Under the pieces are notes generated by a model. The model was given only the letters and a program-made list of their open reading frames with translations, made no database searches and had not been told where the DNA came from. 64,000 nucleotides of DNA from a virus: IMG/VR virus record IMGVR_UViG_3300024255_001563, positions 124,001 through 188,000 of that record; one strand, written 5' to 3'. The position numbers were made by a program, and so were the translations under genes. Below, one piece after another: positions 1 through 64,000 of the stretch; the first letter of the stretch is position 1, and each line of letters starts with the position of its first letter.

Positions 1-2
1 TT

Positions 3-3000
3 AGTGCGTATAACGCATCGAGCGATGATGATACTACATTTGACAATACGTCAACAACGTTTGATAATTTATTTACAGCATTTAAAAATAAAATTAAAAT
101 TAACGGTGCGGTTTATGTTTATGACAGGATTGATAATTCGTTAATATTTGGACAAGCAATTGATTATCACACTTACTTAGATCGAGACAGTGTAGCAGAA
201 ATTGACAGATTTGGTAGAAATATTCTTGCTAAAAATAATCACATTTATGTTGCAGTTCCTGAGTATACTAACTCTAGCGGAAATACTGGAATTTTATTAG
301 ATTACAGACGTCCAGGCACTGAAAAATTATGGAGTATCCATAGAGAAAACCAACCAACTGTTGATTTAGAAAAAATTAAAAGTATTTTCTTATATGATTC
401 TAAGAAAAATGAACTTGTACAGTATCTAGATTATATTGATCCTGCACAAGGCAAAATTGCAGGTCCTGCAGATCAAGAAATTAGATATAAAACAACTGTA
501 GATCCTGCTGTTTACACACTAGGAACTAGCAATTTAGTAGTAGACGAAACATTATCATGGGGTCCTGAACAAAAAGGCAGAGTATGGTGGGATTTATCTA
601 ATGCAAAATTTTATGATGTATATCAAGGCAACTTAATATATAAAGCAAATAACTTTAATACACTGTATCCTGGAGCATCAATAGATGTTTACGAATGGGT
701 AGAAAGTAAATACACTCCTGAAGATTGGGACAAACTTTCTATCACTTCCCGAGGTGCAGCTGAAAACATCACAGGAACTACAAAATACGGAAGTGTATCA
801 TATAGTTCACGACGAGTATATGATCCTGTTGTAGGAAGTTTTACAACTTATTTTTATTATTGGGTTAAGAATAAAACAACAGTTCCTGACATATTAGGAA
901 GAAAACTATCAGTTAACGCTGTATCTAAGTTAATTGAAGATCCTAAGGGAGAACAATATAAATTTATTTCTTTTGCTGATTCGTCTTCGTTTGTGTTACA
1001 CAACTGTGGGAAGCTATTAAAAGATAGTGACATTGTTCTTAATATACAATACTGGACTACTGGAAACAAGTATTCTAATATTCATAACCAATATCAAATT
1101 GTAACCGAAGGCCTGTCAACTAGTGTGCCTAACGATACTATTATTAATAAAGTTTTTGACAGTTTAGTTGGATACGATTCTCAAGGCAGAAATGTTCCTG
1201 ATGCTACATTGTCAGTAAGAGAAAAATATGGGATACTTAACAAACCAAGACAGTCAATGTTTGTTAATAGATCAGAAGCATTAAAGCAGGTTATCGAACG
1301 TGTTAATTTAATATTCAAAGAAAATTTAATCATAGACGAAAAAGACACTTCGTTATTATTTGATAATGATCCTGCTCCAAAAATTACATCAGGTAGATAC
1401 GACACTGTTATTGACAATCATGTAGATTTACAATTTGTTAGTTCGGCAAGAGCACAAACAGCAGAGTTAACTCCAATAGTTGAAAATGGTAGAATTGTTC
1501 GTGTAGATATTGCAAATCCTGGAAGAAGCTACAAAGTTGTTCCTACATACGAAATAACAGGACAAGGCGCAGACGCTAAACTTGCAATATCGTTAAACGC
1601 ATTGGGACAAATAGATAATGTTGCAGTTTTAAATCAAGGATATAACTATAACGAAAATACAGTGATATCTGTTAGACCAATCGCTGTATTAGTTAATTCA
1701 GACGAAACTGCAAACAGTCAGTGGGCGCTTTATCATAGAATTAGTAACGAATGGATAAGAGTTGCATCTCAAGCATATGACGTTAAGTCTTATTGGGATT
1801 ACATTGATTGGTATGCCACAGATTATGATCAGTTTACTCAAGTAAATCATCTAATTGACTTTACATATAATTTGCAAGGCTTAGACGCAAATAATGGCGA
1901 TATCGTTAAGGTATTAAATGCTGGCGGCGAGGGCTGGATCTTATTAGAAAAAATTGACGAGCAAGATACTATTGACTATACTGTAAATTATAAAACAGTT
2001 GGAAAACAAAATGGTACAATTAAATTAAAAGAAACATTGTATAGTTTTGATAATAGCTTAATTGGATTTGACAATCAAACGTTTGATACACAATTCTTTG
2101 ATAAACAGCCTATTGCAGAAGTACGTATAATTTTAAAAGCACTAAAGGATAATATTTTTGTTGCAGACTTGGCAGACGAATTTAACAACCTATTCTTTGT
2201 TTGTTTGAGATATGTATTTACAGAACAAGGCTATGTTGATTGGGCGTTTAAAACTAGCTTCATAAAGGCACAACATAATGTTGGAGACCTACAACAAAAA
2301 GTAACGTTTAAAAATGACAATTTAACAAGTTTTGAGAATTATATTAACGAAGTAAAACCATATAAGTCTAAGATTAGAGAATACGTGTCAACTTATTCTA
2401 AACTAGAAAACACTTCAAATATAATTTCTGACTTTGATAGTCCGCCGCGATTTAATAGTACTACAGGAGCAATTACAGCAACAGATGTTAAAGTTGTTAA
2501 CGGGGTACTGTTTAATACAGGACAAACAGCAGTAATTGATCAATCTTGGTTAGCTAATTTAACATATGAAGTAATTGAAATCAATATAAGTGATTCGGGA
2601 GAAGGATATGTATTTCCTCCATTAATTGAAATTGAAGGAGACGCAACGGCTAAAGTATCACTAGGGCCAAATGGAATATTGTCTAAAGTAATAATTACTA
2701 ACTCCGGAAGTGGTTATATTTCAAAGCCTAATATTGTAATTAACGGGGCACTAAAAGAAGGCGGCAGACCAGCAAAGTTAGATGCAGTAATTGGAAATTC
2801 TCCTGTACGTAGCATGCATACTGTTGTTAAATTTGACAGAATATCGGGACAGTTTTTTATTACACAACTAAATGAAACTGAATCCTTTGTTGCAACAGGA
2901 TCAAAAACAGTGTTTGATTTAAAATGGCCTATGGACATGAGAACTAATACTGTTGAAGTTACGGTCGATGGCGAGCTGGTTCTTGGTAGTAATTACTCGT

Positions 3001-6000
3001 ACAACAATCTTATTAATAGAAAAGATGGGTACGATAAATTTTATGGAAGAATTGAATTTATTGATCCTCCAGCTAACGAAGTAGTAGTTGAAGTAAACTA
3101 TAAAAAATCTATCAATATGTTAGATGCTCAGGATAGAATCAATTTGTTCTATAACCCAACAGACGGGCAAATTGGTAAAGATATCAGTCAATTAATGGAC
3201 GGTGTTGATTACGGCGGCGTCGAAGTTAAGAGTTTTGAATTTGGTGCACCTCCAGGATGGGATACCGGAGACTGGTATACGGATAACTGGGATGTCTTTG
3301 ATGAAAATTACGACGACGAAAGTTTTGAAACAGACGGATCAACTTTAGTATTTGATTTAGCTAAACCTTTAGAAAGTGGCGTTACTTATAACGTTTACAT
3401 TAATGGTACTAGAGTCGACGATAGCAACTGGGACGGAACATCATCGGTAGAATCTAATCCCTACGCATTTATGGCGCCGCTTATCGGTGATGGGGTTACT
3501 GATACATTAGTATTTGATAATGAAATTAGATTCCGCCAAGTTGTAGACGAACTAGATAATGGTAGCGGCAATGATAATCCTCCAGGAAATATTATTACTA
3601 TTCGCAGAGCAACGTCAGATGGAAGCCAAGAAGTTAGCGGGTCGTCTTATGACACTGCACTAACAGGAGGCGACTTAGCTTATACTACCGCAACAGGCAT
3701 ATCGGCAGAAGATATTAATATTGACGGTGACGGATTTGTAACTCCGACTACTTCAAAAGGTCCAGAAGAAGTTGTCCCAGGACAGATAATGGATACTCTT
3801 GATATTACTGTTTACGAACGTCCAAACAGCGGTACTGGTGTTATAGAAGTTGACAACTTTAAAGGTGATGGACAAACACAAGAATTTAATTTAACACAAA
3901 CACCAATCTCTTTACAAAGTGTAATAGTTAAGAAGAATTATATAATTGTTAATCCAGCTGAGTATAGAGTTGATATTCCAAATAGCAAAGTAGTATTTTA
4001 TACTGAACCTGCTAATGGAGATAATATTTCGATTATATCTTCGAGCTTAGGAGGTACGAACTTAGTTGACTACGGCGAAACATATACAGATGCTAGTACA
4101 TACATATATGAAACTACTATTTCATATAGCAGCGAAAATACTGCATACGTAACAGTAAACGGCGTAGAATTGCCCTTTGAACTTATTGATGATAATGGCA
4201 AAACAGCAATTAAATTTAGTGAATCTCTACCAGCTAACAGACTAATACAATATGGTGTTTTTGATTCAAATATTGAAACTTTTAGCAAAATATCAATAGA
4301 TGAAATTACAGCAGATGGTTCTTCTATTAGTTACGAATTATCAAGAGCGCCGTTTGAACAACAACCTACGTCCTATTACACTGTTGTTACAGTAAACAAT
4401 GAGCGTGTTCTAAATGCAGGATATAGCGAAAGATTTATTGTAGAAGAAAGTGTACTACAGTACAAAATGAAAGTATGGCAAATACCTGTAGGATCAGTTG
4501 AAGGAACAGAACTTAAAGTGTTCTTAAACGATAGAGAACTAACATTCTTGCAAGAATGGACATACGAAGGCGCAGGCAGCTTTAATGCTAGGATTAGTCC
4601 AGATGCGCAGCCTGGAAGTACTATTATATTAAATCGCGGCGTTGCAAATGCCGGAGATGAACTAAAAGTGTTTATACTTTCGACAGGAGAATATAGATTT
4701 GGGTATTTTGATACAGATAACGATTTTGTTGACACAAGCGGAAAACAAACAGCAGCAATACTTACTCCAGTAATCGAAGATGGCGTAATAACAGAAGTTA
4801 CTATCGTTGATAGCGGACGCGGCTATAATGCTTCTTCAGGAATTTCTGCTAAATCTGATACTGGTACAGGAGCAGAACTTGAAATTACTGTAGATGAATT
4901 AGGATCAATACAAAGTGTTATTGTTAATAACGGTGGCAGAGATTACAATAGCTCTACAACAATTATTACAGAACTAGTTCCGGTACCTGCTATAATATAC
5001 TTTGATGAAACTTTCGAATCAGGAGATATTATTAAGGTTTATCAATTTACTAATCATGACGGTTTAGGTATTGAACGTGAAAAATACAATGTAGTAGAAC
5101 GTACTCAAATGACAGTTGGTACTCCTGGCTATTACGATTCTCGTTTACTTAAAAATAATTTGATTGACTTGCGTAAACAAGCAGTGAGTGTAGACTATGT
5201 ATGGATTAATGTTAATGGCAAGTGGCTAATACCGACTGCTGATTATATTTTGTTAGAAGACAAAAAACGTATTCGATTTGTTACAACACTAAATGATTAC
5301 GACATTGTAGATATCATACACTTTGCTGCACCATCTGTAAGTAATAGAATTGGCTGGAGACAGTTTAAAGATATGTTAAACAGAACTACTTATTTACGCT
5401 TGTCAAGCGAGGATGAATTTACAATAACAAGTCCTCTACATTGGTACGACAGGACTATTGAAGTAAGCGAAGGCTATGAAAATTTACCTCAGCCAACTGC
5501 TAACAGTAAGTATCCAGGCGTAATTTTCATCGACGGAGAACGAATTGAATATTTCCGCAGAGAAGACAATATTTTAAAACAGCTTCGTAGAGGAACAATG
5601 GGAACTGGAGTTAAAGACATTTATATTGCTGGTACAACAATGTATAATCAGGGAATCGATAGTGTTATTCCTTATAAAGATGAAGAGGATCGGTTTAGTG
5701 TTACTTCTGGAAAATACACAGATATGACTACCTATTATCCGGACACTGAATCTGAAATTGTTGTTGATACTATTACATATGACTTTAACAATAATACAGT
5801 GTTTCCGGTAAGAGTTGCAGACGTATACGAACAAATTGCAACAGTTACTGGTAGCGGTTTTAGATCAGGTGTACAGGTGTTTATGCAGGATGCAGAAGGA
5901 ATTTCGAGAGAGCTAGAAAAGGTATCAAGTACAGATACTGAAATTCAATTCCATACAGAGACAATGCCTGTAGGAGCATATGATTTAGTAATTTATAACC

Positions 6001-6509
6001 CAAGAGAAGAAGCACCGGCTGTTAGAGCTGCCGAAAGTTTAGTATTACCTAAGTTTTTGCCATATGTGCAAATACTAGTAGATTTTAATCCTGAAGCATT
6101 TACTGACGTTGTAACTAATCCGACAGAAACTGGAGACTGGTACAAGGCACCGTTTGATGAAGGCGGGATACCAACAGAATACTGGCAAGCACTAAACATT
6201 GAAGTATTTTCAAATGGACGTAGACTGCGTAAAAATCCTGTTACAGTGTATGATGTAAACAGTGGGCAGTTTAGCCCGGACGGCGATATACAGCTCGAAG
6301 CTGAATTTGCAGTTAATAAAAACGAAGGAGCATATGTGCGTCTAACTACGCCACCGGCACCTGAAACTACACTAACTATAGTTAGAAAGCTTGGCGAAGA
6401 ATGGAGAGAGATTGAAACAACTAGTCCTCTAACGTTTAAACCACTAGGAAATTCCAACACGGAAGTAGCAACTTTCTTGCGTGGGAAGACAATTAATTTA
6501 CCGCGATAA
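3..6509 (+). CDS. giant virion structural protein (5' end outside window)
   Basis: The frame is open from the first complete codon at position 3, with no stop up to the TAA at 6507-6509, so at least 2168 residues are present and the true start lies upstream; the GTG at 993 is internal. Three glycine-tyrosine repeat blocks (about 1450-1670, 2575-2750 and 4760-4980), each with two copies of a G-x-G-Y turn followed by a P-x-I-type strand, suggest beta-rich modules. An IPT/TIG-like Ig fold lies near 5820-6040. Late location and the fibre genes that follow point to a tail or baseplate-associated virion protein. I cannot assign it to a named T4 gene. Confidence 0.8.
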   Translation, partial: SAYNASSDDDTTFDNTSTTFDNLFTAFKNKIKINGAVYVYDRIDNSLIFGQAIDYHTYLDRDSVAEIDRFGRNILAKNNHIYVAVPEYTNSSGNTGILLDYRRPGTEKLWSIHRENQPTVDLEKIKSIFLYDSKKNELVQYLDYIDPAQGKIAGPADQEIRYKTTVDPAVYTLGTSNLVVDETLSWGPEQKGRVWWDLSNAKFYDVYQGNLIYKANNFNTLYPGASIDVYEWVESKYTPEDWDKLSITSRGAAENITGTTKYGSVSYSSRRVYDPVVGSFTTYFYYWVKNKTTVPDILGRKLSVNAVSKLIEDPKGEQYKFISFADSSSFVLHNCGKLLKDSDIVLNIQYWTTGNKYSNIHNQYQIVTEGLSTSVPNDTIINKVFDSLVGYDSQGRNVPDATLSVREKYGILNKPRQSMFVNRSEALKQVIERVNLIFKENLIIDEKDTSLLFDNDPAPKITSGRYDTVIDNHVDLQFVSSARAQTAELTPIVENGRIVRVDIANPGRSYKVVPTYEITGQGADAKLAISLNALGQIDNVAVLNQGYNYNENTVISVRPIAVLVNSDETANSQWALYHRISNEWIRVASQAYDVKSYWDYIDWYATDYDQFTQVNHLIDFTYNLQGLDANNGDIVKVLNAGGEGWILLEKIDEQDTIDYTVNYKTVGKQNGTIKLKETLYSFDNSLIGFDNQTFDTQFFDKQPIAEVRIILKALKDNIFVADLADEFNNLFFVCLRYVFTEQGYVDWAFKTSFIKAQHNVGDLQQKVTFKNDNLTSFENYINEVKPYKSKIREYVSTYSKLENTSNIISDFDSPPRFNSTTGAITATDVKVVNGVLFNTGQTAVIDQSWLANLTYEVIEINISDSGEGYVFPPLIEIEGDATAKVSLGPNGILSKVIITNSGSGYISKPNIVINGALKEGGRPAKLDAVIGNSPVRSMHTVVKFDRISGQFFITQLNETESFVATGSKTVFDLKWPMDMRTNTVEVTVDGELVLGSNYSYNNLINRKDGYDKFYGRIEFIDPPANEVVVEVNYKKSINMLDAQDRINLFYNPTDGQIGKDISQLMDGVDYGGVEVKSFEFGAPPGWDTGDWYTDNWDVFDENYDDESFETDGSTLVFDLAKPLESGVTYNVYINGTRVDDSNWDGTSSVESNPYAFMAPLIGDGVTDTLVFDNEIRFRQVVDELDNGSGNDNPPGNIITIRRATSDGSQEVSGSSYDTALTGGDLAYTTATGISAEDINIDGDGFVTPTTSKGPEEVVPGQIMDTLDITVYERPNSGTGVIEVDNFKGDGQTQEFNLTQTPISLQSVIVKKNYIIVNPAEYRVDIPNSKVVFYTEPANGDNISIISSSLGGTNLVDYGETYTDASTYIYETTISYSSENTAYVTVNGVELPFELIDDNGKTAIKFSESLPANRLIQYGVFDSNIETFSKISIDEITADGSSISYELSRAPFEQQPTSYYTVVTVNNERVLNAGYSERFIVEESVLQYKMKVWQIPVGSVEGTELKVFLNDRELTFLQEWTYEGAGSFNARISPDAQPGSTIILNRGVANAGDELKVFILSTGEYRFGYFDTDNDFVDTSGKQTAAILTPVIEDGVITEVTIVDSGRGYNASSGISAKSDTGTGAELEITVDELGSIQSVIVNNGGRDYNSSTTIITELVPVPAIIYFDETFESGDIIKVYQFTNHDGLGIEREKYNVVERTQMTVGTPGYYDSRLLKNNLIDLRKQAVSVDYVWINVNGKWLIPTADYILLEDKKRIRFVTTLNDYDIVDIIHFAAPSVSNRIGWRQFKDMLNRTTYLRLSSEDEFTITSPLHWYDRTIEVSEGYENLPQPTANSKYPGVIFIDGERIEYFRREDNILKQLRRGTMGTGVKDIYIAGTTMYNQGIDSVIPYKDEEDRFSVTSGKYTDMTTYYPDTESEIVVDTITYDFNNNTVFPVRVADVYEQIATVTGSGFRSGVQVFMQDAEGISRELEKVSSTDTEIQFHTETMPVGAYDLVIYNPREEAPAVRAAESLVLPKFLPYVQILVDFNPEAFTDVVTNPTETGDWYKAPFDEGGIPTEYWQALNIEVFSNGRRLRKNPVTVYDVNSGQFSPDGDIQLEAEFAVNKNEGAYVRLTTPPAPETTLTIVRKLGEEWREIETTSPLTFKPLGNSNTEVATFLRGKTINLPR

Positions 6510-6512
6510 ATA
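6505..6512 (+). promoter_or_regulatory. T4-type late promoter box
   Basis: GATAAATA overlaps the stop codon of the giant structural gene. It sits 18 bases before the ATG at 6531, with an AGGAAAC ribosome binding site between. The sequence after the box (CTATGACA) resembles that after the box at 11208. Confidence 0.6.
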
Positions 6513-6530
6513 CTATGACAGGAAACTTAC

Positions 6531-7145
6531 ATGGCAGATAATTTTAAAGACACACAAGGAATAATGTTGCAAGGACACATTAAGATTCACGACCCGGAAA
6601 GCGGTGAAGTTCTTATTAACAAACGTAACGCTATTCATTATGAAAATATGAGTATTGCTCTTGCTGAGAGTTTAAGTAACTCAGGCGAAGGCTGGATTAA
6701 CGAGATGAGTTTTGGTAATGGAGGTACGTCAGTAGATCCAACAGGCGTCATTACATACTTAACTCCAAATAGCTCCGGAGTAAATGCAAGTTTATATAAT
6801 CAAACATTTACAAAAGTTGTAGATGACAGGAGTGTAAACAACATTGACCCTGCACGTAACAAAACAGAAATACGTCATGTTAGCGGTACTAACTACACTG
6901 ACATACTTGTTACTTGTTTGTTAGATTACGGTGAACCAGACGGGCAAGACGCATTTGATACAGCATCAAACGCAGATAATTTATATGTATTTGACGAATT
7001 AGGACTTAAAAGTTATTCTGCAGACGGTACTAGCAGACTATTAACGCATGTTATTTTTCATCCAGTTCAAAAGTCTTTAAATAGGCTTATACAAATTGAC
7101 TATACTGTAAGAATACAGAGTTTAACTGGTTTTAACGAGGGGTAA
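6531..7145 (+). CDS. phage structural protein, 204 aa
   Basis: Between the giant structural protein and the tail-fibre trio, with an AGGAAAC ribosome binding site before the ATG and its own late-type box at 6505. The N-terminus reads as a short beta-rich module (GHIKIHDPESGEVLINKRNA) followed by a region with the wording of marine myovirus tail proteins (EMSFGNGGTSVDPTG). No enzymatic motif, signal peptide or membrane segment is visible. Position and composition support a virion, probably tail or fibre-attachment, role; the exact part is unknown. Confidence 0.65.
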   Translation: MADNFKDTQGIMLQGHIKIHDPESGEVLINKRNAIHYENMSIALAESLSNSGEGWINEMSFGNGGTSVDPTGVITYLTPNSSGVNASLYNQTFTKVVDDRSVNNIDPARNKTEIRHVSGTNYTDILVTCLLDYGEPDGQDAFDTASNADNLYVFDELGLKSYSADGTSRLLTHVIFHPVQKSLNRLIQIDYTVRIQSLTGFNEG

Positions 7146-7148
7146 TAG

Positions 7149-9242
7149 ATGTCATATACAATTAGTTACACTGACCTAGCAAAAGAAGGCACAATTACAG
7201 TACAAGATGGTACTATTAACGATCAAACTACGTTAAAACTACCCGGAAGAAACACAACTTCTTATGGTGCTGTTATTGCAGAAAACTTTCTGCATCTATT
7301 AGAAAACTTTGCTGCTACAATAGAACCTGCAAATCCTATAGAAGGACAAATATGGTATAATAATTCAGTTGACGAAGAGCAACTGTTTATGTATAACGGA
7401 ACAAATTGGGTTCCGGCTAGCGGAATTACAAAGTCAATTGGTACACCTGCTTTTGCACAAACAGGTGATCTTTGGGTAGATACAGATAATCAGCAGTTAT
7501 ATCTATTTACAGGCGGCGGCTGGATTTTAGTTGGTCCACAATTTAGTGAAGGTTTGTCGACTGGTGCTAGAGCAGATCAAATTGTAGGACAAGACAATGA
7601 ACTGTACAATGTATTAAGGATCGAAGTAGGCGGAGTAGTAGTAGGTATAATTTCAGGATCTGATAATCCGTTTTTACCAAAAGCAACTGTTGCAGGGTTT
7701 CCAGTAATTAATCCTGGATTTAACGTAATTAGTAGAGATACTGATGCAGACGGACTTAGCAATTTTAAATTCTTTGGAACTACAGAAAAGGCAGAGAGCT
7801 TAATTGTAAATAATCAAGTTATTCCTGCAGGAAATTTTCTTAGAGGCGACACGTTAAGCATAACAGATTCTCCAATTAATGTTCAAAATAACTCAGGTAT
7901 CAACTATGGAGTTAACGGAGAACTAACAATCGGTGTTGAAGGGCAAGCAGGTATTATTCAACATAATATTGGCGGATCAAATATTGACATGCGTGTTAGG
8001 AATAACAATCAAACACGAACAGTAGTACGAGTAGATTCAAATCTACGTGTTGGTGTAAATACAGAAGCCCCAGAAGAAGCATTAGATGTAGTAGGTAATG
8101 TACAGTCTAGTGGTAATTTATATGTTAACGCAACTACACAAAGTACTACAATTAATAATGGTGCGTTAATTGTTAGAGGCGGCACAGCCGTTAAGTTAAA
8201 TCTTAATGTAGGCGGCGAAACAGAGTTAAGTAATTTGCTTACTACCCGAGAAATTGTACCCGATGACAATAGTATCCGAGATATAGGCACCTCACAGAAT
8301 CAATATAAACACATTTATGCAAACAGACTGTTTGGCGACATTACTGGTACAGTAACAGGTAAAGTAAATGGTCCGTCTACGGAAACAGATAAATTAACCT
8401 CGCGTACTACATTTATTATGGAAGGCGATGTATCAACAGTTGTTCCTGTTGAGTTTGACGGCAGTTATCAAGATCCTAATTTTAACAATGGTCAAAACGT
8501 TGACGGAGAGCCGCTGGCGGTGGGAGAACAGCCGTTACAGAAAAAGTTTCGAACTGAAATATCAAACCAGTTTATTTCGGGCAAAACACAAGAATTTGAT
8601 GTTGCTAGCAACGATTTGCTACTATTTGACGATCAAGAAGGCGACAGTCCGGGACTAAAACATGTTACTAAAAGTGATTTATTAAAAACAATACCAAGAA
8701 ACCCTCCAGGGATAATTCTTCCTTACGGTGGAAATGTAGCTCCTACAGGATGGCTGTTATGCGATGGTAGAGAGATTAACAAAGACGAATGGCAAGCGTT
8801 GTTTTCAGCAATTGGTTATAATTTTAAATCTGAATCTCAAGTACAAAACAATTATTTTGCAATACCTGATTTACGAGGAAGAATGCCATTAGGTGCAGAC
8901 AATATGGGTGGCACAAGTTCAAACACTGTGCAAGCTAATTCTGCAGATGTTGTAGGCGCCAGAGACGGCGCAGAAAGCAAAACTCTTAACATAGCGCAAA
9001 TTCCTGATCACCAACACGATATGCAAGACGGAAGTAATAACCAATACTATGCATATCAAGATCGTCGAGACACAACAGTTGACGGAGTAGCAGAAGAAAC
9101 TTCTGGTGTAGGCGATGGTAATGCACAGCGTATACCTAATTCAGGCGGCATACAAGATAGAAGAGGAGCAGATACTGCGCCACTTAATATTATGCCACCG
9201 ACAGTGACAATAAATTATATTATTTACGGCGGAAGAGAATAA
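7149..9242 (+). CDS. tail fibre protein with phage tail-collar domain
   Basis: 697 residues. The N-terminal ~90 residues (GTINDQTTLKLPGRN, then ENFLHLLENFA and GQIWYNN) form a module shared with the two following genes. The middle is glycine- and asparagine-rich beta-repeat sequence. Near residue 512 a tail-collar domain begins (PPGIILPYGGNVAPTGWLLC, then PDLRGRMPLGAD), the family found in T4 short-tail-fibre-like proteins and other receptor-binding fibres. The last ~120 residues contain a His/Asp/Gln-rich tip (IPDHQHDMQDG). The start is supported by AGGGG just upstream. It overlaps the next gene by one base (TAATG). Likely a receptor-facing distal fibre. Confidence 0.8.
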   Translation: MSYTISYTDLAKEGTITVQDGTINDQTTLKLPGRNTTSYGAVIAENFLHLLENFAATIEPANPIEGQIWYNNSVDEEQLFMYNGTNWVPASGITKSIGTPAFAQTGDLWVDTDNQQLYLFTGGGWILVGPQFSEGLSTGARADQIVGQDNELYNVLRIEVGGVVVGIISGSDNPFLPKATVAGFPVINPGFNVISRDTDADGLSNFKFFGTTEKAESLIVNNQVIPAGNFLRGDTLSITDSPINVQNNSGINYGVNGELTIGVEGQAGIIQHNIGGSNIDMRVRNNNQTRTVVRVDSNLRVGVNTEAPEEALDVVGNVQSSGNLYVNATTQSTTINNGALIVRGGTAVKLNLNVGGETELSNLLTTREIVPDDNSIRDIGTSQNQYKHIYANRLFGDITGTVTGKVNGPSTETDKLTSRTTFIMEGDVSTVVPVEFDGSYQDPNFNNGQNVDGEPLAVGEQPLQKKFRTEISNQFISGKTQEFDVASNDLLLFDDQEGDSPGLKHVTKSDLLKTIPRNPPGIILPYGGNVAPTGWLLCDGREINKDEWQALFSAIGYNFKSESQVQNNYFAIPDLRGRMPLGADNMGGTSSNTVQANSADVVGARDGAESKTLNIAQIPDHQHDMQDGSNNQYYAYQDRRDTTVDGVAEETSGVGDGNAQRIPNSGGIQDRRGADTAPLNIMPPTVTINYIIYGGRE

Positions 9243-11203
9243 TGAGTTATAAAATTAACAAAACAAATGGAGAATTGTTAGTAGATCTAGTAGATGGACA
9301 AATTGACACTACGTCAACTGATATAACTCTTATAGGACGTAATTATAAAGGGTTTGGCGAATTAGTTAATGAAAATTTTGTCAAAGTCATGGAAAACTTT
9401 GCCAAGTCAAGTGCTCCAGGAGCTCCTCTTGTAGGACAATTATGGTATGATACTGCTGAAGAAAGATTAAAGGTATATACAGGAGAAACATTTAAGACAG
9501 CATCTGGAGCATTAGTCAGTCAGACACAGCCTAATCTTGTAACAGGTGACATTTGGATTGATAGTTTCAATAATAAACTTTACTTTTACGACGGCGAAGA
9601 TATTGTATTAGTTGGCCCGCAGTACAGTGCGCAACAGGGCAAAACAATTGTAGAAGCTGCAACTATTATTGACGAAACAGGCCAAGACCAAACAGTTTTA
9701 TATATGTACATAGGTGGATTGTTAACAGGAATATATTCTAGAACAGAATTTAGACCGTCGCTTAACATTACTGGATTCCCAATAGATATTGATGATACAA
9801 ATATTCCTAAAAGACAATTGATTAAAACAGGATTTAATCCTGTTAGTGCTGATTTTGTATGGCAGGGTACTGCAAAGAGTACACAGTCATTGATTAGTGC
9901 TGGCGGCGAAGCATTTACAGATGCTAACTTTATGAAAACTGACAGTGACACTAGCACAAGTGGATCTCTTGCAGTTAAAGACGAGCGTGGACTAACCGTT
10001 GGTAAAAACGATAATGTTTATGCTGCATTACGTGTAGACACTGGCGATATTACTACGCTCGAGTCACAGCAAGGTAATAAAGATTTTGTTATTCGAACAA
10101 AACGTGGTAGTAACTATGATAATGTATTTTATGTTAAATCTGCGGTAAAGCGTGTAGGTATTCTTACAAATACTCCAGCATTTGGATTTGACGTTAATAC
10201 CGATGCTAGAATAAGTGGAGAGCTAACAGTTGACGGAAACTTAACTGTAAAGGGTGATAGTACTTTTCTTCAAACAGAAACATTACAAGTTGAAGACAAA
10301 AACATTGAATTATCAATAGACGCTGCGGGACTTCCAGCAGGCAACGACACTGTTGCAGATTTAGGTGGTGTTACTTTAAAATCAACCGACGGCGATAAAA
10401 CAATATATTGGTCAAACACTACTCAAAACTGGACTGTTGATCAAAACTTTGATTTAGAAACAGGTTTAGCTTATAAAATTAACAACATAACAAAACTATC
10501 TGATGACAGATTACATAATTCTGTTTTATATGCAGACGGATTAATACGTGTTGGTACATTACAATACTTAAATGTAGATCAATTTAACTTTTTAAATTCT
10601 ACAATGACTACAACAAGTCCTCTAAGCATAGTATCTAATGGTACTATTACAGTTAACAACAAATTAATTACGGGTGTATCAACGCCAATAAGTCCACGGG
10701 TAGCTGCAAGAGATACTCTTACAGAAACTACAGACAGTGCAGTAGTTACTAAGCAGTATGTAGATGCAGAAATAAAAGCAGAGCCATTAGTTACATCTCT
10801 AGATGTAACAGGTTATGCAGATCCTGAATCAAACTTTGCTGCCAACGGACCGTACAATAACGTTAAAGCAATATTAGAACAACTTTATAGTGCTGCTGAT
10901 AAGGAAGAAGGTACCTTTGCTAAGGTTTATTGTACAAACTATGTTAATACTACAGTTACAAACATTGACGTTGATCAATTAGTTGATGATCCGGATAATC
11001 CGGGCGGTCCTCAAATTAGTGCTGTTCGTAAATCTTATATTGCTGTAGACAAGGATGGAAATCTAAGTGACGAATCAGTAGTACAAGATATTGAGTTCTT
11101 ACCAGTATCTGCTACAGCAGGATTTATTCCGGATAGGGCAATAATGGAATTTGAAGTACAAACAAATGCATGGACGTGGCTCCGTACCAACGTACTTCCG
11201 TGA
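9242..11203 (+). CDS. tail fibre protein, paralogue without collar domain
   Basis: 653 residues, start coupled to the previous stop by TAATG. It opens with the same ~90-residue module as its neighbours (GQIDTTSTDITLIGRN, ENFVKVMENFA, GQLWYDT), followed by a second GDIWIDSFNNKLYFYDG-type strand pair. The central part (SGELTVDGNLTVKGD) has the repeated gain of T/V/N/G strands typical of trimeric fibre shafts. The C-terminal 200 residues include a TKQYVDAEI segment common in marine phage fibres. No tail-collar or peptidase motif is seen. Probably a structural fibre segment; its host target is unknown. Confidence 0.7.
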   Translation: MSYKINKTNGELLVDLVDGQIDTTSTDITLIGRNYKGFGELVNENFVKVMENFAKSSAPGAPLVGQLWYDTAEERLKVYTGETFKTASGALVSQTQPNLVTGDIWIDSFNNKLYFYDGEDIVLVGPQYSAQQGKTIVEAATIIDETGQDQTVLYMYIGGLLTGIYSRTEFRPSLNITGFPIDIDDTNIPKRQLIKTGFNPVSADFVWQGTAKSTQSLISAGGEAFTDANFMKTDSDTSTSGSLAVKDERGLTVGKNDNVYAALRVDTGDITTLESQQGNKDFVIRTKRGSNYDNVFYVKSAVKRVGILTNTPAFGFDVNTDARISGELTVDGNLTVKGDSTFLQTETLQVEDKNIELSIDAAGLPAGNDTVADLGGVTLKSTDGDKTIYWSNTTQNWTVDQNFDLETGLAYKINNITKLSDDRLHNSVLYADGLIRVGTLQYLNVDQFNFLNSTMTTTSPLSIVSNGTITVNNKLITGVSTPISPRVAARDTLTETTDSAVVTKQYVDAEIKAEPLVTSLDVTGYADPESNFAANGPYNNVKAILEQLYSAADKEEGTFAKVYCTNYVNTTVTNIDVDQLVDDPDNPGGPQISAVRKSYIAVDKDGNLSDESVVQDIEFLPVSATAGFIPDRAIMEFEVQTNAWTWLRTNVLP

Positions 11204-11207
11204 AACA

Positions 11208-11215
11208 GATAAATA
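11208..11215 (+). promoter_or_regulatory. T4-type late promoter box
   Basis: GATAAATA just after the stop codon at 11203, 24 bases before the ATG at 11240, with an AATAGGGG ribosome binding site between. The following bases (CAATG) match the pattern after the boxes at 6505 and 50457. Confidence 0.6.
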
Positions 11216-11239
11216 CAATGTCGCAATAGGGGTTTATAA

Positions 11240-12787
11240 ATGGCATATACAATTGATACATACAGTAATAGTCGATCTTGGAAGATTGAAGATGGTACTA
11301 TTGACCAAACTACAGATTTAAAACTTGTAGGTAAAAACTATGCAGGTTATGGTGAAATACAAAACGAAAATTTTGTATTTTTGCTAGAGAACTTTGCAGG
11401 ACAAGTTGAGCCTCCGAGAAAAGTAGCAGGCCAAATTTGGTTTGACTCGAGTAATTCAAAATTAAAATTTTATGACGGGCTAAAATGGCGCACAACAGGT
11501 GGCGCAGAAGTTAGTTCTACAGTTCCAACAGGATTAAAACAAGGTGATTTTTGGTGGGATACAGGAAATGAACAACTTTATACATTTAATGGCGGCGACT
11601 TTGTACTTATCGGACCCCAAAGTGCAGGCTCAGGCCAAACACAGATTGTAAGCCGTTCACTTCGCGATACACTAGGAAATAGTAAAAATGTTATTACCGC
11701 AGTTGTAAACGACGAAACAGTATTAACATTTAGTTCACAAGACTTTACAATTGATACTAGCGATGTAGATAGTGATATTCCTGGATTTGACAGAATACGT
11801 CCAGGTCTAACCCTTAAAAATACTATTAATAGCGCAGGCGGCGTTACTAGTGGAGCATTTAGACTTCATGGTACTGCATCAAATGCAGAAAAATTAGGCG
11901 GCATTTCATCAGATAATTACGTACAGTCTAATAATGCATCGTTTACAGGACTTGCACAATTTGGAACATCTGGCATACAAATAGGCGAAACTGCAAACTT
12001 TACTTTGTCAGTAGAAGGTGATAACCAAGGTGTAATTTCAAACGATAACGGCAATCAGATTATAATCCGTGCCAAAGACTTGTTTGGTAATGTATTAAAC
12101 CCTGCAAGAATATTTTATAATGCACTAACTCCAGGATTTGTTCCAGGAACTACTACAGTTGCAGCTACAAGTTTAGGTACAGAAGAATACAGATGGCCTG
12201 ATGTATATGCTAGAACAATAAAAGGCTTAAGCCAAGTAACTAGCGGCTTACTAAAACCTGGCGCAACTTATAAAACTCCAATTGATGATCCAGTCAATGG
12301 TGGAACAATGGCAAACGGAGATGCACTATTACCTTCAGAACAAACTGCTGCTAATACTATTCCTGTAAGAGACGAAAACGGAGACATATTTGCTAATAAA
12401 TTCCAAGGTATTGCTACTGAAGCTTGGTATGCTGATCTTGCAGAAAAGTATTCAACTCCGCATGAACTTTCCCCAGGAACAGTTGTAAGTGTTTGTGTAC
12501 ACGAAGATCACGAAGTTGACGCTGCAACAAGAGGAAATATTGCAATAGGAGTAGTTTCAACAGAACCTGCTCTTAAAATGAACGCTGGAGCAGAAGGACA
12601 ATACATTGCACTTAAAGGGCGTGTGCCTGTTCGTATAGTTGGTGCAGTTGTTAAAGGCGCTGCTGTTTATGTCGATGACAATGGTTATGCTAGCACTAAT
12701 ATTAATGGCGGATCACTAGTTGGTGTTGCATTAGAAACTAATGAATCTGTAGAAGAAAAATTAGTCGAGTGCGTACTTAAAGTATAA
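11240..12787 (+). CDS. tail fibre protein with C-terminal YADLAEKY module
   Basis: 515 residues. It has the shared N-terminal module (GTIDQTTDLKLVGKN, ENFVFLLENFAG, GQIWFDSS). The last ~120 residues carry a module that recurs at the C-terminus of marine phage fibre proteins: AWYADLAEKYSTPHELSPGT followed by GVVSTEPALKMNAG and ALKGRVPVRIVGAVVKGAA. This part resembles the G2-peptidase/chaperone-type tail domains, but I see no catalytic residues I could defend. Third member of the fibre paralogue trio; own late-type box at 11208. Confidence 0.7.
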   Translation: MAYTIDTYSNSRSWKIEDGTIDQTTDLKLVGKNYAGYGEIQNENFVFLLENFAGQVEPPRKVAGQIWFDSSNSKLKFYDGLKWRTTGGAEVSSTVPTGLKQGDFWWDTGNEQLYTFNGGDFVLIGPQSAGSGQTQIVSRSLRDTLGNSKNVITAVVNDETVLTFSSQDFTIDTSDVDSDIPGFDRIRPGLTLKNTINSAGGVTSGAFRLHGTASNAEKLGGISSDNYVQSNNASFTGLAQFGTSGIQIGETANFTLSVEGDNQGVISNDNGNQIIIRAKDLFGNVLNPARIFYNALTPGFVPGTTTVAATSLGTEEYRWPDVYARTIKGLSQVTSGLLKPGATYKTPIDDPVNGGTMANGDALLPSEQTAANTIPVRDENGDIFANKFQGIATEAWYADLAEKYSTPHELSPGTVVSVCVHEDHEVDAATRGNIAIGVVSTEPALKMNAGAEGQYIALKGRVPVRIVGAVVKGAAVYVDDNGYASTNINGGSLVGVALETNESVEEKLVECVLKV

Positions 12788-12790
12788 ATA
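12783..12790 (+). promoter_or_regulatory. perfect T4 late promoter box
   Basis: TATAAATA, identical to the T4 late consensus, overlapping the stop codon of the preceding fibre gene (TAA at 12785-12787). It is 26 bases before the ATG at 12817, with AGGAAATG as ribosome binding site. A TATAAT-like sequence (12799-12804) also lies in this leader. Confidence 0.65.
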
Positions 12791-12816
12791 AAACTAGTAT
12801 ATAATAGGAAATGTAA

Positions 12817-13737
12817 ATGGCAGTTGAATTCGAAACAAGGATAACCGCAGCAAACTTTAACACTCTACAAAATAGAGTTGAAAGACTTTTGGGCGGAGGC
12901 AGCGGTCAGTCAGGATATGGGCAGGTTCCTAACAGTTCTCCAGTTCCTCCTCAAAGTGTTGTATACGCCAGCGACTTAAACAAACTATTACTTGATATTA
13001 ATAGAATATCAATACACCAGACTGGTAGCATAACTGATCTAAGTCCAGTTACACAGAGTTCAAAAATTAGAGCAGATGAAGAAACAGTAGGAGACCGTGA
13101 CGGCTGGAAGCAATATATTGCAAAAATAGCCGAACTTGAAACAGATCCATTAGTTGTAGACGGAACACAAGTTAGTATTGAAACTATTGCTACAGATTCA
13201 AGATTTTCTCCGTGGCAAGGACAACTTTCGCACAGTTTTACATTAACATTTACTGATACTGATCATAGACGTGCATTTTTTAATAGTGGCGGACAAATTT
13301 ATATTAGTGCGCAAATTGAATCACCATCTACGCCAAAATCAAATGACTGGAAAACTATGTTAACAAACATGGGCGTTATTCAATTTAAAGCAAATACTAC
13401 ATCCAAAACTGGATTAGGCGGAACGTTGTTTCCGAACGATGACGGGCCAGTTGGAAACTTTCAATTAACAGCAGGCTTAGTAACATTATTTGAAAGAACT
13501 GGACAATTAGACTCTTATTCAGAAAATAGATATTACATCTTTGGTAAAGAAGTAAGCCAAAGCGCAATCCAATTTACAATTCAATTCCAAGATCAAGATC
13601 AAGGTGATCCAACTATTGACGAAGAAATTGCTGGAACTGTAGTAAGTAGAATACAAGCATTACGTCCATCGGGCGAGTATGTTAGTGTTCCGTTGCCAAG
13701 TTATTCCGTACAGTCCAGTCTAGAATTAGGAGACTAA
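12817..13737 (+). CDS. fibre-like structural protein, YGQ family copy 1
   Basis: 306 residues. The N-terminus (NTLQNRVERLLGGGSGQSGY followed by GQ) and a central DTDHRRAFFNSGGQIYISAQ motif are shared with the next gene, so the two are tandem paralogues. The remainder is beta-rich with QFKANTT, LFERTG and DEEIAGTV strands. No enzyme motif is visible. Location at the end of the fibre cluster and the paralogous arrangement support a virion protein, perhaps a fibre-associated adhesin. It ends three bases before the next start. Confidence 0.6.
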   Translation: MAVEFETRITAANFNTLQNRVERLLGGGSGQSGYGQVPNSSPVPPQSVVYASDLNKLLLDINRISIHQTGSITDLSPVTQSSKIRADEETVGDRDGWKQYIAKIAELETDPLVVDGTQVSIETIATDSRFSPWQGQLSHSFTLTFTDTDHRRAFFNSGGQIYISAQIESPSTPKSNDWKTMLTNMGVIQFKANTTSKTGLGGTLFPNDDGPVGNFQLTAGLVTLFERTGQLDSYSENRYYIFGKEVSQSAIQFTIQFQDQDQGDPTIDEEIAGTVVSRIQALRPSGEYVSVPLPSYSVQSSLELGD

Positions 13738-13740
13738 TAC

Positions 13741-14769
13741 ATGGTAGCTACGGGTAATACAGTCCAGGCTAGCCATTATACAGGTGCTCTTGGACGAGTA
13801 CTAACAGTTCTCGGCGATGGTAGTGGACAAAACGGCTATGGACAAATTGTTCCTAGTTATGAATCATATCGAAATGTAAGTACAAACGACGAACTTATCG
13901 ATCATGATCACACTTCTAAATTAGCAGTTGATATTAATACTTGTGCTAGCCATCAAGGAATTTCCGGAGTTTCATCTTCATTTAATTCTGCAGGCAAAAT
14001 CATAGGTGCAAATGCTTCAGGTAATTCTCCAACTAGTCTAACTGACACATCTAGAGGGTTTAATGACTTATTAGCAGGAATAACAAACATTGAAGCTTCT
14101 GCTGATAGTTCAGTTGGATTTACTATTGACGATGTAAGAACTCTTACTTCTAGTACTAGATTTACTGCCTGGGGAGGCGACGGAGATCCTGATGATAACA
14201 TTTGGAGTGAACTAGATGTTATTTTTGAAGGCGGATATGCAACAACAAATACTTCCGGAAGAACCACAGCAACTGCGGCCGATCATCGTAGACATTTTTT
14301 TAACGCCGGTGGCGATGTTAGGATAACTTTTTTTGGTAATTCTAATACTACAAAGGATATTGACTGGAATTCTATGCTTAGTAATGTTACCGTTGTATTT
14401 GGTAAAAACAATACAACAGCAAACTCAGGATTAGCTCGTGACGGGTCAACAGATGTAAATGGTGGCGGCATTGACAGTGCTTTTGGAAATTACCAGTTAA
14501 CAACATCTTATAATATTATCTTTAGAAAATTTGGATCAGGTGCATATTCGACTAACTATGTACAAGTTCGAGCAAAGCGTGTAGGCACCAATGTTATACG
14601 TTTTAGAGTTGACTTTAACGACTTTGCAGAAGGCAATCCAAATTTTGACGAACGTGTGCTTGTTAGCGGCGGATCAATGGGCGCAGGCCTGCACTTAAAA
14701 CGTCCAACTGGTGTAGTAACAGTTCCAACTCCGTCAGACGCCGTCGCGACTGAATTCCAAGATACATAA
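13741..14769 (+). CDS. fibre-like structural protein, YGQ family copy 2
   Basis: 342 residues. A tandem paralogue of the preceding gene: LTVLGDGSGQNGYGQ at the N-terminus and AADHRRHFFNAGGDVRITFF in the middle align with the corresponding segments of copy 1. The strand layout towards the C-terminus (FRKFGSG, VIRFRVDFND, DERVLVSGGSMG) is also shared. It closes the late structural block; a sigma70 promoter for the next operon starts seven bases after its stop. Function is inferred from position and paralogy only. Confidence 0.6.
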   Translation: MVATGNTVQASHYTGALGRVLTVLGDGSGQNGYGQIVPSYESYRNVSTNDELIDHDHTSKLAVDINTCASHQGISGVSSSFNSAGKIIGANASGNSPTSLTDTSRGFNDLLAGITNIEASADSSVGFTIDDVRTLTSSTRFTAWGGDGDPDDNIWSELDVIFEGGYATTNTSGRTTATAADHRRHFFNAGGDVRITFFGNSNTTKDIDWNSMLSNVTVVFGKNNTTANSGLARDGSTDVNGGGIDSAFGNYQLTTSYNIIFRKFGSGAYSTNYVQVRAKRVGTNVIRFRVDFNDFAEGNPNFDERVLVSGGSMGAGLHLKRPTGVVTVPTPSDAVATEFQDT

Positions 14770-14776
14770 TCAACTC

Positions 14777-14805
14777 TTGACATAATTATTAACTGAGTAT
14801 ATAAT
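14777..14805 (+). promoter_or_regulatory. consensus sigma70 promoter of the modification operon
   Basis: TTGACA at 14777-14782, a 17-base spacer and TATAAT at 14800-14805: a full-consensus host-type promoter. It lies in the 60-base gap before the ATG at 14830, which has GGAG upstream. It marks the switch from late structural genes to the long coupled operon that follows. Confidence 0.85.
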
Positions 14806-14829
14806 TAATAGTATACTTGGAGATTTCGT

Positions 14830-15177
14830 ATGGATGAAAGATTAGCAAAAGCATTAGAGTTTTCGAATTACATGACAACTCTAAATAATCAAAAACGCAT
14901 TATAAGAGAACAATTTTTAGAAGATTGTGTTCATTATATTAATGGTGGTAAATTTGCAGTTAACAGAGAATTGATTACATTTTGTCAAACACTTGTAAAT
15001 AATCAACAACCTACTGCGGTACTCATTGATGATAACGAAACGCCTATTGAAGTAACAGATTTGAAAAAGTTTCTAGACGACATTCTTGATATTTATTTTA
15101 CTACAACTAATCAGTATTTAGACAAATACAACGAGATAAAAACAAATAGGACAATTGAAGGTTTAATTAACATATGA
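14830..15177 (+). CDS. conserved small phage protein, 115 aa, first gene of operon
   Basis: A 115-residue, mostly helical acidic protein with no cysteine-rich, metal-binding or nucleotide-binding motif that I can name. It is the first gene behind the sigma70 promoter at 14777, has a TTGGAGATTTCGT leader, and overlaps the next start by ATGA. Sequence such as EQFLEDCVHYINGGKF and FLDDILDIYFTTTNQYLDKY suggests a compact helical bundle. Being first in the operon, it could be an accessory factor or a substrate for the downstream enzymes, but the sequence does not decide this. Confidence 0.6.
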   Translation: MDERLAKALEFSNYMTTLNNQKRIIREQFLEDCVHYINGGKFAVNRELITFCQTLVNNQQPTAVLIDDNETPIEVTDLKKFLDDILDIYFTTTNQYLDKYNEIKTNRTIEGLINI

Positions 15178-16028
15178 GTCGCGGCGTACTTTTATTTGCG
15201 CAAAACAATCATACTATTGACTATATTAAACAAGCACTATTTTGCGCAAAGAAAATTAAAAAACATTTAGGACTATCAGTAACTATTGCTACAGATACGC
15301 CTAAGTACCTTTATGAAAAATATCCATACTATTCTAAATATATTGATAATGTAATAAATTTAGATTGGGAAGAATGTTCGCAAAAGCGTGTCTATCAAGA
15401 CGGTACTATGAGTAACAGAAACTTAGAGTGGAGAAATCACAATAGAACAACAGTGTATGACATTACGCCATACGACGAAACTATTGTAATGGACACTGAC
15501 TTTATAATAGGCAATAATCAGTTGTTGCATACATTTGACACTGCTGAAGATTTTTTAATTGTTAAAGATATTACAGATGTTAACCCGGAAAGAAATACTT
15601 CATTTAATAAAATTAGTGATAGAAGTATTGACATGTACTGGGCAACATTATTTTATTTTAAAAAAACAGAACAAACAGAATTATTTTTTAATTTAGTTAC
15701 ACACATTAAAGAAAATTGGTTGTATTATAGATTAGTATATCAGATACCTGATAAGATGTACAGAAACGATTTTAGTTTTAGTATTGCTATACACCTTATG
15801 AATGGAAATCAAAAAACAAACTGGCCAAAACAGCCGCCAGGCAATCTTTGGTTTACTACTGATATGGATGTCTTAATAAAAATGGAAGACGAAGATTATG
15901 TGTTTCTATTAGACAAAAAAGACTGGAAAGGACATTATATTGCTGCATCTGTAAAGGATGCTAGTATACATATTATGAACAAGTTTAGTCTTGATAGAGC
16001 AATTAGTGAGGTGTTAAAAAATGAGTAA
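15174..16028 (+). CDS. GT-A-fold glycosyltransferase-like protein
   Basis: 284 residues. The start GVLLFAQNNHTIDYIKQA, then a Rossmann-like segment (SVTIATDTP) and an acidic DTD triplet at residues 107-109 (DETIVMDTDFI), follow the pattern of GT-A glycosyltransferases, in which DxD holds the metal and sugar nucleotide. The next gene is a paralogue with the same opening (LLAQNN-T-DY--QA). It overlaps both neighbours by 4-8 bases. No membrane segment is present, so it should act in the cytoplasm. Donor and acceptor are unknown; fibre or surface-glycan decoration would fit the context. Confidence 0.6.
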   Translation: MSRGVLLFAQNNHTIDYIKQALFCAKKIKKHLGLSVTIATDTPKYLYEKYPYYSKYIDNVINLDWEECSQKRVYQDGTMSNRNLEWRNHNRTTVYDITPYDETIVMDTDFIIGNNQLLHTFDTAEDFLIVKDITDVNPERNTSFNKISDRSIDMYWATLFYFKKTEQTELFFNLVTHIKENWLYYRLVYQIPDKMYRNDFSFSIAIHLMNGNQKTNWPKQPPGNLWFTTDMDVLIKMEDEDYVFLLDKKDWKGHYIAASVKDASIHIMNKFSLDRAISEVLKNE

Positions 16029-16860
16029 AGGATTTTGTTTACTTGCACAAAACAATAGCACAACAGATTATGTTCGCCAGGCATATGCTCTCGCCTTAAG
16101 TTTACACAAGTACAATCGTAATCAAAAAATTAGTCTTATTACAAATGACACAATTCCAAAAGAATGGCAAAAAGTGTTTGATCAGATTATTCCGATTCCG
16201 TGGACAGATAGTGCAGAAACTAGTAACTGGAAAATAGAAAATCGTTGGAAAGTTTATCATGCTAGTCCGTACGAGCAAACGATTGTATTGGAAGCAGACA
16301 TGCTTATACTAAGTGACATAACGCACTGGTGGAAAGAGCTAGATAAGTATGAATTGTTTTTTACTAGCAATGTACAAACGTATAGACAAGAAACAGTAAC
16401 TTCTCGGTATTATAGAAAAACATTTGATGCTAATAACCTTCCTAATCTATATAGCGCATTACATTATTTTAAAAAAGGCAATACTGCAAAAGAATTCTAT
16501 ACACTACTAGAGATTATAGTTAATAACTGGGAATTATTTTACAGTAAATATGCAAAAGAGCGTTATCAAAAATGGTGCAGTATCGATTTGTGTGCAGCAA
16601 TTGCTAGTAAAATTTTAGGCAATGAAAAACAAATAACAAATGCAGATAGTTATATAACGTTTACCCACATGAAGACGCATACACAAGCTTGGCAATATGT
16701 TCCTGAACAATGGACTAATGTAATAGGAAAGTACTATCGAAATGATGGAAGTTTAGTGTTAGGTAATTTTGCACAAACCGGAATACTTCATTACGTAGAA
16801 GACAATTTTTTAACAGATAAAATAATAGAGAAATTAAAAGATGCAAAAGTATTATCTTAA
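16021..16860 (+). CDS. GT-A-fold glycosyltransferase-like protein, paralogue
   Basis: 279 residues, overlapping the preceding gene by eight bases. It shares with that gene the opening GFCLLAQNNSTTDYVRQAYA, the KISLITND strand and the acidic site region YEQTIVLEADMLIL, where the DxD becomes EAD (residues 91-93). The replacement of the first Asp by Glu could still bind metal or could signal reduced activity. The second half (YSALHYFKKGNTAKEFYTLL) aligns in layout with YWATLFYFKKTEQTELFFNL of its neighbour. Probably a GT-A glycosyltransferase; the sugar is unknown. Confidence 0.55.
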   Translation: MSKGFCLLAQNNSTTDYVRQAYALALSLHKYNRNQKISLITNDTIPKEWQKVFDQIIPIPWTDSAETSNWKIENRWKVYHASPYEQTIVLEADMLILSDITHWWKELDKYELFFTSNVQTYRQETVTSRYYRKTFDANNLPNLYSALHYFKKGNTAKEFYTLLEIIVNNWELFYSKYAKERYQKWCSIDLCAAIASKILGNEKQITNADSYITFTHMKTHTQAWQYVPEQWTNVIGKYYRNDGSLVLGNFAQTGILHYVEDNFLTDKIIEKLKDAKVLS

Positions 16861-17407
16861 CTTTAGAGAAGACGGTACAATTTTAAAAGTTGGCAATGTA
16901 CTTGACGAGTCTTCCTTATACATAGAAATAGAAAAATATTTAGTACAAGATTTTGCAAATTGTAAAAAAGAGTTTAAAGACTATCTTGTAGTCCCAAGCG
17001 ATTCTGCAGATGCAAACTATGTAATGAAATTTAGGCATACATCATTAGAAGACTTTGATGTTGACAGAAGTATTTTACAATTGTCTAAAACTCTTATTAG
17101 CGAAAGACTAAACTTTATTATTCTACAAGACCCTAGAAACGGAGTATGGAAAGCAAAATTAACAGACGATTTAAAATCTTTGTTAACAAGCACATCATAT
17201 TATAAAGATAAATCGCATACACTATTTGTCACAGACGAAGATGATCCTAATGTATTACTTGACACACTAGTTGTTGAGTTTTCTGAATTGCTTTATAAAG
17301 ACGAGTGCATAATAAAAAATACTAATAAAGAGGTTGCTCAGAGGACTGATGTGAGTGTATACTGTGGTAAGGTCTTTGAAAATTATAGTCATATTATGGA
17401 GAACTAA
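16841..17407 (+). CDS. uncharacterised protein, 188 aa
   Basis: I do not recognise this protein. It overlaps the preceding gene by 20 bases and the next by one, so it is firmly within the coupled operon. It opens with a beta-hairpin (YYLNFREDGTILKVGNV) and is acidic, with segments such as DADNYVMKFRHTS-like strands and a C-terminal NTNKEVAQRTDVSVYC. There are no cysteine clusters, glycine loops or membrane segments. It lies between two glycosyltransferase-like genes, which suggests a partner or adaptor role in the same process. Confidence 0.5.
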   Translation: MQKYYLNFREDGTILKVGNVLDESSLYIEIEKYLVQDFANCKKEFKDYLVVPSDSADANYVMKFRHTSLEDFDVDRSILQLSKTLISERLNFIILQDPRNGVWKAKLTDDLKSLLTSTSYYKDKSHTLFVTDEDDPNVLLDTLVVEFSELLYKDECIIKNTNKEVAQRTDVSVYCGKVFENYSHIMEN

Positions 17408-18306
17408 TGCCTAATAAAATTAAAATAATTGATCAAGATATTATCTTTCTTAGTTACGACGAGCCTAACGCAGAAAAAAATTATGCAGACTTGTGTAGTA
17501 AAGTACCGTGGGCAAAACGTGTGCATGGTGTACACGGCAGTGATGCAGCTCACAAAGCTTGTGCAGATTTAAGTGAAACAGAATACTTTGTTACTGTAGA
17601 TGCAGATAATATTGTTGATCCAGAGTTTTTAAATCAAGTAGTTGATTACGAATCGTTAGGGCTGTCAGCAGACCATGTGTTTAGTTGGTGCGGTAAGTTA
17701 CATGTTAACGGACTAATGTACGGCAACGGCGGATTAAAAATGTGGACACGTAAGTTTGTACACAATATGAAGACACATGAACATTCAGAAGACGGCGACG
17801 AACGCGGCAAAGTAGAATTTTGCTTTGACGACAAGTACTATCAGTTCAACGAAAACTTTAGTGTATCCTACACAAACGAAACACCTTGGCAAGCCTGGCG
17901 AGCTGGATTTAGAGAAGGTGTTAAGATGAGTTTGGATCAAGGTGCTAAAGTAGAAGACTTGCGTAAAGTATGGTGGCAAAACTATGATAGGCTTTTAATA
18001 TGGAGTCAAGTAGGTGCTGATGTTAAAAATGGTATATGGAGTATACTAGGCGCACGACAAGGTTGTTATCTAACAAACTGTACACCATGGGACTATGCTA
18101 ACGTGCGTGACTTTGAATGGCTAAACAACTTTTGGGAAACAGAAGTAAAAGATGTTGATCCAAAAGAAGAAGCAGAACGTTTAGGTTTAGAAATACTTAA
18201 AGGTACCGGAGTTGATATTTCTACTAAACCTTTAGACGCAGAACAAAGCAAATTTTTTAAACAAGTCTATCAAAATAGTGCAAGGATACTAAGAAGAGCA
18301 AAATGA
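17407..18306 (+). CDS. GT-A glycosyltransferase-like protein (DAD motif)
   Basis: 299 residues. The N-terminal half reads as a GT-A nucleotide-sugar fold: IIFLSYDEPNAEKNY, then AKRVHGVHGSDAAHKAC, then YFVTVDADNIVDPEF with a DAD triplet at residues 65-67. The same series recurs at the C-terminus of the 644-aa protein encoded at 26598 (SYNEPNADDNY, AKRVHGVKG, FFVVDGDAQV). A YGNGGLKMW segment matches YGYGGIKLF there. It overlaps both neighbours by 1-4 bases. Cytoplasmic; likely transfers a sugar to a polymer or protein within the island, with donor unknown. Confidence 0.6.
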   Translation: MPNKIKIIDQDIIFLSYDEPNAEKNYADLCSKVPWAKRVHGVHGSDAAHKACADLSETEYFVTVDADNIVDPEFLNQVVDYESLGLSADHVFSWCGKLHVNGLMYGNGGLKMWTRKFVHNMKTHEHSEDGDERGKVEFCFDDKYYQFNENFSVSYTNETPWQAWRAGFREGVKMSLDQGAKVEDLRKVWWQNYDRLLIWSQVGADVKNGIWSILGARQGCYLTNCTPWDYANVRDFEWLNNFWETEVKDVDPKEEAERLGLEILKGTGVDISTKPLDAEQSKFFKQVYQNSARILRRAK

Positions 18307-18800
18307 ATTTAAATGTAAAAAAATTTAAAGCGTCAATTGACAACTTTTTTGGCTGGGTAAAGAAAACAGAACTAGTAGAGCTAGATGATATTGATGTAAC
18401 AGAAGATCCAGTACGTCCAGAGCTTGATGTAGAATGGCGTACTAGTTATGGACGTAAGATATACGGACTAAAGCACGAAAATGAAATTGAAGGTATTATC
18501 TGCATTGCATATACTAATGATGTACCTAAAAGTGTAAAAGAGTTAGACTTAATGAGTCAAAATGCTCATTTTAAAAATGATGTTAATACGGCAGTTGCTT
18601 ATACAGTATGGAGTCGTAAGCGTGGCGCTGGTAAAGAGATAATACACAAAATAGGCGACTTAATGAAGTCTCGTGATGATATTGAAACACTAGTAACCCT
18701 ATCACCGTTAACGCCAATGGCAACACACTTTCACATACGTAATGGTGCAAAACAAATTGCTATTAGCAATACAACACAGAATTTTAAATATACATTATGA
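18303..18800 (+). CDS. GNAT-like N-acetyltransferase
   Basis: 165 residues. The segment AYTVWSRKRGAGKEIIHKIG has the R-x-x-G-x-G/A-K shape of the acetyl-CoA pyrophosphate loop of GNAT enzymes, followed by TLVTLSPLTPMATHFHIRNG, a beta5-alpha4-like region ending in a GA turn, and TTQNFKYT. The first ~40 residues are an acidic extension. ATGA overlaps link it to both neighbours, the second being the first radical SAM gene. Acyl transfer to an amine created or exposed by the neighbouring enzymes would be plausible; the substrate is unknown. Confidence 0.5.
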   Translation: MNLNVKKFKASIDNFFGWVKKTELVELDDIDVTEDPVRPELDVEWRTSYGRKIYGLKHENEIEGIICIAYTNDVPKSVKELDLMSQNAHFKNDVNTAVAYTVWSRKRGAGKEIIHKIGDLMKSRDDIETLVTLSPLTPMATHFHIRNGAKQIAISNTTQNFKYTL

Positions 18801-20179
18801 GTAATGAACAGCGTATACAAGTACTAGAAGAAAAACGTGAAAAGATAAACAATGTAAGTTGTTCATTCTGTACGGCTAAATGGTTACAAACTACGCTACT
18901 ATTACAAAACGGTTACAATCACAGTTGTCATCATCCTGCTCCACATAAGATTCCGTTGCACGAAATTGAAGCAAATCCAGCGGCACTACACAACAGTAAG
19001 TTTAAAAAAGAACAACGTGCTAAGATGCTTAAAGGTGAGCGTCCTAAGGAGTGCGGATACTGTTGGAAAATTGAAGACTTAGATAAAAACTATTTTAGTG
19101 ATAGACATTATAAAACAAGTGACTCTTGGGCCTGGGATAGATTTGAAGATATTGCTAAAAGCAATCCACAAGACGATGTGTACCCAAGTTACTTAGAAGT
19201 ATCATTTAGTAATGCTTGTAACTTTGCTTGTGCATACTGTTCACCTGAGATTAGTAGCAAGTGGATGGAAGACGTAAAGCAACACGGAGAATATCCAACC
19301 AAGCACGGTTCGCATAATCTAGACTATTTAAAAGAGTCTGGTAAGATGCCAATACCTAATAGAGAACATAATCCTTATGTAGAAGCATTTTGGAAATGGT
19401 TTCCTGATGCATTACCGCATTTAAAAGTGTTGCGTATCACAGGCGGCGAGCCTACTATGTCAAAAGATACCTGGAAGCTTCTAGATTATCTAATAGAAAA
19501 TCCACGCAAAGGTTTAGACATTTCCATTAATACAAACGGATGTGTAGAAGATAAACTAATTGACAAACTAATTTTAAAAGTTAACAAACTTGCAAAAGTA
19601 GGAGTTAAAGTTGACATATACACTAGTCTTGAAAGCACAGGCCGCCAGGCGGAATATGCTAGAGACGGATTAGTATACTATGATTGGGTTAAAAACATAG
19701 AGCGTTTGCTTTCTGAAACAAAAAGCACAGTTGCAATTATGACAACAATTAACATTCTTAGCTTGCCTACATTCGTCGACTTTATTATGACGGTAATGGA
19801 TTTGCGTAAACTTTATAATACTAGTTTTGAGTGTAATAGAGTGCCGTTGAGTATTAATATTATGCATTGGCCTCCGCATCTTCAATGTACTTTGCTCGAT
19901 AAAGAACAACGTGTAAAGACTGCTAACACTATTGAAACACTTTGCAAAAGTTGGTTAAAATATTATACTAAAGAAAAGTATGCTAGAATATATTTAGAAG
20001 AGTTTGATCAAATACAAAGATTTTGTGATTATTTAAGAACCTCAGAACCAACAGTGGAACACAGAGAAGACTTTGTAAGATACATACAAGCGTACGACAA
20101 AAGAAGAAATAAAGATTTTGCAGAAATATTTCCACAGTATACACATTTATTAGAGGAATGGAATGCCAAAGAAGACTGA
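18797..20179 (+). CDS. radical SAM protein with N-terminal twitch/SPASM-like domain (SCHHP variant)
   Basis: 460 residues. Radical SAM core with C141-x3-C145-x2-C148 (CNFACAYC) and the GGEP-type motif (RITGGEPTMS), the standard 4Fe-4S and SAM-binding signature. In front of the core is a ~100-residue Cys domain: FCTAKW near residue 24, SCHHP at 43-47, then ECGYCW at 85-90. Its layout matches a SPASM/twitch auxiliary cluster domain placed N-terminally, but CC is replaced by CHH. It is closely similar to the next gene. Such proteins usually modify peptides or other macromolecules; the target is unknown. Confidence 0.8.
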   Translation: MSNEQRIQVLEEKREKINNVSCSFCTAKWLQTTLLLQNGYNHSCHHPAPHKIPLHEIEANPAALHNSKFKKEQRAKMLKGERPKECGYCWKIEDLDKNYFSDRHYKTSDSWAWDRFEDIAKSNPQDDVYPSYLEVSFSNACNFACAYCSPEISSKWMEDVKQHGEYPTKHGSHNLDYLKESGKMPIPNREHNPYVEAFWKWFPDALPHLKVLRITGGEPTMSKDTWKLLDYLIENPRKGLDISINTNGCVEDKLIDKLILKVNKLAKVGVKVDIYTSLESTGRQAEYARDGLVYYDWVKNIERLLSETKSTVAIMTTINILSLPTFVDFIMTVMDLRKLYNTSFECNRVPLSINIMHWPPHLQCTLLDKEQRVKTANTIETLCKSWLKYYTKEKYARIYLEEFDQIQRFCDYLRTSEPTVEHREDFVRYIQAYDKRRNKDFAEIFPQYTHLLEEWNAKED

Positions 20180-21611
20180 TGAAACGTTACAACAGTATCG
20201 TGATAGAGTATTAGACAATAAAAGTAAGAGTTTCTGCGGAGCCAAGTGGTTTAACGCTACTACCTGGCTTGGTAGTGGTACAACTGCTAGTTGTCATCAC
20301 CCGCCTGCACATAAAATTCCATTAGTAGAAGTAGAAGCAGACTACACTGCTATTCATAATACCAAGCATAAAAAAGAAATGCGCCGCCAAATGCAGACAG
20401 GTGAACGCCCAGCTGAGTGCGAGTATTGTTGGAAAATGGAAGATATGAAAAAGGATGCTGTCAGTGACAGAACCTTTAAAAGCATTATCTATTCTGATGA
20501 AGAGTTACAACGTGCATATGATATGGATCATCATGAGAATGTTAATCTAAAAACATTTGAGATTGCTTTTGATAGAACGTGTAACTTAGCATGTAGTTAT
20601 TGCAATGCAAGTTTCTCAACTACGTGGGCTAAAGATATTAAAAAGAATGGCGAGTACACAAACTTAGTAAGTGATGGCGCTGGTGCATTTAGACAAGACG
20701 GCAGTTGGACACAACCTTACAAAGATGATGACGATAATCCTTACATTCAAGCGTTTTGGAAATGGTGGGATAATGGTTTAGCAGACAGTTTAGAGGAACT
20801 GCGTATCACTGGCGGCGAACCTTTAATGAGCGGAAACACTTGGAAGTTGTTTGATTGGTTTAATAAGCAAGATTCAGATATGCGTTTTGCAATTAATAGC
20901 AATCTAATTGCTAAAGATGCTATTATAGACAAGCTAATTGAGAAAACACAAGGTATGAATCACTTTGAGTTGTATACTAGTTGTGAAGCAGTAGGTGCTC
21001 AAGCAGATTATATTCGTGACGGACTAGATTATGACGAATGGACTAAAAATATTAAACGTATACTAACAGAAGCAAATACTAAAGGCGTACACATTATGAT
21101 GACTATTAACAGTCTTTGCTTGTTTAGTATTACAGAATTCTTAGATGATGTTTACAAACTAAAAGAGCTCACACAAAGTAGAACGCCAACTGTAAGTTTA
21201 AACTTATTACGCTTTCCGAGTTTTCAATCACCGCTGGCATTGCCTAATCATATTAAGGATCATTGCCATAATAAATTGTCAACATGGTATGAAGCTAACA
21301 AAGACAAGCCGGGCTGGAGTGAGTTTGAAAAAGCAAGTATTGAACGTTTAATAGATTACTTGGTAACTGTAGATGCTCCGCATAGACGTACAAGTAACCC
21401 TACTACACTATGGCGTGATTTTAAAACATTCTATGCACAGTATGATGTACGTAGAAACAAAAGCCTAAGTGTATTTCCTAAAATACTAACAGACTGGGTC
21501 GATAGTATTCCAGATACTGATGCAAGCATTATGGAACTTGCAGAAAAAGAAGGTTGGATATTAAAACCTGATAATAAAAACATAGAAATACCTTTGGCAA
21601 CGTATGACTGA
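20163..21611 (+). CDS. radical SAM protein with N-terminal twitch/SPASM-like domain (SCHHP variant), paralogue
   Basis: 482 residues, overlapping the previous gene by 17 bases and clearly its duplicate: FCGAKW, SCHHPPAHKIPL, AECEYCWKMED and SDRTFK all match the neighbour. The core has C140-x3-C144-x2-C147 (CNLACSYC) and RITGGEPLMS. A later segment (YTSCEAVGAQADYIRDGLDY) also matches YTSLESTGRQAEYARDGLVY in the paralogue. The C-terminal ~150 residues are helical. The pair may act as a heterodimer or on two related sites. Confidence 0.8.
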   Translation: MPKKTDETLQQYRDRVLDNKSKSFCGAKWFNATTWLGSGTTASCHHPPAHKIPLVEVEADYTAIHNTKHKKEMRRQMQTGERPAECEYCWKMEDMKKDAVSDRTFKSIIYSDEELQRAYDMDHHENVNLKTFEIAFDRTCNLACSYCNASFSTTWAKDIKKNGEYTNLVSDGAGAFRQDGSWTQPYKDDDDNPYIQAFWKWWDNGLADSLEELRITGGEPLMSGNTWKLFDWFNKQDSDMRFAINSNLIAKDAIIDKLIEKTQGMNHFELYTSCEAVGAQADYIRDGLDYDEWTKNIKRILTEANTKGVHIMMTINSLCLFSITEFLDDVYKLKELTQSRTPTVSLNLLRFPSFQSPLALPNHIKDHCHNKLSTWYEANKDKPGWSEFEKASIERLIDYLVTVDAPHRRTSNPTTLWRDFKTFYAQYDVRRNKSLSVFPKILTDWVDSIPDTDASIMELAEKEGWILKPDNKNIEIPLATYD

Positions 21612-22914
21612 TAAAATTGGACCTTACTTTTGCACAGCACCCTGGACACATACTTACGTTAGCCCGCAAGGCGAGCGTAGGTTGTGTTGTGCTAGTAGAG
21701 AAGATGCAAGTTTTCAAAAGCAGTATATAGATGCAGGTGATAAAGACAACACTGAATTTGATCCAATAACACTCGAAGAACATTGGAACAGCGATTATAT
21801 GAAAGATATTCGTAAGCGTATGTTAGCCGGAGAAAAACTAAGCCAGTGCGATGTGTGTAATAATCAAGTATTAAATTTACATACATACAAAAACTATTTT
21901 ACTAATACACTATTTCCGCACAAAGTCGAAGACATAATAGCTAGTACAAAAGAAGACGGCTACACAACTATGCAACCAATTAGTTTTGATTATCGTATAA
22001 GCAATCTTTGTAATTTTAAATGTCGCATGTGCGGTGAACAACTTAGTTCAAGTTGGGAAACTGAAAAGATTAAACATAATGTAGTTAACTACAAACGTGA
22101 AAAATGGATGCAACCAGACACACGAAAGAAGATTGCTACATTTCAAAAAGAAGTTCTCGAAACAGAACTACAAACAGCAGTTGACAAAGGCATTGTAGAG
22201 GAGTTATACTGGGTAGGCGGCGAGCCACTTATGTATGATATACATTGGCGTATTATGCAACAGCTAGTAGACGAAGAAAAAAGCCAAGACGTAGTTGTAC
22301 GTTATAATACAAACTTGAGCAGAACACACTACAAGAATTATAAACTGTACGACATGCTAGATAACTTCAAACGTGTTAACCTTTGTGCTAGTATAGACGG
22401 GGTAGGCGAAGTCGGCGAATACATTAGAACAGGACTCAAATGGGACGAGTGGCTACAAAACTTCAAAGATGGCATGTTTCTTATCAATAAGTATGGAGAC
22501 GATGCATTAGTATTTGATGTTACACTAACAACTCCGGGATTGTTTGATTTGAAACGTATGTTTGATGTAGTTACAGAATTAGATGTTAAGAGTTACTTTA
22601 AAATTACATTTGCATTTGACCCTAGTGTTCTAATGAGTCCTATGTGTTTGCCAAGAGAAGTATTAGATGAGCAAATACACAAACTACTAGACTACATTAA
22701 GCCTAGAGTTACACACAAAACTCGTGTGTACCAAGAAACATTAGAAAACATGCTTGAACGCAAAACGTTTGAAGAAGAATACACTGACTATAAAGATGGT
22801 TGGAGACGAGGTAAAAAGAATATAATGTTTATAGAAAGCATCAGAACGCAAGACGTTACATTTAGAGACACTCTTAGTGACGCAGGTAAAGAATGGTGGG
22901 ATAGCATTGAGTAA
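21604..22914 (+). CDS. radical SAM protein with N-terminal twitch/SPASM-like domain
   Basis: 436 residues, overlapping the previous gene by eight bases. N-terminal Cys domain: FCTAPWTHTYVSPQGERRLC with a CC pair at residues 28-29, LEEHWNSDYMKDIRKRML, and QCDVC at 81-85. Radical SAM core: C136-x3-C140-x2-C143 (CNFKCRMC) and WVGGEPLMYD. The series C-x2-PW, CC, E-x-WN, C-x2-C is that of SPASM domains, which normally follow the core. A conserved CASIDGVGEVGEYIRTG segment is shared with the other family members. Confidence 0.8.
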   Translation: MTDKIGPYFCTAPWTHTYVSPQGERRLCCASREDASFQKQYIDAGDKDNTEFDPITLEEHWNSDYMKDIRKRMLAGEKLSQCDVCNNQVLNLHTYKNYFTNTLFPHKVEDIIASTKEDGYTTMQPISFDYRISNLCNFKCRMCGEQLSSSWETEKIKHNVVNYKREKWMQPDTRKKIATFQKEVLETELQTAVDKGIVEELYWVGGEPLMYDIHWRIMQQLVDEEKSQDVVVRYNTNLSRTHYKNYKLYDMLDNFKRVNLCASIDGVGEVGEYIRTGLKWDEWLQNFKDGMFLINKYGDDALVFDVTLTTPGLFDLKRMFDVVTELDVKSYFKITFAFDPSVLMSPMCLPREVLDEQIHKLLDYIKPRVTHKTRVYQETLENMLERKTFEEEYTDYKDGWRRGKKNIMFIESIRTQDVTFRDTLSDAGKEWWDSIE

Positions 22915-24094
22915 TACATTTTGCCCTTTACCGTGGACACACTTAGCAACACATCCGCACGGTAGTGTTACACTTTGCTGTGAAAGCGATATGACGAATC
23001 GTGCAAGCGAATCTCAAAATTTACCACGTGAATTTATCACACTGCACAACTCAGAGTATGATTTTAAAAAAATAATGAACTCAGACTTGTTTAAACAAGT
23101 GCGCAAAGACATGCTAGAAGGTAAACAGCCAGCACCTTGTACAAAGTGTTACAAACTAGAAACACTAGGCAATCAAAGCAAACGTACCCGAGACACAGAG
23201 TTGCTGGACTTTAGCATAGAAGATGCACAGCGTATTACACAAACAGACGGCACACTAGATGAAGTTAACTTTGAGTTTATTGAACTGCGACTAGGCAATA
23301 TTTGCAACCTAGCATGTCGCAGTTGCAATCCACAGAGCAGTTCAAAATGGAAGAGCGACTGGGAAAAACTAAATGAGCGTAAATTTGATATGCCACAAAG
23401 CATGTTTGATTGGCCCTTAGATGAACGCTTTTGGGTAAGTCTAGCAGAACATTGTAATAACACACGCAAAGTATACATTAACGGCGGCGAACCTCTGCTA
23501 GTAGACAAGCACATGCGCTTCTTAGAGTTTTTGATTACCAAAGATTTGGCTAAGAATATTACACTAGTATACAGTACCAACAGTACAATCATAAACGACA
23601 AGTACGTTAACTTGTGGAACAAGTTTAAGCAGGTTGAGTTTATGGTGAGTATTGATTGTTTAGAAGACCGCAATAATTATTTGCGTCATCCTGCTAAGTG
23701 GAATAATATAATAGAAGCATTTGATTGGTTACATAGCTTAGGACATAAAAGTTATGTGTTACAAACAGTAAGTGTAATGAACATATACTATATCAAAGAG
23801 TTTTGGGAGTTCTTTAGAAGCAAGGGTGTTAATGTATCACATAATATGGTACATCATCCTAACTATTACAGTGCAGCAAATGCGCCTCAACATGCCAAAC
23901 AAGCAGTATTAGACAAGATTGTCGGCATGCCGTTCTATGGTAGTATAAATAATTTTTTAAGTCAAGAATCAAACACACTAGCATTTGAACAGTTCTTCAA
24001 AGAGAACGAAAGACTAGATGCTATACGTAAACAGAGTTACGCAGAGACGTTTAAAGAGTGGCACAACATAATAAAGGCAAACAATGACAGATAA
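22907..24094 (+). CDS. radical SAM protein with N-terminal twitch/SPASM-like domain (TTG start)
   Basis: 395 residues when begun at the TTG at 22907, which gives the same short lead before the first Cys as in the paralogues (SNTFCPLPW) and has GGTGGG six bases upstream; a GTG at 22877 is possible but would overlap the previous gene by 38 bases. Cys domain: FCPLPW, TLCCES, PCTKCYKLE. Core: C133-x3-C137-x2-C140 (CNLACRSC) and INGGEPLLVD. It shares VSIDCLEDRNNYLRHPAKW with the family. The 3' end overlaps the next start by 11 bases. Confidence 0.8.
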   Translation: MSNTFCPLPWTHLATHPHGSVTLCCESDMTNRASESQNLPREFITLHNSEYDFKKIMNSDLFKQVRKDMLEGKQPAPCTKCYKLETLGNQSKRTRDTELLDFSIEDAQRITQTDGTLDEVNFEFIELRLGNICNLACRSCNPQSSSKWKSDWEKLNERKFDMPQSMFDWPLDERFWVSLAEHCNNTRKVYINGGEPLLVDKHMRFLEFLITKDLAKNITLVYSTNSTIINDKYVNLWNKFKQVEFMVSIDCLEDRNNYLRHPAKWNNIIEAFDWLHSLGHKSYVLQTVSVMNIYYIKEFWEFFRSKGVNVSHNMVHHPNYYSAANAPQHAKQAVLDKIVGMPFYGSINNFLSQESNTLAFEQFFKENERLDAIRKQSYAETFKEWHNIIKANNDR

Positions 24095-25274
24095 ATTATG
24101 CGCTGCACCGTGGGTGCATCTACACACATTTCCGAGTGGGCAAGTTTATCCTTGTTGCCTTACACCTATGGAATTTCCTGTAGGAAATCTAAATAACCAA
24201 TCCTTAGAAGAAGTTTGGAATAACGAAAAAATACGTAATATTCGTAAACAAATGATTGCAGGTATAGAGCCAGAAAGCTGTAAACGATGCTTCGAACAAG
24301 AAAAACACGGCAAAGATAGCTTTAGAGAGCATATGAATCAAACGTTTCCAAATTATGAAAATCTAATACAAACCACCGCTGCTGACGGTTCGTTAGATAA
24401 TATGGATCTTCGTTATTGGGATTTTAGATTTTCAAACATTTGTAATATGAAATGCAGAAGCTGCGGACCTCAACTTAGCACCGGTTGGTATGAAGATACT
24501 AAAAAGATATGGGGCAGTCTTCCTAACGATATACCTGATAAAATTAAGCAATTTGATTTATGGGACCAAATTCTTCCGTTTTTTGATACTGTAGAAGAGA
24601 TTTATTTTGCAGGCGGCGAGCCTCTTATAATGGAAGAACATTATAGAATTTTAAAAAAGTTAGAAGAAATAGATAGGTATGACGTTCGTCTAAAGTATAA
24701 TACAAATTTTAGTCAGATGAAATACAAAAAGCTAGACGCTTTAGAAACATGGGCTAAGTTTAAAGATGTCGAAGTAGGTGCTAGTTTTGATGGCTACGGC
24801 AAACAAGCAGAATATATCCGAAAAGGAACTGATTGGGATCAAATCTATCAAAATAGGTTAAAACAAAAAGAAATAGCGCCTAATGTTAACTTTTTTGTAA
24901 ACTTTACATTAAGCGTAATGAATAGTTTGCATATTATTGATTTCCATCATTATGCAGTAGAGTCTAAATTAATAGATACCTACGATAATTTACATATTAA
25001 CTTTGTACATTCGCCTGAACATATGAGCTTACAAGCATTGCCGCCAAAGCTAAAAGAAACAGTAAAAGCAGCCTATAAAAAGCATATAAGTTTTTTAAAA
25101 GAAAATTTGCAGAATCGCTCCGCTGCTCAGTTTGAAAGTTCTATTAGTTTTATGGAATCAGAAGACAAATATATCTTAAATTCTAAATTTAAAGATTATA
25201 TGAAAACATTAGATGACATACGCAATGAGTCGTTTATAGACACGTTCCCGGAATTAAAAGAAATGCTTGAATGA
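24084..25274 (+). CDS. radical SAM protein with N-terminal twitch/SPASM-like domain
   Basis: 396 residues and the cleanest example of the family here. Residues 6-70 are textbook SPASM-like: CAAPWVHLHTFPSGQVYPCC, then GNLNNQSLEEVWNN, then SCKRCFEQE. The core follows with C120-x3-C124-x2-C127 (CNMKCRSC) and FAGGEPLIMEE, then GASFDGYGKQAEYIRKG. The normal order of these domains is reversed relative to anaerobic sulfatase-maturase-type enzymes. ATGA overlap with the next gene. Function: radical chemistry on an unknown substrate. Confidence 0.85.
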   Translation: MTDKLCAAPWVHLHTFPSGQVYPCCLTPMEFPVGNLNNQSLEEVWNNEKIRNIRKQMIAGIEPESCKRCFEQEKHGKDSFREHMNQTFPNYENLIQTTAADGSLDNMDLRYWDFRFSNICNMKCRSCGPQLSTGWYEDTKKIWGSLPNDIPDKIKQFDLWDQILPFFDTVEEIYFAGGEPLIMEEHYRILKKLEEIDRYDVRLKYNTNFSQMKYKKLDALETWAKFKDVEVGASFDGYGKQAEYIRKGTDWDQIYQNRLKQKEIAPNVNFFVNFTLSVMNSLHIIDFHHYAVESKLIDTYDNLHINFVHSPEHMSLQALPPKLKETVKAAYKKHISFLKENLQNRSAAQFESSISFMESEDKYILNSKFKDYMKTLDDIRNESFIDTFPELKEMLE

Positions 25275-26581
25275 TAAATTTATATTACGATAATATAATT
25301 GACGGCGTTCCGGCACCTAACGGTACATTTAATTTTGAAATATCTAAAGACGCTCGGAGAATTCCATACGTTAAAGATTATAGAGCAGAGATGCCTATAG
25401 CAAAGTTTAATACGTTTTATTTTGTAATGAAAGCAAATAAAACAGTAGTAAACCTTGTGTCAGGCAAGCCTAAAAATATTAAAAATTTATATTATCCTAT
25501 TGAATTAAATTATTCTTATTACGGCTGGAATAGAAACTTAACAGCACTAATATCCCCTAGAGCTAAAAGTTTAATAAAAAAGGGAAGGTTAAAATTATTA
25601 ATTTTAGCTCCGAGGCTAGCCGGTAATTCTTTTATTATTGAACAGTTAAAGCAAAGAGTTGACGAAATAGTAGAATTACTTGGTATTAAAAAAAGCCAAA
25701 TATACATTGTGCTAGGAGAATTAAATAATGTATATAGGACGTTGTTAGACACTAAAAACGTTTTTGGTATAGATTGGTGGCAAATATATATGCAATTAGT
25801 TTATAAAGTTCGAAGTGGATTGTCGTCATTATCGTGGATATGTGAAGATCCATTTTTAAAGATATCAAAAGATTTGACTATTGACCACGAAAATTGGAAC
25901 CCTAAAAAAGTTTACAATACTTCGTTTACAAATTATTTTCAGACAGATGTAACTGTATTTCTTGAGTTGGCTCATAATAACTTACTTGATGACGGGTATG
26001 TTAAGTTAAATTCAAGTAACTATAATTTATCTAAAACAATATCGCCTATGCTAGTTAATCCTAGATCTTCGCAACTTGAAAAAGAATCTAAACAAGGATT
26101 ATTAAAACATATAGACAATTATTCGCAAGAAGTTAACAATACGTTAATGAATTACAATATCGAAGAATACCAAGATACAGTATTATCTATATTGTGTGAT
26201 GACATTGAGATTGATGTTAATACTCAGTATAAACAAGAGGTAGCATCATTTACGTTAGGACCTAACGTATGGAAACACATATATATCGGACACCCTGCGG
26301 CTATTATAGGATGTTCGTCGGTCCATAATTACCTTAATAATCAAGGATATTTTAGTTGCAATGCATTAATTAATCAACATTATGATACAATGTACGATCC
26401 TACAAACCGTGCAGAGCATATTAGAAAAAATATTGAATATCTAAAAAGTCTTAGTAGTGAAGATATAAGCGAATTAATAGCAGAAGCAATACCGTTTTTA
26501 AAAAAGAATCGTGAAATATTTTTAACAAGACGCATGCAGCCTAAATTTTTATCACTTTTTGTTGACATGAATAACAATTGA
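25271..26581 (+). CDS. phage protein with glycosyltransferase-like C-terminal motif
   Basis: 436 residues. I do not recognise the N-terminal two thirds. The C-terminal part (NVWKHIYIGHPAAIIGCSSV, then LNNQGYF, then NQHYDTMYDPTNRAEHIRKN) follows a pattern seen in phage and bacterial glycosyltransferase-like proteins, where a T-E-K-T-x-K-P-x-x-x-x-x-P-F-I-x-x-G line precedes L-x-x-x-G-F and a D-x-x-Y-D-x-I segment. It lies between radical SAM and glycosyltransferase-like genes and overlaps the upstream gene by ATGA. A consensus promoter for the next gene is embedded in its last 20 bases. Confidence 0.4.
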   Translation: MINLYYDNIIDGVPAPNGTFNFEISKDARRIPYVKDYRAEMPIAKFNTFYFVMKANKTVVNLVSGKPKNIKNLYYPIELNYSYYGWNRNLTALISPRAKSLIKKGRLKLLILAPRLAGNSFIIEQLKQRVDEIVELLGIKKSQIYIVLGELNNVYRTLLDTKNVFGIDWWQIYMQLVYKVRSGLSSLSWICEDPFLKISKDLTIDHENWNPKKVYNTSFTNYFQTDVTVFLELAHNNLLDDGYVKLNSSNYNLSKTISPMLVNPRSSQLEKESKQGLLKHIDNYSQEVNNTLMNYNIEEYQDTVLSILCDDIEIDVNTQYKQEVASFTLGPNVWKHIYIGHPAAIIGCSSVHNYLNNQGYFSCNALINQHYDTMYDPTNRAEHIRKNIEYLKSLSSEDISELIAEAIPFLKKNREIFLTRRMQPKFLSLFVDMNNN

Positions 26582-26590
26582 GTTTATAAT
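26562..26590 (+). promoter_or_regulatory. consensus sigma70 promoter, predicted leaderless transcript
   Basis: TTGACA at 26562-26567, a 17-base spacer and TATAAT at 26585-26590. The -35 lies inside the end of the upstream gene. Only seven bases separate the -10 from the ATG at 26598, so the expected start of transcription falls on or next to the start codon, and no ribosome binding site is visible. Confidence 0.75.
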
Positions 26591-26597
26591 ATACATA

Positions 26598-28532
26598 ATG
26601 TATGATATCATTTTTATTAATAATAATTCTAAATATGCACAGGTCTCTTGGAATAAGTTAAAACAACAGTATCCAAGAGCAAAGTCTGCTGATAGTTTTG
26701 AGCAAGCTCAAAAAATAGTGTTTACAAAAATGTTTTGGGTTGTTTGGCCCGATATCGATATTGCAGATGATTTTAAATTTGATTATCGTGCAGACGAATA
26801 TAGTCAAGAATATGTTCATACATTTTTAAATAGAGATACTTATGACGGTGTAATACTTGTACCCAAACGTGCTGAAATATCAGAACGTGAATTGCGCCAT
26901 AGATTCTTTATAAACAAAAAAGAAGTAGATATTGTAGCAAGTACACCTAAGCCGTTTGACTTGTATTACATTGACACTTGGGAAGACTACGAATATGCAC
27001 TTGAAAATAGTTCAACAGAAATGTTTTGGGCAGTATCGCATAACTTAAAATATAGTCTATCATACATAAACAACTTTTATTTTAGTCACCATAACAGTTA
27101 CGACAGGAAAGAAAATCATGCATTTGTACATGAGGTTGATGGAAGGAAATTATACAATGGCGTATTCTTATGTTCGCAAAACAAACCTCTCAACAAAAAA
27201 CAAATAGACTACAGATTCTTAGTAAACGCTAAACAGTGGGACGATGTAGTAAGTGGTCCTAGGCAGTATGAGATATATGCAGTAACTAACTATAATGATT
27301 ATCTAGATATAATAGATCATTGTCCTACAGAGATGTTTTGGATGATACCTTCTCATGTTCAAGTACGTGATGATTTTAACTTTGAAATGTACTTTAGTCA
27401 TGAAAGTGAATACGATAGAAAAATAAATCATGTATTTAAGAACGGCGAATACTACGATGGTATTATTCTATGTAGTAAACATGCACCTATTAGCGAGCGA
27501 GAATTTAAGTATAAATTTATTACTAATAAAAAAGAACATGACGTAATTGCAAGCGATGCATTAGAATATGATAAAATTGTAGTCAACACATATGAAGAAT
27601 TTTGTGAATTAGGACAAAAAGTTAGCACAGACTTCTTTTATGTAATACCTAATGACGTAGACGTAGACTGGGACTTTAACTATCATATACCTTACTACGA
27701 ACGTGAAAACATACACGTATTTAAAAACGGCAAGTACCACGACGGTGTGTTTCTAATACACAAAGATAAGTCACTTGCACAACGTGAGTTTGATTATAGG
27801 TTCTTTGTAAATAAAAAAGAAATTGATATAACTGTTAGTACGCCTAAACCATATGACATTGTGTTTATTAGTTATAATGAACCTAACGCAGATGATAACT
27901 ATCGTTTGCTTACAGACCGTTTTCCTAGAGCAAAACGAGTACACGGTGTAAAAGGCATTCATCAAGCACACATTGAAGCAGCAAAGCTATGTACAACAAA
28001 TATGTTTTTTGTTGTAGACGGGGATGCACAAGTATTAGAAGATTTTGTGTTTGAACATCAAGTTCCTAAATGGCAAAGAGATCAAGTGTTTGTTTGGCGC
28101 AGTCGTAATCCTATTAATGATTTAGAATATGGTTACGGAGGAATTAAACTGTTTCCGGTAAGAGAAACACTTAACATGGACGTTACTAAAACTGACATGA
28201 CTACAAGCATTAGTCCTAAATTTAATGCTATGGAAAGTGTAAGTAACATCACAACATTTAACACAGACGCCTTTTCAACATGGAAAAGTGCTTTTAGAGA
28301 ATGCTGTAAATTAGCAAGTAAAACAATCCGTGGACAAGTAGATAATGAAACAGAAGAAAGACTTAAACAATGGTGCGAAGTAGGGCACGATGCACTATAC
28401 GGAAAATATGCTATACATGGTGCATGTAGCGGCCGTAATTGGGGTAATGACAATAAGCATTATCCGGATAAACTAAATTTAATTAACGACTTTGATTGGT
28501 TATATGAAGAATTTTCAAAACATACCTTTTGA
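26598..28532 (+). CDS. four-repeat protein ending in a GT-A glycosyltransferase-like domain
   Basis: 644 residues. Residues 1-119, 120-223, 224-323 and 324-418 are four tandem repeats, each running from a hydrophobic strand through a MFW-type strand, an acidic DDF turn, a YDGV strand and a RFFxNKKE-x-D end. Residues 419-644 form a GT-A domain closely similar to the protein encoded at 17407, with DGD at 474-476. The repeat ends (VASTPKPFD, TVSTPKPYD) lead directly into the next unit, and the repeats resemble the front half of the GT-A domain without its DxD. Likely a glycosyltransferase with decayed, perhaps binding, copies. Confidence 0.6.
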   Translation: MYDIIFINNNSKYAQVSWNKLKQQYPRAKSADSFEQAQKIVFTKMFWVVWPDIDIADDFKFDYRADEYSQEYVHTFLNRDTYDGVILVPKRAEISERELRHRFFINKKEVDIVASTPKPFDLYYIDTWEDYEYALENSSTEMFWAVSHNLKYSLSYINNFYFSHHNSYDRKENHAFVHEVDGRKLYNGVFLCSQNKPLNKKQIDYRFLVNAKQWDDVVSGPRQYEIYAVTNYNDYLDIIDHCPTEMFWMIPSHVQVRDDFNFEMYFSHESEYDRKINHVFKNGEYYDGIILCSKHAPISEREFKYKFITNKKEHDVIASDALEYDKIVVNTYEEFCELGQKVSTDFFYVIPNDVDVDWDFNYHIPYYERENIHVFKNGKYHDGVFLIHKDKSLAQREFDYRFFVNKKEIDITVSTPKPYDIVFISYNEPNADDNYRLLTDRFPRAKRVHGVKGIHQAHIEAAKLCTTNMFFVVDGDAQVLEDFVFEHQVPKWQRDQVFVWRSRNPINDLEYGYGGIKLFPVRETLNMDVTKTDMTTSISPKFNAMESVSNITTFNTDAFSTWKSAFRECCKLASKTIRGQVDNETEERLKQWCEVGHDALYGKYAIHGACSGRNWGNDNKHYPDKLNLINDFDWLYEEFSKHTF

Positions 28533-29502
28533 CAACATAACAAAGTTTGGACAAAAAACCTTGTTAGACACTAACTTGTTTACAGTGTCTTGGATCCTTG
28601 CGAGATTTTGTAATTACAATTGTAGCTACTGCTGGCCTTATGCAAGAAGTAGTACACCCGACCATCAAACATTAGAAACATACAAAACTGCATTAACTGA
28701 AATAAAGCGACAGGCAAGAGATAACGGATTTACAGACTTCCATTTTAGTTTTAGTGGAGGCGAGCCTACGGCATATAAATACTTTGGGGAGCTCATAGAG
28801 CATTATTGCAGTGATGCAACACCCGAATACCAAAGTATCCACATGACAACAAATCTTAGCCCGGGAAGCAAATGGTGGAACAAGTGGTTAGAAACTACAA
28901 GCACTCTGCAACGTAGAAGTATAACAGCGAGCTATCACGCAGAGTTTGCTAATGAACAAGAATTTGGAGACAAATGTCTTCAACTTATGAAAGAAGGTGT
29001 TTATGTTACAATCAATCAAGTTATGGTTCCGGAAATGTTCGAAGAGCTTTACGGACGCTTGGAGCGATTTGCCGCCAGAGGTATTAATGTCACTCTCAAA
29101 CCCCAGTCCGATCCTACCGCCAGTAGTGTGGTACATGGTTACACAACCAATGAAATCGAAACCATGCAAAAAGGGTTCCCACAAAAAATCCCAGATGAAT
29201 TTAAAAGAATAATTCCTTTACTGCAAGTTGAATTAGAAGACAGCACTGGAAAAACGTACTACATAGATCAAGCAGAACGCTTTAATGCATTTGGATTTAA
29301 TAAGTTTAAAGGATGGGAATGTAATGCAGGCTATCAAGGATGCGTTATACGTAGTAATGAAGTTAAACGCAGCTACAGTTGCCACGATGAACCCTTAGGC
29401 ACGTTAGACGGCGGATTTGAGCTGTTTAAAGCACCACGTAAGTGCGTTACTCCTAGCTGTGTAAGCAGTGCAGATAGTAAACTACCAAAGAGAAAAATAT
29501 GA
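28504..29502 (+). CDS. radical SAM protein with C-terminal Cys (twitch-like) domain
   Basis: 332 residues from the ATG at 28504; a TTG at 28492 is the only longer choice. Core C36-x3-C40-x2-C43 (CNYNCSYC) and FSGGEPTAYK. The C-terminal ~65 residues hold further cysteines in the order GWECNAGYQGC, YSCHDEPLG, RKCVTPSCVSS, consistent with an auxiliary cluster. The same tail layout occurs in the genes at 34502 and 35523, defining a second radical SAM subfamily in the island. It overlaps the 3' end of the repeat/glycosyltransferase gene. Confidence 0.8.
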   Translation: MKNFQNIPFDNITKFGQKTLLDTNLFTVSWILARFCNYNCSYCWPYARSSTPDHQTLETYKTALTEIKRQARDNGFTDFHFSFSGGEPTAYKYFGELIEHYCSDATPEYQSIHMTTNLSPGSKWWNKWLETTSTLQRRSITASYHAEFANEQEFGDKCLQLMKEGVYVTINQVMVPEMFEELYGRLERFAARGINVTLKPQSDPTASSVVHGYTTNEIETMQKGFPQKIPDEFKRIIPLLQVELEDSTGKTYYIDQAERFNAFGFNKFKGWECNAGYQGCVIRSNEVKRSYSCHDEPLGTLDGGFELFKAPRKCVTPSCVSSADSKLPKRKI

Positions 29503-30104
29503 AAATAGATATACAAGATGTATTATTCTGGATGGATGCAATTCGCAACAGCGATGACAAATACCGTACACTTGAAAGCTTCTGGAAAGGACAAGTCAAC
29601 AGCAAGATATGGCTTGCTGACGCACTGCGTGTAAACTACGTTGACGATGATGCTCGTATTGTAATATACGGCGGCTGGAATGGTGTGCTTTCTAGTATCT
29701 TATTTAATAGCAGTTTAAGCATTGAGCATATTACAAGTGTTGACATTGATGAAGATTGCCAAGAAACTGCATACACAGTTAATAAAAACTATGAAATAGC
29801 AGGAAGATTTGATGCAGTAACCGCAGACATGTGTACTTACACAGAACCTGCTGACATTGTTATTAACACAAGCTGCGAACACATTACGCAAGAACAATAC
29901 GAACAGTGGTTAGACATTCAACCAGACGATGCGCTATTTGTAATACAAAGCAATAACTACTTTGAGTTAGACGAGCACATTCGTTGTGCAACTGATCAAG
30001 ATGACTTTATGCGCATGAGTAAAATCAAACCATACTGGAGAGGCGAATTTAAAACCCCTAAGTATACTCGTTATATGATTATAGGTAAAAAGAAGAATGT
30101 ATAA
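29499..30104 (+). CDS. class I SAM-dependent methyltransferase-like protein
   Basis: 201 residues. ARIVIYGGWNGVLSSIL supplies motif I (the glycine-rich SAM loop), ITSVDIDEDCQETA motif II with the acidic residue after beta2, and DAVTADMCTY plus DIVINTSCEH the post-motif region. Size and order fit a stand-alone Rossmann methyltransferase. ATGA overlap with the upstream radical SAM gene. Its acceptor is unknown; a small-molecule, peptide or sugar methyl group would be compatible. Confidence 0.6.
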   Translation: MKIDIQDVLFWMDAIRNSDDKYRTLESFWKGQVNSKIWLADALRVNYVDDDARIVIYGGWNGVLSSILFNSSLSIEHITSVDIDEDCQETAYTVNKNYEIAGRFDAVTADMCTYTEPADIVINTSCEHITQEQYEQWLDIQPDDALFVIQSNNYFELDEHIRCATDQDDFMRMSKIKPYWRGEFKTPKYTRYMIIGKKKNV

Positions 30105-30915
30105 TAGAATAGTAGCATATGGGTGTAGTATTACTTCAGGATTTGAACTTGCAGATTACGAACTAATGCCATCTTTAAATTTTGTTGAAATAAATAAAAT
30201 AAAAGCAAAGGGAGTCGAATTCTGGAGAGACAAAATTGAAAGCAAATACTCTCTTGAATATATTGACAGTAGAGAACATAATCACGCCTGGCCGCAGCAT
30301 TTAGCAAACAAACTTAATGTTGACGTAGTTAATAGAGCTTATCCAGGAAGTAATAGTGAGTCGTCTATATATTTTTTAGAGGAAGATATTAGTAGAGGTT
30401 TTATAAAACCTACTGATCTTATAATTGTTGCTCATACAGAAAGTTCGAGATGGTTCTATCTTGACAAAGAATGCAAAAAACATCATTGTTGTCCAGGCGG
30501 CCTACCAAAAGAGTGGAATTCACAGCTATCGCACAGATTAAGATGGCCGTCGAAATCGTTTCATAAAGATTATGTTTTACATGTATCTAACGATTTTAAC
30601 GATATGTTTCGATGGTTTAAAGATATAAAGTATCTAGAAATGCTATCAAAAAAACATAATATTTTACAAGTTTTTGCATTCACCCCGTTTTTAACTCAGT
30701 TACACAATAACATTAACAAGTTTAAAGAATACAATTTATTAAATGCATATAACTCAGTTAAAGAATTTAATTCTATATTAGATAACTACTTTTCTTTTAA
30801 TGATTTAGTTAATTGGGATGATTCTAGTCAATTGCATACATACACGCATCCTAAAGAAGAATATCATATAGAGTACGCAAATTATATATACAAAAAAATA
30901 AAAGACAGGCAGTAG
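30097..30915 (+). CDS. SGNH/GDSL-like hydrolase
   Basis: 272 residues, overlapping the previous gene by eight bases. RIVAYGCSITSGF carries the block I Ser (G9-C10-S11-I-T), replacing GDS by GCS. AYPGSNSESS supplies the block II/III glycine and Asn, and HPKEEYHIEYANY near residues 251-261 offers the block V His. These are the landmarks of SGNH hydrolases (esterases, O-acetylesterases, acyl hydrolases). No signal peptide, so it should act inside the cell. It may add or remove acyl groups on the glycan or product made by the island. Confidence 0.55.
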   Translation: MYNRIVAYGCSITSGFELADYELMPSLNFVEINKIKAKGVEFWRDKIESKYSLEYIDSREHNHAWPQHLANKLNVDVVNRAYPGSNSESSIYFLEEDISRGFIKPTDLIIVAHTESSRWFYLDKECKKHHCCPGGLPKEWNSQLSHRLRWPSKSFHKDYVLHVSNDFNDMFRWFKDIKYLEMLSKKHNILQVFAFTPFLTQLHNNINKFKEYNLLNAYNSVKEFNSILDNYFSFNDLVNWDDSSQLHTYTHPKEEYHIEYANYIYKKIKDRQ

Positions 30916-32004
30916 ATGTTTAACTTTGAAAATTTAGAAAAGGCACAAGTCGAAATAACCAATCGTTGCCAAGCTAGCTGTCCAATGTGCTTAAGGAATA
31001 TTCACGGCGGTATAGAAAATCCTAATCTAACTAGTCATGATTGGACATTAGAAGATTTTAAAGAAATATTTACACCAAAAATTTTACAACAATTAAAGCG
31101 TATAGACTTTTGCGGAGATTTTGGAGAACCTACAGTTAATAATGATTTAATTAGCATGTGTGCTTATATTAAACAGCAAAATCCTGAACTAGAAACTGCT
31201 ATTTTTACTAACGGTAGCACAAGAACACTAGGCTGGTGGAAACGCCTAGCACAGGCGCTTACAGTGCGTCACAAGGTAGAATTTGCACTAGATGGACTTA
31301 GTGATACGCATAGTTTATATAGAGTCGGAACAGACTATGATAAGATTACTAAAAATGCACAAGCATTTGCAAAAGCCGGTGGATATGCAGTATGGATGTT
31401 TATAAGATTTAAACATAACCAAGAACAAGTAAAAGACGCAGAAATTATATCTAGAAAGTTTGGGTTTTCAGAGTTTCATGTTAAAAACAGCAAACGATTT
31501 GGAGATACCTTTCCAGTATTAGATAAACAAGGCAATGTAACACATTATTTAGATCAGCCAGATGTTACACCTATCAAGTTCTTTGATAAAAATGATTTGT
31601 TATCTTACAAATCTTGGCCTGAAGCAGAAAAAGTTAATTGTATGGTGTTACACGATAAAGAAATTTATATAGATGCTAACTTTACAGTATTACCGTGCTG
31701 TCTGCTTGGTAGTTTTTTATATGCAAACTATGATGAAGTTTTATATAAAAAGTATGATGTATATAAGCATTCATCTATTGTAGATGTAGGAAAAATTGCA
31801 CAAAAGGAAACTTATAGAATTGTAGAAGAACTTGGCGGATTACAAGCATTAGATGCAAAAAAAGGTTTAGAAAATATTGTTAATGATCCTAAATGGCAAA
31901 CTATTTGGCAAAGAGAATGGAGTAACAAAACATCTCCTGCATGTATTGTATTATGCGGAAAAAATACTCCATTAACACGGGTCGAAGATCAGGTAGAGCG
32001 ATAA
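30916..32004 (+). CDS. radical SAM protein with C-terminal SPASM-like domain, copy 1
   Basis: 362 residues, starting directly after the preceding stop. The core begins almost at the N-terminus: C18-x3-C22-x2-C25 (CQASCPMC), with CGDFGEPTVN in place of the usual GGEP, and FALDGLSDTH. The C-terminus holds a SPASM-like set: NCMVLHDKEIYIDANFTVLP followed by a CC pair, then CIVLCGK. It is a tandem duplicate of the next gene. Domain order here is the conventional one, unlike the N-terminal twitch family upstream. Confidence 0.8.
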   Translation: MFNFENLEKAQVEITNRCQASCPMCLRNIHGGIENPNLTSHDWTLEDFKEIFTPKILQQLKRIDFCGDFGEPTVNNDLISMCAYIKQQNPELETAIFTNGSTRTLGWWKRLAQALTVRHKVEFALDGLSDTHSLYRVGTDYDKITKNAQAFAKAGGYAVWMFIRFKHNQEQVKDAEIISRKFGFSEFHVKNSKRFGDTFPVLDKQGNVTHYLDQPDVTPIKFFDKNDLLSYKSWPEAEKVNCMVLHDKEIYIDANFTVLPCCLLGSFLYANYDEVLYKKYDVYKHSSIVDVGKIAQKETYRIVEELGGLQALDAKKGLENIVNDPKWQTIWQREWSNKTSPACIVLCGKNTPLTRVEDQVER

Positions 32005-32013
32005 GTAGATATA

Positions 32014-33096
32014 ATGATAAACTTTAATCAACTTAAACAAATCCATTTAGAAATTACAAATAACTGTCAAGCAAGTTGTCCTATGTGTACTAGAAATATT
32101 CACGGAGGACTTAAAAATCCTAATATTAATAAACGTGGATGGACACTTGATGACTATAAAAAAATTATATCTCCAGAAGTTATAGAGCAAATTGAAAATG
32201 TTTACTTTTGTGGAAACTATGGCGATCCATTATTGAACGACCAATTGCTCGAAATGGTCGAGTATACTACTTCTATTAAAAAAGATATCAAAATTACTAT
32301 ACATACTAATGGTAGTTTAAGAAGCAAAGAATGGTGGACAAACTTAGCAAAAGTTATGCCTAATAGTCATAGAGTAGTTTTTGCTATAGATGGATTAGAA
32401 GATACACAAACAATTTATAGAATTGGTACTAGTTACGAAAAAATAATCGAAAATGCAAAAGCATTTATAGATGCCGGCGGCATTGCAGAATGGGCTTATA
32501 TAAGATTTAAACATAACGAACATCAAGTAGAAGAAGCAAGACATCGAGCAATTGATATAGGGTTTGAATACTTTACAATGAAAGATAGTTCGCGGTGGTT
32601 AATGGAACCTAAATTTAAAGTCTTGGATAAACAAGGTAATATTGATTATTATTTAGAACCAAGTCAACATTCAACTATTAAAATTGTTGATACCGATATT
32701 ATTGGAAATTATAAAAGTATTTTAGAAAAAACAGAAATTAATTGTTATGCAAAACATGTAAAAGAAGTTTACATAGATTCTTATGGGCATGTATTTCCGT
32801 GTTGTTGGCTTGCAATGATTCCGTATCATCCTAAAGATTTGGAACACGAATTACATGAAATTCGAGAAGCAATTTATGCAGAATATTTTGACTTAGTTAA
32901 ATCACTAGGTGGTATAGACGCATTAGACGTAAAGAAAAAACCGTTGAAGGATATTATTAATTCAGACGAATATCAAAATGTTTGGAATAGTTATTGGACG
33001 GATAAAAAATTAATTACTTGCGGCAGAGCTTGCGGAATACAACCTGAATTGTTTTCTACGCCGCAGGACCAATTTACAAGTAGGGAAGAGCTATGA
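32014..33096 (+). CDS. radical SAM protein with C-terminal SPASM-like domain, copy 2
   Basis: 360 residues. Duplicate of the preceding gene: LEITNNCQASCPMCTRNIHG, CGNYGDPLLN, FAIDGLEDTQTIYRIGTSYE and the CCWLAMIPY SPASM-like segment align throughout. Core cysteines at 18, 22 and 25. The GGEP motif is CGNYGDP, so the Glu that touches the SAM amino group region is changed to Asp. ATGA overlap with the next gene. As with its twin, the substrate is unknown. Confidence 0.8.
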   Translation: MINFNQLKQIHLEITNNCQASCPMCTRNIHGGLKNPNINKRGWTLDDYKKIISPEVIEQIENVYFCGNYGDPLLNDQLLEMVEYTTSIKKDIKITIHTNGSLRSKEWWTNLAKVMPNSHRVVFAIDGLEDTQTIYRIGTSYEKIIENAKAFIDAGGIAEWAYIRFKHNEHQVEEARHRAIDIGFEYFTMKDSSRWLMEPKFKVLDKQGNIDYYLEPSQHSTIKIVDTDIIGNYKSILEKTEINCYAKHVKEVYIDSYGHVFPCCWLAMIPYHPKDLEHELHEIREAIYAEYFDLVKSLGGIDALDVKKKPLKDIINSDEYQNVWNSYWTDKKLITCGRACGIQPELFSTPQDQFTSREEL

Positions 33097-34505
33097 AAGA
33101 TTTATATTGGCTACAAGACGAAAATAGTCGAATGGGAAAAGGACAGCGAGATGTTTTTGAAAAAACAGGATCTTATACATTTTGCGCACTTCCTTGGATA
33201 CATATAGCAACAAGACCTAACGGTGATGCTAGACTTTGCTGTGTAACAAATGCATCAGGTGCTCATACAGGAGATCACGAAGTTGGTCTTGTTAAAATGG
33301 AAAATGGTGAGCCTGCAAACTTTGGTAAAGATTCATTAAAAGAAGCATTTAATAATGACTACATGTGTAGTGTAAGAAAAACAATGATAGAAGGTAAAAT
33401 ACCTGCTAGTTGTACAAAGTGCTTTGAAGAAGAATCAAACGGAGTTGTAAGTAAACGTCTCTGGGAATTACATGAATGGAACAACGATGGGTTGGATTTT
33501 GCACAGCTAATAAAAGATACAAGCGAAGATGGAAAGATTCCGCACGAAATACAATATTTTGATTTAAGATTAGGTCATACTTGTAACTTGAAGTGTGTAA
33601 TGTGTAGTCCGCACGATAGCAGTCGATGGATGGAAGACTACGAAAAGATTATAGCAACCTCAAACAGTCAAACAGTTATACGACAAATAAGTTGGGATAA
33701 AACAAAGTTTAATAATAAATGGTACGAAAAGCCAGAACTTTGGGAAGAAATTTTTGAACAAATACCACATATTAAACAGTTGTATTTTGCTGGCGGTGAG
33801 CCTTTAATGATTAAAGAACATAGAAAATTTTTATTAGAAATAATTAAAAGAGGATATGCTAAAAATATATGTTTACGATATAACTCTAATGGTGTCTTTG
33901 TAAATCAAGATATGATCGATATTTGGACAGAATTTAAACAAGTTAGATTTGCATTTAGTTTAGATGCAGTCGACGAACGTAACTATTATATTAGATACCC
34001 TACTAAGTGGAAAGATGTAGAGCGTAGTTTAGAGTTAATGGATAATACTCCGGATCATATACATTGTCATATTGCCTGTGCAGTACAGGCATTAAATGTA
34101 AAACATATTGTTCACTTTGCAAAATGGAAACTTACTAAAGGCTATAAGAAAATTAATAAGTTTAAAACAGATATCTATGAAGCAGGTGGCGGAATAATTA
34201 ATCTACATTTACTGTACATTCCTACATTTTTAAGTGCAAGGATATTACCTGAAAAAGACAAACAAGAAATACGTGAACAGTTTGCAGAGTTTAAACAGTG
34301 GCTTTGGGACAATTATACACAAGATGATAACTTTTGGCACGAAAATCCTTATGGTTGGAAACGTTGGGAAGGTATATTAAGATTTATCGACGCAGAAGAT
34401 CATTCACACTTATTACCTGACTTTAAAGATTATGTTAATAACCTTGATAAAATTAGAGGCTTAAATGCAAAAGAAGTATTTCCAGAATTGAAACATTTGC
34501 TATGA
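33093..34505 (+). CDS. radical SAM protein with N-terminal twitch/SPASM-like domain
   Basis: 470 residues. After a ~28-residue lead the Cys domain runs FCALPWIHIATRPNGDARLC with CC at 49-50, SLKEAFNNDYMCSVRKTMIE and SCTKCFEEE. Core: C164-x3-C168-x2-C171 (CNLKCVMC) and FAGGEPLMIKE, then FSLDAVDERNYYIRYPTKW, which matches the gene at 22907 (SIDCLEDRNNYLRHPAKW), its likely closest paralogue. It overlaps both neighbours by ATGA. Confidence 0.8.
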   Translation: MKDLYWLQDENSRMGKGQRDVFEKTGSYTFCALPWIHIATRPNGDARLCCVTNASGAHTGDHEVGLVKMENGEPANFGKDSLKEAFNNDYMCSVRKTMIEGKIPASCTKCFEEESNGVVSKRLWELHEWNNDGLDFAQLIKDTSEDGKIPHEIQYFDLRLGHTCNLKCVMCSPHDSSRWMEDYEKIIATSNSQTVIRQISWDKTKFNNKWYEKPELWEEIFEQIPHIKQLYFAGGEPLMIKEHRKFLLEIIKRGYAKNICLRYNSNGVFVNQDMIDIWTEFKQVRFAFSLDAVDERNYYIRYPTKWKDVERSLELMDNTPDHIHCHIACAVQALNVKHIVHFAKWKLTKGYKKINKFKTDIYEAGGGIINLHLLYIPTFLSARILPEKDKQEIREQFAEFKQWLWDNYTQDDNFWHENPYGWKRWEGILRFIDAEDHSHLLPDFKDYVNNLDKIRGLNAKEVFPELKHLL

Positions 34506-35539
34506 CAACCCCTATTAAGATAAAATCTACTAGAGAAGACTCTTATCTAGATATTAGATGGATGCCTAATAACGTTTGTAATTTTAAATGCAGATACTGT
34601 TTTCCAGGTAGTAATGACGGGGACTATCCTAGCCCTAAAGATATAAATCTTATTATAAAAAACTTCAAACATTTGTTAACTGTTTATAAAGAGCAGTTAG
34701 GAAAAACAAAAACACATATTGAAATTATGGGGGGAGAGCCTACACTTTGGAGAGATCTTGATATATTCGTACAAGAAATTAAAAAAGATCACAATGTTTA
34801 TATTAGTCTTATAACTAATGGGTCACGAACATTGCGGTGGTGGAAAGAAAAAGGACACCTCGTAGACAATATTCATTTGACACATCATGTTGCTCAGGCA
34901 AACTTAGATCACACAATTGGTGTAGCAGATGCTATGTATGATTTAGGAAAGAAAATTACTGTAAAAGTTTTGATGGATCCTACTTGTTGGGACGATTGTG
35001 TAGATGCTGTAGAATATTTAAAAAGGAACAGCAAACACAAATGGTTTGTTACAGTAGCAGAAGTAATAGAAACGGAATCAACTACGTTAAACGACATTAG
35101 AATAATAACCACTGATGATTTAAAGTATACTCCGGAACAGAAAAAGTATATGAAATGGGGTATAAAACAATTACCTAATTTTAAATGGTTTTGGAATAAC
35201 AGAAATCTTATAGCAAACGGTGAAATTAGATATACTGAAAGTGTTGCTACACTAGAAAACAATAAAAAGGTAAGAGCAGAGTCCGGAACTTACATTAATA
35301 AAAATTGGAACAATTTTAAAGGATGGAGTTGCAACATTGGCGTAGATAGTATCTTTATTAATTGGGACGGAACACTTAAAGGATCTTGTGGAGAGTTTCT
35401 TTACGGTTTGAATTATTACTACAACATACTTGACAACGACTTCGAACAAAAATTTGATACGGAAATAAAGCCAACTATATGTTCAAAGTTTAATTGTATT
35501 TGTGCTCCTGAAACACATCTAACTAAGAAGAAACTTTAG
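34502..35539 (+). CDS. radical SAM protein with C-terminal Cys (twitch-like) domain
   Basis: 345 residues. Core C26-x3-C30-x2-C33 (CNFKCRYC) and IMGGEPTLWR. C-terminal cysteines follow the pattern GWSCNIGVDSIFINWDGTLK, SCGEF, ICSKFNCICAPE, ending LTKKKL, matching the genes at 28504 and 35523. It is the last plus-strand gene of the long operon. Its 3' end overlaps the convergent minus-strand gene by 17 bases, and no terminator hairpin is visible there. Confidence 0.8.
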   Translation: MTTPIKIKSTREDSYLDIRWMPNNVCNFKCRYCFPGSNDGDYPSPKDINLIIKNFKHLLTVYKEQLGKTKTHIEIMGGEPTLWRDLDIFVQEIKKDHNVYISLITNGSRTLRWWKEKGHLVDNIHLTHHVAQANLDHTIGVADAMYDLGKKITVKVLMDPTCWDDCVDAVEYLKRNSKHKWFVTVAEVIETESTTLNDIRIITTDDLKYTPEQKKYMKWGIKQLPNFKWFWNNRNLIANGEIRYTESVATLENNKKVRAESGTYINKNWNNFKGWSCNIGVDSIFINWDGTLKGSCGEFLYGLNYYYNILDNDFEQKFDTEIKPTICSKFNCICAPETHLTKKKL

Positions 35540-36428
35540 TTAACGGAATATCAGCAGCACAAGTACACCACTTACGTGTACAAGTAATTGGTTCTAAAGG
35601 TTGTTTAAACGTACCATTATAAATATTTCCTAGACTACCGCCTACTCTACAAGTAGCACGATGAACCTCGCCGTCCCAATTGATCATCAGACTTTCTAAA
35701 CCTGCATTACAAGTCCAGCCCTCGAATTGATTTAGTTTATGTTTAATAATATCATTAGCATGTATCATATCTTTTCCGTCTATGACGCAGTTTGCCTTCA
35801 CAGTTGCAGTTTTACTAAGTATCCATTCTAAGTCTTGTCCGTTATACCTCATATCGTCAAACCATTCTCGATCGTCAGCATCAGTCCATCGTATTCGTCT
35901 ACACACATACGGAATACGATGACTTTCAAGCAATGATGCTACATCGCGTACTTGATTCATATATTCATGATGACACATTAAGTTAACTTGAAATAGCGTA
36001 TCCTTGCCCTCCATGTCTAGTAACTGACTATATCTAATAATATTTTCGCCTGCTCTTCGGCTATGTTCGTTGTCAAAGTGCAAACTAAATACCCATTGAT
36101 CTACAGGTTGTTTAATATACCACTCTGGCGAACGCAATCCGTTTGTAGTAACACTTAGCCGCTGTAGTCGTTGACTTCCACATTCTAAGATATCATTAAT
36201 TTTAGGATGTACAGTAGGTTCGCCTCCTGTTAAACTTAGTCGTATTGGTTTATTAATCTTTTCCAATTCATAGATTGTGTTAACCATAACATTTAGATCA
36301 GTGTGAGGGCTAAAGTTATCGTGTATTTCAGCAGGACAGTAAGCGCAATCTAAGTTACAGCGTTTGCCAATATTCCATTCGACATGAATACTGGTATGGT
36401 GTCCCCAACGATTTTCTATGCTATGCAT
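35523..36428 (-). CDS. radical SAM protein with C-terminal Cys (twitch-like) domain
   Basis: 301 residues from the ATG at 36428, which overlaps the upstream stop as ATGCATAG; the longer frame to 36479 would run back into the preceding gene. Core C24-x3-C28-x2-C31 (CNLDCAYC) and LTGGEPTVHP. The tail GWTCNAGLESLMINWDGEVH, TCRVGG, TCTRKWCTCAADIPLTK is close to that of the convergent gene at 34502, so the two are paralogues facing each other. Part of a four-gene minus-strand operon. Confidence 0.8.
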   Translation of the reverse strand: MHSIENRWGHHTSIHVEWNIGKRCNLDCAYCPAEIHDNFSPHTDLNVMVNTIYELEKINKPIRLSLTGGEPTVHPKINDILECGSQRLQRLSVTTNGLRSPEWYIKQPVDQWVFSLHFDNEHSRRAGENIIRYSQLLDMEGKDTLFQVNLMCHHEYMNQVRDVASLLESHRIPYVCRRIRWTDADDREWFDDMRYNGQDLEWILSKTATVKANCVIDGKDMIHANDIIKHKLNQFEGWTCNAGLESLMINWDGEVHRATCRVGGSLGNIYNGTFKQPLEPITCTRKWCTCAADIPLTKVSS

Positions 36429-37686
36429 ATGGTTTAAACTCTGGTGTAGCATCAAGAAAAGACTGATTACGGCTTGCATCTAATCTTTTATTGTATTCGA
36501 TAGTGTCTTGCCATAAATTGCTTTGATCGTTTGCTTTTATAAAATTAATTATTCCGTCTATTTGACCTAGCGTAATATTTAATAGTATTGGATTTTCTTT
36601 TACATAATAAAAGTTAGGAACATCTAATTTTATAGTTTCTAATCGTCTAATTGCTTCTAGCTTTAATTCTTCGGGCAATACTTGTGGACATAATACTCTA
36701 GGATAATTTACCATGTTTGTGTAAAATACAATTCCTATATTGTTAAGAAAGTGTTCTATCATTTTATCTAGTATTAATACATTACTAACTTGTACAGCAA
36801 CAGCACCTACTATTCTTGTAATATTAGGAAAAGTTTTAAAAACTTTTATGTTCTCCATAATGTCTTCGAACTTGCCATTGCCTCGTACATATTCGTAACT
36901 ATCGCCTATACCATCTATACTTACATTAAGTGCGATTGTTTTAAACTTGGGCCAATAGTCGTGTATAGTACGTCCACCTTTAATACCGGTAGTTGTTCCG
37001 TTAGTAGCATACTTTAGTTCAATGTTTTCTCCGTATGGAGCCAACATATCGAGTATACGATAATGTTGCGGATCCATTAATGGTTCTCCCCCAGCAAACT
37101 CTACACGTCTAAAGTAAGGCAATAACTTTTCAAAACTATTCCACCAATTTGGATTGTCATCAAATTTGTCCAAATAAGGTTTTTTCATTAAGTTGAGCTT
37201 ACGTATTTCCTCAACCATAAAGTTACCTTCTTTCACATAAAATTCTTCTACTTCTTTATAGTCATTCCAACTAGTACTATCCATTGGATGACACATACGA
37301 CATTTTAAATTGCACAAGTTATTGAGCTTAATTTCCATAGTAGGAATTTCGAAAGGCATGCTATAATCTTCGTCTAATGCGTCTAATGCATCAGGGTATA
37401 AGTTGACCCTAGCTTCCGGTATTACTCCTGCTATATGACGCTGTCGTAAGCTCTCTACCCCCTGATCTTCAAGGTTAAAGCATGGCGCACATTCGCTAGG
37501 ACGATCATTATTTAAAACTTGTTTTCGAATACGTTTCATAGTATCGTTATTCCAAATTTCTTCAAGAGTTTGTTCTTGTATATTACCTACAGGATGACTA
37601 CGACAGCAAGCCATGACAGCACCGTCACTGCGTGTTGCAAGTCCTGTAAAAGGATGCATACAGAATGTACATGATTTATTTTGCAT
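36421..37686 (-). CDS. radical SAM protein with N-terminal twitch/SPASM-like domain
   Basis: 421 residues. Cys domain: SCTFCMHPFTGLATRSDGAV with CC at 27-28, GNIQEQTLEEIWNND, ECAPCFNLED. Core: C125-x3-C129-x2-C132 (CNLKCRMC) and FAGGEPLMDP, then VSIDGIGDSYEYVRGNGKF. The PW of the family is PF here. It overlaps the PP-loop gene upstream by 11 bases. Being co-transcribed with a QueC-like ATPase and a PLP-fold protein, it may act after an amide- or nitrile-forming step, but that is inference. Confidence 0.8.
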   Translation of the reverse strand: MQNKSCTFCMHPFTGLATRSDGAVMACCRSHPVGNIQEQTLEEIWNNDTMKRIRKQVLNNDRPSECAPCFNLEDQGVESLRQRHIAGVIPEARVNLYPDALDALDEDYSMPFEIPTMEIKLNNLCNLKCRMCHPMDSTSWNDYKEVEEFYVKEGNFMVEEIRKLNLMKKPYLDKFDDNPNWWNSFEKLLPYFRRVEFAGGEPLMDPQHYRILDMLAPYGENIELKYATNGTTTGIKGGRTIHDYWPKFKTIALNVSIDGIGDSYEYVRGNGKFEDIMENIKVFKTFPNITRIVGAVAVQVSNVLILDKMIEHFLNNIGIVFYTNMVNYPRVLCPQVLPEELKLEAIRRLETIKLDVPNFYYVKENPILLNITLGQIDGIINFIKANDQSNLWQDTIEYNKRLDASRNQSFLDATPEFKPYA

Positions 37687-38374
37687 TATCTACTGCCCAA
37701 TCTCTTTCTTTGCACCAAAAGCACTCATTACAGACAGGAACTAATTCGCCTTTTTTATAGTTTCTATAATCTAACCAATCAAACGTTCCTTCACAACTTC
37801 TAGTAATATTAAATAAATCTACAATGTCTTCTTGTTTATATTTTTCAATTAACTTATCTTTGCTAGTAAAACGAAATGGATGAATAGCATATCTTTCCAT
37901 ATGTTCCATTATAAGTAAATGTTTATTTTCTTCTGTAGGTTCAATATCTCGTTCTATCATTCCGCCTAAGTTTTCATTTGGATTTTTAGTAACACCATTA
38001 TAGTAAGCATCAACATTATTTTTAAAGCATACGTATTCTGCATACGATCTTATTTGTATATTATCACCACTTACTATTTTACCGTATTCGTCTTTGATAC
38101 TAGGTCCTATTTCTCCGTATTCAATATCAGGAGCAATAAAGTTTTTATGTAGTTTAAAGTTTATTGCTGGAAATCTTTTTCTAATCCATGTTATAACATA
38201 TTCTGCATCGTGTTCTTGCCAAGGTTTAGTTTTCCAACATCTTACATTATTGATAATATGAACTGTCTGACTAGTAACTTCTTTGCATAGTAGATATAAT
38301 AGTAATGCACTGTCTGCACCGCCGCTAACACTTACAGCAATATTATTCCATTTCTTGTCAAAAAATAAATTCAT
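37676..38374 (-). CDS. PP-loop ATPase, QueC-like
   Basis: 232 residues. IAVSVSGGADSALLLYLL is the SGGxDS PP-loop of N-type ATP pyrophosphatases. The C-terminal part AIHPFRFTSKDKLIEKY, then ITRSCEG and CNECFWCKERDW, follows the layout of QueC (7-cyano-7-deazaguanine synthase), including a C-x~19-C-x2-C-x2-C zinc site. It differs from standard QueC in the middle region. With queE and folE elsewhere in the window it could serve deazaguanine synthesis; its operon with radical SAM and PLP-fold genes could equally mean amide or nitrile formation on another substrate. Confidence 0.55.
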   Translation of the reverse strand: MNLFFDKKWNNIAVSVSGGADSALLLYLLCKEVTSQTVHIINNVRCWKTKPWQEHDAEYVITWIRKRFPAINFKLHKNFIAPDIEYGEIGPSIKDEYGKIVSGDNIQIRSYAEYVCFKNNVDAYYNGVTKNPNENLGGMIERDIEPTEENKHLLIMEHMERYAIHPFRFTSKDKLIEKYKQEDIVDLFNITRSCEGTFDWLDYRNYKKGELVPVCNECFWCKERDWAVDNAK

Positions 38375-39213
38375 TTTTCTAAGTACCTTAGTAATGGGCT
38401 TACTCCTACTGGAGACCCACTACGATCTTTAGCAATATGTATACTGTTAGTTTCTTTTAAATTAAAATCTTTACAGATTTTTGAATAGTTTTCTAAATGA
38501 GTGCTCCAAAGATGTCCAGGCCTTGTATTTTTTAAAAAATGTAAACCTACCATTGCAAGCACTCTATTATTCATACGAAAGTCATTCATGATGCTAATTG
38601 AATCAGTAGTGTCTTTTGACCAACGCACACCAATTCTGTTCCAACCTAGTCCTAATCCTTTGCTTAAACTAATAGCAACGCTTTTTATAGCAGGATGATT
38701 AAAATTAAAATTAATATTTCTTGAACAAGTAATCCACGCTCCGTCTATGTGTACAGGTATACTCATATTATAGCATAAGTCTAATAATTTGTCAACGTCT
38801 TGTATAATGTCTCCTGTGCTAGGAAACGGCAATGCAAGTATAAGAGGAATGTTATCTTTTAATGTGTCTATAGTAACAGGCGTATTTCCTAATCGTTGAT
38901 GGTATTTATAATCGCCTTTTAGTGTTTGTACATCTCCGACCATATATTGATTGTCTATAAATTGTGTACAACCAATACAGATATCTTTTCGACTGAATGT
39001 TTCAAATCCTGTCAAATTGTTTTGTGGCATTAGTTGAATCCAAGCCTCGCACTCTTTAATAAAATCTTTGTACACTTGATCACTAGTGTCTTTACTAAAG
39101 TCATTTTGCATAACTTCTTGTATTAGACGTTCTATAGTTTTATCGGTTAATGGCTGCGGCCTATCAGTGTCTAGCCAGTCTTCTGTGTATGTTGTTGCTG
39201 TAAGTATATTCAC
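38371..39213 (-). CDS. PLP-fold (aminotransferase-like) protein
   Basis: About 280 residues from a GTG at 39213; the frame is open to a TTG at 39348, but that extension reads through the divergent gene. PVHIDGAWITC supplies the Asp that pairs with the pyridine nitrogen of PLP, and SLSKGLGLGWNRIGVRWSK contains the Schiff-base Lys in the S-x-S-K-x5-G-x-R-x-G-V pattern of fold type I aminotransferases. It is short for the family (usually 350-400), lacking part of the N-terminal lobe. ATGA overlap with the PP-loop gene. Possibly transaminates or decarboxylates an island intermediate. Confidence 0.5.
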   Translation of the reverse strand: MNILTATTYTEDWLDTDRPQPLTDKTIERLIQEVMQNDFSKDTSDQVYKDFIKECEAWIQLMPQNNLTGFETFSRKDICIGCTQFIDNQYMVGDVQTLKGDYKYHQRLGNTPVTIDTLKDNIPLILALPFPSTGDIIQDVDKLLDLCYNMSIPVHIDGAWITCSRNINFNFNHPAIKSVAISLSKGLGLGWNRIGVRWSKDTTDSISIMNDFRMNNRVLAMVGLHFLKNTRPGHLWSTHLENYSKICKDFNLKETNSIHIAKDRSGSPVGVSPLLRYLEK

Positions 39214-39217
39214 ATCG

Positions 39218-39225
39218 TATTTACC
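39218..39225 (-). promoter_or_regulatory. late promoter-like box abutting a start codon
   Basis: GGTAAATA on the minus strand, four bases before the proposed GTG start at 39213. It matches the TAAATA core of the late boxes but not the first two positions. The predicted transcript would be leaderless. Confidence 0.35.
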
Positions 39226-39240
39226 TGAGTTAACTGCGCA

Positions 39241-39248
39241 GATAAATA
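39241..39248 (+). promoter_or_regulatory. late promoter box abutting a start codon
   Basis: GATAAATA followed by five bases and the ATG at 39254. By T4 late-promoter spacing, transcription would start at the A of that ATG. The sequence from the TAAATA core to the ATG is almost identical to that at 49584-49597. Confidence 0.5.
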
Positions 39249-39253
39249 TTTCT

Positions 39254-39928
39254 ATGTTAACAATGACACAATATAATGTTCCTCCTCTCTTCCTTAAAGA
39301 CGGGTTAGATTCGATACCTTCTGAATCTTTTAGGACTGCAATTAACAAACCTACAGGAAATTTTTTCTATGACCCATGGGTTATAGCTGATGAATTTAAA
39401 GATACAGTTTGGGAAAGAATTTATAATACTTTGCTGGTAGAAGATAAGGGAGAAGCTAGATTAATTAAATTAGAACCTGGCGAGTGTTATCAATCACATG
39501 CAGATATTGATGACAGGTATCATCTTAATCTAAGTGGCAATAACTGTTTTCTTATTAATTTAGAAACTGAAAAACTAACGCCTTTAAATTTTGATGGTAT
39601 TTGGTGGGAAATGGATGCAGGAAGTATACACACTGCGGCAAATTTTGGCAATCGGACTAGATATCAGTTAGTAATAAGAAAACTACTTGACAAAGTAATA
39701 CTTGACAAGCCTGTTGAAGTAAGTATTACTATTCCTAAAACAGTAGATCAAGAAGACTGTAGATATATTTTTGACCAAAGAGTAAGTCCTTGGCTTAACA
39801 AAGCAAATAAACTAGGACTTATACAAGACTTCAAATATGCACCAAGAAACGTTAATTTCAAAACTACAAAAGAGAACATAGAAGATATTCAAGATATACT
39901 ACCAAGCGAGTTTACTTTAAATGTATGA
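39254..39928 (+). CDS. 2OG-Fe(II) oxygenase-like protein
   Basis: 224 residues from the ATG at 39254 (a second in-frame ATG lies at 39263); an upstream extension to 39086 would overlap the divergent gene and is rejected. The metal and co-substrate residues of the double-stranded beta-helix fold are in place: H82-x-D84 (CYQSHADIDDRYH), H126 (GSIHTAANFG) and R136 (RTRYQLV). The spacing resembles aspartyl/asparaginyl beta-hydroxylase-like enzymes. The stop overlaps the next start by eight bases. Expected to hydroxylate an unknown substrate. Confidence 0.6.
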   Translation: MLTMTQYNVPPLFLKDGLDSIPSESFRTAINKPTGNFFYDPWVIADEFKDTVWERIYNTLLVEDKGEARLIKLEPGECYQSHADIDDRYHLNLSGNNCFLINLETEKLTPLNFDGIWWEMDAGSIHTAANFGNRTRYQLVIRKLLDKVILDKPVEVSITIPKTVDQEDCRYIFDQRVSPWLNKANKLGLIQDFKYAPRNVNFKTTKENIEDIQDILPSEFTLNV

Positions 39929-41120
39929 TACTAAAGACTGGAAACACTTTTTAAAAATTGATCCTGAATCATTTGACAGGACAATGAATAATAATTTATA
40001 TACTCCATTTGTGAGTCCGGATGGAAAAATTTTATGTATGCACTGGGATAAAGCCAGTGAATATCAAAAACGAGACGGACAAGGAAGGGTACTTACAAAT
40101 GATCTAATGGATTTCTTTTTTGAAAGAGAATTAAAATACCTAAAATTATTTAAAAACTATGCCTGGTGTCCAGAAGTATTGTCTATAGATTATACCAATA
40201 AAAAAATTTTTATAGAATGGCATAACGAAACTTGCAATGACATTATATACGGTGAAGGTGATATAGACAAACAATTTCCTGATTGGCAAGAACAACTCTT
40301 TACTATAATTAATGATATTACAAAAAGTGGACATTATAAAACTAGTTTGTATCCTCATTGTTTTTTCTTTAATAGTAAAGGACAATTAAAAACATTTGAT
40401 ATGTATGCATGTACACATAAAGATGATCCTTATATTTCCTTTGAGCAAATAAAAGGTATGATGGGTAAAGAATCTATGGAAAGTGGTAGATTCAAAGAAG
40501 CGTCAGAAGGCGATTCTTTAAACTTAGGAAAATTTTTTAAACGAGCATTAGCCGAACATGTAATATGGCCCCATAATGCATTACAAAGAATATATGAGCG
40601 TGTATTTTTTGATTGGAACAATGTTATTGATGACTTAGAAAAACAAGACGGTGTAAGTATTACTGCTGATCCAAGTAAATGGAATCTAGATACACCGGGA
40701 TATACAGACATTTATAAGTTATGGCAAGAAGCAAACTTTAATCCTAGTGCAATTAAATGGATTAACTATTACCCTAAGACCCACTATTCTAAAAAAATTA
40801 TAGATGAACTATCTGAAGGGTTGCATATTAAAGTATTGCGATCTTGGATTAGTAAAATAGAGCCAGGATACTTTGCACCTTGGCACTGGGATGTTGACGA
40901 TAACGAAGAAGAGTATTTACAAGGTGGCGATATTGTTAGATATAGTTGTTTCATTGAACCGCCTGCAATGGGTCATGTGTTTATAATTAACGATGATTAT
41001 TACTTTAATATGCTACAAGGCAAAATAGTAAAATGGAATAATTATAAAGATTGGCATTGTGGAATTAATGGCGGATTAAAATCTAAATATATGTTACATA
41101 TATTAGGAAATCCTTTATAA
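39921..41120 (+). CDS. kinase-like domain fused to a 2OG-Fe(II) oxygenase domain
   Basis: 399 residues. Residues ~1-250 resemble a small protein-kinase/aminoglycoside-kinase-type fold: FFERELKYLKLFKNY, EVLSIDYTNKKIFIEWH, then SGHYKTSLYPHCFFFNSKGQ followed by LKTFDMYAC. The same region exists alone in the gene at 45154. The C-terminal ~140 residues hold an oxygenase jelly roll: WHWDVDD with H322-x-D324, MGHVFIIND, and KDWHCGINGG with H379; the usual Arg is replaced by Lys nearby. The fusion suggests that substrate handling or phosphorylation and hydroxylation are coupled. Convergent with the next gene, overlapping by six bases. Confidence 0.5.
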   Translation: MYDTKDWKHFLKIDPESFDRTMNNNLYTPFVSPDGKILCMHWDKASEYQKRDGQGRVLTNDLMDFFFERELKYLKLFKNYAWCPEVLSIDYTNKKIFIEWHNETCNDIIYGEGDIDKQFPDWQEQLFTIINDITKSGHYKTSLYPHCFFFNSKGQLKTFDMYACTHKDDPYISFEQIKGMMGKESMESGRFKEASEGDSLNLGKFFKRALAEHVIWPHNALQRIYERVFFDWNNVIDDLEKQDGVSITADPSKWNLDTPGYTDIYKLWQEANFNPSAIKWINYYPKTHYSKKIIDELSEGLHIKVLRSWISKIEPGYFAPWHWDVDDNEEEYLQGGDIVRYSCFIEPPAMGHVFIINDDYYFNMLQGKIVKWNNYKDWHCGINGGLKSKYMLHILGNPL

Positions 41121-41657
41121 GGATTTTGACAAATCTTTGTAAGTTGTTATCTGAAAAGTGTATCTAGGTTTAAAACCAATATTAACTGCACCGTGTATAC
41201 ACATCGGGTCACTCCATCTGTATAAATCACCGGCTTTATAGTTACTAATCATCTTATCTTCGTATTGATAAATGTGTCCAGGTTGCCAGTCTTGTAAAAA
41301 TAAAGTGTAACGCTGTGGATCTTCTGCATATACTAATTGTGGGTCAAAATGCATAGGTTGAAATTGTCCTGGTAGCAATTTTATAAACCACCAATAACTT
41401 TCTCTACCTTCTTCTTCGCCTAGCGGAGGAAGCTCAACATTTATACCTTTTATATCAGGACTACTATTAGCATATTGATGAAACACATCTCCTCTATCAG
41501 CATACCCGCTTCTTGTTTTTTCGCGAGCTTCGTCTAGCATAGGATGATCTTTCCACTTATCTGGCTGCCATACTGGAACAACATCACCTGTGCGATTTTC
41601 CATAGCATCCATTATTTCGTCTGTAACGAATTCTCTATAGTTATCTAAAAATATCAT
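41115..41657 (-). CDS. small 2OG-Fe(II) oxygenase, array copy 5
   Basis: 180 residues. H103-x-D105 (QPMHFDPQ), H155 (CIHGAVNIGF) and R165 (KPRYTFQI) are the iron and 2-oxoglutarate ligands. The strand between them (DWQPGHIYQYEDKMISNYKA followed by GDLYRW) is shared with the three genes upstream, making four tandem paralogues. The stretch YWWFIKLLPGQFQP is also common. Last gene of the minus-strand operon that begins at 45113; the start overlaps the previous stop as ATGA. Confidence 0.65.
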   Translation of the reverse strand: MIFLDNYREFVTDEIMDAMENRTGDVVPVWQPDKWKDHPMLDEAREKTRSGYADRGDVFHQYANSSPDIKGINVELPPLGEEEGRESYWWFIKLLPGQFQPMHFDPQLVYAEDPQRYTLFLQDWQPGHIYQYEDKMISNYKAGDLYRWSDPMCIHGAVNIGFKPRYTFQITTYKDLSKSL

Positions 41658-42163
41658 TTAATTATCCTTTGTGTAATATTTAGGGCAAGTCGAGTAGAAA
41701 ATCCTATATTACTCGATCCATGTAGCAGATCCGGATCAGTAAACATAAACATATCTCCTGCTTTATAGTCGATGGCTAATTCATTATTACAGATTAACAG
41801 ATGGCCCGGTTGATAATCCAGCATTGACATCCAATATCGTGCTACAGTTGTAGTTTCCTCTTCTTCTTGATCAACGTGTAACGGGCTATATTGACCGGGT
41901 TTTTGTTTTATGAACCACCAAAGAACAGCATTCTCGACTGGCATTTCTATATCAAATGGTAAATCGTTTTTTTCAAAAAAACAACTCCATTCCGTTGTAA
42001 GATCATAGCCTGCGTTTTTAAACTTGTTAAAAATATGGTTTTCAAAATCGTTCTCAGATTCTTTGTTACACGGACGAGGAACACCGTCGTTTTCTAACAT
42101 ATACCTTACCCATTCGGGATTAATCCAGTGAGAATAGTTTCCTATATATTTGAGTGATTTCAT
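41654..42163 (-). CDS. small 2OG-Fe(II) oxygenase, array copy 4
   Basis: 169 residues. H96-x-D98 (SPLHVDQE), H148 (DLLHGSSNIGF) and R158 (STRLALNI) complete the facial triad and the 2-oxoglutarate clamp. Opens with YIGNYSHWINPEWVRYML, which is shared with copy 3 (YIGNYADWISDEWVDYIL), and has the DYQPGHLLICNNELAIDYKA strand pair of the array. ATGA overlaps on both sides. No signal peptide; expected to be cytoplasmic. Confidence 0.65.
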   Translation of the reverse strand: MKSLKYIGNYSHWINPEWVRYMLENDGVPRPCNKESENDFENHIFNKFKNAGYDLTTEWSCFFEKNDLPFDIEMPVENAVLWWFIKQKPGQYSPLHVDQEEEETTTVARYWMSMLDYQPGHLLICNNELAIDYKAGDMFMFTDPDLLHGSSNIGFSTRLALNITQRIIK

Positions 42164-42687
42164 TTAGCACTCCATGTAGTAAAATTAAACACTAGTCTAG
42201 TATAATGTCCCATATTACCTCCAGCATGCCAAGCATCGCTTTTATGAAACTTAAACAAATCGCCTTTCTTATAATTGCTTACTTGTTCATTTTCATACCA
42301 GAATATATGCCCTTCTTTAAAGTCTTGCATAGGCATCCAATAACGATTAACATTTAATCCATCTTCTATTGGCAAGTCTTGATGCACCGGTTGTACTTTT
42401 CCAACATTATACTTAACAAACCACCATTCATTATCTGTATAGGTTTCTTCTATTTCTGGTAGTATAAGTTTAAACGGAAATTGTTCTTGTTTATATGAGT
42501 GACAAACTGTATCATTAAAGTCCCATTCTTCTCTACCGTGAAAATCATCATTACCTACAAAACAAGTTTGTTCTACTATATCTTTAGGTATTGCTTTAGG
42601 CAATCTTTCGCCGTCATTGTTTAAAATGTAATCAACCCATTCGTCTGAGATCCAGTCTGCATAATTTCCAATATAAATTAAACTCAT
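42160..42687 (-). CDS. small 2OG-Fe(II) oxygenase, array copy 3
   Basis: 175 residues. H102-x-D104 (QPVHQDLP), H154 (DAWHAGGNMGH) and R164 (YTRLVFNFT) are in place. It is closest to copy 2 upstream: both have VQPVHQD and HAGGNMG/HGGGNMG, and both carry an N-terminal DWI-DEW helix. The segment between the N-terminal helix and the core differs (VEQTCFVGNDDFHGREEW), which may reflect different substrates. Coupled by ATGA on both sides. Confidence 0.65.
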   Translation of the reverse strand: MSLIYIGNYADWISDEWVDYILNNDGERLPKAIPKDIVEQTCFVGNDDFHGREEWDFNDTVCHSYKQEQFPFKLILPEIEETYTDNEWWFVKYNVGKVQPVHQDLPIEDGLNVNRYWMPMQDFKEGHIFWYENEQVSNYKKGDLFKFHKSDAWHAGGNMGHYTRLVFNFTTWSAK

Positions 42688-43262
42688 TTAGGATACACCG
42701 TTAAGTTAAAGGTTAATCTAGTAGAATGTCCCATATTGCCTCCGCCGTGCCAGATATCTTCGCCGTCGTGTTTGAACATATCTCCTTTTTTGTAGTCTTT
42801 AAGTATTTTATTGTCATAAAGGAACAAATGTCCTCTTTTATAATCTTGTAAAGGTATCAAGTATCTTTCAACATTGTTTTTGTTTGACATTGCTACGCCG
42901 TCAACATACTCTTTTCCGTAATCTGCATAATCTTGATGTACTGGTTGTACCATACCTGGGCGTAGTTTCATAAAAAACCATTCGTGTTCATGAGGTATGT
43001 CAAATGGCATTTCAACTTTAAAAGGAAGTTCGTGTTGTTTATATGTAATACAACAGACCCAATCAGTTCCCCATTCTTCTTTTCCGTCTGCAATTCTAAC
43101 TCCGCTATTAGGATCCTCGCCTCTTATAGCGGCGTCAACCATACCAGGCTCTTCCTCGGCTGTAGCATCTCTTGGAAAACAAGAACCGTCTACAGAAAGA
43201 AAGTGTTCTATCCATTCGTCTTTGATCCAGTCTGCATAATTGTTTACAACCTTTAATGCCAT
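42684..43262 (-). CDS. small 2OG-Fe(II) oxygenase, array copy 2
   Basis: 192 residues. H109-x-D111 (QPVHQDYADYG), H172 (DIWHGGGNMGH) and R182 (STRLTFNLT). Compared with copy 3 it has an insertion of about ten residues after the HxD motif (KEYVDGVAMSNKNN). YKRGHLFLYDNKILKDYKKG is the shared strand pair. It starts at the last base of the preceding stop (TAATG), showing tight coupling within the oxygenase array. Confidence 0.65.
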   Translation of the reverse strand: MALKVVNNYADWIKDEWIEHFLSVDGSCFPRDATAEEEPGMVDAAIRGEDPNSGVRIADGKEEWGTDWVCCITYKQHELPFKVEMPFDIPHEHEWFFMKLRPGMVQPVHQDYADYGKEYVDGVAMSNKNNVERYLIPLQDYKRGHLFLYDNKILKDYKKGDMFKHDGEDIWHGGGNMGHSTRLTFNLTVYPK

Positions 43263-44068
43263 TAATAACTCTCCAAATGATTAATACCTAATTGTGTGCG
43301 AAATTCTTCTGTAAATTTGCCGTCAATGCGTAGTGCATAACTAGGTTCCATTGTCATTTCGCCACCGTGCCAGTCTTGATCATTCCACCAAGCGGCTCTT
43401 GTATTTAGATATGTTTTATTCTTCTTTTCCGGATCCCATACATAAAACGCTTTTTTAGTGTTAGGTCTAATATGTATAAATTCATTACGATGCGGATATC
43501 TTACATCGACACCGTTTTTAGCATCTAAGTCTCTATGTTCAAAAGGTATTCCTCCTGCTTCAATGCAGAAAAATATGACTCTACCAATATGCTTAAATAT
43601 ACCATTATCGACCATTTGGTTAACCCACTTAACTGCACCTGGAAAATACGCTGCTTCTGGTGTAGGTTTTCTTTCAGCAGTTCTGTCGTTCCAGTCACCT
43701 TCTTCCCAAAGAAAGTAATAAGTGTAAGGATCATATGCACCAACTGCCATTTTTAAATAACGTGTAAATAAATTTCTTGTATGATGATCTTTAATGTTAT
43801 CATACATTTTCATACCTTCTATTTTAATAGGATCGTTGTCGTCTAATGCCATAAACTTGTCAATAGCATACGGAATAGGTAACCAGTTTAATTTATAGCT
43901 ACAGTCGTCCCAAGTAAAACCGGGTCGCATCCATGTACCTTCTTTTGCTAAATCTTTTGCTTCTGCAAATCCTCTTAGTATTTCAGGTTGCAACTTATCA
44001 AACGTAGTCATATCTAAAAATGGTTCTAAGTCAAGATATGGCTTTTTGTCTATACCTTTAAATGACAT
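43262..44068 (-). CDS. 2OG-Fe(II) oxygenase-like protein, 268 aa, array copy 1
   Basis: 268 residues. A larger relative of the array: FEHRDLDAKNG gives H178-x-D180, DQDWHGGEMT gives H234 and SYALRIDG gives R247. The N-terminal ~160 residues are a separate helical region (MYDNIKDHHTRNLFTRYLKM) not present in the small copies. AGGIPFEHRD and EFIHIRPNTK recall aspartyl/asparaginyl hydroxylase-type enzymes. AGGAGA at the end of the upstream radical SAM gene serves as ribosome binding site, two bases separate the genes, and it is co-transcribed with that enzyme. Confidence 0.6.
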   Translation of the reverse strand: MSFKGIDKKPYLDLEPFLDMTTFDKLQPEILRGFAEAKDLAKEGTWMRPGFTWDDCSYKLNWLPIPYAIDKFMALDDNDPIKIEGMKMYDNIKDHHTRNLFTRYLKMAVGAYDPYTYYFLWEEGDWNDRTAERKPTPEAAYFPGAVKWVNQMVDNGIFKHIGRVIFFCIEAGGIPFEHRDLDAKNGVDVRYPHRNEFIHIRPNTKKAFYVWDPEKKNKTYLNTRAAWWNDQDWHGGEMTMEPSYALRIDGKFTEEFRTQLGINHLESY

Positions 44069-44069
44069 T

Positions 44070-45113
44070 TTATCTCCTATATTTTTCTGGCACTGTGTCG
44101 TGCAAAGGCAATCCGTTATTTACTGATGCATCTCTTAGTATTGCCTGATGAACAAGTGGGCTAATTGGTTTTCCTGGTAAAAAATCTGCCCAAGTCTCTG
44201 TTTCCATTTCTTCTAAGTCTATAGTTTTTACATCAGGCCATTGTATTAGTTTTATAAAAACTCCGTTAATTAAAACAGGATAATGTGCCCTGATGCCTAA
44301 TTGCGAGTTTGTTTCGTATGTCCAATTATTCTTAACACATAGTTCTTTTACATAACCTACTAGTTGACTTAGATAAATTTTTTCTTCTTTAGGATTTCTT
44401 CCAATGTCTGCACTTACACGTATTCTAAAATGATTGCATATGTCTTTATTAAAATCTAATATTTCTTTAATGCAATCTTCTGTTTGGAATAAACCTTCTA
44501 GAGTAAAACTTACATCTTTTATGTCTAGACCTAAGTCTTTACAGTTACGCATGCCTTCTTCTTGTTTATGTCTTACAGTGTGACCTTGGTAGTCAGGATG
44601 GTTTAACCCTACAGTCCAGCTTACATTATCAAATTCTGTAAACTGCTGTGCATATTCTTTTCTTGAAAGATTCACACCGTTTGTTAATATAAAAATATGT
44701 CGCGGCTTCATATCAATAGAATTAATTGCTTTTATTATATCATATAAATCTTTTCTTACTGTAGGCTCAGCGCCGGCAAAACAAATATTATATCCATCAT
44801 CGTCCCAAGACTTTACTTTATCTACATAATATTGCACAGACTCGTCGATGCTTTTATTATCTGGTATTTGATAACAATGCGGGCATGCTAGATTGCACCT
44901 ATTTGTAAGTTCTATAAAGTAAGTATCTAGTACACGTCTAGGATATTGATAATTTTTGTAAAATTCAGCATTAGGTTCTATCAGGTGCTCGATTTTATCG
45001 TGATCCGGACAATGCTTCTCTAGCCAAACTTGTCCGTCACGTTCTAATTTTATTGCCGGTATGTGTCTATAACAATGTTCGCATAGACTGATAGTGTCAG
45101 ATATCTTGTTCAT
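44070..45113 (-). CDS. radical SAM protein, COG1964-like, with N-terminal Cys knuckle
   Basis: 347 residues from the ATG at 45113 (a TTG lies one codon before). The N-terminus LCEHCYRHIPAIKLERDGQV then HCPDH (C11, C14, C35) is the zinc/rubredoxin-like lead of the COG1964 group, which contains enzymes acting on lipids and other large substrates. Core C73-x3-C77-x2-C80 (CNLACPHC) and FAGAEPTVRK, where GGEP is GAEP. It has no close paralogue in the window and heads the operon of five oxygenases, which suggests sequential action on one substrate. Confidence 0.75.
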   Translation of the reverse strand: MNKISDTISLCEHCYRHIPAIKLERDGQVWLEKHCPDHDKIEHLIEPNAEFYKNYQYPRRVLDTYFIELTNRCNLACPHCYQIPDNKSIDESVQYYVDKVKSWDDDGYNICFAGAEPTVRKDLYDIIKAINSIDMKPRHIFILTNGVNLSRKEYAQQFTEFDNVSWTVGLNHPDYQGHTVRHKQEEGMRNCKDLGLDIKDVSFTLEGLFQTEDCIKEILDFNKDICNHFRIRVSADIGRNPKEEKIYLSQLVGYVKELCVKNNWTYETNSQLGIRAHYPVLINGVFIKLIQWPDVKTIDLEEMETETWADFLPGKPISPLVHQAILRDASVNNGLPLHDTVPEKYRR

Positions 45114-45119
45114 CAATAA

Positions 45120-45127
45120 TATTTATG
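45120..45127 (-). promoter_or_regulatory. late promoter box abutting a start codon
   Basis: CATAAATA on the minus strand, six bases before the ATG at 45113. No ribosome binding site lies between, so the predicted transcript for the radical SAM/oxygenase operon is leaderless or nearly so. Confidence 0.45.
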
Positions 45128-45153
45128 ATAAATTATATTAACGGCGGACACTT

Positions 45154-45840
45154 ATGAAGTATTACTATTATTACAACGATGTTCCGGGAGAAGGCTTGTC
45201 TAGAAATAATCTAATCTATACAAGTTTAATGTCGGAAGATAACACTACATTTGTACAATGGTATCATAATGATACCACGTATCATGCTGGACAAAATCAA
45301 GTAATTGATCCTGCACTGATGCAAGAAAAATTTGAAAGAGAAATTAAGTATCTAACATTAATGTACAAAAAGTTTCCTCAACATGTTCCGGAAATAAAAG
45401 ATATTGACTACAACGAAAAGAAAATTTATTTACTTGTAGACGGAAAAGATTTTTGGAACAGAGCAAACTGTACAACAAAAAATTACGATAGCGTTTTACC
45501 TGACTGGCAAGAACAAATTAAAGAAATAGTATCGGCGCACAGAAGTTTAGGACTATGGAAATACAGTATGCATCCTAGTAGTTTCTTTGTAGTAGGCGAA
45601 AAATTAAAAAGTATTAATTACTTCTTTACATACGAAGCAAAAGAAAGTAATATAAGCATACGCGATGTAGAAAGTCATATTTACAGTACTCGTCAAGAAG
45701 AACTTAAAAAATATCTAACTCCATTAGGTATAGATTGGAATACCCCGCAGTCTTGGGAAATATTAAACACATTGTGTTGGGAAAGTTTTAGAACTAATTA
45801 TCCTAACAATTTTATTGAGGATGTTAAATGTATAAATTAG
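45154..45840 (+). CDS. stand-alone kinase-like protein
   Basis: 228 residues. Matches the first half of the fusion protein encoded at 39921: FEREIKYLTLMYKKF, PEIKDIDYNEKKIYLLVDG, PDWQEQIKEIVSAH, GLWKYSMHPSSFFVVGEKLK. The layout of a Glu-rich helix, a hinge and a catalytic-loop-like segment suggests a minimal protein-kinase-type or APH-type fold, but the catalytic Asp and DFG are not clearly present, so a pseudokinase or substrate-binding role is possible. GGCGGA precedes the ATG. The stop overlaps the next start. Confidence 0.45.
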   Translation: MKYYYYYNDVPGEGLSRNNLIYTSLMSEDNTTFVQWYHNDTTYHAGQNQVIDPALMQEKFEREIKYLTLMYKKFPQHVPEIKDIDYNEKKIYLLVDGKDFWNRANCTTKNYDSVLPDWQEQIKEIVSAHRSLGLWKYSMHPSSFFVVGEKLKSINYFFTYEAKESNISIRDVESHIYSTRQEELKKYLTPLGIDWNTPQSWEILNTLCWESFRTNYPNNFIEDVKCIN

Positions 45841-46391
45841 TACCGTTCGATAAAACGCTTGACTTACAAGAGTTTTATAAAGAAGCACAAAAACGAGGCC
45901 ATTTAAACAACGCCAGTCAGCAAGCAATGGTTGATTGTTTTCGCAACGAAGAAAAATCTCAAGTATGGATATTATATAAAGACAATCGTGCAATCGGTAG
46001 TGTAGCAGCACACACTTTTCCAGAAATGGGACCTAATGCTTATAGAATACTAACACGCACTTGTGTGCTTGATGGTGTAATTCCAAACAACGGCAAAGGG
46101 CTAGGTACAGGACGTTGGTATATTCAACAGCACCAAAATACTACTTGTCAGTTTTATGTTCCAAAAATGATTGAGTGGTGCGGCATTGATAGTAAAATGT
46201 ATGCTACAAGTAATCAATTAGACGGCGGCAGTCAAAGGAAAGTACATAATATCTACTTTCCACTACTTGAAAAACAGGGTGAGTGGGAAAAGTATTCTAC
46301 TATAGAATACAGAGGGTGTACACAGCAAGTTTGGAAATTTAATCCAACTGTGTTTTTAGAAAATTTAAAAAGGTACCCTAAATGGCATTAA
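45828..46391 (+). CDS. GNAT-like acetyltransferase candidate
   Basis: 187 residues. The fold-like order VWILYKDNRAIGSVAAHTFP, then ILTRTCVLDGVIPNNGKGLG, then a helix, is that of GNAT enzymes (beta2-beta3-beta4 and an R/N-G-K-G-L-G acetyl-CoA loop). The later part (YATSNQLDGGSQRKVHNIYF) does not help. It overlaps both neighbours by 10-13 bases. Weak homology by eye; an acyltransferase role would fit the tailoring context. Confidence 0.4.
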   Translation: MYKLVPFDKTLDLQEFYKEAQKRGHLNNASQQAMVDCFRNEEKSQVWILYKDNRAIGSVAAHTFPEMGPNAYRILTRTCVLDGVIPNNGKGLGTGRWYIQQHQNTTCQFYVPKMIEWCGIDSKMYATSNQLDGGSQRKVHNIYFPLLEKQGEWEKYSTIEYRGCTQQVWKFNPTVFLENLKRYPKWH

Positions 46392-47824
46392 AATTCAAAA
46401 CATCTCATAACAAGAAAATTGCATGTTGTATTGTAGACAGGCACAACGAATTACCATCTACATGGGGAGTATCAATATCAAAAAATATTTCTGATTATAT
46501 GATACATAGATTTGCTTTGTTTGATTTTGATATCTATATTAGTACAGACGAAGACGATTTGTTGCGTACAGTATCTAAAAATGATTTTTATTCTCACGCA
46601 GTTGTTGTATCTACAGGTCTTTATTTTGGATTAAGTGATAGAATTTTTAATGCTATTGAAGAAAAATGTAAAGAAGATTTTTTTGTAGCAGGACATGTGT
46701 TACATAGAGGTTCCGAATCAGGGTTTTTTGCAAATAGTTATTATGAGTTACATCATCAGCTATATCTTATAAATTTAAAAGATTATAGAGATATCGGATG
46801 TCCGTCTGTAGGACAGCAATCTCTAGACGAAACCCATAAACAAATTGAGCCTATTCGAAGTAAGGAATACTTGTTTGATGATCACGAAGTTCCTGTGTGG
46901 ATAAAACCTGGATCAGTTGAAAAAGAATATAAAGTAAAATTACATGGTTATAATATTATAAGTAAAGGCTTAGAATATGATAAAAAATTTATTGATATAG
47001 GTAACAACATTAGAAATAATAAGCAATATTTCTATTATGAATGGGATCATGTATTTGTAAATCAACTACAGCAAGTTTATTATGATCACTTATTTGTAAA
47101 CAACTTCTTTGCCAGTTGGAATAGTGATCAGCATAAAACAAATTTTAATTTCGAAGGACCTGTTGAGCAATATGTTACAGTAGGTATAGGAGTATACTGG
47201 GTTACTAATTTATGCAATTTAGGAATAACAGAAAATACTAAAGTTATTTTTACTGATATAAACAATAATACATTAGACTTTATGAAAAAGTTAGTCGAAG
47301 AATGGGACGGAAATGATTATCATTTATTTTATAAAAATAATCTTCCTAGACTTCCTGCAGGGTTTGATAAAAACATTGACCAATATATTGATTACACAGA
47401 GCAAGAGTGGAATAAGTTTAAAGAACAATACCCAAATTGGTTAAAACTTTGGAACAAAGTTAAAAACTTAGAGTTTGATTATATTCTAATAGATTATATG
47501 GCAAAGTATGATTTAAACTGGCTCGATAATTCTAAAAAGACGTTTATAAATATAAGTGATGTATTCACACATAGTCCATATACACCTACACAAAGTTTTA
47601 AATATCGGGTAGGTTGCGAAAATAGATTAATTAAAAATCTTCAACAGTTTAATCCAGATATACATTTACACATGACATCGCGAGCAACTGACGGGTTTGA
47701 TGATTCGAAACGTATTATGAGCGGTCCTGTTAAGTCGTTTAGTTTGTCTAACATTAATGATCTATTGCAGCCAACTTGGCATTCAACTACAGACGAATGG
47801 CGTGTTCTTAGACCTCTTGTCTAA
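46382..47824 (+). CDS. two-part protein with C-terminal methyltransferase-like fold
   Basis: 480 residues. The N-terminal ~190 residues (SHAVVVSTGLYFGLS, FFVAGHVLHRGSESGFFANS, LHHQLYLINLKDYRDIGCP) have the look of a nucleotide-sugar or GT-like domain but lack a DxD I trust. Residues ~270-400 contain YVTVGIGVYWVTNL and KVIFTDINNNTLDFMKKLVE, matching motifs I and II of Rossmann methyltransferases, and YILIDYMAKYDL. It is convergent with the next gene, overlapping by four bases. Function unknown beyond these hints. Confidence 0.4.
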   Translation: MALKFKTSHNKKIACCIVDRHNELPSTWGVSISKNISDYMIHRFALFDFDIYISTDEDDLLRTVSKNDFYSHAVVVSTGLYFGLSDRIFNAIEEKCKEDFFVAGHVLHRGSESGFFANSYYELHHQLYLINLKDYRDIGCPSVGQQSLDETHKQIEPIRSKEYLFDDHEVPVWIKPGSVEKEYKVKLHGYNIISKGLEYDKKFIDIGNNIRNNKQYFYYEWDHVFVNQLQQVYYDHLFVNNFFASWNSDQHKTNFNFEGPVEQYVTVGIGVYWVTNLCNLGITENTKVIFTDINNNTLDFMKKLVEEWDGNDYHLFYKNNLPRLPAGFDKNIDQYIDYTEQEWNKFKEQYPNWLKLWNKVKNLEFDYILIDYMAKYDLNWLDNSKKTFINISDVFTHSPYTPTQSFKYRVGCENRLIKNLQQFNPDIHLHMTSRATDGFDDSKRIMSGPVKSFSLSNINDLLQPTWHSTTDEWRVLRPLV

Positions 47825-48477
47825 ACTCTTATTTCGTGAGTTTCGTAATGTCCTGTGGTTCCTGTTAATAATGCAGCAGTGTTAATAGCTTCTTTCCATT
47901 CATTAGTACTGTCGTGTCTAGCAACAATTAAATGATATCTATCTTCGTCGCTATGATTATATACAGCATGTTCGTAACTAATGTTCATTGCATAGACTCC
48001 ACCAGGCTCCATATAAAAAGTTTGCCCATCTCCCCAATGCCATAAACATTCCTTTGGATTATTTAACGGTATATTAATATTTTCTAATATTTTGTAATTA
48101 GTATCGCTGTGTAATCCAATGAACCCACCAGCTTCGACAAGCATAAGTCTTACTCTGCCAAATCTATTACTAGGAAATTTATTCTGTAGCCAATTAATAA
48201 TTGTCGGACATTCTGTAGCCGCCTTTGTCCAAACAAAATCTTTTGCGGCTTCGACAGCATTAGTATAACCGTAATCTTGCCAACTTTCGTGACGGTCTTC
48301 TGATAATCCGTACAGTGCTAAACTTTTCCAACCTGCATGAGTTTCGTCATCTCTATGGCTAGTAAACCTATTCTTAAGAGCAACAGCTTCTTTATGCATT
48401 TTCTCGTACGGAACAGGTATATCTAGTTTCAAATATTTTGCTTCTGAAAAATAATAATCTTTATATAAATGTTGCAT
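47821..48477 (-). CDS. aspartyl/asparaginyl beta-hydroxylase-like 2OG oxygenase
   Basis: 218 residues from the ATG at 48477; the frame is open to 48603 but that part lies inside the upstream gene. GGFIGLHSDTN gives H123-x-D125, YEHAVYNHS gives H170 and DRYHLIVARH gives R180, with NIPLNNPKECLW between: the pattern of the aspartyl/asparaginyl beta-hydroxylase family. The start overlaps the upstream stop by 17 bases, coupling it to a TauD-type enzyme. Likely hydroxylates a carboxylate or amide side chain. Confidence 0.65.
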   Translation of the reverse strand: MQHLYKDYYFSEAKYLKLDIPVPYEKMHKEAVALKNRFTSHRDDETHAGWKSLALYGLSEDRHESWQDYGYTNAVEAAKDFVWTKAATECPTIINWLQNKFPSNRFGRVRLMLVEAGGFIGLHSDTNYKILENINIPLNNPKECLWHWGDGQTFYMEPGGVYAMNISYEHAVYNHSDEDRYHLIVARHDSTNEWKEAINTAALLTGTTGHYETHEIRV

Positions 48478-49540
48478 CTGGTAACTTAAAGTTGTTAATC
48501 TCAGCAGTTCGAACAAAATCTGTAATTTCTTCAACATATTTTTGTGCATATTCTTTTTGAAAATAAGGTTGATATGCGCAGTCCTGTAACGTTGAATAGT
48601 CATGTTGTACTCGATGACATAGACGATCTTTAATGTCGCCTAGTCGTCTGTGTAGTGTAATAGAGTTATCAAACAGTAAAAAGTCACCGTCGTTTTTATA
48701 CCAGTGATCGTATTGATATTTCTCTACAAACAGACCTTTATTAATTTCGTCAAATACTTTATTGCTATCTTCTTTGCTCAGTCCTTTAATTCTATGCACA
48801 GTATTAATTGAATAATGTAATCCTTTAATGCCACCGGGACTTTGAATAACCATCGGTATTTCAACATCGTCTTCTGGACACATATTAGCATGCATAACTT
48901 CGTCTTGTTCCATCCGTAGTCCAGGATTAATTTTCCCCGGTGTAAATCTATGCATAAGAATCATTTCGTCTAGTTCGCTTCTAAAACTTTCAGAAACATT
49001 TTCATAATAGTCAGTAGTAGTTAAGAACCCAGTAGAACTGCCTACAGTATTTTCGCTTGCAAGTAACGCAACACCAGGAGTAAAGGTAAGTGTACCACTT
49101 TCGTTTGAATGCCAAAGCAGCTCGCCTTCTGCAAACATGCCTAAAGGATTTCCGTTTTCGTCACGCTTACCAGTAACCCGCATTACATTTTTCCCGTCAA
49201 CGCTTGTTTCTTGCATACGTGCAATATTAGTTAAACGTACTTTATCAATATCGTCAACTGACGAATCATTAGCAAAAGCCATTCTAATAACTTGACTAAA
49301 TGTTTTACCTGGATATTTTTTAAGGATGTTATAGCGAATGTTATAACGTGTGTCGCCCCACTTAGTACACCAGTCGGACTGATCTTCCCACTTTAAGTTA
49401 CAATCTCTAATGATAGTAACAAGATTTTGCATATGAATTTTTCCAATTTCGAGCCATTCTTCATCTGTTAAATTCTCAAAATTAACGCCGTCAATGAACA
49501 CTCCGTAGTTTCCAAGGCCTGGAATTTTTGATATTTTCAT
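48461..49540 (-). CDS. TauD/TfdA-family 2OG-Fe(II) dioxygenase
   Basis: 359 residues from the ATG at 49540, chosen because GGAGAT sits at the right distance; an ATG at 49555 is the alternative. GELLWHSNESG followed by FTPGVALLASE and GSSTGFLTTTDYY is the TauD active-site region, and LLFDNSITLHRRLG with a later Arg (HRVQHDYS) gives the distal His and 2-oxoglutarate clamp. In place of the usual H-x-D the sequence is H144-S-N146-E147. It may act on an amino-acid or alkyl-amine substrate. A late box lies upstream. Confidence 0.65.
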   Translation of the reverse strand: MKISKIPGLGNYGVFIDGVNFENLTDEEWLEIGKIHMQNLVTIIRDCNLKWEDQSDWCTKWGDTRYNIRYNILKKYPGKTFSQVIRMAFANDSSVDDIDKVRLTNIARMQETSVDGKNVMRVTGKRDENGNPLGMFAEGELLWHSNESGTLTFTPGVALLASENTVGSSTGFLTTTDYYENVSESFRSELDEMILMHRFTPGKINPGLRMEQDEVMHANMCPEDDVEIPMVIQSPGGIKGLHYSINTVHRIKGLSKEDSNKVFDEINKGLFVEKYQYDHWYKNDGDFLLFDNSITLHRRLGDIKDRLCHRVQHDYSTLQDCAYQPYFQKEYAQKYVEEITDFVRTAEINNFKLPDATFI

Positions 49541-49571
49541 TTTATCTCCATTCATTATAAGTCATTCTATA

Positions 49572-49579
49572 TATTTATT
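49572..49579 (-). promoter_or_regulatory. T4-type late promoter box
   Basis: AATAAATA on the minus strand, 31 bases before the ATG at 49540, leaving room for the GGAGAT ribosome binding site. It is back to back with the plus-strand box at 49582. Confidence 0.45.
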
Positions 49580-49581
49580 AA

Positions 49582-49589
49582 GGTAAATA
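49582..49589 (+). promoter_or_regulatory. late promoter-like box abutting a start codon
   Basis: GGTAAATA followed by five bases and the ATG at 49595, the same spacing as at 39241-39254. AAGG within the box could alternatively be a ribosome binding site 11 bases from the ATG, if the transcript starts upstream. Confidence 0.35.
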
Positions 49590-49594
49590 TTTGT

Positions 49595-50461
49595 ATGGAC
49601 AATCTTGAAATTTATCAACGTAACAAATATCAAATTGCATATAGACTTTTACTTGTATTCGGTATGATAGGTGCTGGAGCATTCGTTTTTTATAGCATAC
49701 TTTTAGATTTTTCTAACCAATGGTATTGGTTAATTATTGCGTTAGTTTATGCAATAACTGTAGAAGAAACTTTTGCACATAGAATATGTGCTCATAATGT
49801 TTTTAAAATAAACACTAAATCTTGGACATATAAAACTTTAACATGGTTGAATAGTGTAAATCAGTCACACGGGCCTGTAAGATATCTCTGTATGTGGCAC
49901 CCTGCACATCATATGTATTCTGATCAAGGGAAAGCAGATAATGTAAACTGGAAAGAATTCTGGTACGGTTCTGCAAGTACATTACCTTTAGAATTTTTAT
50001 GTGACTTCCAAATACCTAAGCCAGAAAAAGTTATTGATAACGGATACAGACAGTGCTCTAATATTATCGATGATCCTTTTACAAGATTTTGCGAAAAGTA
50101 TTCTTTAATAATTAGTACATGCACTATAGCAGTTCTTATTTTAGTTGCACCTATAATATTATTTAACGTAATATTTTTAGGAAGATTTATTATGATGTTA
50201 GGAATGATGGCAGCTGGAATAGCACATTTAAAAGACTTTCCTTTAACTTACCGCTTAAAAGATACCAATGACGATTCTAACAACAATTTAATATTACATT
50301 ATTTGTTCTTAGGAGTGTTCAGTGGCTTACTACAAAATAATCATCACAGTTCGCCTAAAGCAATAAATTTAGGTTTTAAATGGTGGGAAGTTGACACTAG
50401 CGCACCAATAGCATATATCCTTAAATTTTTAATGGAAGACCGACAACCTTCAAACGCATAA
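49595..50461 (+). CDS. fatty acid (acyl-lipid) desaturase
   Basis: 288 residues. Hydrophobic segments at ~17-37 and 43-57 and again at ~165-205 mark the membrane part. His box 1 is HRICAH (62-67), box 2 HPAHH (102-106), box 3 QNNHH (247-251), with WWEVDTS after it: the order of delta-9-type desaturases, which hold a di-iron centre in the membrane and insert a double bond into acyl chains. The first His of box 3 is Gln. Lipid desaturases are known from cyanophages, where they are thought to alter host membrane fluidity. Confidence 0.8.
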   Translation: MDNLEIYQRNKYQIAYRLLLVFGMIGAGAFVFYSILLDFSNQWYWLIIALVYAITVEETFAHRICAHNVFKINTKSWTYKTLTWLNSVNQSHGPVRYLCMWHPAHHMYSDQGKADNVNWKEFWYGSASTLPLEFLCDFQIPKPEKVIDNGYRQCSNIIDDPFTRFCEKYSLIISTCTIAVLILVAPIILFNVIFLGRFIMMLGMMAAGIAHLKDFPLTYRLKDTNDDSNNNLILHYLFLGVFSGLLQNNHHSSPKAINLGFKWWEVDTSAPIAYILKFLMEDRQPSNA

Positions 50462-50464
50462 ATA
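50457..50464 (+). promoter_or_regulatory. T4-type late promoter box
   Basis: CATAAATA overlapping the end of the desaturase gene (stop TAA at 50459-50461), 24 bases before the ATG at 50489, with TTGGAGT as ribosome binding site. Followed by CAATA as at other boxes. Confidence 0.55.
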
Positions 50465-50488
50465 CAATATAAAATTTGGAGTACTCAT

Positions 50489-51412
50489 ATGAAACTTTTA
50501 GACACTATTAAAAAACTAATTTATCTTGCACCATGCAGATGCGGCAGAACTTATTATCATTGTAATATTCAACCTTCAGCTGATAATATAAAATTAACAT
50601 TTACACCAACTAACAAATATCTTTTTATTGATCCTAGAAGAGAAGATGAAGAATTTATGCCTGAAAGATTTCATGCATTTGAAAAGGCAGAACATATTGG
50701 TATTGCTATAGGTCAAATAGAATTTTTCTTAAAAAGCAAAGGAATCGAGTACAGTGTCGACGGAGATTCAGTTGTTGAGTTAGTAATTAATAGTGCTAAT
50801 ATAGATTCAAATGACGATCTAAGCGTATATGCAACACACAAACATGCACATCGAAGCTTTGACATGGATCAAAAAGTTGATGCTAATACACTAGATGTTC
50901 TTGAAAACAAGATTGATACATTCCTTAGTTCTTATAACGGACATAAAATACTTGTAGACGATCCTGCTGTTGTTAAAAAATTAAGAGCGTTAGCAGTATA
51001 TTGGGAGTCTTCGGGCGATATGTGCGACGGTGCACCACAAATGAAAGCTCCACTAATACTAAGTGTTCCTCCAAAAGAATACGATTTAATACATTATTTA
51101 CATATGGGTAGATTATATGCTGATATTGCTCTTACAGCAATTAGTGCAGGTTACCAATTTGCATACAGCAATACATTTAATTATCCTGATCCAAGAGTAA
51201 AAAGAGTACAAGAACATTTATTTCTCGACTACGATGCATACACAGTCGATACAGTTGTACCTAGATCTTTCATGTGTATAGGCAAAGCATTAGATCCTAA
51301 TAAGCCATATAACTGGGTAGCAGAAGAAAACATATATAACGACGACATTCAACCTAGTTGCATACTTGTAACTAAAGAATTTGTACAAGTTAAGGAACTT
51401 GAGGTTGTTTGA
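50489..51412 (+). CDS. nitroreductase-like protein
   Basis: 307 residues. The segment HYLHMGRLYADIALTAISAG followed by YQFAYSNTFN, preceded by MKAPLILSVPP, resembles the FMN-binding nitroreductase core (helix with an N/A-x-x-L-x-A pattern, then a glycine turn). DPAVVKKLRALAVYW fits the helix before it. The N-terminal R-x-S-x-R-x-F of typical nitroreductases is missing, so an altered flavin fold or an unrelated protein is possible. Late box and good ribosome binding site upstream; the last bases overlap the next gene. Confidence 0.4.
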   Translation: MKLLDTIKKLIYLAPCRCGRTYYHCNIQPSADNIKLTFTPTNKYLFIDPRREDEEFMPERFHAFEKAEHIGIAIGQIEFFLKSKGIEYSVDGDSVVELVINSANIDSNDDLSVYATHKHAHRSFDMDQKVDANTLDVLENKIDTFLSSYNGHKILVDDPAVVKKLRALAVYWESSGDMCDGAPQMKAPLILSVPPKEYDLIHYLHMGRLYADIALTAISAGYQFAYSNTFNYPDPRVKRVQEHLFLDYDAYTVDTVVPRSFMCIGKALDPNKPYNWVAEENIYNDDIQPSCILVTKEFVQVKELEVV

Positions 51413-51737
51413 AGTAAAAGTTAAATTTCAACGGAACTCTACTGATCAACGTTGGTGGCACAGTGACGAAGATATTTTTGATTACATCCAAGAAGAATAT
51501 GTTGACACAGGAAAAATTTTAGAGCAATCGATTATAATATCAGAAGATATGTATAAAAAGGAACATACTATTGTTTTTGATTGCGAAGAGTCTTTTAACG
51601 AATGGCTTACTGACGAAGTCTTAGTGTACGAAAGACAACGTATGCGCAGATATCATAATATAAGTAGGATAGCACATTCTATAAACGCTTATGATGTAAA
51701 AGTTACGAAAGACTTGTATTCAGTATACGAGCATTAA
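51405..51737 (+). CDS. uncharacterised small protein, 110 aa (TTG start)
   Basis: About 110 residues from a TTG at 51405, which has AAGGA eight bases upstream; TTGs at 51381 and 51399 are alternatives. It opens with a beta strand (FEVKVKFQ) followed by DQRWWHSDEDIFDYIQEEYV and a second strand (EHTIVFDCEESFNEWLTDEV), so it is a small alpha/beta protein. It overlaps the nitroreductase-like gene by eight bases and ends six bases before a convergent gene. No known motif. Confidence 0.5.
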   Translation: MFEVKVKFQRNSTDQRWWHSDEDIFDYIQEEYVDTGKILEQSIIISEDMYKKEHTIVFDCEESFNEWLTDEVLVYERQRMRRYHNISRIAHSINAYDVKVTKDLYSVYEH

Positions 51738-51743
51738 TATACA

Positions 51744-52286
51744 TTATTTTTTAGCAAGCCAATACTTTTTTAATTCTTCTGAAGTATTATCTATGTATAG
51801 ATACGGAATTTCAACTTTACTTTCTATAAGCCACTTAATAGTAGTTACTACATCTACAGGGTCTAAGCGCATATAATCTTTATTTGTACTTTTTAAACCT
51901 CCCACAGTTATGTGTGTAGTTTTTAAAGTTTCTGAATTTAATAGTAAACTTAAATCTTTAAGTTCTTTTTTAATCTTGGCCGCCGGCGGATCAATCCAAC
52001 TCCATTGGTCAAATTCTAATATACTTCCGATATTAAAAATTTTTCCCTTACTAAGTTTGTTTGCAGCAATCTTTAGTAGTGTAAGTTGTCCGTCTGGTAT
52101 TAACTGTGAATGATTTATAAACACATCAAACGTGTGAATAATGGAAGAAAATTTTTCTAAGCCTTCAGGTGATAATAAATCATAACCTGAAGATCTAGAA
52201 ATAAACTTTGTGTTTGGATAAACTTCTTTAAATTCTTTTGCTATACCGTTATCATTAGGATTGCCGGTACACAGTATCCTAAGCAT
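51744..52286 (-). CDS. Rossmann-fold protein, short-chain-dehydrogenase-like
   Basis: 180 residues. The N-terminus MLRILCTGNPNDNGIAKEFK has the T-G-x3-x-x-G-I shape of the SDR dinucleotide loop, shifted by one residue, followed by DVFINHSQLIPDG at the place of the NAG motif and GKIFNIGSILEFDQWSW at the Ser-Tyr catalytic region, where I see no Y-x3-K. The C-terminal DPVDVVTTIKWLIE is SDR-like. Either a truncated oxidoreductase or a nucleotide-sugar-binding protein. It follows a fibre gene on the same strand by three bases. Confidence 0.45.
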   Translation of the reverse strand: MLRILCTGNPNDNGIAKEFKEVYPNTKFISRSSGYDLLSPEGLEKFSSIIHTFDVFINHSQLIPDGQLTLLKIAANKLSKGKIFNIGSILEFDQWSWIDPPAAKIKKELKDLSLLLNSETLKTTHITVGGLKSTNKDYMRLDPVDVVTTIKWLIESKVEIPYLYIDNTSEELKKYWLAKK

Positions 52287-52289
52287 CTA

Positions 52290-53696
52290 TTAGCCTAGTA
52301 CTACCCAGCTTGTTCCGTTCCACCCTTTAAATTCGTTTGTAGTGCTATCAAACACAATCGAACCTGGACCTACATCGGCACCGGTTGGAATATCTCCTGT
52401 AGCGTAAGAACCTGATTTTAGCACCGGAGCAGTAAAAGTTCCTAGCCCGCCGTCCATTATAAACTGTGTTGGAAATGTACTGTTATTGCTACCTACAAAA
52501 TATGTTAGTGAAGCGCCTGGAAAGCCTTCGTTAAAATCAGCATCTGATTTCCATGCTGCCAATGCGTTAACAGCATTAACATATCCAGTAGTTCTATAAC
52601 CGTCAATAGCAAAGCCGCCTAGAACATCGCCAGCAGTTGTATCTGCTTTATTATCTAAATCAGTTCCCTTATATGCTCTAAAAGGAACAACAGAAAGACG
52701 ATTAAAAGTACCATCTGTTATGCCTTCAAACGTGATGCGTTCTTGTTCTGTGTCATTAAAAGCAAGTCTAGTAGTATTATCACTAAATCCAGTACCATCT
52801 CTAGAAGTTATTTCATTTATTCTTGCCAAATTAGCAGTAACATTTTGATTAATACCGTCAATTATTACACTACTGTCATCACTAAACACACTACCAGTAA
52901 GATCGCCAGTAACTTGGCCTCTAACATTTCCGAGTAAGTCGCCTTCTATGTTACCAACAAATCCAGTAAATGATTCAATTCTGTTAGCACTAATATCTTG
53001 TCTTGGAATGAGATTGTCCTGGCCAATTGCGACACCGTCTATTGAACCACCTGTAATCGTTACAGTTCCGATTGTAGCAGTACCAAGATTTGATACACCT
53101 AAAGATGTAATGTTGCCGGTTACATTACCGGTTACATTGCCAGTTAAAGCACCAGTTATATCAGTAGCATTAACAGTTCCTACAGTCAGCACATTGGATA
53201 AGTTATTATAAATTACAGTACTATCACTTCCGATAATATTAGTAACTGCAATACTGTCTGCAGATAGTTGTCCAGTTATTTCTGCACCTTCTGCGTGTAA
53301 TGTATTCCATCTACGTAACCCTGTACCTAAGTCATAACCGCCGTCGATAGCAGGTTTAAGAGACGAATTAATTACACCGTTAACATTAATAATGTCTGAT
53401 GCATCGTCGCCTAAGCCAATATTTCCAGTTGCATTTATTGTGCCGTCAATATTAATATTGCCGATGCCTGTAATATTATTATTATTGAGATCTAAGTCTC
53501 CACCTAGTTGCGGAGTAGTATCTCCTACTAGTTCAGTAAATTGATCTGCTGCTGTAGGTCCTACTAAGACCCCTCCTGCTGTAGAACCATCTCCAACGTA
53601 TAATTTTTTGGTATCGGTAGCATATACTAACTCGCCCTGAAGCGGAGTTATTATTTGTCTTTCTGCATCTGTACCACGTCTTAATCGTAAAGCCAT
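52290..53696 (-). CDS. tail fibre-like structural protein
   Basis: 468 residues. The first ~50 residues (LRLRRGTDAERQIITPLQGE, LVYATDTKKLYVGDG) are the fibre N-terminal module widely seen in marine myoviruses and related to the Mtd-type N-terminus. The shaft has a TGNVTGNVTGNIT run, and the C-terminus ends in FDSTTNEFKGWNGTSWVVLG, a typical trimeric tip. A late box (53728) and CTAGGAG lie upstream. It is a separate fibre gene from the cluster at the window start and on the opposite strand. Confidence 0.75.
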   Translation of the reverse strand: MALRLRRGTDAERQIITPLQGELVYATDTKKLYVGDGSTAGGVLVGPTAADQFTELVGDTTPQLGGDLDLNNNNITGIGNINIDGTINATGNIGLGDDASDIINVNGVINSSLKPAIDGGYDLGTGLRRWNTLHAEGAEITGQLSADSIAVTNIIGSDSTVIYNNLSNVLTVGTVNATDITGALTGNVTGNVTGNITSLGVSNLGTATIGTVTITGGSIDGVAIGQDNLIPRQDISANRIESFTGFVGNIEGDLLGNVRGQVTGDLTGSVFSDDSSVIIDGINQNVTANLARINEITSRDGTGFSDNTTRLAFNDTEQERITFEGITDGTFNRLSVVPFRAYKGTDLDNKADTTAGDVLGGFAIDGYRTTGYVNAVNALAAWKSDADFNEGFPGASLTYFVGSNNSTFPTQFIMDGGLGTFTAPVLKSGSYATGDIPTGADVGPGSIVFDSTTNEFKGWNGTSWVVLG

Positions 53697-53727
53697 GTAT
53701 GAAAACTCCTAGAATAACTGTTATATG

Positions 53728-53735
53728 TATTTATG
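53728..53735 (-). promoter_or_regulatory. T4-type late promoter box
   Basis: CATAAATA on the minus strand followed by CATATAAC, in the 47-base gap before the fibre gene that starts at 53696. AGGAG precedes the ATG. Spacing to the start is normal for a leadered mRNA. Confidence 0.55.
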
Positions 53736-53743
53736 TCTATCTA

Positions 53744-54064
53744 TTACTTTCTTTTCTTTAAGAAGTATTTTGTTCTTTTAGTAATATCTTCTTTAAGTTT
53801 AACAGTGTTTAGTCTAAAATCAACATTTATAATGTAGTCATCGTACTCTTCAAATAAAGCTTCTAACGTGTCTTCTAAAGAGTCGGCACCGTTCTTTTCC
53901 ATTGACTTTTCTAAGTCAATGTCCCAAACTTTTCCGTCTTCAAAGTAAACACGTATAGAATCTAAATACTCTAACGGCACAACTTTAACATCGAGATCGC
54001 CGAATATTTCAGGCCAATGTTCTACAACTTCCGGCGGTAACTGATTATCAGATTTTTTACCCAC
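53744..54064 (-). CDS. conserved small phage protein, 106 aa
   Basis: 106 acidic residues ending in a basic stretch (ITKRTKYFLKKRK). Strand-turn content around VRVYFEDGKVWDIDLEKSME and INVDFRLNTVKL. No known motif. It overlaps the upstream gene by eight bases and lies in a block of four small minus-strand genes (53.7-55.2 kb) ahead of the fibre gene, typical of conserved marine myovirus hypothetical proteins that tend to be virion or chaperone-like. Function unknown. Confidence 0.55.
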   Translation of the reverse strand: MGKKSDNQLPPEVVEHWPEIFGDLDVKVVPLEYLDSIRVYFEDGKVWDIDLEKSMEKNGADSLEDTLEALFEEYDDYIINVDFRLNTVKLKEDITKRTKYFLKKRK

Positions 54065-54662
54065 TTACTTCGGACTTCGTTTTAGCTTTCTTTTTAGTCG
54101 GAACAAGTTCCTCAGCTTGCTTACGGAGCGATTGTGCTTCTTTAAACAATGCATCTGCTTGCGAACGATATTGTGCCGCTAATGATTCGTCAGTTAACAC
54201 ATCGTCAGTTGCAGGCTCTATATATGCATCAGCAGGGTTTTGTGTTGTCTGAGTCTCAGGCGTCTGTCTGCCGCCTTCAGGCTGAAGAGCTAAATCTTCT
54301 ACTGTAACTCCCTTTTGTTGTGCAATAATTTTATTAAGTTCCGCAAGATTAATAGTTGTCTTATTATCAGGTTGCATTTCAACTTCACTAGATGCAACTT
54401 TTAATAGCTTTCCTGTGGTATGAAATCCTGCAAGCATATTACGACCGTCTGGTAGTTGTGTTCTAGACATTGCTTCTGCTAATTCATAAGCACTTTGTCC
54501 AGCATCGGACTCGACTAATTTAATTAAAGAATCGTGTTCGTCTGCCATTAAGTTTTCTGTTGTTACTATTAGTGCATTATCTGCTTCTCCAGGAACTACT
54601 CTATATGCAACAATTACTTTTCGTTGATTTCTTACTAATCGACCTACATGTTTAATAGCCAT
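54057..54662 (-). CDS. conserved phage protein with coiled-coil-like C-terminus
   Basis: 201 residues. N-terminal alpha/beta part (HVGRLVRNQRKVIVAYRVVP, then ALIVTTENLMADEHDSLIKL) and a C-terminal low-complexity linker rich in Q, T, P (GGRQTPETQTTQNPADAYIE) followed by a charged helix (ALFKEAQSLRKQAEELVPTK) that could form a coiled coil. No catalytic motif. Its start is one base after the upstream gene. A structural or assembly role is likely from context but not shown. Confidence 0.55.
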   Translation of the reverse strand: MAIKHVGRLVRNQRKVIVAYRVVPGEADNALIVTTENLMADEHDSLIKLVESDAGQSAYELAEAMSRTQLPDGRNMLAGFHTTGKLLKVASSEVEMQPDNKTTINLAELNKIIAQQKGVTVEDLALQPEGGRQTPETQTTQNPADAYIEPATDDVLTDESLAAQYRSQADALFKEAQSLRKQAEELVPTKKKAKTKSEVSG

Positions 54663-54663
54663 A

Positions 54664-54891
54664 TTATGCTCCTTGCTCTGCCTCAGCAGACTGCTGAACT
54701 GCGGTTAAAAACGCTTCTAATTTTGAATACGTTTGTCCAACAGTTACCATTTCGTTTGGTTTAAATGCTCCGCGTTGGCTAGCAACGTCGATAATTTGTT
54801 TAAGTGCTGATAAGTCTTGAACAGTTAAATCGACTGGGTTTGCTTGGGCTTCTGCAGGCTGCTCAGTTGGTTGAGTATTTTCTTCGCTCAT
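54664..54891 (-). CDS. small acidic phage protein, 75 aa
   Basis: 75 residues: a disordered acidic N-terminus (SEENTQPTEQPAEAQANP) then a helical region (LTVQDLSALKQIIDVASQRG, TVGQTYSKLEAFLTAVQQSA). CAGGAGATTAAAATG gives a strong ribosome binding site. Composition suggests a helical hairpin or small scaffold-type protein. No specific function can be assigned. Confidence 0.55.
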   Translation of the reverse strand: MSEENTQPTEQPAEAQANPVDLTVQDLSALKQIIDVASQRGAFKPNEMVTVGQTYSKLEAFLTAVQQSAEAEQGA

Positions 54892-54925
54892 TTTAATCTC
54901 CTGTTATGAATGTGCATTGTTAATG

Positions 54926-54933
54926 TATTTACG
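54926..54933 (-). promoter_or_regulatory. late promoter-like box (weak)
   Basis: CGTAAATA on the minus strand, followed by CATTAAC, 35 bases before the ATG at 54891. It keeps the TAAATA core but not the first two positions of the consensus. Confidence 0.35.
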
Positions 54934-55210
54934 TATATTTTAAATACGGGCATGCCAAAGTGAAATAAGAACTTTCCTTTGGATCTTCAAAACCTACTAG
55001 TACATATGGTGCAAGTAAGTTTGAAGAATCTGTTTTGATAGATTTGCCTAAGTAAAATCTACCTTTAAGATTAGTTTCAATCCATTTAACTATGGAATCT
55101 TCGATATTATATCGTAAAGGAACATCAACATATTCGAAATGTTTTGGAGGGAACTCAATACGTCTAATATTAAAAAAGTTTAATGGATTAGGATGTTTAT
55201 TTTTTATCAT
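54929..55210 (-). CDS. conserved small phage protein, 93 aa
   Basis: 93 residues with no recognised motif. It looks like a compact alpha/beta protein (FFNIRRIEFPPKHFEYVDVP, IVKWIETNLKGRFYLGKSI, YVLVGFEDPKESSYFTL). The start overlaps the stop of the VWA/metallopeptidase gene as ATGA, so it is probably co-translated with it. No further function can be read. Confidence 0.55.
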   Translation of the reverse strand: MIKNKHPNPLNFFNIRRIEFPPKHFEYVDVPLRYNIEDSIVKWIETNLKGRFYLGKSIKTDSSNLLAPYVLVGFEDPKESSYFTLACPYLKYT

Positions 55211-56553
55211 TTGAACTCGTAATGTGCTGTCTGTCCAAACGGTGCTTGTACATTCTTATCGTGGTGGCTGTGAATAACAAATACTGTGTCACAGTAGTCT
55301 TCTTCGCCCCAGCTATCCCAAGCATAGCCGTCTGTAAACATAATAAACTTCTTAGGAACATATCCGGTCTCTTTCATATATGTCCAGTTAACCATAAAGT
55401 CAGTGCCGCCACCGCCCATAATTTCATAGTCTAGCAAGTCATCACCGCCGTCTGAACTATAGTCTTGTTCGTTATAAACCTTAGTATCAAAGCACCACAA
55501 CTTAATGTTATAATCTTGATATTCGTCCATAATGCCTTTAATTTCGCTAAGAAAGTCACGAGCTTGTTCATTGCCAATTGAGCCGCTCATATCAAGAGCT
55601 ACTGCAATATCAATAGTATCTTGGTAATTCATTCCTGGCAAAATAGCACCGCTCATTTGTCCTTTGCGTGATGGACGACTAAATGTATAATCGCTTTTAA
55701 TAGTACTTTGGATTTGTTGCCGAAGAAGTTCACGCCAGTTCATCTTAGGTTCAGTAAGCTCTTTAATCATACGCTGTACTGCCGCAGGAGTATTACCAGC
55801 ACCCGCAGCTTGTGCGGCATTAATCATTGACTCTTTGACTTCGTCTTTGATCTGCTTCATTTCCTCTTTAGAGTACTTTGCAGGCTTTTTACTTATACTG
55901 TTGCCTTTTCCGTCTTTGCCTTCTTCGCCCGCTTCACCATCTTCACCATCTTCACCTTCGTTGTCAAGGTGCTCGTCTAGCATTTCGCCAAGTTGCTGTA
56001 ATGCTTCTTCGCCGTTCTTTTTAGCTTGTTCGAACAAGTCGTCATAAACTTCTTCTGACATCCATCCTTCGTATTTAAAGTCTTGAAAGCAGTTTACAAT
56101 ACTAGGAGATGTTCCAATACGATCACGCACAAGAATGTTGTTTACAATATAATCGGCAGCAATATTGTATAGCATAGGATTACGTTCTTCACGCCGTCCT
56201 AAGTGATCAAATACCATGTGCAGAATTTCGTGTGCAACAACAAACTCAATTTCTTTATTGTTCATTGCGTTAAAGAATTGCGTGTTAAAATACAAGTTGC
56301 GCCCGTCTACAGCCGCAGTAGGCAACCAGTCATCTGCTGCCAAAATGCGCAGGCGTGTAGCCATGTTACCAAAGAAAGGGTGACGCAGTAGCAATCCTAC
56401 CCGTGCAACAATAATGCGATCGAGTACTTCTACACGCATTTCTTCTAGTTGCTCGGGTGTAATATTAGGGTCAGGTTGCCAGTTTTTTAGTTTGCTTGCT
56501 GTCTTTTCTGTAGACATTTGCATTGCTACATGCTGTGGTAAAAAATCTAACAT
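55207..56553 (-). CDS. VWA-domain metallopeptidase-like protein (DUF2201 type)
   Basis: 448 residues. FVVAHEILHMVFDHLGRR gives a zinc HExxH at 108-112 in the N-terminal half. A highly acidic low-complexity linker (residues ~196-215) follows, then a von Willebrand A domain with the MIDAS DMSGS at 321-325 and later TDGYAWDSWG. This pair of domains with a MoxR-type ATPase gene next door is a known two-gene phage module; MoxR proteins are thought to remodel or load metal on their VWA partners. It has its own promoter at 56587-56614. Confidence 0.8.
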   Translation of the reverse strand: MLDFLPQHVAMQMSTEKTASKLKNWQPDPNITPEQLEEMRVEVLDRIIVARVGLLLRHPFFGNMATRLRILAADDWLPTAAVDGRNLYFNTQFFNAMNNKEIEFVVAHEILHMVFDHLGRREERNPMLYNIAADYIVNNILVRDRIGTSPSIVNCFQDFKYEGWMSEEVYDDLFEQAKKNGEEALQQLGEMLDEHLDNEGEDGEDGEAGEEGKDGKGNSISKKPAKYSKEEMKQIKDEVKESMINAAQAAGAGNTPAAVQRMIKELTEPKMNWRELLRQQIQSTIKSDYTFSRPSRKGQMSGAILPGMNYQDTIDIAVALDMSGSIGNEQARDFLSEIKGIMDEYQDYNIKLWCFDTKVYNEQDYSSDGGDDLLDYEIMGGGGTDFMVNWTYMKETGYVPKKFIMFTDGYAWDSWGEEDYCDTVFVIHSHHDKNVQAPFGQTAHYEFK

Positions 56554-56586
56554 ATCGCGCCTCTCATTGTTTTAACTTATGTATAT

Positions 56587-56614
56587 ATTATAACACATTT
56601 ACACTAGGTGTCAA
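56587..56614 (-). promoter_or_regulatory. sigma70 promoter for the VWA gene
   Basis: Minus strand: TTGACA at 56609-56614, 16-base spacer, TATAAT at 56587-56592. The ATG at 56553 follows after AGAGGCG. It starts three bases after the terminator hairpin of the upstream MoxR gene. Confidence 0.75.
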
Positions 56615-56617
56615 GAG

Positions 56618-56645
56618 AAAAGTGAGCTCTTTGGAGCTCACTTTT
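56618..56645 (-). terminator. strong rho-independent terminator after the MoxR gene
   Basis: A perfect 12-bp inverted repeat (AAAAGTGAGCTC / GAGCTCACTTTT) with a 4-base loop, followed on the minus strand by a T-rich run (TTTTCTCTT). It lies just after the stop of the ATPase gene. The stem is symmetrical and would also act on the other strand. Confidence 0.8.
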
Positions 56646-56651
56646 GGATCA

Positions 56652-57737
56652 TTATGCAGACTGTGCAGCCTTAATATACTTACCATAACGCTCATGGAAT
56701 TCATCAAAGCATGCTACTTCGTCCGGATCAATTGGCAATGAATACTGTGTTAGTGCAAGCTTAATGCCCATAACAACTAGTTCGGTATCAAAGTTATCCA
56801 TTGAAAAGCGTAGGAAGTTATTAACTTTGTCATCAAACTTCTTGTCGCCTGCGTCACTTGCTTCTTTAAGTTCGTAGCACAAAGACACAGTTAAAGAGTA
56901 CATTGCACTAATTTCTTTAGTCTTCATCTCTTTTACTTTGCCTGCTAGAATATCAGTTGGGTTAGGCATGCTAGCCGCAACTTTACGGTGTGCCATAAAC
57001 TTAACAGCCAAGCCTTCACCTACTGCACCACTAACTAAGTCAGTAGTAGTGTTTTCATCTAATTCATCTTCTATCAATTCTGAAACAAACGACCATGAAC
57101 GAGGTGTTGCGAACGAACGACTCGGTGATTTAGGATCAAAGTCATACAAGTCTTTCTTGCTGAAAGTAAGATAACCAACAACATCGTTATGTACTTTATT
57201 GTCAACTGCCCATTGGAACCAGTCATCAAAGTTAACAGCAAGTTCTAAGTGGATAAAGCGGTTAGCTAACGGAGCAGGCATACGATACGTAACACCTTTG
57301 TCAGCTTCACGGTTACCAGCCGCAACAATCATAACATTGTCTGGCAACTTGTAAGTACCTACTTTGCGGTTAAGAATCAATTGGTATGCTGCCGCTTGTA
57401 CACTAGGCGCTGCCGAGTTCATCTCGTCTAAGAACAATACAATGTTGTCATACTGTGCCGCAAATTCTTCGCTTGGAAGTTCGCTAGGCGCACCCCACAC
57501 CATAGTACCTGAGTTGCTATCGAAGTAAGGAATACCTTTAATATCTGTAGGCTCCCAAAGCGACAAGCGAATGTCAATTAGATGTGAGTTTGTAAATCCA
57601 TCTGTAATTTGTTTAACAATATCAGACTTACCAATGCCTGGAGGTCCCCAAAGAAAGATAGGACGTTTTTTTGTAAGTGCATGCTTGATGCTTGCTTTTG
57701 CGCCATTTGGGCTAACTGTACGTGTTGCTGTATCCAT
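56652..57737 (-). CDS. MoxR-type AAA+ ATPase
   Basis: 361 residues. Walker A GPPGIGKS at 31-38, Walker B LFLDE at 101-105, sensor 1 VAAGNREAD around 139-145 and the arginine-finger region PAPLANRF at 154-161: the AAA+ signatures of the MoxR/RavA branch. C-terminal ~150 residues are the lid helices. Its usual partner, the VWA metallopeptidase-like protein, is the next gene. Together they probably act as a phage protein-remodelling or metal-insertion chaperone. Confidence 0.85.
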   Translation of the reverse strand: MDTATRTVSPNGAKASIKHALTKKRPIFLWGPPGIGKSDIVKQITDGFTNSHLIDIRLSLWEPTDIKGIPYFDSNSGTMVWGAPSELPSEEFAAQYDNIVLFLDEMNSAAPSVQAAAYQLILNRKVGTYKLPDNVMIVAAGNREADKGVTYRMPAPLANRFIHLELAVNFDDWFQWAVDNKVHNDVVGYLTFSKKDLYDFDPKSPSRSFATPRSWSFVSELIEDELDENTTTDLVSGAVGEGLAVKFMAHRKVAASMPNPTDILAGKVKEMKTKEISAMYSLTVSLCYELKEASDAGDKKFDDKVNNFLRFSMDNFDTELVVMGIKLALTQYSLPIDPDEVACFDEFHERYGKYIKAAQSA

Positions 57738-57776
57738 TGTGTAGTACCCTCTGTGTTTTATTTAAACTATACATAT

Positions 57777-57804
57777 ATAATAACATCATTGTACGATATG
57801 TCAA
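57777..57804 (-). promoter_or_regulatory. sigma70 promoter for the MoxR gene
   Basis: Minus strand: TTGACA at 57799-57804, 16-base spacer, TATTAT at 57777-57782. The -35 overlaps the 3' end of the Smr gene. A 40-base leader with GAGGG precedes the ATG at 57737. Confidence 0.65.
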
Positions 57805-58031
57805 GTCTTTTTTTTCAACTTTATACTAAAACTTCCAGGATTATGTTTGGTTTGAACACATTCTCTAATGCGTGGATGATTGCTTGCCCACGTATATATT
57901 TCACGCATCATAGCACCTTGGCCGGTAACTACATGACATTTTTTGTATCCGCTAAGATATGCTTCTTCTATTTGTTGATTAAAGTGCCGCCAGCCGTTGT
58001 GTATATGCAAGCCGTGTAGATCAATTCTCAT
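57801..58031 (-). CDS. minimal Smr-domain protein
   Basis: 76 residues that are nearly all Smr (small MutS-related) domain: RIDLHGLHIHNGWRHFNQQI, then KKCHVVTGQGAMMREIYTWA and PGSFSIKLKK. The D-L-H-G start and the T-G-x-G-x2 loop are the family's conserved sites for nucleic-acid binding and nicking. Most Smr domains are fused to larger proteins; this is the bare domain. Start overlaps the upstream stop by 11 bases. Confidence 0.7.
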   Translation of the reverse strand: MRIDLHGLHIHNGWRHFNQQIEEAYLSGYKKCHVVTGQGAMMREIYTWASNHPRIRECVQTKHNPGSFSIKLKKKT

Positions 58032-58407
58032 GTTTACTTCTGTTCATGGCCTTTGTTAGGCCATATTTTCGTACATCACCACTAAAAAGGGTAAGTTCGA
58101 CAGCTTTCTTTTGATCTGTAACAATAATACTACGATTTGTAAGATAATAAGGACAAGATATAAATTGATCTAAGAATATAATTACTTGCGTAGTTAGTGG
58201 CATATCGCGAGGATACGGAATATCGTATATTTCAACATCGATTTGATTTAGTATTTCAAAGCCTGCATCTGTTAATCTAAGGCCGCCTACTAATTTATTT
58301 CTAGTATTTTTCCACCACAATGGCATGTATTGCTTAACTGTAGTACTATCTGTACTTTTGTTAAGTTGTTTTAAAAACACCTTTGTGTATGTATCTTTCC
58401 AGTTCAT
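58021..58407 (-). CDS. uncharacterised phage protein, 128 aa
   Basis: 128 residues with no recognised motif. Helical N-terminus (DTYTKVFLKQLNKSTDSTTV), then LRLTDAGFEILNQIDVEIYD, a strand (QVIIFLDQFISCPYYLTNRS) and a basic end. The LTDAGFEIL segment recalls winged-helix proteins but is too short to claim one. Start overlaps the upstream stop as ATGA. It sits next to the Smr gene, so a nucleic-acid-linked role is possible. Confidence 0.5.
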   Translation of the reverse strand: MNWKDTYTKVFLKQLNKSTDSTTVKQYMPLWWKNTRNKLVGGLRLTDAGFEILNQIDVEIYDIPYPRDMPLTTQVIIFLDQFISCPYYLTNRSIIVTDQKKAVELTLFSGDVRKYGLTKAMNRSKHEN

Positions 58408-58694
58408 TCTTCTTCGACAATTTCGCCTGTAGTCATTCTTACTACTACAAACTCGTCACTACTAAACATTTCGTTTAATTTTTTAGCAAGATTGTGTGCA
58501 TGTCCAGGATTGGAGAAGCTAGTTTTTTTATATTTTGGTCCAGGATAATTTGTTAGTACATTAAAACTTTTCAAATTAAAAGGCTCGTTTTGATAAAAAA
58601 CTGCCCAAATTGCGTCGGCTTTTAAGACTTGCTCACTTTTGTAAGTTTTTTTATCTATGCTTTCGAGAATAATTGTTGGTTTTGGTCTGCTCAT
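58404..58694 (-). CDS. uncharacterised phage protein, 96 aa
   Basis: 96 residues. A beta-rich start (TIILESIDKKTYKSEQVLKA), then ADAIWAVFYQNEPFNLKSFN and HAHNLAKKLNEMFSSDEFVV, with an acidic C-terminus. No known motif. It has its own late-type box at 58724 and TAAGGAAA as ribosome binding site, and lies downstream of the folded intergenic element. Confidence 0.5.
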   Translation of the reverse strand: MSRPKPTIILESIDKKTYKSEQVLKADAIWAVFYQNEPFNLKSFNVLTNYPGPKYKKTSFSNPGHAHNLAKKLNEMFSSDEFVVVRMTTGEIVEEE

Positions 58695-58723
58695 ACACGC
58701 ATTTCCTTAGTTATATACGCATA

Positions 58724-58731
58724 TATTTATC
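58724..58731 (-). promoter_or_regulatory. T4-type late promoter box
   Basis: GATAAATA on the minus strand in the gap before the 96-aa gene (ATG at 58694), with TAAGGAAA between. Leader of about 24 bases. Confidence 0.5.
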
Positions 58732-58747
58732 TTTTTTAATAGGTTAT

Positions 58748-58781
58748 CTACGCAGTTTATAGCGCCAGACGTAGTATACTA
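58748..58781. other. small inverted-repeat structures next to the folded element
   Basis: A 5-bp inverted repeat (CTACG at 58748-58752 with CGTAG at 58770-58774) around a 17-base loop, and an overlapping perfect 10-base palindrome TAGTATACTA at 58772-58781. Both lie between the late box and the larger folded element. They may be part of one structured transcript or protein-binding sites. Confidence 0.35.
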
Positions 58782-58872
58782 ACACATAGACGGGATATGG
58801 CACGGGGATGCTGTGACAGCGAATTCCGCGCACTACTAAGATGTACCATATCCAAGATTTTCCTATATGTGT
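58782..58872. ncRNA. candidate structured RNA in the 58.7-58.9 kb gap
   Basis: In an otherwise AT-rich genome this 90-base element is GC-rich and nested: an outer 7-bp stem (ACACATA at 58782-58788 with TATGTGT at 58866-58872), an inner 8-bp stem (GGATATGG at 58793-58800 with CCATATCC at 58846-58853) extended by two pairs, and a short hairpin GCTG-TGA-CAGC at 58810-58820. There is no T-arm, so it is not a tRNA. No known riboswitch consensus was recognised. The strand is unknown; flanking genes are on the minus strand. Confidence 0.4.
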
Positions 58873-58896
58873 AAAGCCAACAATTGCCACATATAC

Positions 58897-59142
58897 CTAC
58901 TTCCAGTTTGCATCGGAACTTCCGAGTTGCACTACAATATTTTCTTTGGCAGTTGAAGATGCAGATAAGATTTTTTCTAGATCGCCTTCTAATCGAGACA
59001 TTACTTCTCCTAATGTAAAAGCAAGACGCTTTGCAGTATTAATATCTAATTTTACTTCTCTTGCTTTACTAGAATCTGCTGATTTTACTGTAGATATAAA
59101 TTGTTGTATTGGTAACGTGTTTAATGGTTCGTTAATTGGCAC
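58897..59142 (-). CDS. small helical phage protein, 81 aa
   Basis: 81 residues: NTLPIQQFISTVKSADSSKA, REVKLDINTAKRLAFTLGEV, MSRLEGDLEKILSASS. Amphipathic helices predominate and a coiled coil is likely. No catalytic motif. The start overlaps the upstream stop by 11 bases. Located between the structured gap and a gene downstream of the exonuclease; function unknown. Confidence 0.5.
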   Translation of the reverse strand: MPINEPLNTLPIQQFISTVKSADSSKAREVKLDINTAKRLAFTLGEVMSRLEGDLEKILSASSTAKENIVVQLGSSDANWK

Positions 59143-59602
59143 GACTAAGTTCCTGTTTCATTTCAAATTCTGTTTTATATGGGCCTTTAGTTTTGTAACG
59201 TTCTACTGTAATTAACTTTGGACAAAAACTTTTAACCCAGCCTTTGTCAAACTTAATAATAAAATATCCTGCACAATACAAACTTTTACTTTTGACACTT
59301 TTTGTAAATAAGGGCAGTTTCTTTTTTACATCATACATGGGATTATAAGGTGCGCAACTAGTTGGATAGTTGTGTACTTCTTTATCTAATGTTTTAATAT
59401 TAGATTCTGTCGAAGTCCACGATATTTCAGTACCTAATTTATTTTTAAGTTGCTTAATATTTTTAAAGAATTTAGTACCATCATCGTTAGTATACATATA
59501 TTGATGTTCCTCACCAACACTCAAGGTACCGACACGATCTCCTTGTTCGGACTCTACAATCCAAAACTTGTTTTTTAATATTTCTTTTGCTTTAAATGCC
59601 AT
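59132..59602 (-). CDS. uncharacterised phage protein, 156 aa
   Basis: 156 residues from the ATG at 59602, chosen because GAGGT precedes it; the frame is open further but only inside the exonuclease gene. Alternating strands (EILKNKFWIVESEQGDRVGT, EHQYMYTNDDGTKFFKNIKQ) and a basic C-terminal half (DVKKKLPLFTKSVKSKSLYC). No known family. Overlaps the exonuclease stop by 11 bases, so the two are translated together. Confidence 0.55.
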   Translation of the reverse strand: MAFKAKEILKNKFWIVESEQGDRVGTLSVGEEHQYMYTNDDGTKFFKNIKQLKNKLGTEISWTSTESNIKTLDKEVHNYPTSCAPYNPMYDVKKKLPLFTKSVKSKSLYCAGYFIIKFDKGWVKSFCPKLITVERYKTKGPYKTEFEMKQELSRAN

Positions 59603-60584
59603 TATCATACCTCGCTTGTAATGGTGGTGCATAATATTGCGCCTGGTCAGCAACACGTTGCATATCCCACTTAGCACAAAACTTCATAAGACGCATACCT
59701 ACTTGTGTAATGTCTTTAGGTTCTACGTTTGCAATAGTTGTATCAATAATCTCTCTAATGTCTGCAGGTTGTGCAGTCAAGTCACACAATACAACATTGC
59801 GATTGTAATCATCTAGTACACGATGTTCTACACCTTCATGATCAGTCCAGCGTTGTAGCATCATGTTATTCCAGTTGTAGCCTTTTGTACTCTTGTCTTC
59901 GTATGCTTCAATAAGACCTACTTTGTTCTTAGTGCCTTTCTTACGTACACCAGGGTAAGCACTAAACACGTTGTCACTTGTGTCGCCACGCATACACTTC
60001 TCAAACAACATAAAGTCAGGCTGCGGTGCAGGCTTTGCTTCTTTAGTCTTCTTGTCAATAACAGGCTCTAACTTCTTGTCGTCAAAGTAACCTTCATGTG
60101 TAATAATAGTATTACTTACACCATTGTATTGCTTTACATTAGGTGCAATAAGTTGTGCAAAGTCACCGTCAGTACTAATAATAACATGCTCGTCATTAGG
60201 GTGTGCTTGCACCCAGCCAGCAATAAGATCATCTGCTTCTAGTTGCTTGTGTTGAATAACAGTGCAGTTAGTCTTGTCTGTCATAAAGTTCTTAAACTCA
60301 TCAAAGATTTCCCAAAACGCTGTATCTTCTTCACTCTCAGTTACAGTCATTTTATCACGAGCAACTTTTCTATTACGCTTGTAAGGTTCGTAATAGTCCT
60401 TGCGCCAGCTACGACCTTCTAAGCAGATCACAACATGCGAACCGTCAAAGTCTTGCCAAGCCTTCTTAATGCTGTTAAGAGTAATGTGTAGTGCCATACC
60501 TACTTTAGTGTCAATGTCGCCACGTACAACGTGCCGAGCTCTAAAGAAAGTGTTTGCTGTGTCTACAAGAATGTAAGTAGCCAT
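59592..60584 (-). CDS. 5'-3' exonuclease, FEN/T4 RNase H family
   Basis: 330 residues from the ATG at 60584, which has AGGGTG upstream; a longer frame to 60644 includes the coding region of a small upstream ORF. YILVDTANTFFRARH holds the first metal-binding Asp, EADDLIAGW and STDGDFAQL the next acidic sites, and RGDTSDNVFSAYPGV the helix-hairpin-helix region, in the order of FEN-type nucleases such as T4 RNase H. The likely job is removal of RNA primers or 5' flaps in phage replication. Confidence 0.8.
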   Translation of the reverse strand: MATYILVDTANTFFRARHVVRGDIDTKVGMALHITLNSIKKAWQDFDGSHVVICLEGRSWRKDYYEPYKRNRKVARDKMTVTESEEDTAFWEIFDEFKNFMTDKTNCTVIQHKQLEADDLIAGWVQAHPNDEHVIISTDGDFAQLIAPNVKQYNGVSNTIITHEGYFDDKKLEPVIDKKTKEAKPAPQPDFMLFEKCMRGDTSDNVFSAYPGVRKKGTKNKVGLIEAYEDKSTKGYNWNNMMLQRWTDHEGVEHRVLDDYNRNVVLCDLTAQPADIREIIDTTIANVEPKDITQVGMRLMKFCAKWDMQRVADQAQYYAPPLQARYDNGI

Positions 60585-60585
60585 A

Positions 60586-60672
60586 TTATGAACACCCTGA
60601 TACACATAATGAGAAGATGTCGCCATTCTGTACGAATGCAACAAGTATTGTAATGCCTAAAATTTCTAACAT
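60586..60672 (-). CDS. 28-aa hydrophobic ORF before the exonuclease
   Basis: 28 residues, mainly hydrophobic (ILGITILVAFVQ), with AAAGGCAG upstream of the ATG. Its stop falls just before the exonuclease ATG. It is the first frame behind the sigma70 promoter at 60702-60730. Either a real membrane peptide or a leader ORF that couples translation of the nuclease. Confidence 0.4.
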   Translation of the reverse strand: MLEILGITILVAFVQNGDIFSLCVSGCS

Positions 60673-60701
60673 AGTTCTGCCTTTATATAATTTATAGTAC
60701 T

Positions 60702-60730
60702 ATTGTAACACCAGATCTGGCTGTTGTCAA
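60702..60730 (-). promoter_or_regulatory. sigma70 promoter for the exonuclease operon
   Basis: Minus strand: TTGACA at 60725-60730, 17-base spacer, TACAAT at 60702-60707. The first start codon downstream is the 28-aa ORF at 60672, with the exonuclease at 60584. Confidence 0.75.
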
Positions 60731-61126
60731 TCATCCTATTGAACTTTTTCCTTTGTCGATTGGTACTACATTGACATAGCCCATTTCTCTATCAGTCGAT
60801 TGTCCTTCTTCATCTAACATCTGCATTACAATAGTTCTAAACCATGCATCAACAATTTGTTCATTAGACTCACCTTTGTACCCAACATCAAGTAATTGTT
60901 CGATAAATTCGTTGTTCCAATCGAGCTCAAAGAATCCGTTACGAATGTTTTCAGGATTAATTTGTGTGTCGAGTACAGCAACCCACGGTTCGCCTGCTTT
61001 AGTAGCAGCTTGTTTTTCTGCTTCTAACGCTTCTCGACGTAAGTCTTCTGAAGTTTTTTCAACTTCAGACTCTTCAATTTTCTTTTTATCACCTGCGTCT
61101 CTTGCCAGTTTATTCCACCAACCCAT
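60731..61126 (-). CDS. conserved phage protein, 131 aa
   Basis: 131 residues. Helical, highly charged N-terminus (KKKIEESEVEKTSEDLRREA) that looks like a coiled coil, then a strand-loop region (WVAVLDTQINPENIRNGFFE) and DAWFRTIVMQMLDEEGQ. GGATTAATATAATG provides a ribosome binding site and a one-base overlap with the small ORF upstream. No known family; last gene of the folE-queE operon. Confidence 0.55.
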   Translation of the reverse strand: MGWWNKLARDAGDKKKIEESEVEKTSEDLRREALEAEKQAATKAGEPWVAVLDTQINPENIRNGFFELDWNNEFIEQLLDVGYKGESNEQIVDAWFRTIVMQMLDEEGQSTDREMGYVNVVPIDKGKSSIG

Positions 61127-61233
61127 TATATTAATCCTTTTTCTCTAAGTTCTGCATCTAAGTTTTTACGTATTGGAGCCTTCATTGCTTTATCAAGTTT
61201 TTCTTGTTGCACTTGATCAAGTGCCCCATGCAT
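61126..61233 (-). CDS. 35-aa basic small ORF after queE
   Basis: 35 residues (HGALDQVQQEKLDKAMKAPI ending RKNLDAELREKGLI) that begin 17 bases inside the queE stop and end by overlapping the next start as TAATG. A charged helix typical of real small phage proteins. Only its tail is free of queE overlap. The long frame continuing upstream inside queE is a shadow. Confidence 0.4.
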   Translation of the reverse strand: MHGALDQVQQEKLDKAMKAPIRKNLDAELREKGLI

Positions 61234-62176
61234 TTCCGAATAAGGATATGTGGAGTCTGGGCGTGAATCGCCATCCTTTTTCCATACAGACCTGCGCAAC
61301 CTCTTGAACGTTGAGGACATACTCTTCCGAGCGTCCCCCAAGCGGCATACAATATACTGGACACTCAACGCCGACATCACGATATGCTTGCACAGCTCTG
61401 CCAGCTTCTTCAATATCTGCACGATCAGCAACAACAAATTTAAGATAAACATCACTGCCAGCAACAGTGGAATAATTAAGAGCGACACTAGGACGTATAG
61501 CGTCCTCCCAAGATTCTCCGCTAACGGATAGCTTTGGCGAACACGACCATGTGACTGTAATTCTGTCGCTATCGTTGAGATAGTTGTATAAGTCGTCGTG
61601 TAGAACTTGTGTAGTGTTTGTTTCAAATGTGACATTTTTTAAATCCTTCATGCGGGGATGTTCGAACAGCTCTACGTAAAGACGTTGCCACGCTAACAAC
61701 GGTTCACCACCTGTCATAATAAGATGGATATCTTGACCGTTATCCATTGTCCACTTACCTTCTGGAGTAAGCGATAGCAAATGTTCAACTACTTCGTCAA
61801 CTTCTGCAAGTTTGTTAAAGTCTTTAAACTCGGGATAGATACTTGCATAAGTGTCACACCCTGTATGAATGATAGGCAAGTCTGTAAACTTTTCAGTCTT
61901 TTCAACAATGCCATCATCTAGTAAGTCTTTTACTTCTTGATTGTATCGTTGTCCTGCTTCATGCTTCTCTGCACGACTAGGTTCGTCTTTCCCAAGTCCA
62001 AAGTTCATACAACGAAAGTTACAACCGAATGTGCGTAGGAATACACTAGGTACTCCTACAAACTTACCTTCGCCTTGTACTGAATAAAATGCTTCTGAAT
62101 ATCTAAGTTTCATAGCTGGCTTTCTGTTAACTGCTTCATAAGAGGGATAACCTTTTTCAAATACTGGTGCTATCAT
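61217..62176 (-). CDS. queE: 7-carboxy-7-deazaguanine synthase (QueE)
   Basis: 319 residues from the ATG at 62176, which overlaps the stop of the upstream 44-aa ORF as ATGA and has AAGGA at -10. FYSVQGEGKFVGVPSVFLRT followed by FGCNFRC and IMTGGEPLLAW are the QueE signatures; VTWSCSPKLSVSG is the substrate-binding segment. The radical SAM cysteines are split: C52-x3-C56, then C107 (TGCDTYASI) after a 50-residue insertion. QueE rearranges 6-carboxy-tetrahydropterin to carboxy-deazaguanine, the step after FolE and QueD in preQ0/queuosine synthesis, used by some phages for DNA modification. Confidence 0.8.
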   Translation of the reverse strand: MIAPVFEKGYPSYEAVNRKPAMKLRYSEAFYSVQGEGKFVGVPSVFLRTFGCNFRCMNFGLGKDEPSRAEKHEAGQRYNQEVKDLLDDGIVEKTEKFTDLPIIHTGCDTYASIYPEFKDFNKLAEVDEVVEHLLSLTPEGKWTMDNGQDIHLIMTGGEPLLAWQRLYVELFEHPRMKDLKNVTFETNTTQVLHDDLYNYLNDSDRITVTWSCSPKLSVSGESWEDAIRPSVALNYSTVAGSDVYLKFVVADRADIEEAGRAVQAYRDVGVECPVYCMPLGGRSEEYVLNVQEVAQVCMEKGWRFTPRLHISLFGNAWGT

Positions 62177-62307
62177 TTGTTTAGCATCCTTGCACAAGTT
62201 AGGAATGAATTCTCTTCAAGGCAATCAGTCCATATATGATTTAAATAAAATCCTATGCCTACAATAAAAATAACTGCGGCAGCACCGTAAATTAATTTCT
62301 CAATCAT
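62173..62307 (-). CDS. 44-aa single-span membrane peptide between folE and queE
   Basis: 44 residues: a short lead, a hydrophobic stretch (YGAAAVIFIVGIGFY, about residues 7-21) and a polar end (LNHIWTDCLEENSF). It starts at the last base of the folE stop (TAATG) with AGGAG upstream, and ends overlapping the queE start as ATGA. The exact coupling on both sides argues strongly that it is translated. Function unknown; it has no signal-cleavage site that I see. Confidence 0.6.
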   Translation of the reverse strand: MIEKLIYGAAAVIFIVGIGFYLNHIWTDCLEENSFLTCARMLNK

Positions 62308-62990
62308 TAGCAACTAAACTCCTGTTGTAGTTTAATGTTATCAAAGAACTCTTTCTTTGTACCTGCGTCATCTTTAAATGCACCACGTAGTACTGTAGTT
62401 TGTGTTAAACTACTGTGTGCCATAATGCCACGATTCTCACAACAACCATGTGTTGCTTGAATATAAACACCTAAATGTTCTGCATCAGTTGCCGCCTGAA
62501 TCTCTCTAGCAATATCATTTGCAAGTTCTTCTTGTAGTGTTCCACGTCTAGCACACCATTGTGCAATACGTGTGTACTTGCTTAGACCAATTAATTTGTC
62601 TGCGGCAATAATACCAATGTATGCAATACCTGCTACTGGCTGGTGATGATGCGAACACATACTCTTTAGTTCCGAACGCACTACTAACATACCTTCATAA
62701 CGATCATCGCTGTCGTTTGGAAATGCTGTTGCAGTTGGAGCAGGGTCATAACGTCCTGCCATAATTTCATTGTAGTACATTTTAGCAAGACGTTTTGCTG
62801 TACCTTTAGAGTTAGGATCTTGATATCTATCAATTACAAGTGCATCTAGTACACTTTCAAATGCTGTAGTTGCTTCGTCGATAAGTGCTTCTTTGTCACC
62901 TTCTTGCAATACTGCACTAATATTGTCGCCAGCCCAGTAACGACTCTTTGCCTGTACTAGGCGGGCTTTAATTTCTTCACTTTTACTCAT
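62307..62990 (-). CDS. folE: GTP cyclohydrolase I (FolE)
   Basis: 227 residues. MCSHHHQP (C112) and THGCCENRG (H181 and C183/C184) supply the zinc and catalytic residues, and IGLSKYTRIAQWCARRGTLQ is the family signature. FolE makes dihydroneopterin triphosphate from GTP, feeding both folate and, with QueD and QueE, 7-deazaguanine synthesis. First gene of a coupled operon (folE, 44-aa peptide, queE, small ORF, 131-aa protein) behind a sigma70 promoter. QueD is not in the window. Confidence 0.9.
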   Translation of the reverse strand: MSKSEEIKARLVQAKSRYWAGDNISAVLQEGDKEALIDEATTAFESVLDALVIDRYQDPNSKGTAKRLAKMYYNEIMAGRYDPAPTATAFPNDSDDRYEGMLVVRSELKSMCSHHHQPVAGIAYIGIIAADKLIGLSKYTRIAQWCARRGTLQEELANDIAREIQAATDAEHLGVYIQATHGCCENRGIMAHSSLTQTTVLRGAFKDDAGTKKEFFDNIKLQQEFSC

Positions 62991-63052
62991 GTGTTTCTCC
63001 GATGTTTAGGCAGTGGATTGCCGGTAGTAATACAATGCACAATATAACTTAT

Positions 63053-63081
63053 ATTATACATTGTATTTAGGTTTTTGTCAA
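63053..63081 (-). promoter_or_regulatory. sigma70 promoter of the folE-queE operon
   Basis: Minus strand: TTGACA at 63076-63081, 17-base spacer, TATAAT at 63053-63058, a full-consensus promoter whose -35 overlaps the end of the upstream small gene. A ~60-base leader with CGGAGAAA precedes the folE ATG at 62990. Confidence 0.8.
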
Positions 63082-63287
63082 GCACTAAAATATTTTGTTA
63101 ACATTTCCATGCGATCGTTAGCAGCAGCCATTTTATCAAGTTCTTCTTGAATAGCTTCTACAATGTCACTGTGTTCACCAATACCTGTGGCATTGTTCAT
63201 GTATACCATGATGTTAGTCTTTGCTCTTTCGAGCTCTCCTTCGGCATGCATACGTGCGGCTTTTACTAATTGTTCTTTCAAAATCAT
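63078..63287 (-). CDS. small conserved phage protein, 69 aa
   Basis: 69 residues, helical and charged (LVKAARMHAEGELERAKTNI, IVEAIQEELDKMAAANDRME). GGAAAGGAAATG precedes the ATG. It may form a coiled coil. It lies between the phosphoribosyltransferase and folE; no function can be assigned. Confidence 0.55.
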   Translation of the reverse strand: MILKEQLVKAARMHAEGELERAKTNIMVYMNNATGIGEHSDIVEAIQEELDKMAAANDRMEMLTKYFSA

Positions 63288-63306
63288 TTCCTTTCCTTTA
63301 TATGAT

Positions 63307-63858
63307 TTAATATTCAGCTACGTTTTCCCAAGGGTAAACTAGCCAAACATCTTCTTCTGTTTTGTTAATTTCGTGACAAGTGTAACGTACATTGTCAAAC
63401 TCACTTGCATCGTTGTTTGTTAGAGTAGCAAATCGAACATTGTTAGCCCAAACACTTGCCCAAGCATTGTCTTCTTGTGGTAAGCAACTTGATTCCCAAT
63501 CTTGTTTAATCCAGTTAAACGTAGCACCAGTATCGTTAATATCATCTACAACAAGAATGTTTTTACGTTTTTTATTATCCCAACGACAGGTTTCTTGTTC
63601 TTCTAGTGGAACATATCCAAACGCATCTTCTGACATCCACAAGTTACTTTCAGGACCCATTTCGTCATCACGTAAACTTACTTTAAGTGCTTCGCAACGA
63701 ATGCCAGTCATATTACTAATAATAGTAGCAGGTACATTGCCACCGCGTGTAAGACCTACAATGTAATCAGGACGCCAGTTGTCAGTGTACATTTGATTAA
63801 CAATGCTTACGCACATGCGTTCAACATCAGTCCAGCTGTAATAATGTTTCTTAATCAT
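63307..63858 (-). CDS. phosphoribosyltransferase-like protein
   Basis: 183 residues. KNILVVDDINDTGAT (residues ~100-113) is the PRPP-binding loop of type I phosphoribosyltransferases, and YIVGLTRGGNVPATIISNM the preceding strand and P-P-x loop region. The size fits purine or pyrimidine phosphoribosyltransferases. It probably salvages a base or nucleoside for phage DNA synthesis or for the deazaguanine pathway. ATGA overlap with the upstream frame. Confidence 0.75.
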   Translation of the reverse strand: MIKKHYYSWTDVERMCVSIVNQMYTDNWRPDYIVGLTRGGNVPATIISNMTGIRCEALKVSLRDDEMGPESNLWMSEDAFGYVPLEEQETCRWDNKKRKNILVVDDINDTGATFNWIKQDWESSCLPQEDNAWASVWANNVRFATLTNNDASEFDNVRYTCHEINKTEEDVWLVYPWENVAEY

Positions 63859-64000
63859 TTGCCTTCCTTTGAAGATTTTTCTGCTTTAGATAGTTTGTTG
63901 TTCCAGGTGTTGTTACTAATGCCTAGTTCGCTTGGCATAGGCTTTGTTTTGCCTTTAGTAATTTCACCGCCCTTAGCAAGGAACTCTGCCTTCATGCGTT
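63855..64000 (-). CDS. small basic ORF, possibly 5'-incomplete at window end
   Basis: At least 46 residues from an ATG at 63995 (AEFLAKGGEITKGKTKPMPS, then ELGISNNTWNNKLSKAEKSS). The frame is still open at the window edge, so the true start may lie outside. The stop overlaps the phosphoribosyltransferase start as ATGA, which supports coupled translation. Basic and short; a regulator or nucleoid-type protein is possible but unproven. Confidence 0.5.
   Translation of the reverse strand, partial: RMKAEFLAKGGEITKGKTKPMPSELGISNNTWNNKLSKAEKSSKEGK

Follow-up and report, generated by a model that had tools for sequence, protein, structure and literature searches.

Radical SAM genes fill much of a hypervariable bay behind a fibre and glycosyltransferase cassette in a T4-like phage

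What does a phage do with thirteen radical SAM (rSAM) enzymes encoded close together beside its tail fibres? The question arises from a 64,000-nt stretch (the window; positions 124,001 to 188,000) of the IMG/VR record IMGVR_UViG_3300024255_001563, a T4-like virus of 200.8 kb whose capsid protein matches that of Sinorhizobium phage Phosso at 76%, which places the virus nearest the jumbo T4-like phages by this protein. The initial annotation had counted thirteen rSAM genes between 18797 and 45113, and a PF04055 search of the whole 200,843-base record confirmed the count with 13 matches (E 1.2e-17 to 1.5e-6), 11 of them above the curated cut-off; the rSAM core was thereby found in every protein, and all 13 carry CxxxCxxC. 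The start of the region stood, but the last ORF stops at 45116. No rSAM gene was found outside 18797-45116 by PF04055 in the whole record, or by our own HMMs in eight other stretches of it. A gene named queE at 61217-62197 did not keep its name, as its best score of 46 bits against 260 falls far short of the cut-off in each of the five listed QueE models; its motif is CxxxCxxF, with the third Cys missing, a form also present in 6 other members of this QueE-like family in the fetched virus loci. There was no sign of an assembly chimera, a possibility raised in the same annotation, because two other metagenome contigs (three fetched stretches; samples possibly not independent) match 20916-45536 at 100%, and each of them gave 13 PF04055 matches.

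Family models and alignments agreed with the proposed split of the set into seven proteins with an N-terminal twitch-like domain, three with C-terminal cysteines, two SPASM-like proteins and one other. Seven of the 13 scored 305-411 bits against NF033640 (N_Twi_rSAM; cut-off 170) and are therefore members by NCBI's cut-off, while five of the remaining six scored 29-51 bits and one was absent among the best 25 matches listed. The library description of NF033640 names no function. A common C-terminal Cys pattern was aligned in rSAM 6, 10 and 11 (A2 type), a SPASM-like C-terminus marks rSAM 7 and 8 (A3 type), and rSAM 13, which we take to be a COG1964 protein, resembles Tes/TrsS at scores below the cut-offs. 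None of the 13 reached the cut-off of a RiPP rSAM maturase model among the matches listed (at most 25 per protein); the viperin model NF038283 gave at best 53 bits against a cut-off of 180, and among the seven of the 13 proteins that were scanned, PADLOC pVip scored no more than 53 bits, with part of the model covered. The A3-type profile (A12) matched BlsE best (7vob, E 3.9e-9). For orthogroup e, the best profile match was 8vpo (E 4.9e-7, over the core), the twitch domain aligned to BtrN (E 1.4e-5), and a fold search with the AlphaFold model of rSAM 5 (pLDDT 90.3) returned the peptide maturases CteB, anSME and SkfB together with BlsE on top. The substrate of BtrN is an aminocyclitol.

Much of a hypervariable bay (about 18307-53743) is taken up by the rSAM genes, and the bay follows a near-fixed cassette of collar fibres, a fibre, a small protein, two GT8-like glycosyltransferases and one GT-A-fold glycosyltransferase (Table 1). 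In loci drawn from the best 80 GT8a loci, fib lay at most four genes upstream of GT8a in 73/75 and c33 at most two genes upstream in 75/75, and where at least 7 kb was available downstream, both a second GT8 and GTrep were present in 53/53. The survey of this neighbourhood that had been suggested located at least one rSAM gene behind the cassette in 46 of 53 loci, and at least two in 30 of 53; these are counts of loci rather than of independent events, because the loci are related. The 35 loci with single a and b genes carry 35 distinct sequence pairs. The loci for the rSAM and GT8 counts were the best 80 from each of several longer match lists (three rSAM scans, one GT8 scan), and their genes were called by a simple script that takes the longest ORF and may lose genes that overlap, as it did at 39086-39928. 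The seven rSAM-free bays are almost empty, holding one gene only, another GTrep, and in these phages the same right block comes after gene c40, which starts 620-1035 nt from the GTrep end. The content of the bay therefore ranges from almost empty to rSAM-rich, and in this phage a tropism-determinant-like gene stands at its right end.

Table 1 Features of the window. The names GT8, SGNH, 2OG, kinase, ThyX, FolE and MoxR were given partly or wholly by reading the sequence.
Feature	Position	Strand	Basis
Tail-collar fibre-like genes (three)	7149-9242, 9242-11203, 11240-12787	+	left, constant block; Pfam Collar E 3.4e-17 in 7149-9242 only; PHROGs tail, tail fibre or virion structural families; one family, c16
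fib, two fibre-like genes, c15/c37	12817..14769	+	named by position; no Pfam match for 12817, no PHROGs match for either
Small conserved protein c33	14830..15177	+	kept upstream of GT8a
GT8a and GT8b, GT8-like glycosyltransferases	15174..16860	+	partial profile match; no Pfam match
GTrep, GT-A-fold glycosyltransferase-like	17407..18306	+	last gene of constant cassette; predicted structure; no Pfam match
rSAM 1, N_Twi, orthogroup a	18797..20179	+	NF033640 E 2.5e-98
rSAM 2, N_Twi, orthogroup b	20163..21611	+	NF033640 E 6.4e-91
rSAM 3, N_Twi, orthogroup c	21604..22914	+	NF033640 E 2.4e-96
rSAM 4, N_Twi, orthogroup d	22877..24094	+	NF033640 E 5.2e-102
rSAM 5, N_Twi, orthogroup e	24084..25274	+	NF033640 E 7.7e-123
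GTx, family c4/c100, putative glycosyltransferase	25271..26581	+	family matches; no Pfam match
GTrep homologue, repeated N-terminal segments	26598..28532	+	family c1 E 1e-156; weak GT2 match E 0.0072, below cut-off
rSAM 6, A2 type (C-terminal Cys)	28492..29502	+	PF04055; A2 alignment
Class-I-methyltransferase-like, c0	29499..30104	+	family; PF01564 E 0.0085, below cut-off
SGNH-hydrolase-like, c67	30097..30915	+	fold name by sequence reading; 0 Pfam families
rSAM 7 and 8, A3 type, SPASM-like C-terminus	30916-32004, 32014-33096	+	PF04055
rSAM 9, N_Twi, orthogroup f	33093..34505	+	NF033640 E 9e-117
rSAM 10, A2 type	34502..35539	+	PF04055; A2 alignment
rSAM 11, A2 type	35523..36479	-	PF04055; convergent with rSAM 10
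rSAM 12, N_Twi, orthogroup g	36421..37686	-	NF033640 E 1.8e-98
PP-loop ATPase-like, c8	37676..38374	-	PF01171 E 0.0012, below cut-off
PLP-aminotransferase-like	38371..39348	-	NF006967 E 1.1e-5, far below cut-off
Asp/Arg-hydroxylase-like	39086..39928	+	PF05118 E 0.0018, below cut-off
Kinase-like and oxygenase-like fusion	39921-41120	+	name by sequence reading
Four paralogous 2OG-oxygenase-like genes	41115-43262	-	names by sequence reading
c11	43262-44068	-	family match
rSAM 13, Tes/TrsS-like	44070..45116	-	NF045646 E 2.5e-24, NF045702 E 5.1e-24, both below cut-off
Major-tropism-determinant N-terminal domain protein	52290..53696	-	right end of bay; PF18454 Mtd_N E 4.8e-11, above cut-off; no PHROGs match
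Right constant block c77, c38, c45, c54, c103	53744..56553	-	family matches

PF04055 matched 3-19 times in each of 37 other virus records and at least 10 times in 20 of them, a sample that is biased because all were found via rSAM queries and picked by length. Given these numbers and the 46 of 53 GT8a loci, the earlier description of the rSAM density as extraordinary for a virus was too strong. A tblastn search of 50,697 records for cultured phages with GTrep or orthogroup a gave no match at 1e-5.

The last gene of the cassette was assigned from its predicted structure. The AlphaFold model of GTrep (pLDDT 90.7) found as its best Foldseek match 2p6w, the PBCV-1 capsid glycosyltransferase (E 4.1e-5; VIA-align Z 10.0, rmsd 3.3, 139 aligned), a likeness confined to the GT-A fold (TM-score 0.28-0.37). 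PBCV-1 belongs to a different virus realm. With D65 and D67 invariant and one residue between them, GTrep is predicted to combine a GT-A fold with a DxD motif, the pairing looked for in a virion-glycosylating enzyme. The GT8 profile (A11) matched glycogenin-1 weakly and over residues 15-105 only (E 0.0043), and D107 and D109 are invariant in the GT8 alignment (A15). Nothing convincing came back when profiles of the methyltransferase, GTrep, PP-loop and unknown U families were searched against PDB sequences.

The seven N_Twi copies form seven separate clades in a single midpoint-rooted FastTree tree of the 557 sequences left from 769 after removal of near-duplicates, each clade being the most inclusive one that contains a single window copy and has local support of at least 0.9. 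Recent tandem duplication is ruled out by one clade per copy, and the phylogeny that had been recommended to tell duplication from acquisition showed separate lineages, all seven common to other phages and five also to bacteria. Clades f and g hold no bacterial sequence in this sample, a weak absence because orthogroup e led the query used to fetch the bacterial loci. The order of a, b, e and c is fixed in other phages; the window departs from it in having c ahead of e. Its b-c-d-e array recurs on a Bacteriovoracaceae contig, adjoining rplU/obgE, where no glycosyltransferase was seen by eye and three of four scanned neighbours lack a Pfam match; a Paenibacillus copy lies, by eye, among acyl-carrier-like genes. 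Epimerase- and UDP-Glc-dehydrogenase-like genes accompany orthogroup e in four bacterial loci (L278, L282, L284 and L285), and Pfam confirmed both in L282, together with a carbamoyltransferase, PhyH proteins and an ABC ATPase. Across 72 bacterial N_Twi loci, an NDP-sugar family occurred in 5 and a carbamoyltransferase in 6, and no family prevailed among 91 immediate neighbours of bacterial N_Twi genes (top 3/91; glycosyltransferase family 2 in 2/91), a census limited to loci of at least 14 kb and uncut genes of 130-700 aa (91 immediate of 233 genes within three places).

Sugar-linked families, by our own grouping of GTx, NDP-sugar, carbamoyl, APS-kinase-like, ArnB-like and SGNH genes, occur in 34 of the 46 rSAM-bearing bays, the other 12 having none within reach; the rSAM-free bays offer no control for this link, because all seven are empty. 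For GTx and SGNH the library gave no match. Two or more TM-like segments, counted by a hydropathy threshold in place of a trained predictor, were found in 2/685 non-rSAM genes of the virus arrays versus 143/941 in the bacterial loci, and at least one in 41/685 of the former. Gaps beside rSAM genes (n=1815) are at most 20 nt in 92% and at least 100 nt in 3.7%, so there appears to be little room for precursor-peptide genes beside rSAM genes, as judged among ORFs of at least 60 aa, and a RiPP cluster in cis was considered unlikely on this ground. The record has no Fe-S carrier gene of its own by Fe-S_biosyn match. Matches to TATAAATA, which we take as the T4-type late promoter consensus, numbered 6 versus 11.5 expected, giving no signal as a clue to timing.

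Several published systems come close. The host-recognition cluster (HRC) of pelagimyophages, which are T4-like marine phages, is in the available part of PMC7029224 a hypervariable island that combines tail fibres and glycosyltransferases with rSAM cassettes. The bay is likewise a variable island with tail fibres and glycosyltransferases, but here, set against that account, the left edge is a near-fixed fib-c33-GT8-GT8-x-GTrep, the N_Twi genes keep a set order and the virus is nearest jumbo T4-like phages; the HRC itself lies between VrlC and gp14. Campylobacter phages CP220 and CPt10 carry 11 and 12 rSAM genes according to the portion of PMC2853527 consulted. As in the window, rSAM genes of CP220 lie beside nucleotide-diphospho-sugar-transferase-like genes, one of them 4.4 kb from a tail fibre gene; unlike the window, its cluster includes an amidinotransferase, and tblastn gave it no match to orthogroup a and none to orthogroup e among the matches listed (40 records, all Vibrio). 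The T4-like ocean virus TARA_ERS488813_N000010 has a similar number, 12 rSAM genes, which the accessible text of PMC5332604 reads as Fe-S metabolism with an A-type carrier; by that published description it differs from the window's record, which has no Fe-S_biosyn match. In the cultured SAR11 phage Mosig (Pelagibacter phage EXVC030M, MT647606), a fibre-side tract contains A2- and A3-type rSAM, c0 methyltransferase, carbamoyltransferase, PLP and hydroxylase genes and a gene annotated as UDP-4-amino-arabinose aminotransferase, but, unlike the window, no N_Twi among 25 translated tract genes and CxxxCxxC in 2/25.

Taking these observations together, we give a probability of about 0.5 to the reading that the bay enzymes tailor a phage-made glycan, most likely on the phage's own tail fibres. 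That sugar chemistry is involved we consider likely, and similar sets in related phages probably serve to decorate host-touching virion parts. For this reading speak the location behind the cassette, the GT-A fold with its invariant Asp pair, the sugar-linked bays, the four orthogroup e loci of bacteria, the Mosig tract, the likeness to BtrN and BlsE, the few TM genes, as in a soluble pathway, and the scant room for peptide genes; against it speak the few sugar families and the lack of a prevailing neighbour in the bacterial N_Twi loci, the Bacteriovoracaceae and Paenibacillus contexts, the peptide maturases atop the orthogroup e fold search, the weak GT8 match, GTx and SGNH without library match and the 12 bays without a sugar link. 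We infer the acceptor and chemistry as follows. In the cytoplasm, the glycosyltransferases would assemble a sugar chain attached to the fibre. Acting on sugars or sugar nucleotides, a-e and the A2 and A3 enzymes would catalyse one radical reaction after another (dehydrogenation, epimerisation, deoxygenation or the formation of C-C bonds). The decoration would be completed by partners of the methyltransferase, hydrolase, PLP and oxygenase kinds, and in other phages also by a carbamoyltransferase; its variety may alter receptor binding or shield the virion. More tentatively, a-e could be a multi-step radical pathway, so far undescribed, for one unusual sugar or residue, common to jumbo phages (beside tail fibres) and Bacteriovoracaceae, with further rSAM modules swapped behind it by phages, giving the receptor-binding end a diversifying virus-made glycan.

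The same enzyme types belong to envelope loci, as in L282, where orthogroup e lies beside the carbamoyltransferase, epimerase, UDP-Glc dehydrogenase and ABC ATPase, and the enzymes might instead remodel the O antigen or capsule of the infected host and block superinfection, a role proposed for glycosyltransferases of pelagimyophages and jumbo cyanophages in the consulted parts of PMC7029224 and PMC7824862. However, the arrays are closely linked to fibre genes and so poor in membrane proteins that there is no sign of a flippase or polymerase of their own, which the host could supply, and we regard this role as rather unlikely. Direct modification of a tail-fibre or other phage protein, with epimerised, crosslinked or oxidised residues and the oxygenase-like genes targeting that protein as well, would fit the adjacent fibre genes, the weak Asp/Arg hydroxylase likeness of 39086-39928 and the maturases among the best Foldseek matches of orthogroup e; it is unlikely in view of the RiPP-maturase cut-offs reached by none of the 13 among the matches listed, the bacterial loci L256, L263, L268 and L287, in which no fibre gene was seen by eye, and the common sugar-linked neighbours.

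Many redox enzymes in a row, a bacterial b-c-d-e array without a visible glycosyltransferase and the resemblance of rSAM 13 to the lipid-joining enzyme Tes would suit a soluble secondary metabolite or cofactor, including a RiPP with its precursor encoded elsewhere, but precursor genes have scant room beside the rSAM genes and the place behind the fibres is left without reason, making this improbable. The evidence favours sugar chemistry near tail fibres over a classical RiPP pathway, without settling it. rSAM enzymes are used in thymine hypermodification in other phages, and the QueE-like gene and a FolE-like gene lie at 61-63 kb; phage DNA hypermodification or queuosine-type chemistry is nevertheless very improbable, as the rSAM array stops 16 kb before these genes and lies beside fibre genes, and a reading by eye of the 55 listed neighbour families showed none for DNA modification.

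As early as 2010, large sets of rSAM genes were recorded in phages (PMC2853527), and they are not known to have an accepted function; sets of 11-12 and a host-recognition cluster with rSAM genes are already known. New here are the variable bay of rSAM genes behind a near-fixed cassette, the seven N_Twi clades, the conserved a/b/e/c order and the bacterial b-c-d-e counterpart, together with the scant space for precursor-peptide genes and the near absence of membrane proteins; the open-licence texts searched, in the parts available, gave no account of a fibre-glycosyltransferase-rSAM cassette or of the a-e order. The rSAM sets now have a defined place, an insertion bay flanked by receptor-binding genes, and this placement, the empty-bay comparison, the enzyme order and the bacterial counterpart together turn a curiosity into a testable claim. 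It may be that giant aquatic phages vary a decoration of their own making on the adhesion apparatus, much as bacteria diversify O antigens, and the arrays point to a wealth of rSAM chemistry still to be tapped.

Among the partners, the six genes of 39921..44068 belong to families c3/c6/c10/c11, with no Pfam match for the four scanned. The c0 family is the commonest rSAM partner (136 loci), and 122 of its 137 members adjoin an rSAM gene, as do 54 of 62 in c8; convergent A2-A2 neighbours like rSAM 10 and 11 were counted 62 times in the fetched loci.

A profile search of the entire 200,843-base virus record, whose capsid gene (Gp23, E 6.2e-99) marks it as T4-like, returned 13 PF04055 matches, every one inside the region reported by the initial annotation, and all 13 radical SAM (rSAM) proteins contained the CxxxCxxC motif. 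The proposed division into subfamilies was likewise borne out: seven members scored far over the cut-off of NF033640 (NCBIfam, N-terminal-twitch radical SAM), hereafter N_Twi, while three of the remaining six had a common C-terminal Cys pattern (A2), two were SPASM-like (A3) and one was Tes/TrsS-like. The genes overlap or almost touch, and the thirteen-gene finding is real.

Its rarity, by contrast, had been overstated: thirteen stands as a count, but a PF04055 census of 40 records (37 other viruses, two contigs of the same virus and phage CP220) gave 3 to 19 rSAM genes per record, with at least 10 in 20 of the 37 other viruses, in a sample biased to rSAM carriers since its virus records were obtained via rSAM queries and chosen for length. 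Eleven and 12 rSAM genes are also in print for Campylobacter phages CP220/CPt10, with metabolic help at low oxygen as the proposed role (PMC2853527), and 12 for a T4-like ocean genome, treated there as Fe-S metabolism (PMC5332604). The pelagimyophage host recognition cluster is described as containing rSAM cassettes (PMC7029224), and the main text of a review of 224 jumbo phages nowhere has "radical SAM" and describes glycosyltransferase clusters as producing diversified outer polysaccharides (PMC7824862).

To survey the neighbourhood independently of rSAM, we used the best 80 loci retrieved via the glycosyltransferase-like gene GT8a: among the 53 loci whose downstream sequence extends for 7 kb or more, 46 carry an rSAM gene and 30 at least two. 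The layout is nearly constant, running from collar fibres through at least one fibre gene, family c33, GT8a, GT8b, a small gene and GTrep (GT8b and GTrep each in 53/53) to a variable stretch, with a fibre gene at most four genes upstream of GT8a in 73/75 loci and c33 at most two genes upstream in 75/75. Seven phages have just a second GTrep between this cassette and c40, the head of the next conserved block, over a distance of 620-1035 nt in all; they can serve as natural controls for what the rSAM region does. In the window, the cassette and the right block (c77, c38, c45, c54 and c103, without c40) lie ~35.4 kb apart and enclose 37 listed ORFs, including the 13 rSAM genes, with a major-tropism-determinant N-terminal domain protein at the right end. 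Taken together, the nearly fixed cassette, the near-empty bays and the tropism-determinant-like protein indicate that the rSAM genes occupy an insertion bay between receptor-binding genes, an organisation that is new as far as our searches reach.

Window features and phage loci with a near-empty bay
Feature	Position or loci	Strand	Remark
End of left cassette	18306		
Thirteen rSAM genes	18797-45116		
Stretch matched on other contigs	20916-45536		
GTrep homologue	26598-28532	+	644 aa; about four repeated segments ahead of glycosyltransferase-like domain
Four tandem oxygenase-like paralogues	41115-43262	-	no Pfam match for the two scanned
Start of right block	53744		
DUF2201 VWA/metallopeptidase-like gene	55207-56553	-	just past bay; adjoins MoxR-like ATPase
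MoxR-like ATPase	56652-57737	-	just past bay; named by eye
QueE-like protein	61217-62197	-	scores far under QueE cut-offs; CxxxCxxF instead of CxxxCxxC
Near-empty-bay loci	L381, L387, L388, L390, L392, L409, L410		only second GTrep in bay

Such a set could in principle be an assembly chimera or the residue of local duplication. There is no sign of the former, given that most of the rSAM region matches at 100% three stretches from two contigs of other metagenomes, each with 13 rSAM genes. As to duplication, a tree of 557 N-terminal-twitch proteins placed the seven N_Twi copies in seven clades, a-g (each taken as the largest clade that contains a single window copy at a support of 0.9 or more; local support 0.94-1.0), all common to other phages. 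Clades a-e include bacterial sequences, and f and g contained none in this sample, fetched with a query led by orthogroup e. Gene order is kept as well: across 73 virus loci with at least two of a-e, own virus excluded, a preceded b (35/35), c (28/28) and e (46/46), and b preceded c (28/28) and e (34/34), with d rare (4 or 5 comparisons). The window order, c before e, occurred in 3/31, which makes a-b-e-c the order usual in phages; the window has a variant in common with a Bacteriovoracaceae locus (L263, UBA6144) beside rplU/obgE, in which b-c-d-e run consecutively on one strand within an array of eight N_Twi genes, with further copies, including a and b, following. In this respect, a-e look like a linked enzyme set and not duplication leftovers.

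What the rSAM enzymes might act on was approached through their partners. GTrep has a confident AlphaFold model with a predicted GT-A fold; Foldseek ranks the PBCV-1 capsid glycosyltransferase first, the VIA-align matches (Z up to 10.0, 3.3 Å, 139 residues) also include nucleotidyltransferases of the same superfamily, and two invariant Asp are consistent with a DxD motif. GT8a/b match glycogenin weakly and partially, with an invariant D-x-D in GT8a. Across 250 fetched loci and the window, 1301 of 4667 ORFs encode proteins that match the rSAM profile and carry the motif, a total in which copies of the same virus, further stretches of its record and loci that overlap are counted too. Partner families by loci were methyltransferase-like (136), GTrep (104), putative glycosyltransferase GTx (68) and PP-loop (59), besides SGNH-like, 2OG-oxygenase-like, PLP and NodU-type carbamoyltransferase families; the oxygenase-like family c10 occurs in 50 loci, window included. 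Bacterial orthogroup-e genes lie in four loci with NDP-sugar genes (L278, L282, L284 and L285; Pfam-confirmed in L282), a minority arrangement (NDP-sugar family in 5/72 bacterial loci, carbamoyltransferase in 6/72), and no prevailing family was found among the genes directly beside bacterial N_Twi genes.

Two sugar- or cyclitol-related enzymes turned up in the comparisons: BtrN, whose twitch domain aligns with the N-terminal domain of orthogroup e, and BlsE, the closest match to the A3 type. The substrate class cannot be read from the fold by itself, since the Foldseek matches listed for e mix peptide maturases, BlsE and Tes, and A2 is nearest MoaA. Gaps beside rSAM genes, 92% of 1815 being at most 20 nt, leave little room for precursor genes. 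At least two TM-like segments were present in 2/685 non-rSAM genes of virus arrays versus 143/941 in bacterial loci, which speaks for a soluble pathway acting on a cytoplasmic acceptor. Our best reading, at roughly an even chance (about 0.5), is that the rSAM bay, linked to the tail fibres, serves to tailor a glycan made by the phage; acceptor, sugar and reactions are all inferred.

By its capsid protein, the virus stands closest to jumbo T4-like phages: Sinorhizobium phage Phosso shares 76% identity, Vibrio phage 2.275.O 73% and the PA5oct group 70%. In turn, tblastn of GTrep and orthogroup a gave no match among 50,697 phage records. The cultured SAR11 phage Mosig carries a pared-down version that comprises rSAM genes of types A2 and A3, methyltransferase and carbamoyltransferase genes and an aminotransferase annotated for UDP-4-amino-arabinose.

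A further family (c20/c34; L007, L009, L013 and others; not seen in the window) has an invariant N-x-L-H-x-x-F-E-x-L-x-G and adjoins an rSAM gene for 44/45 members, and profiles found no convincing PDB relative. The gene at 61.2 kb named queE encodes a QueE-like protein that scores far under QueE cut-offs; the third motif Cys is absent from this protein and from its six relatives in fetched virus loci, so the third cluster ligand would have to come from elsewhere, or the enzyme be altered.
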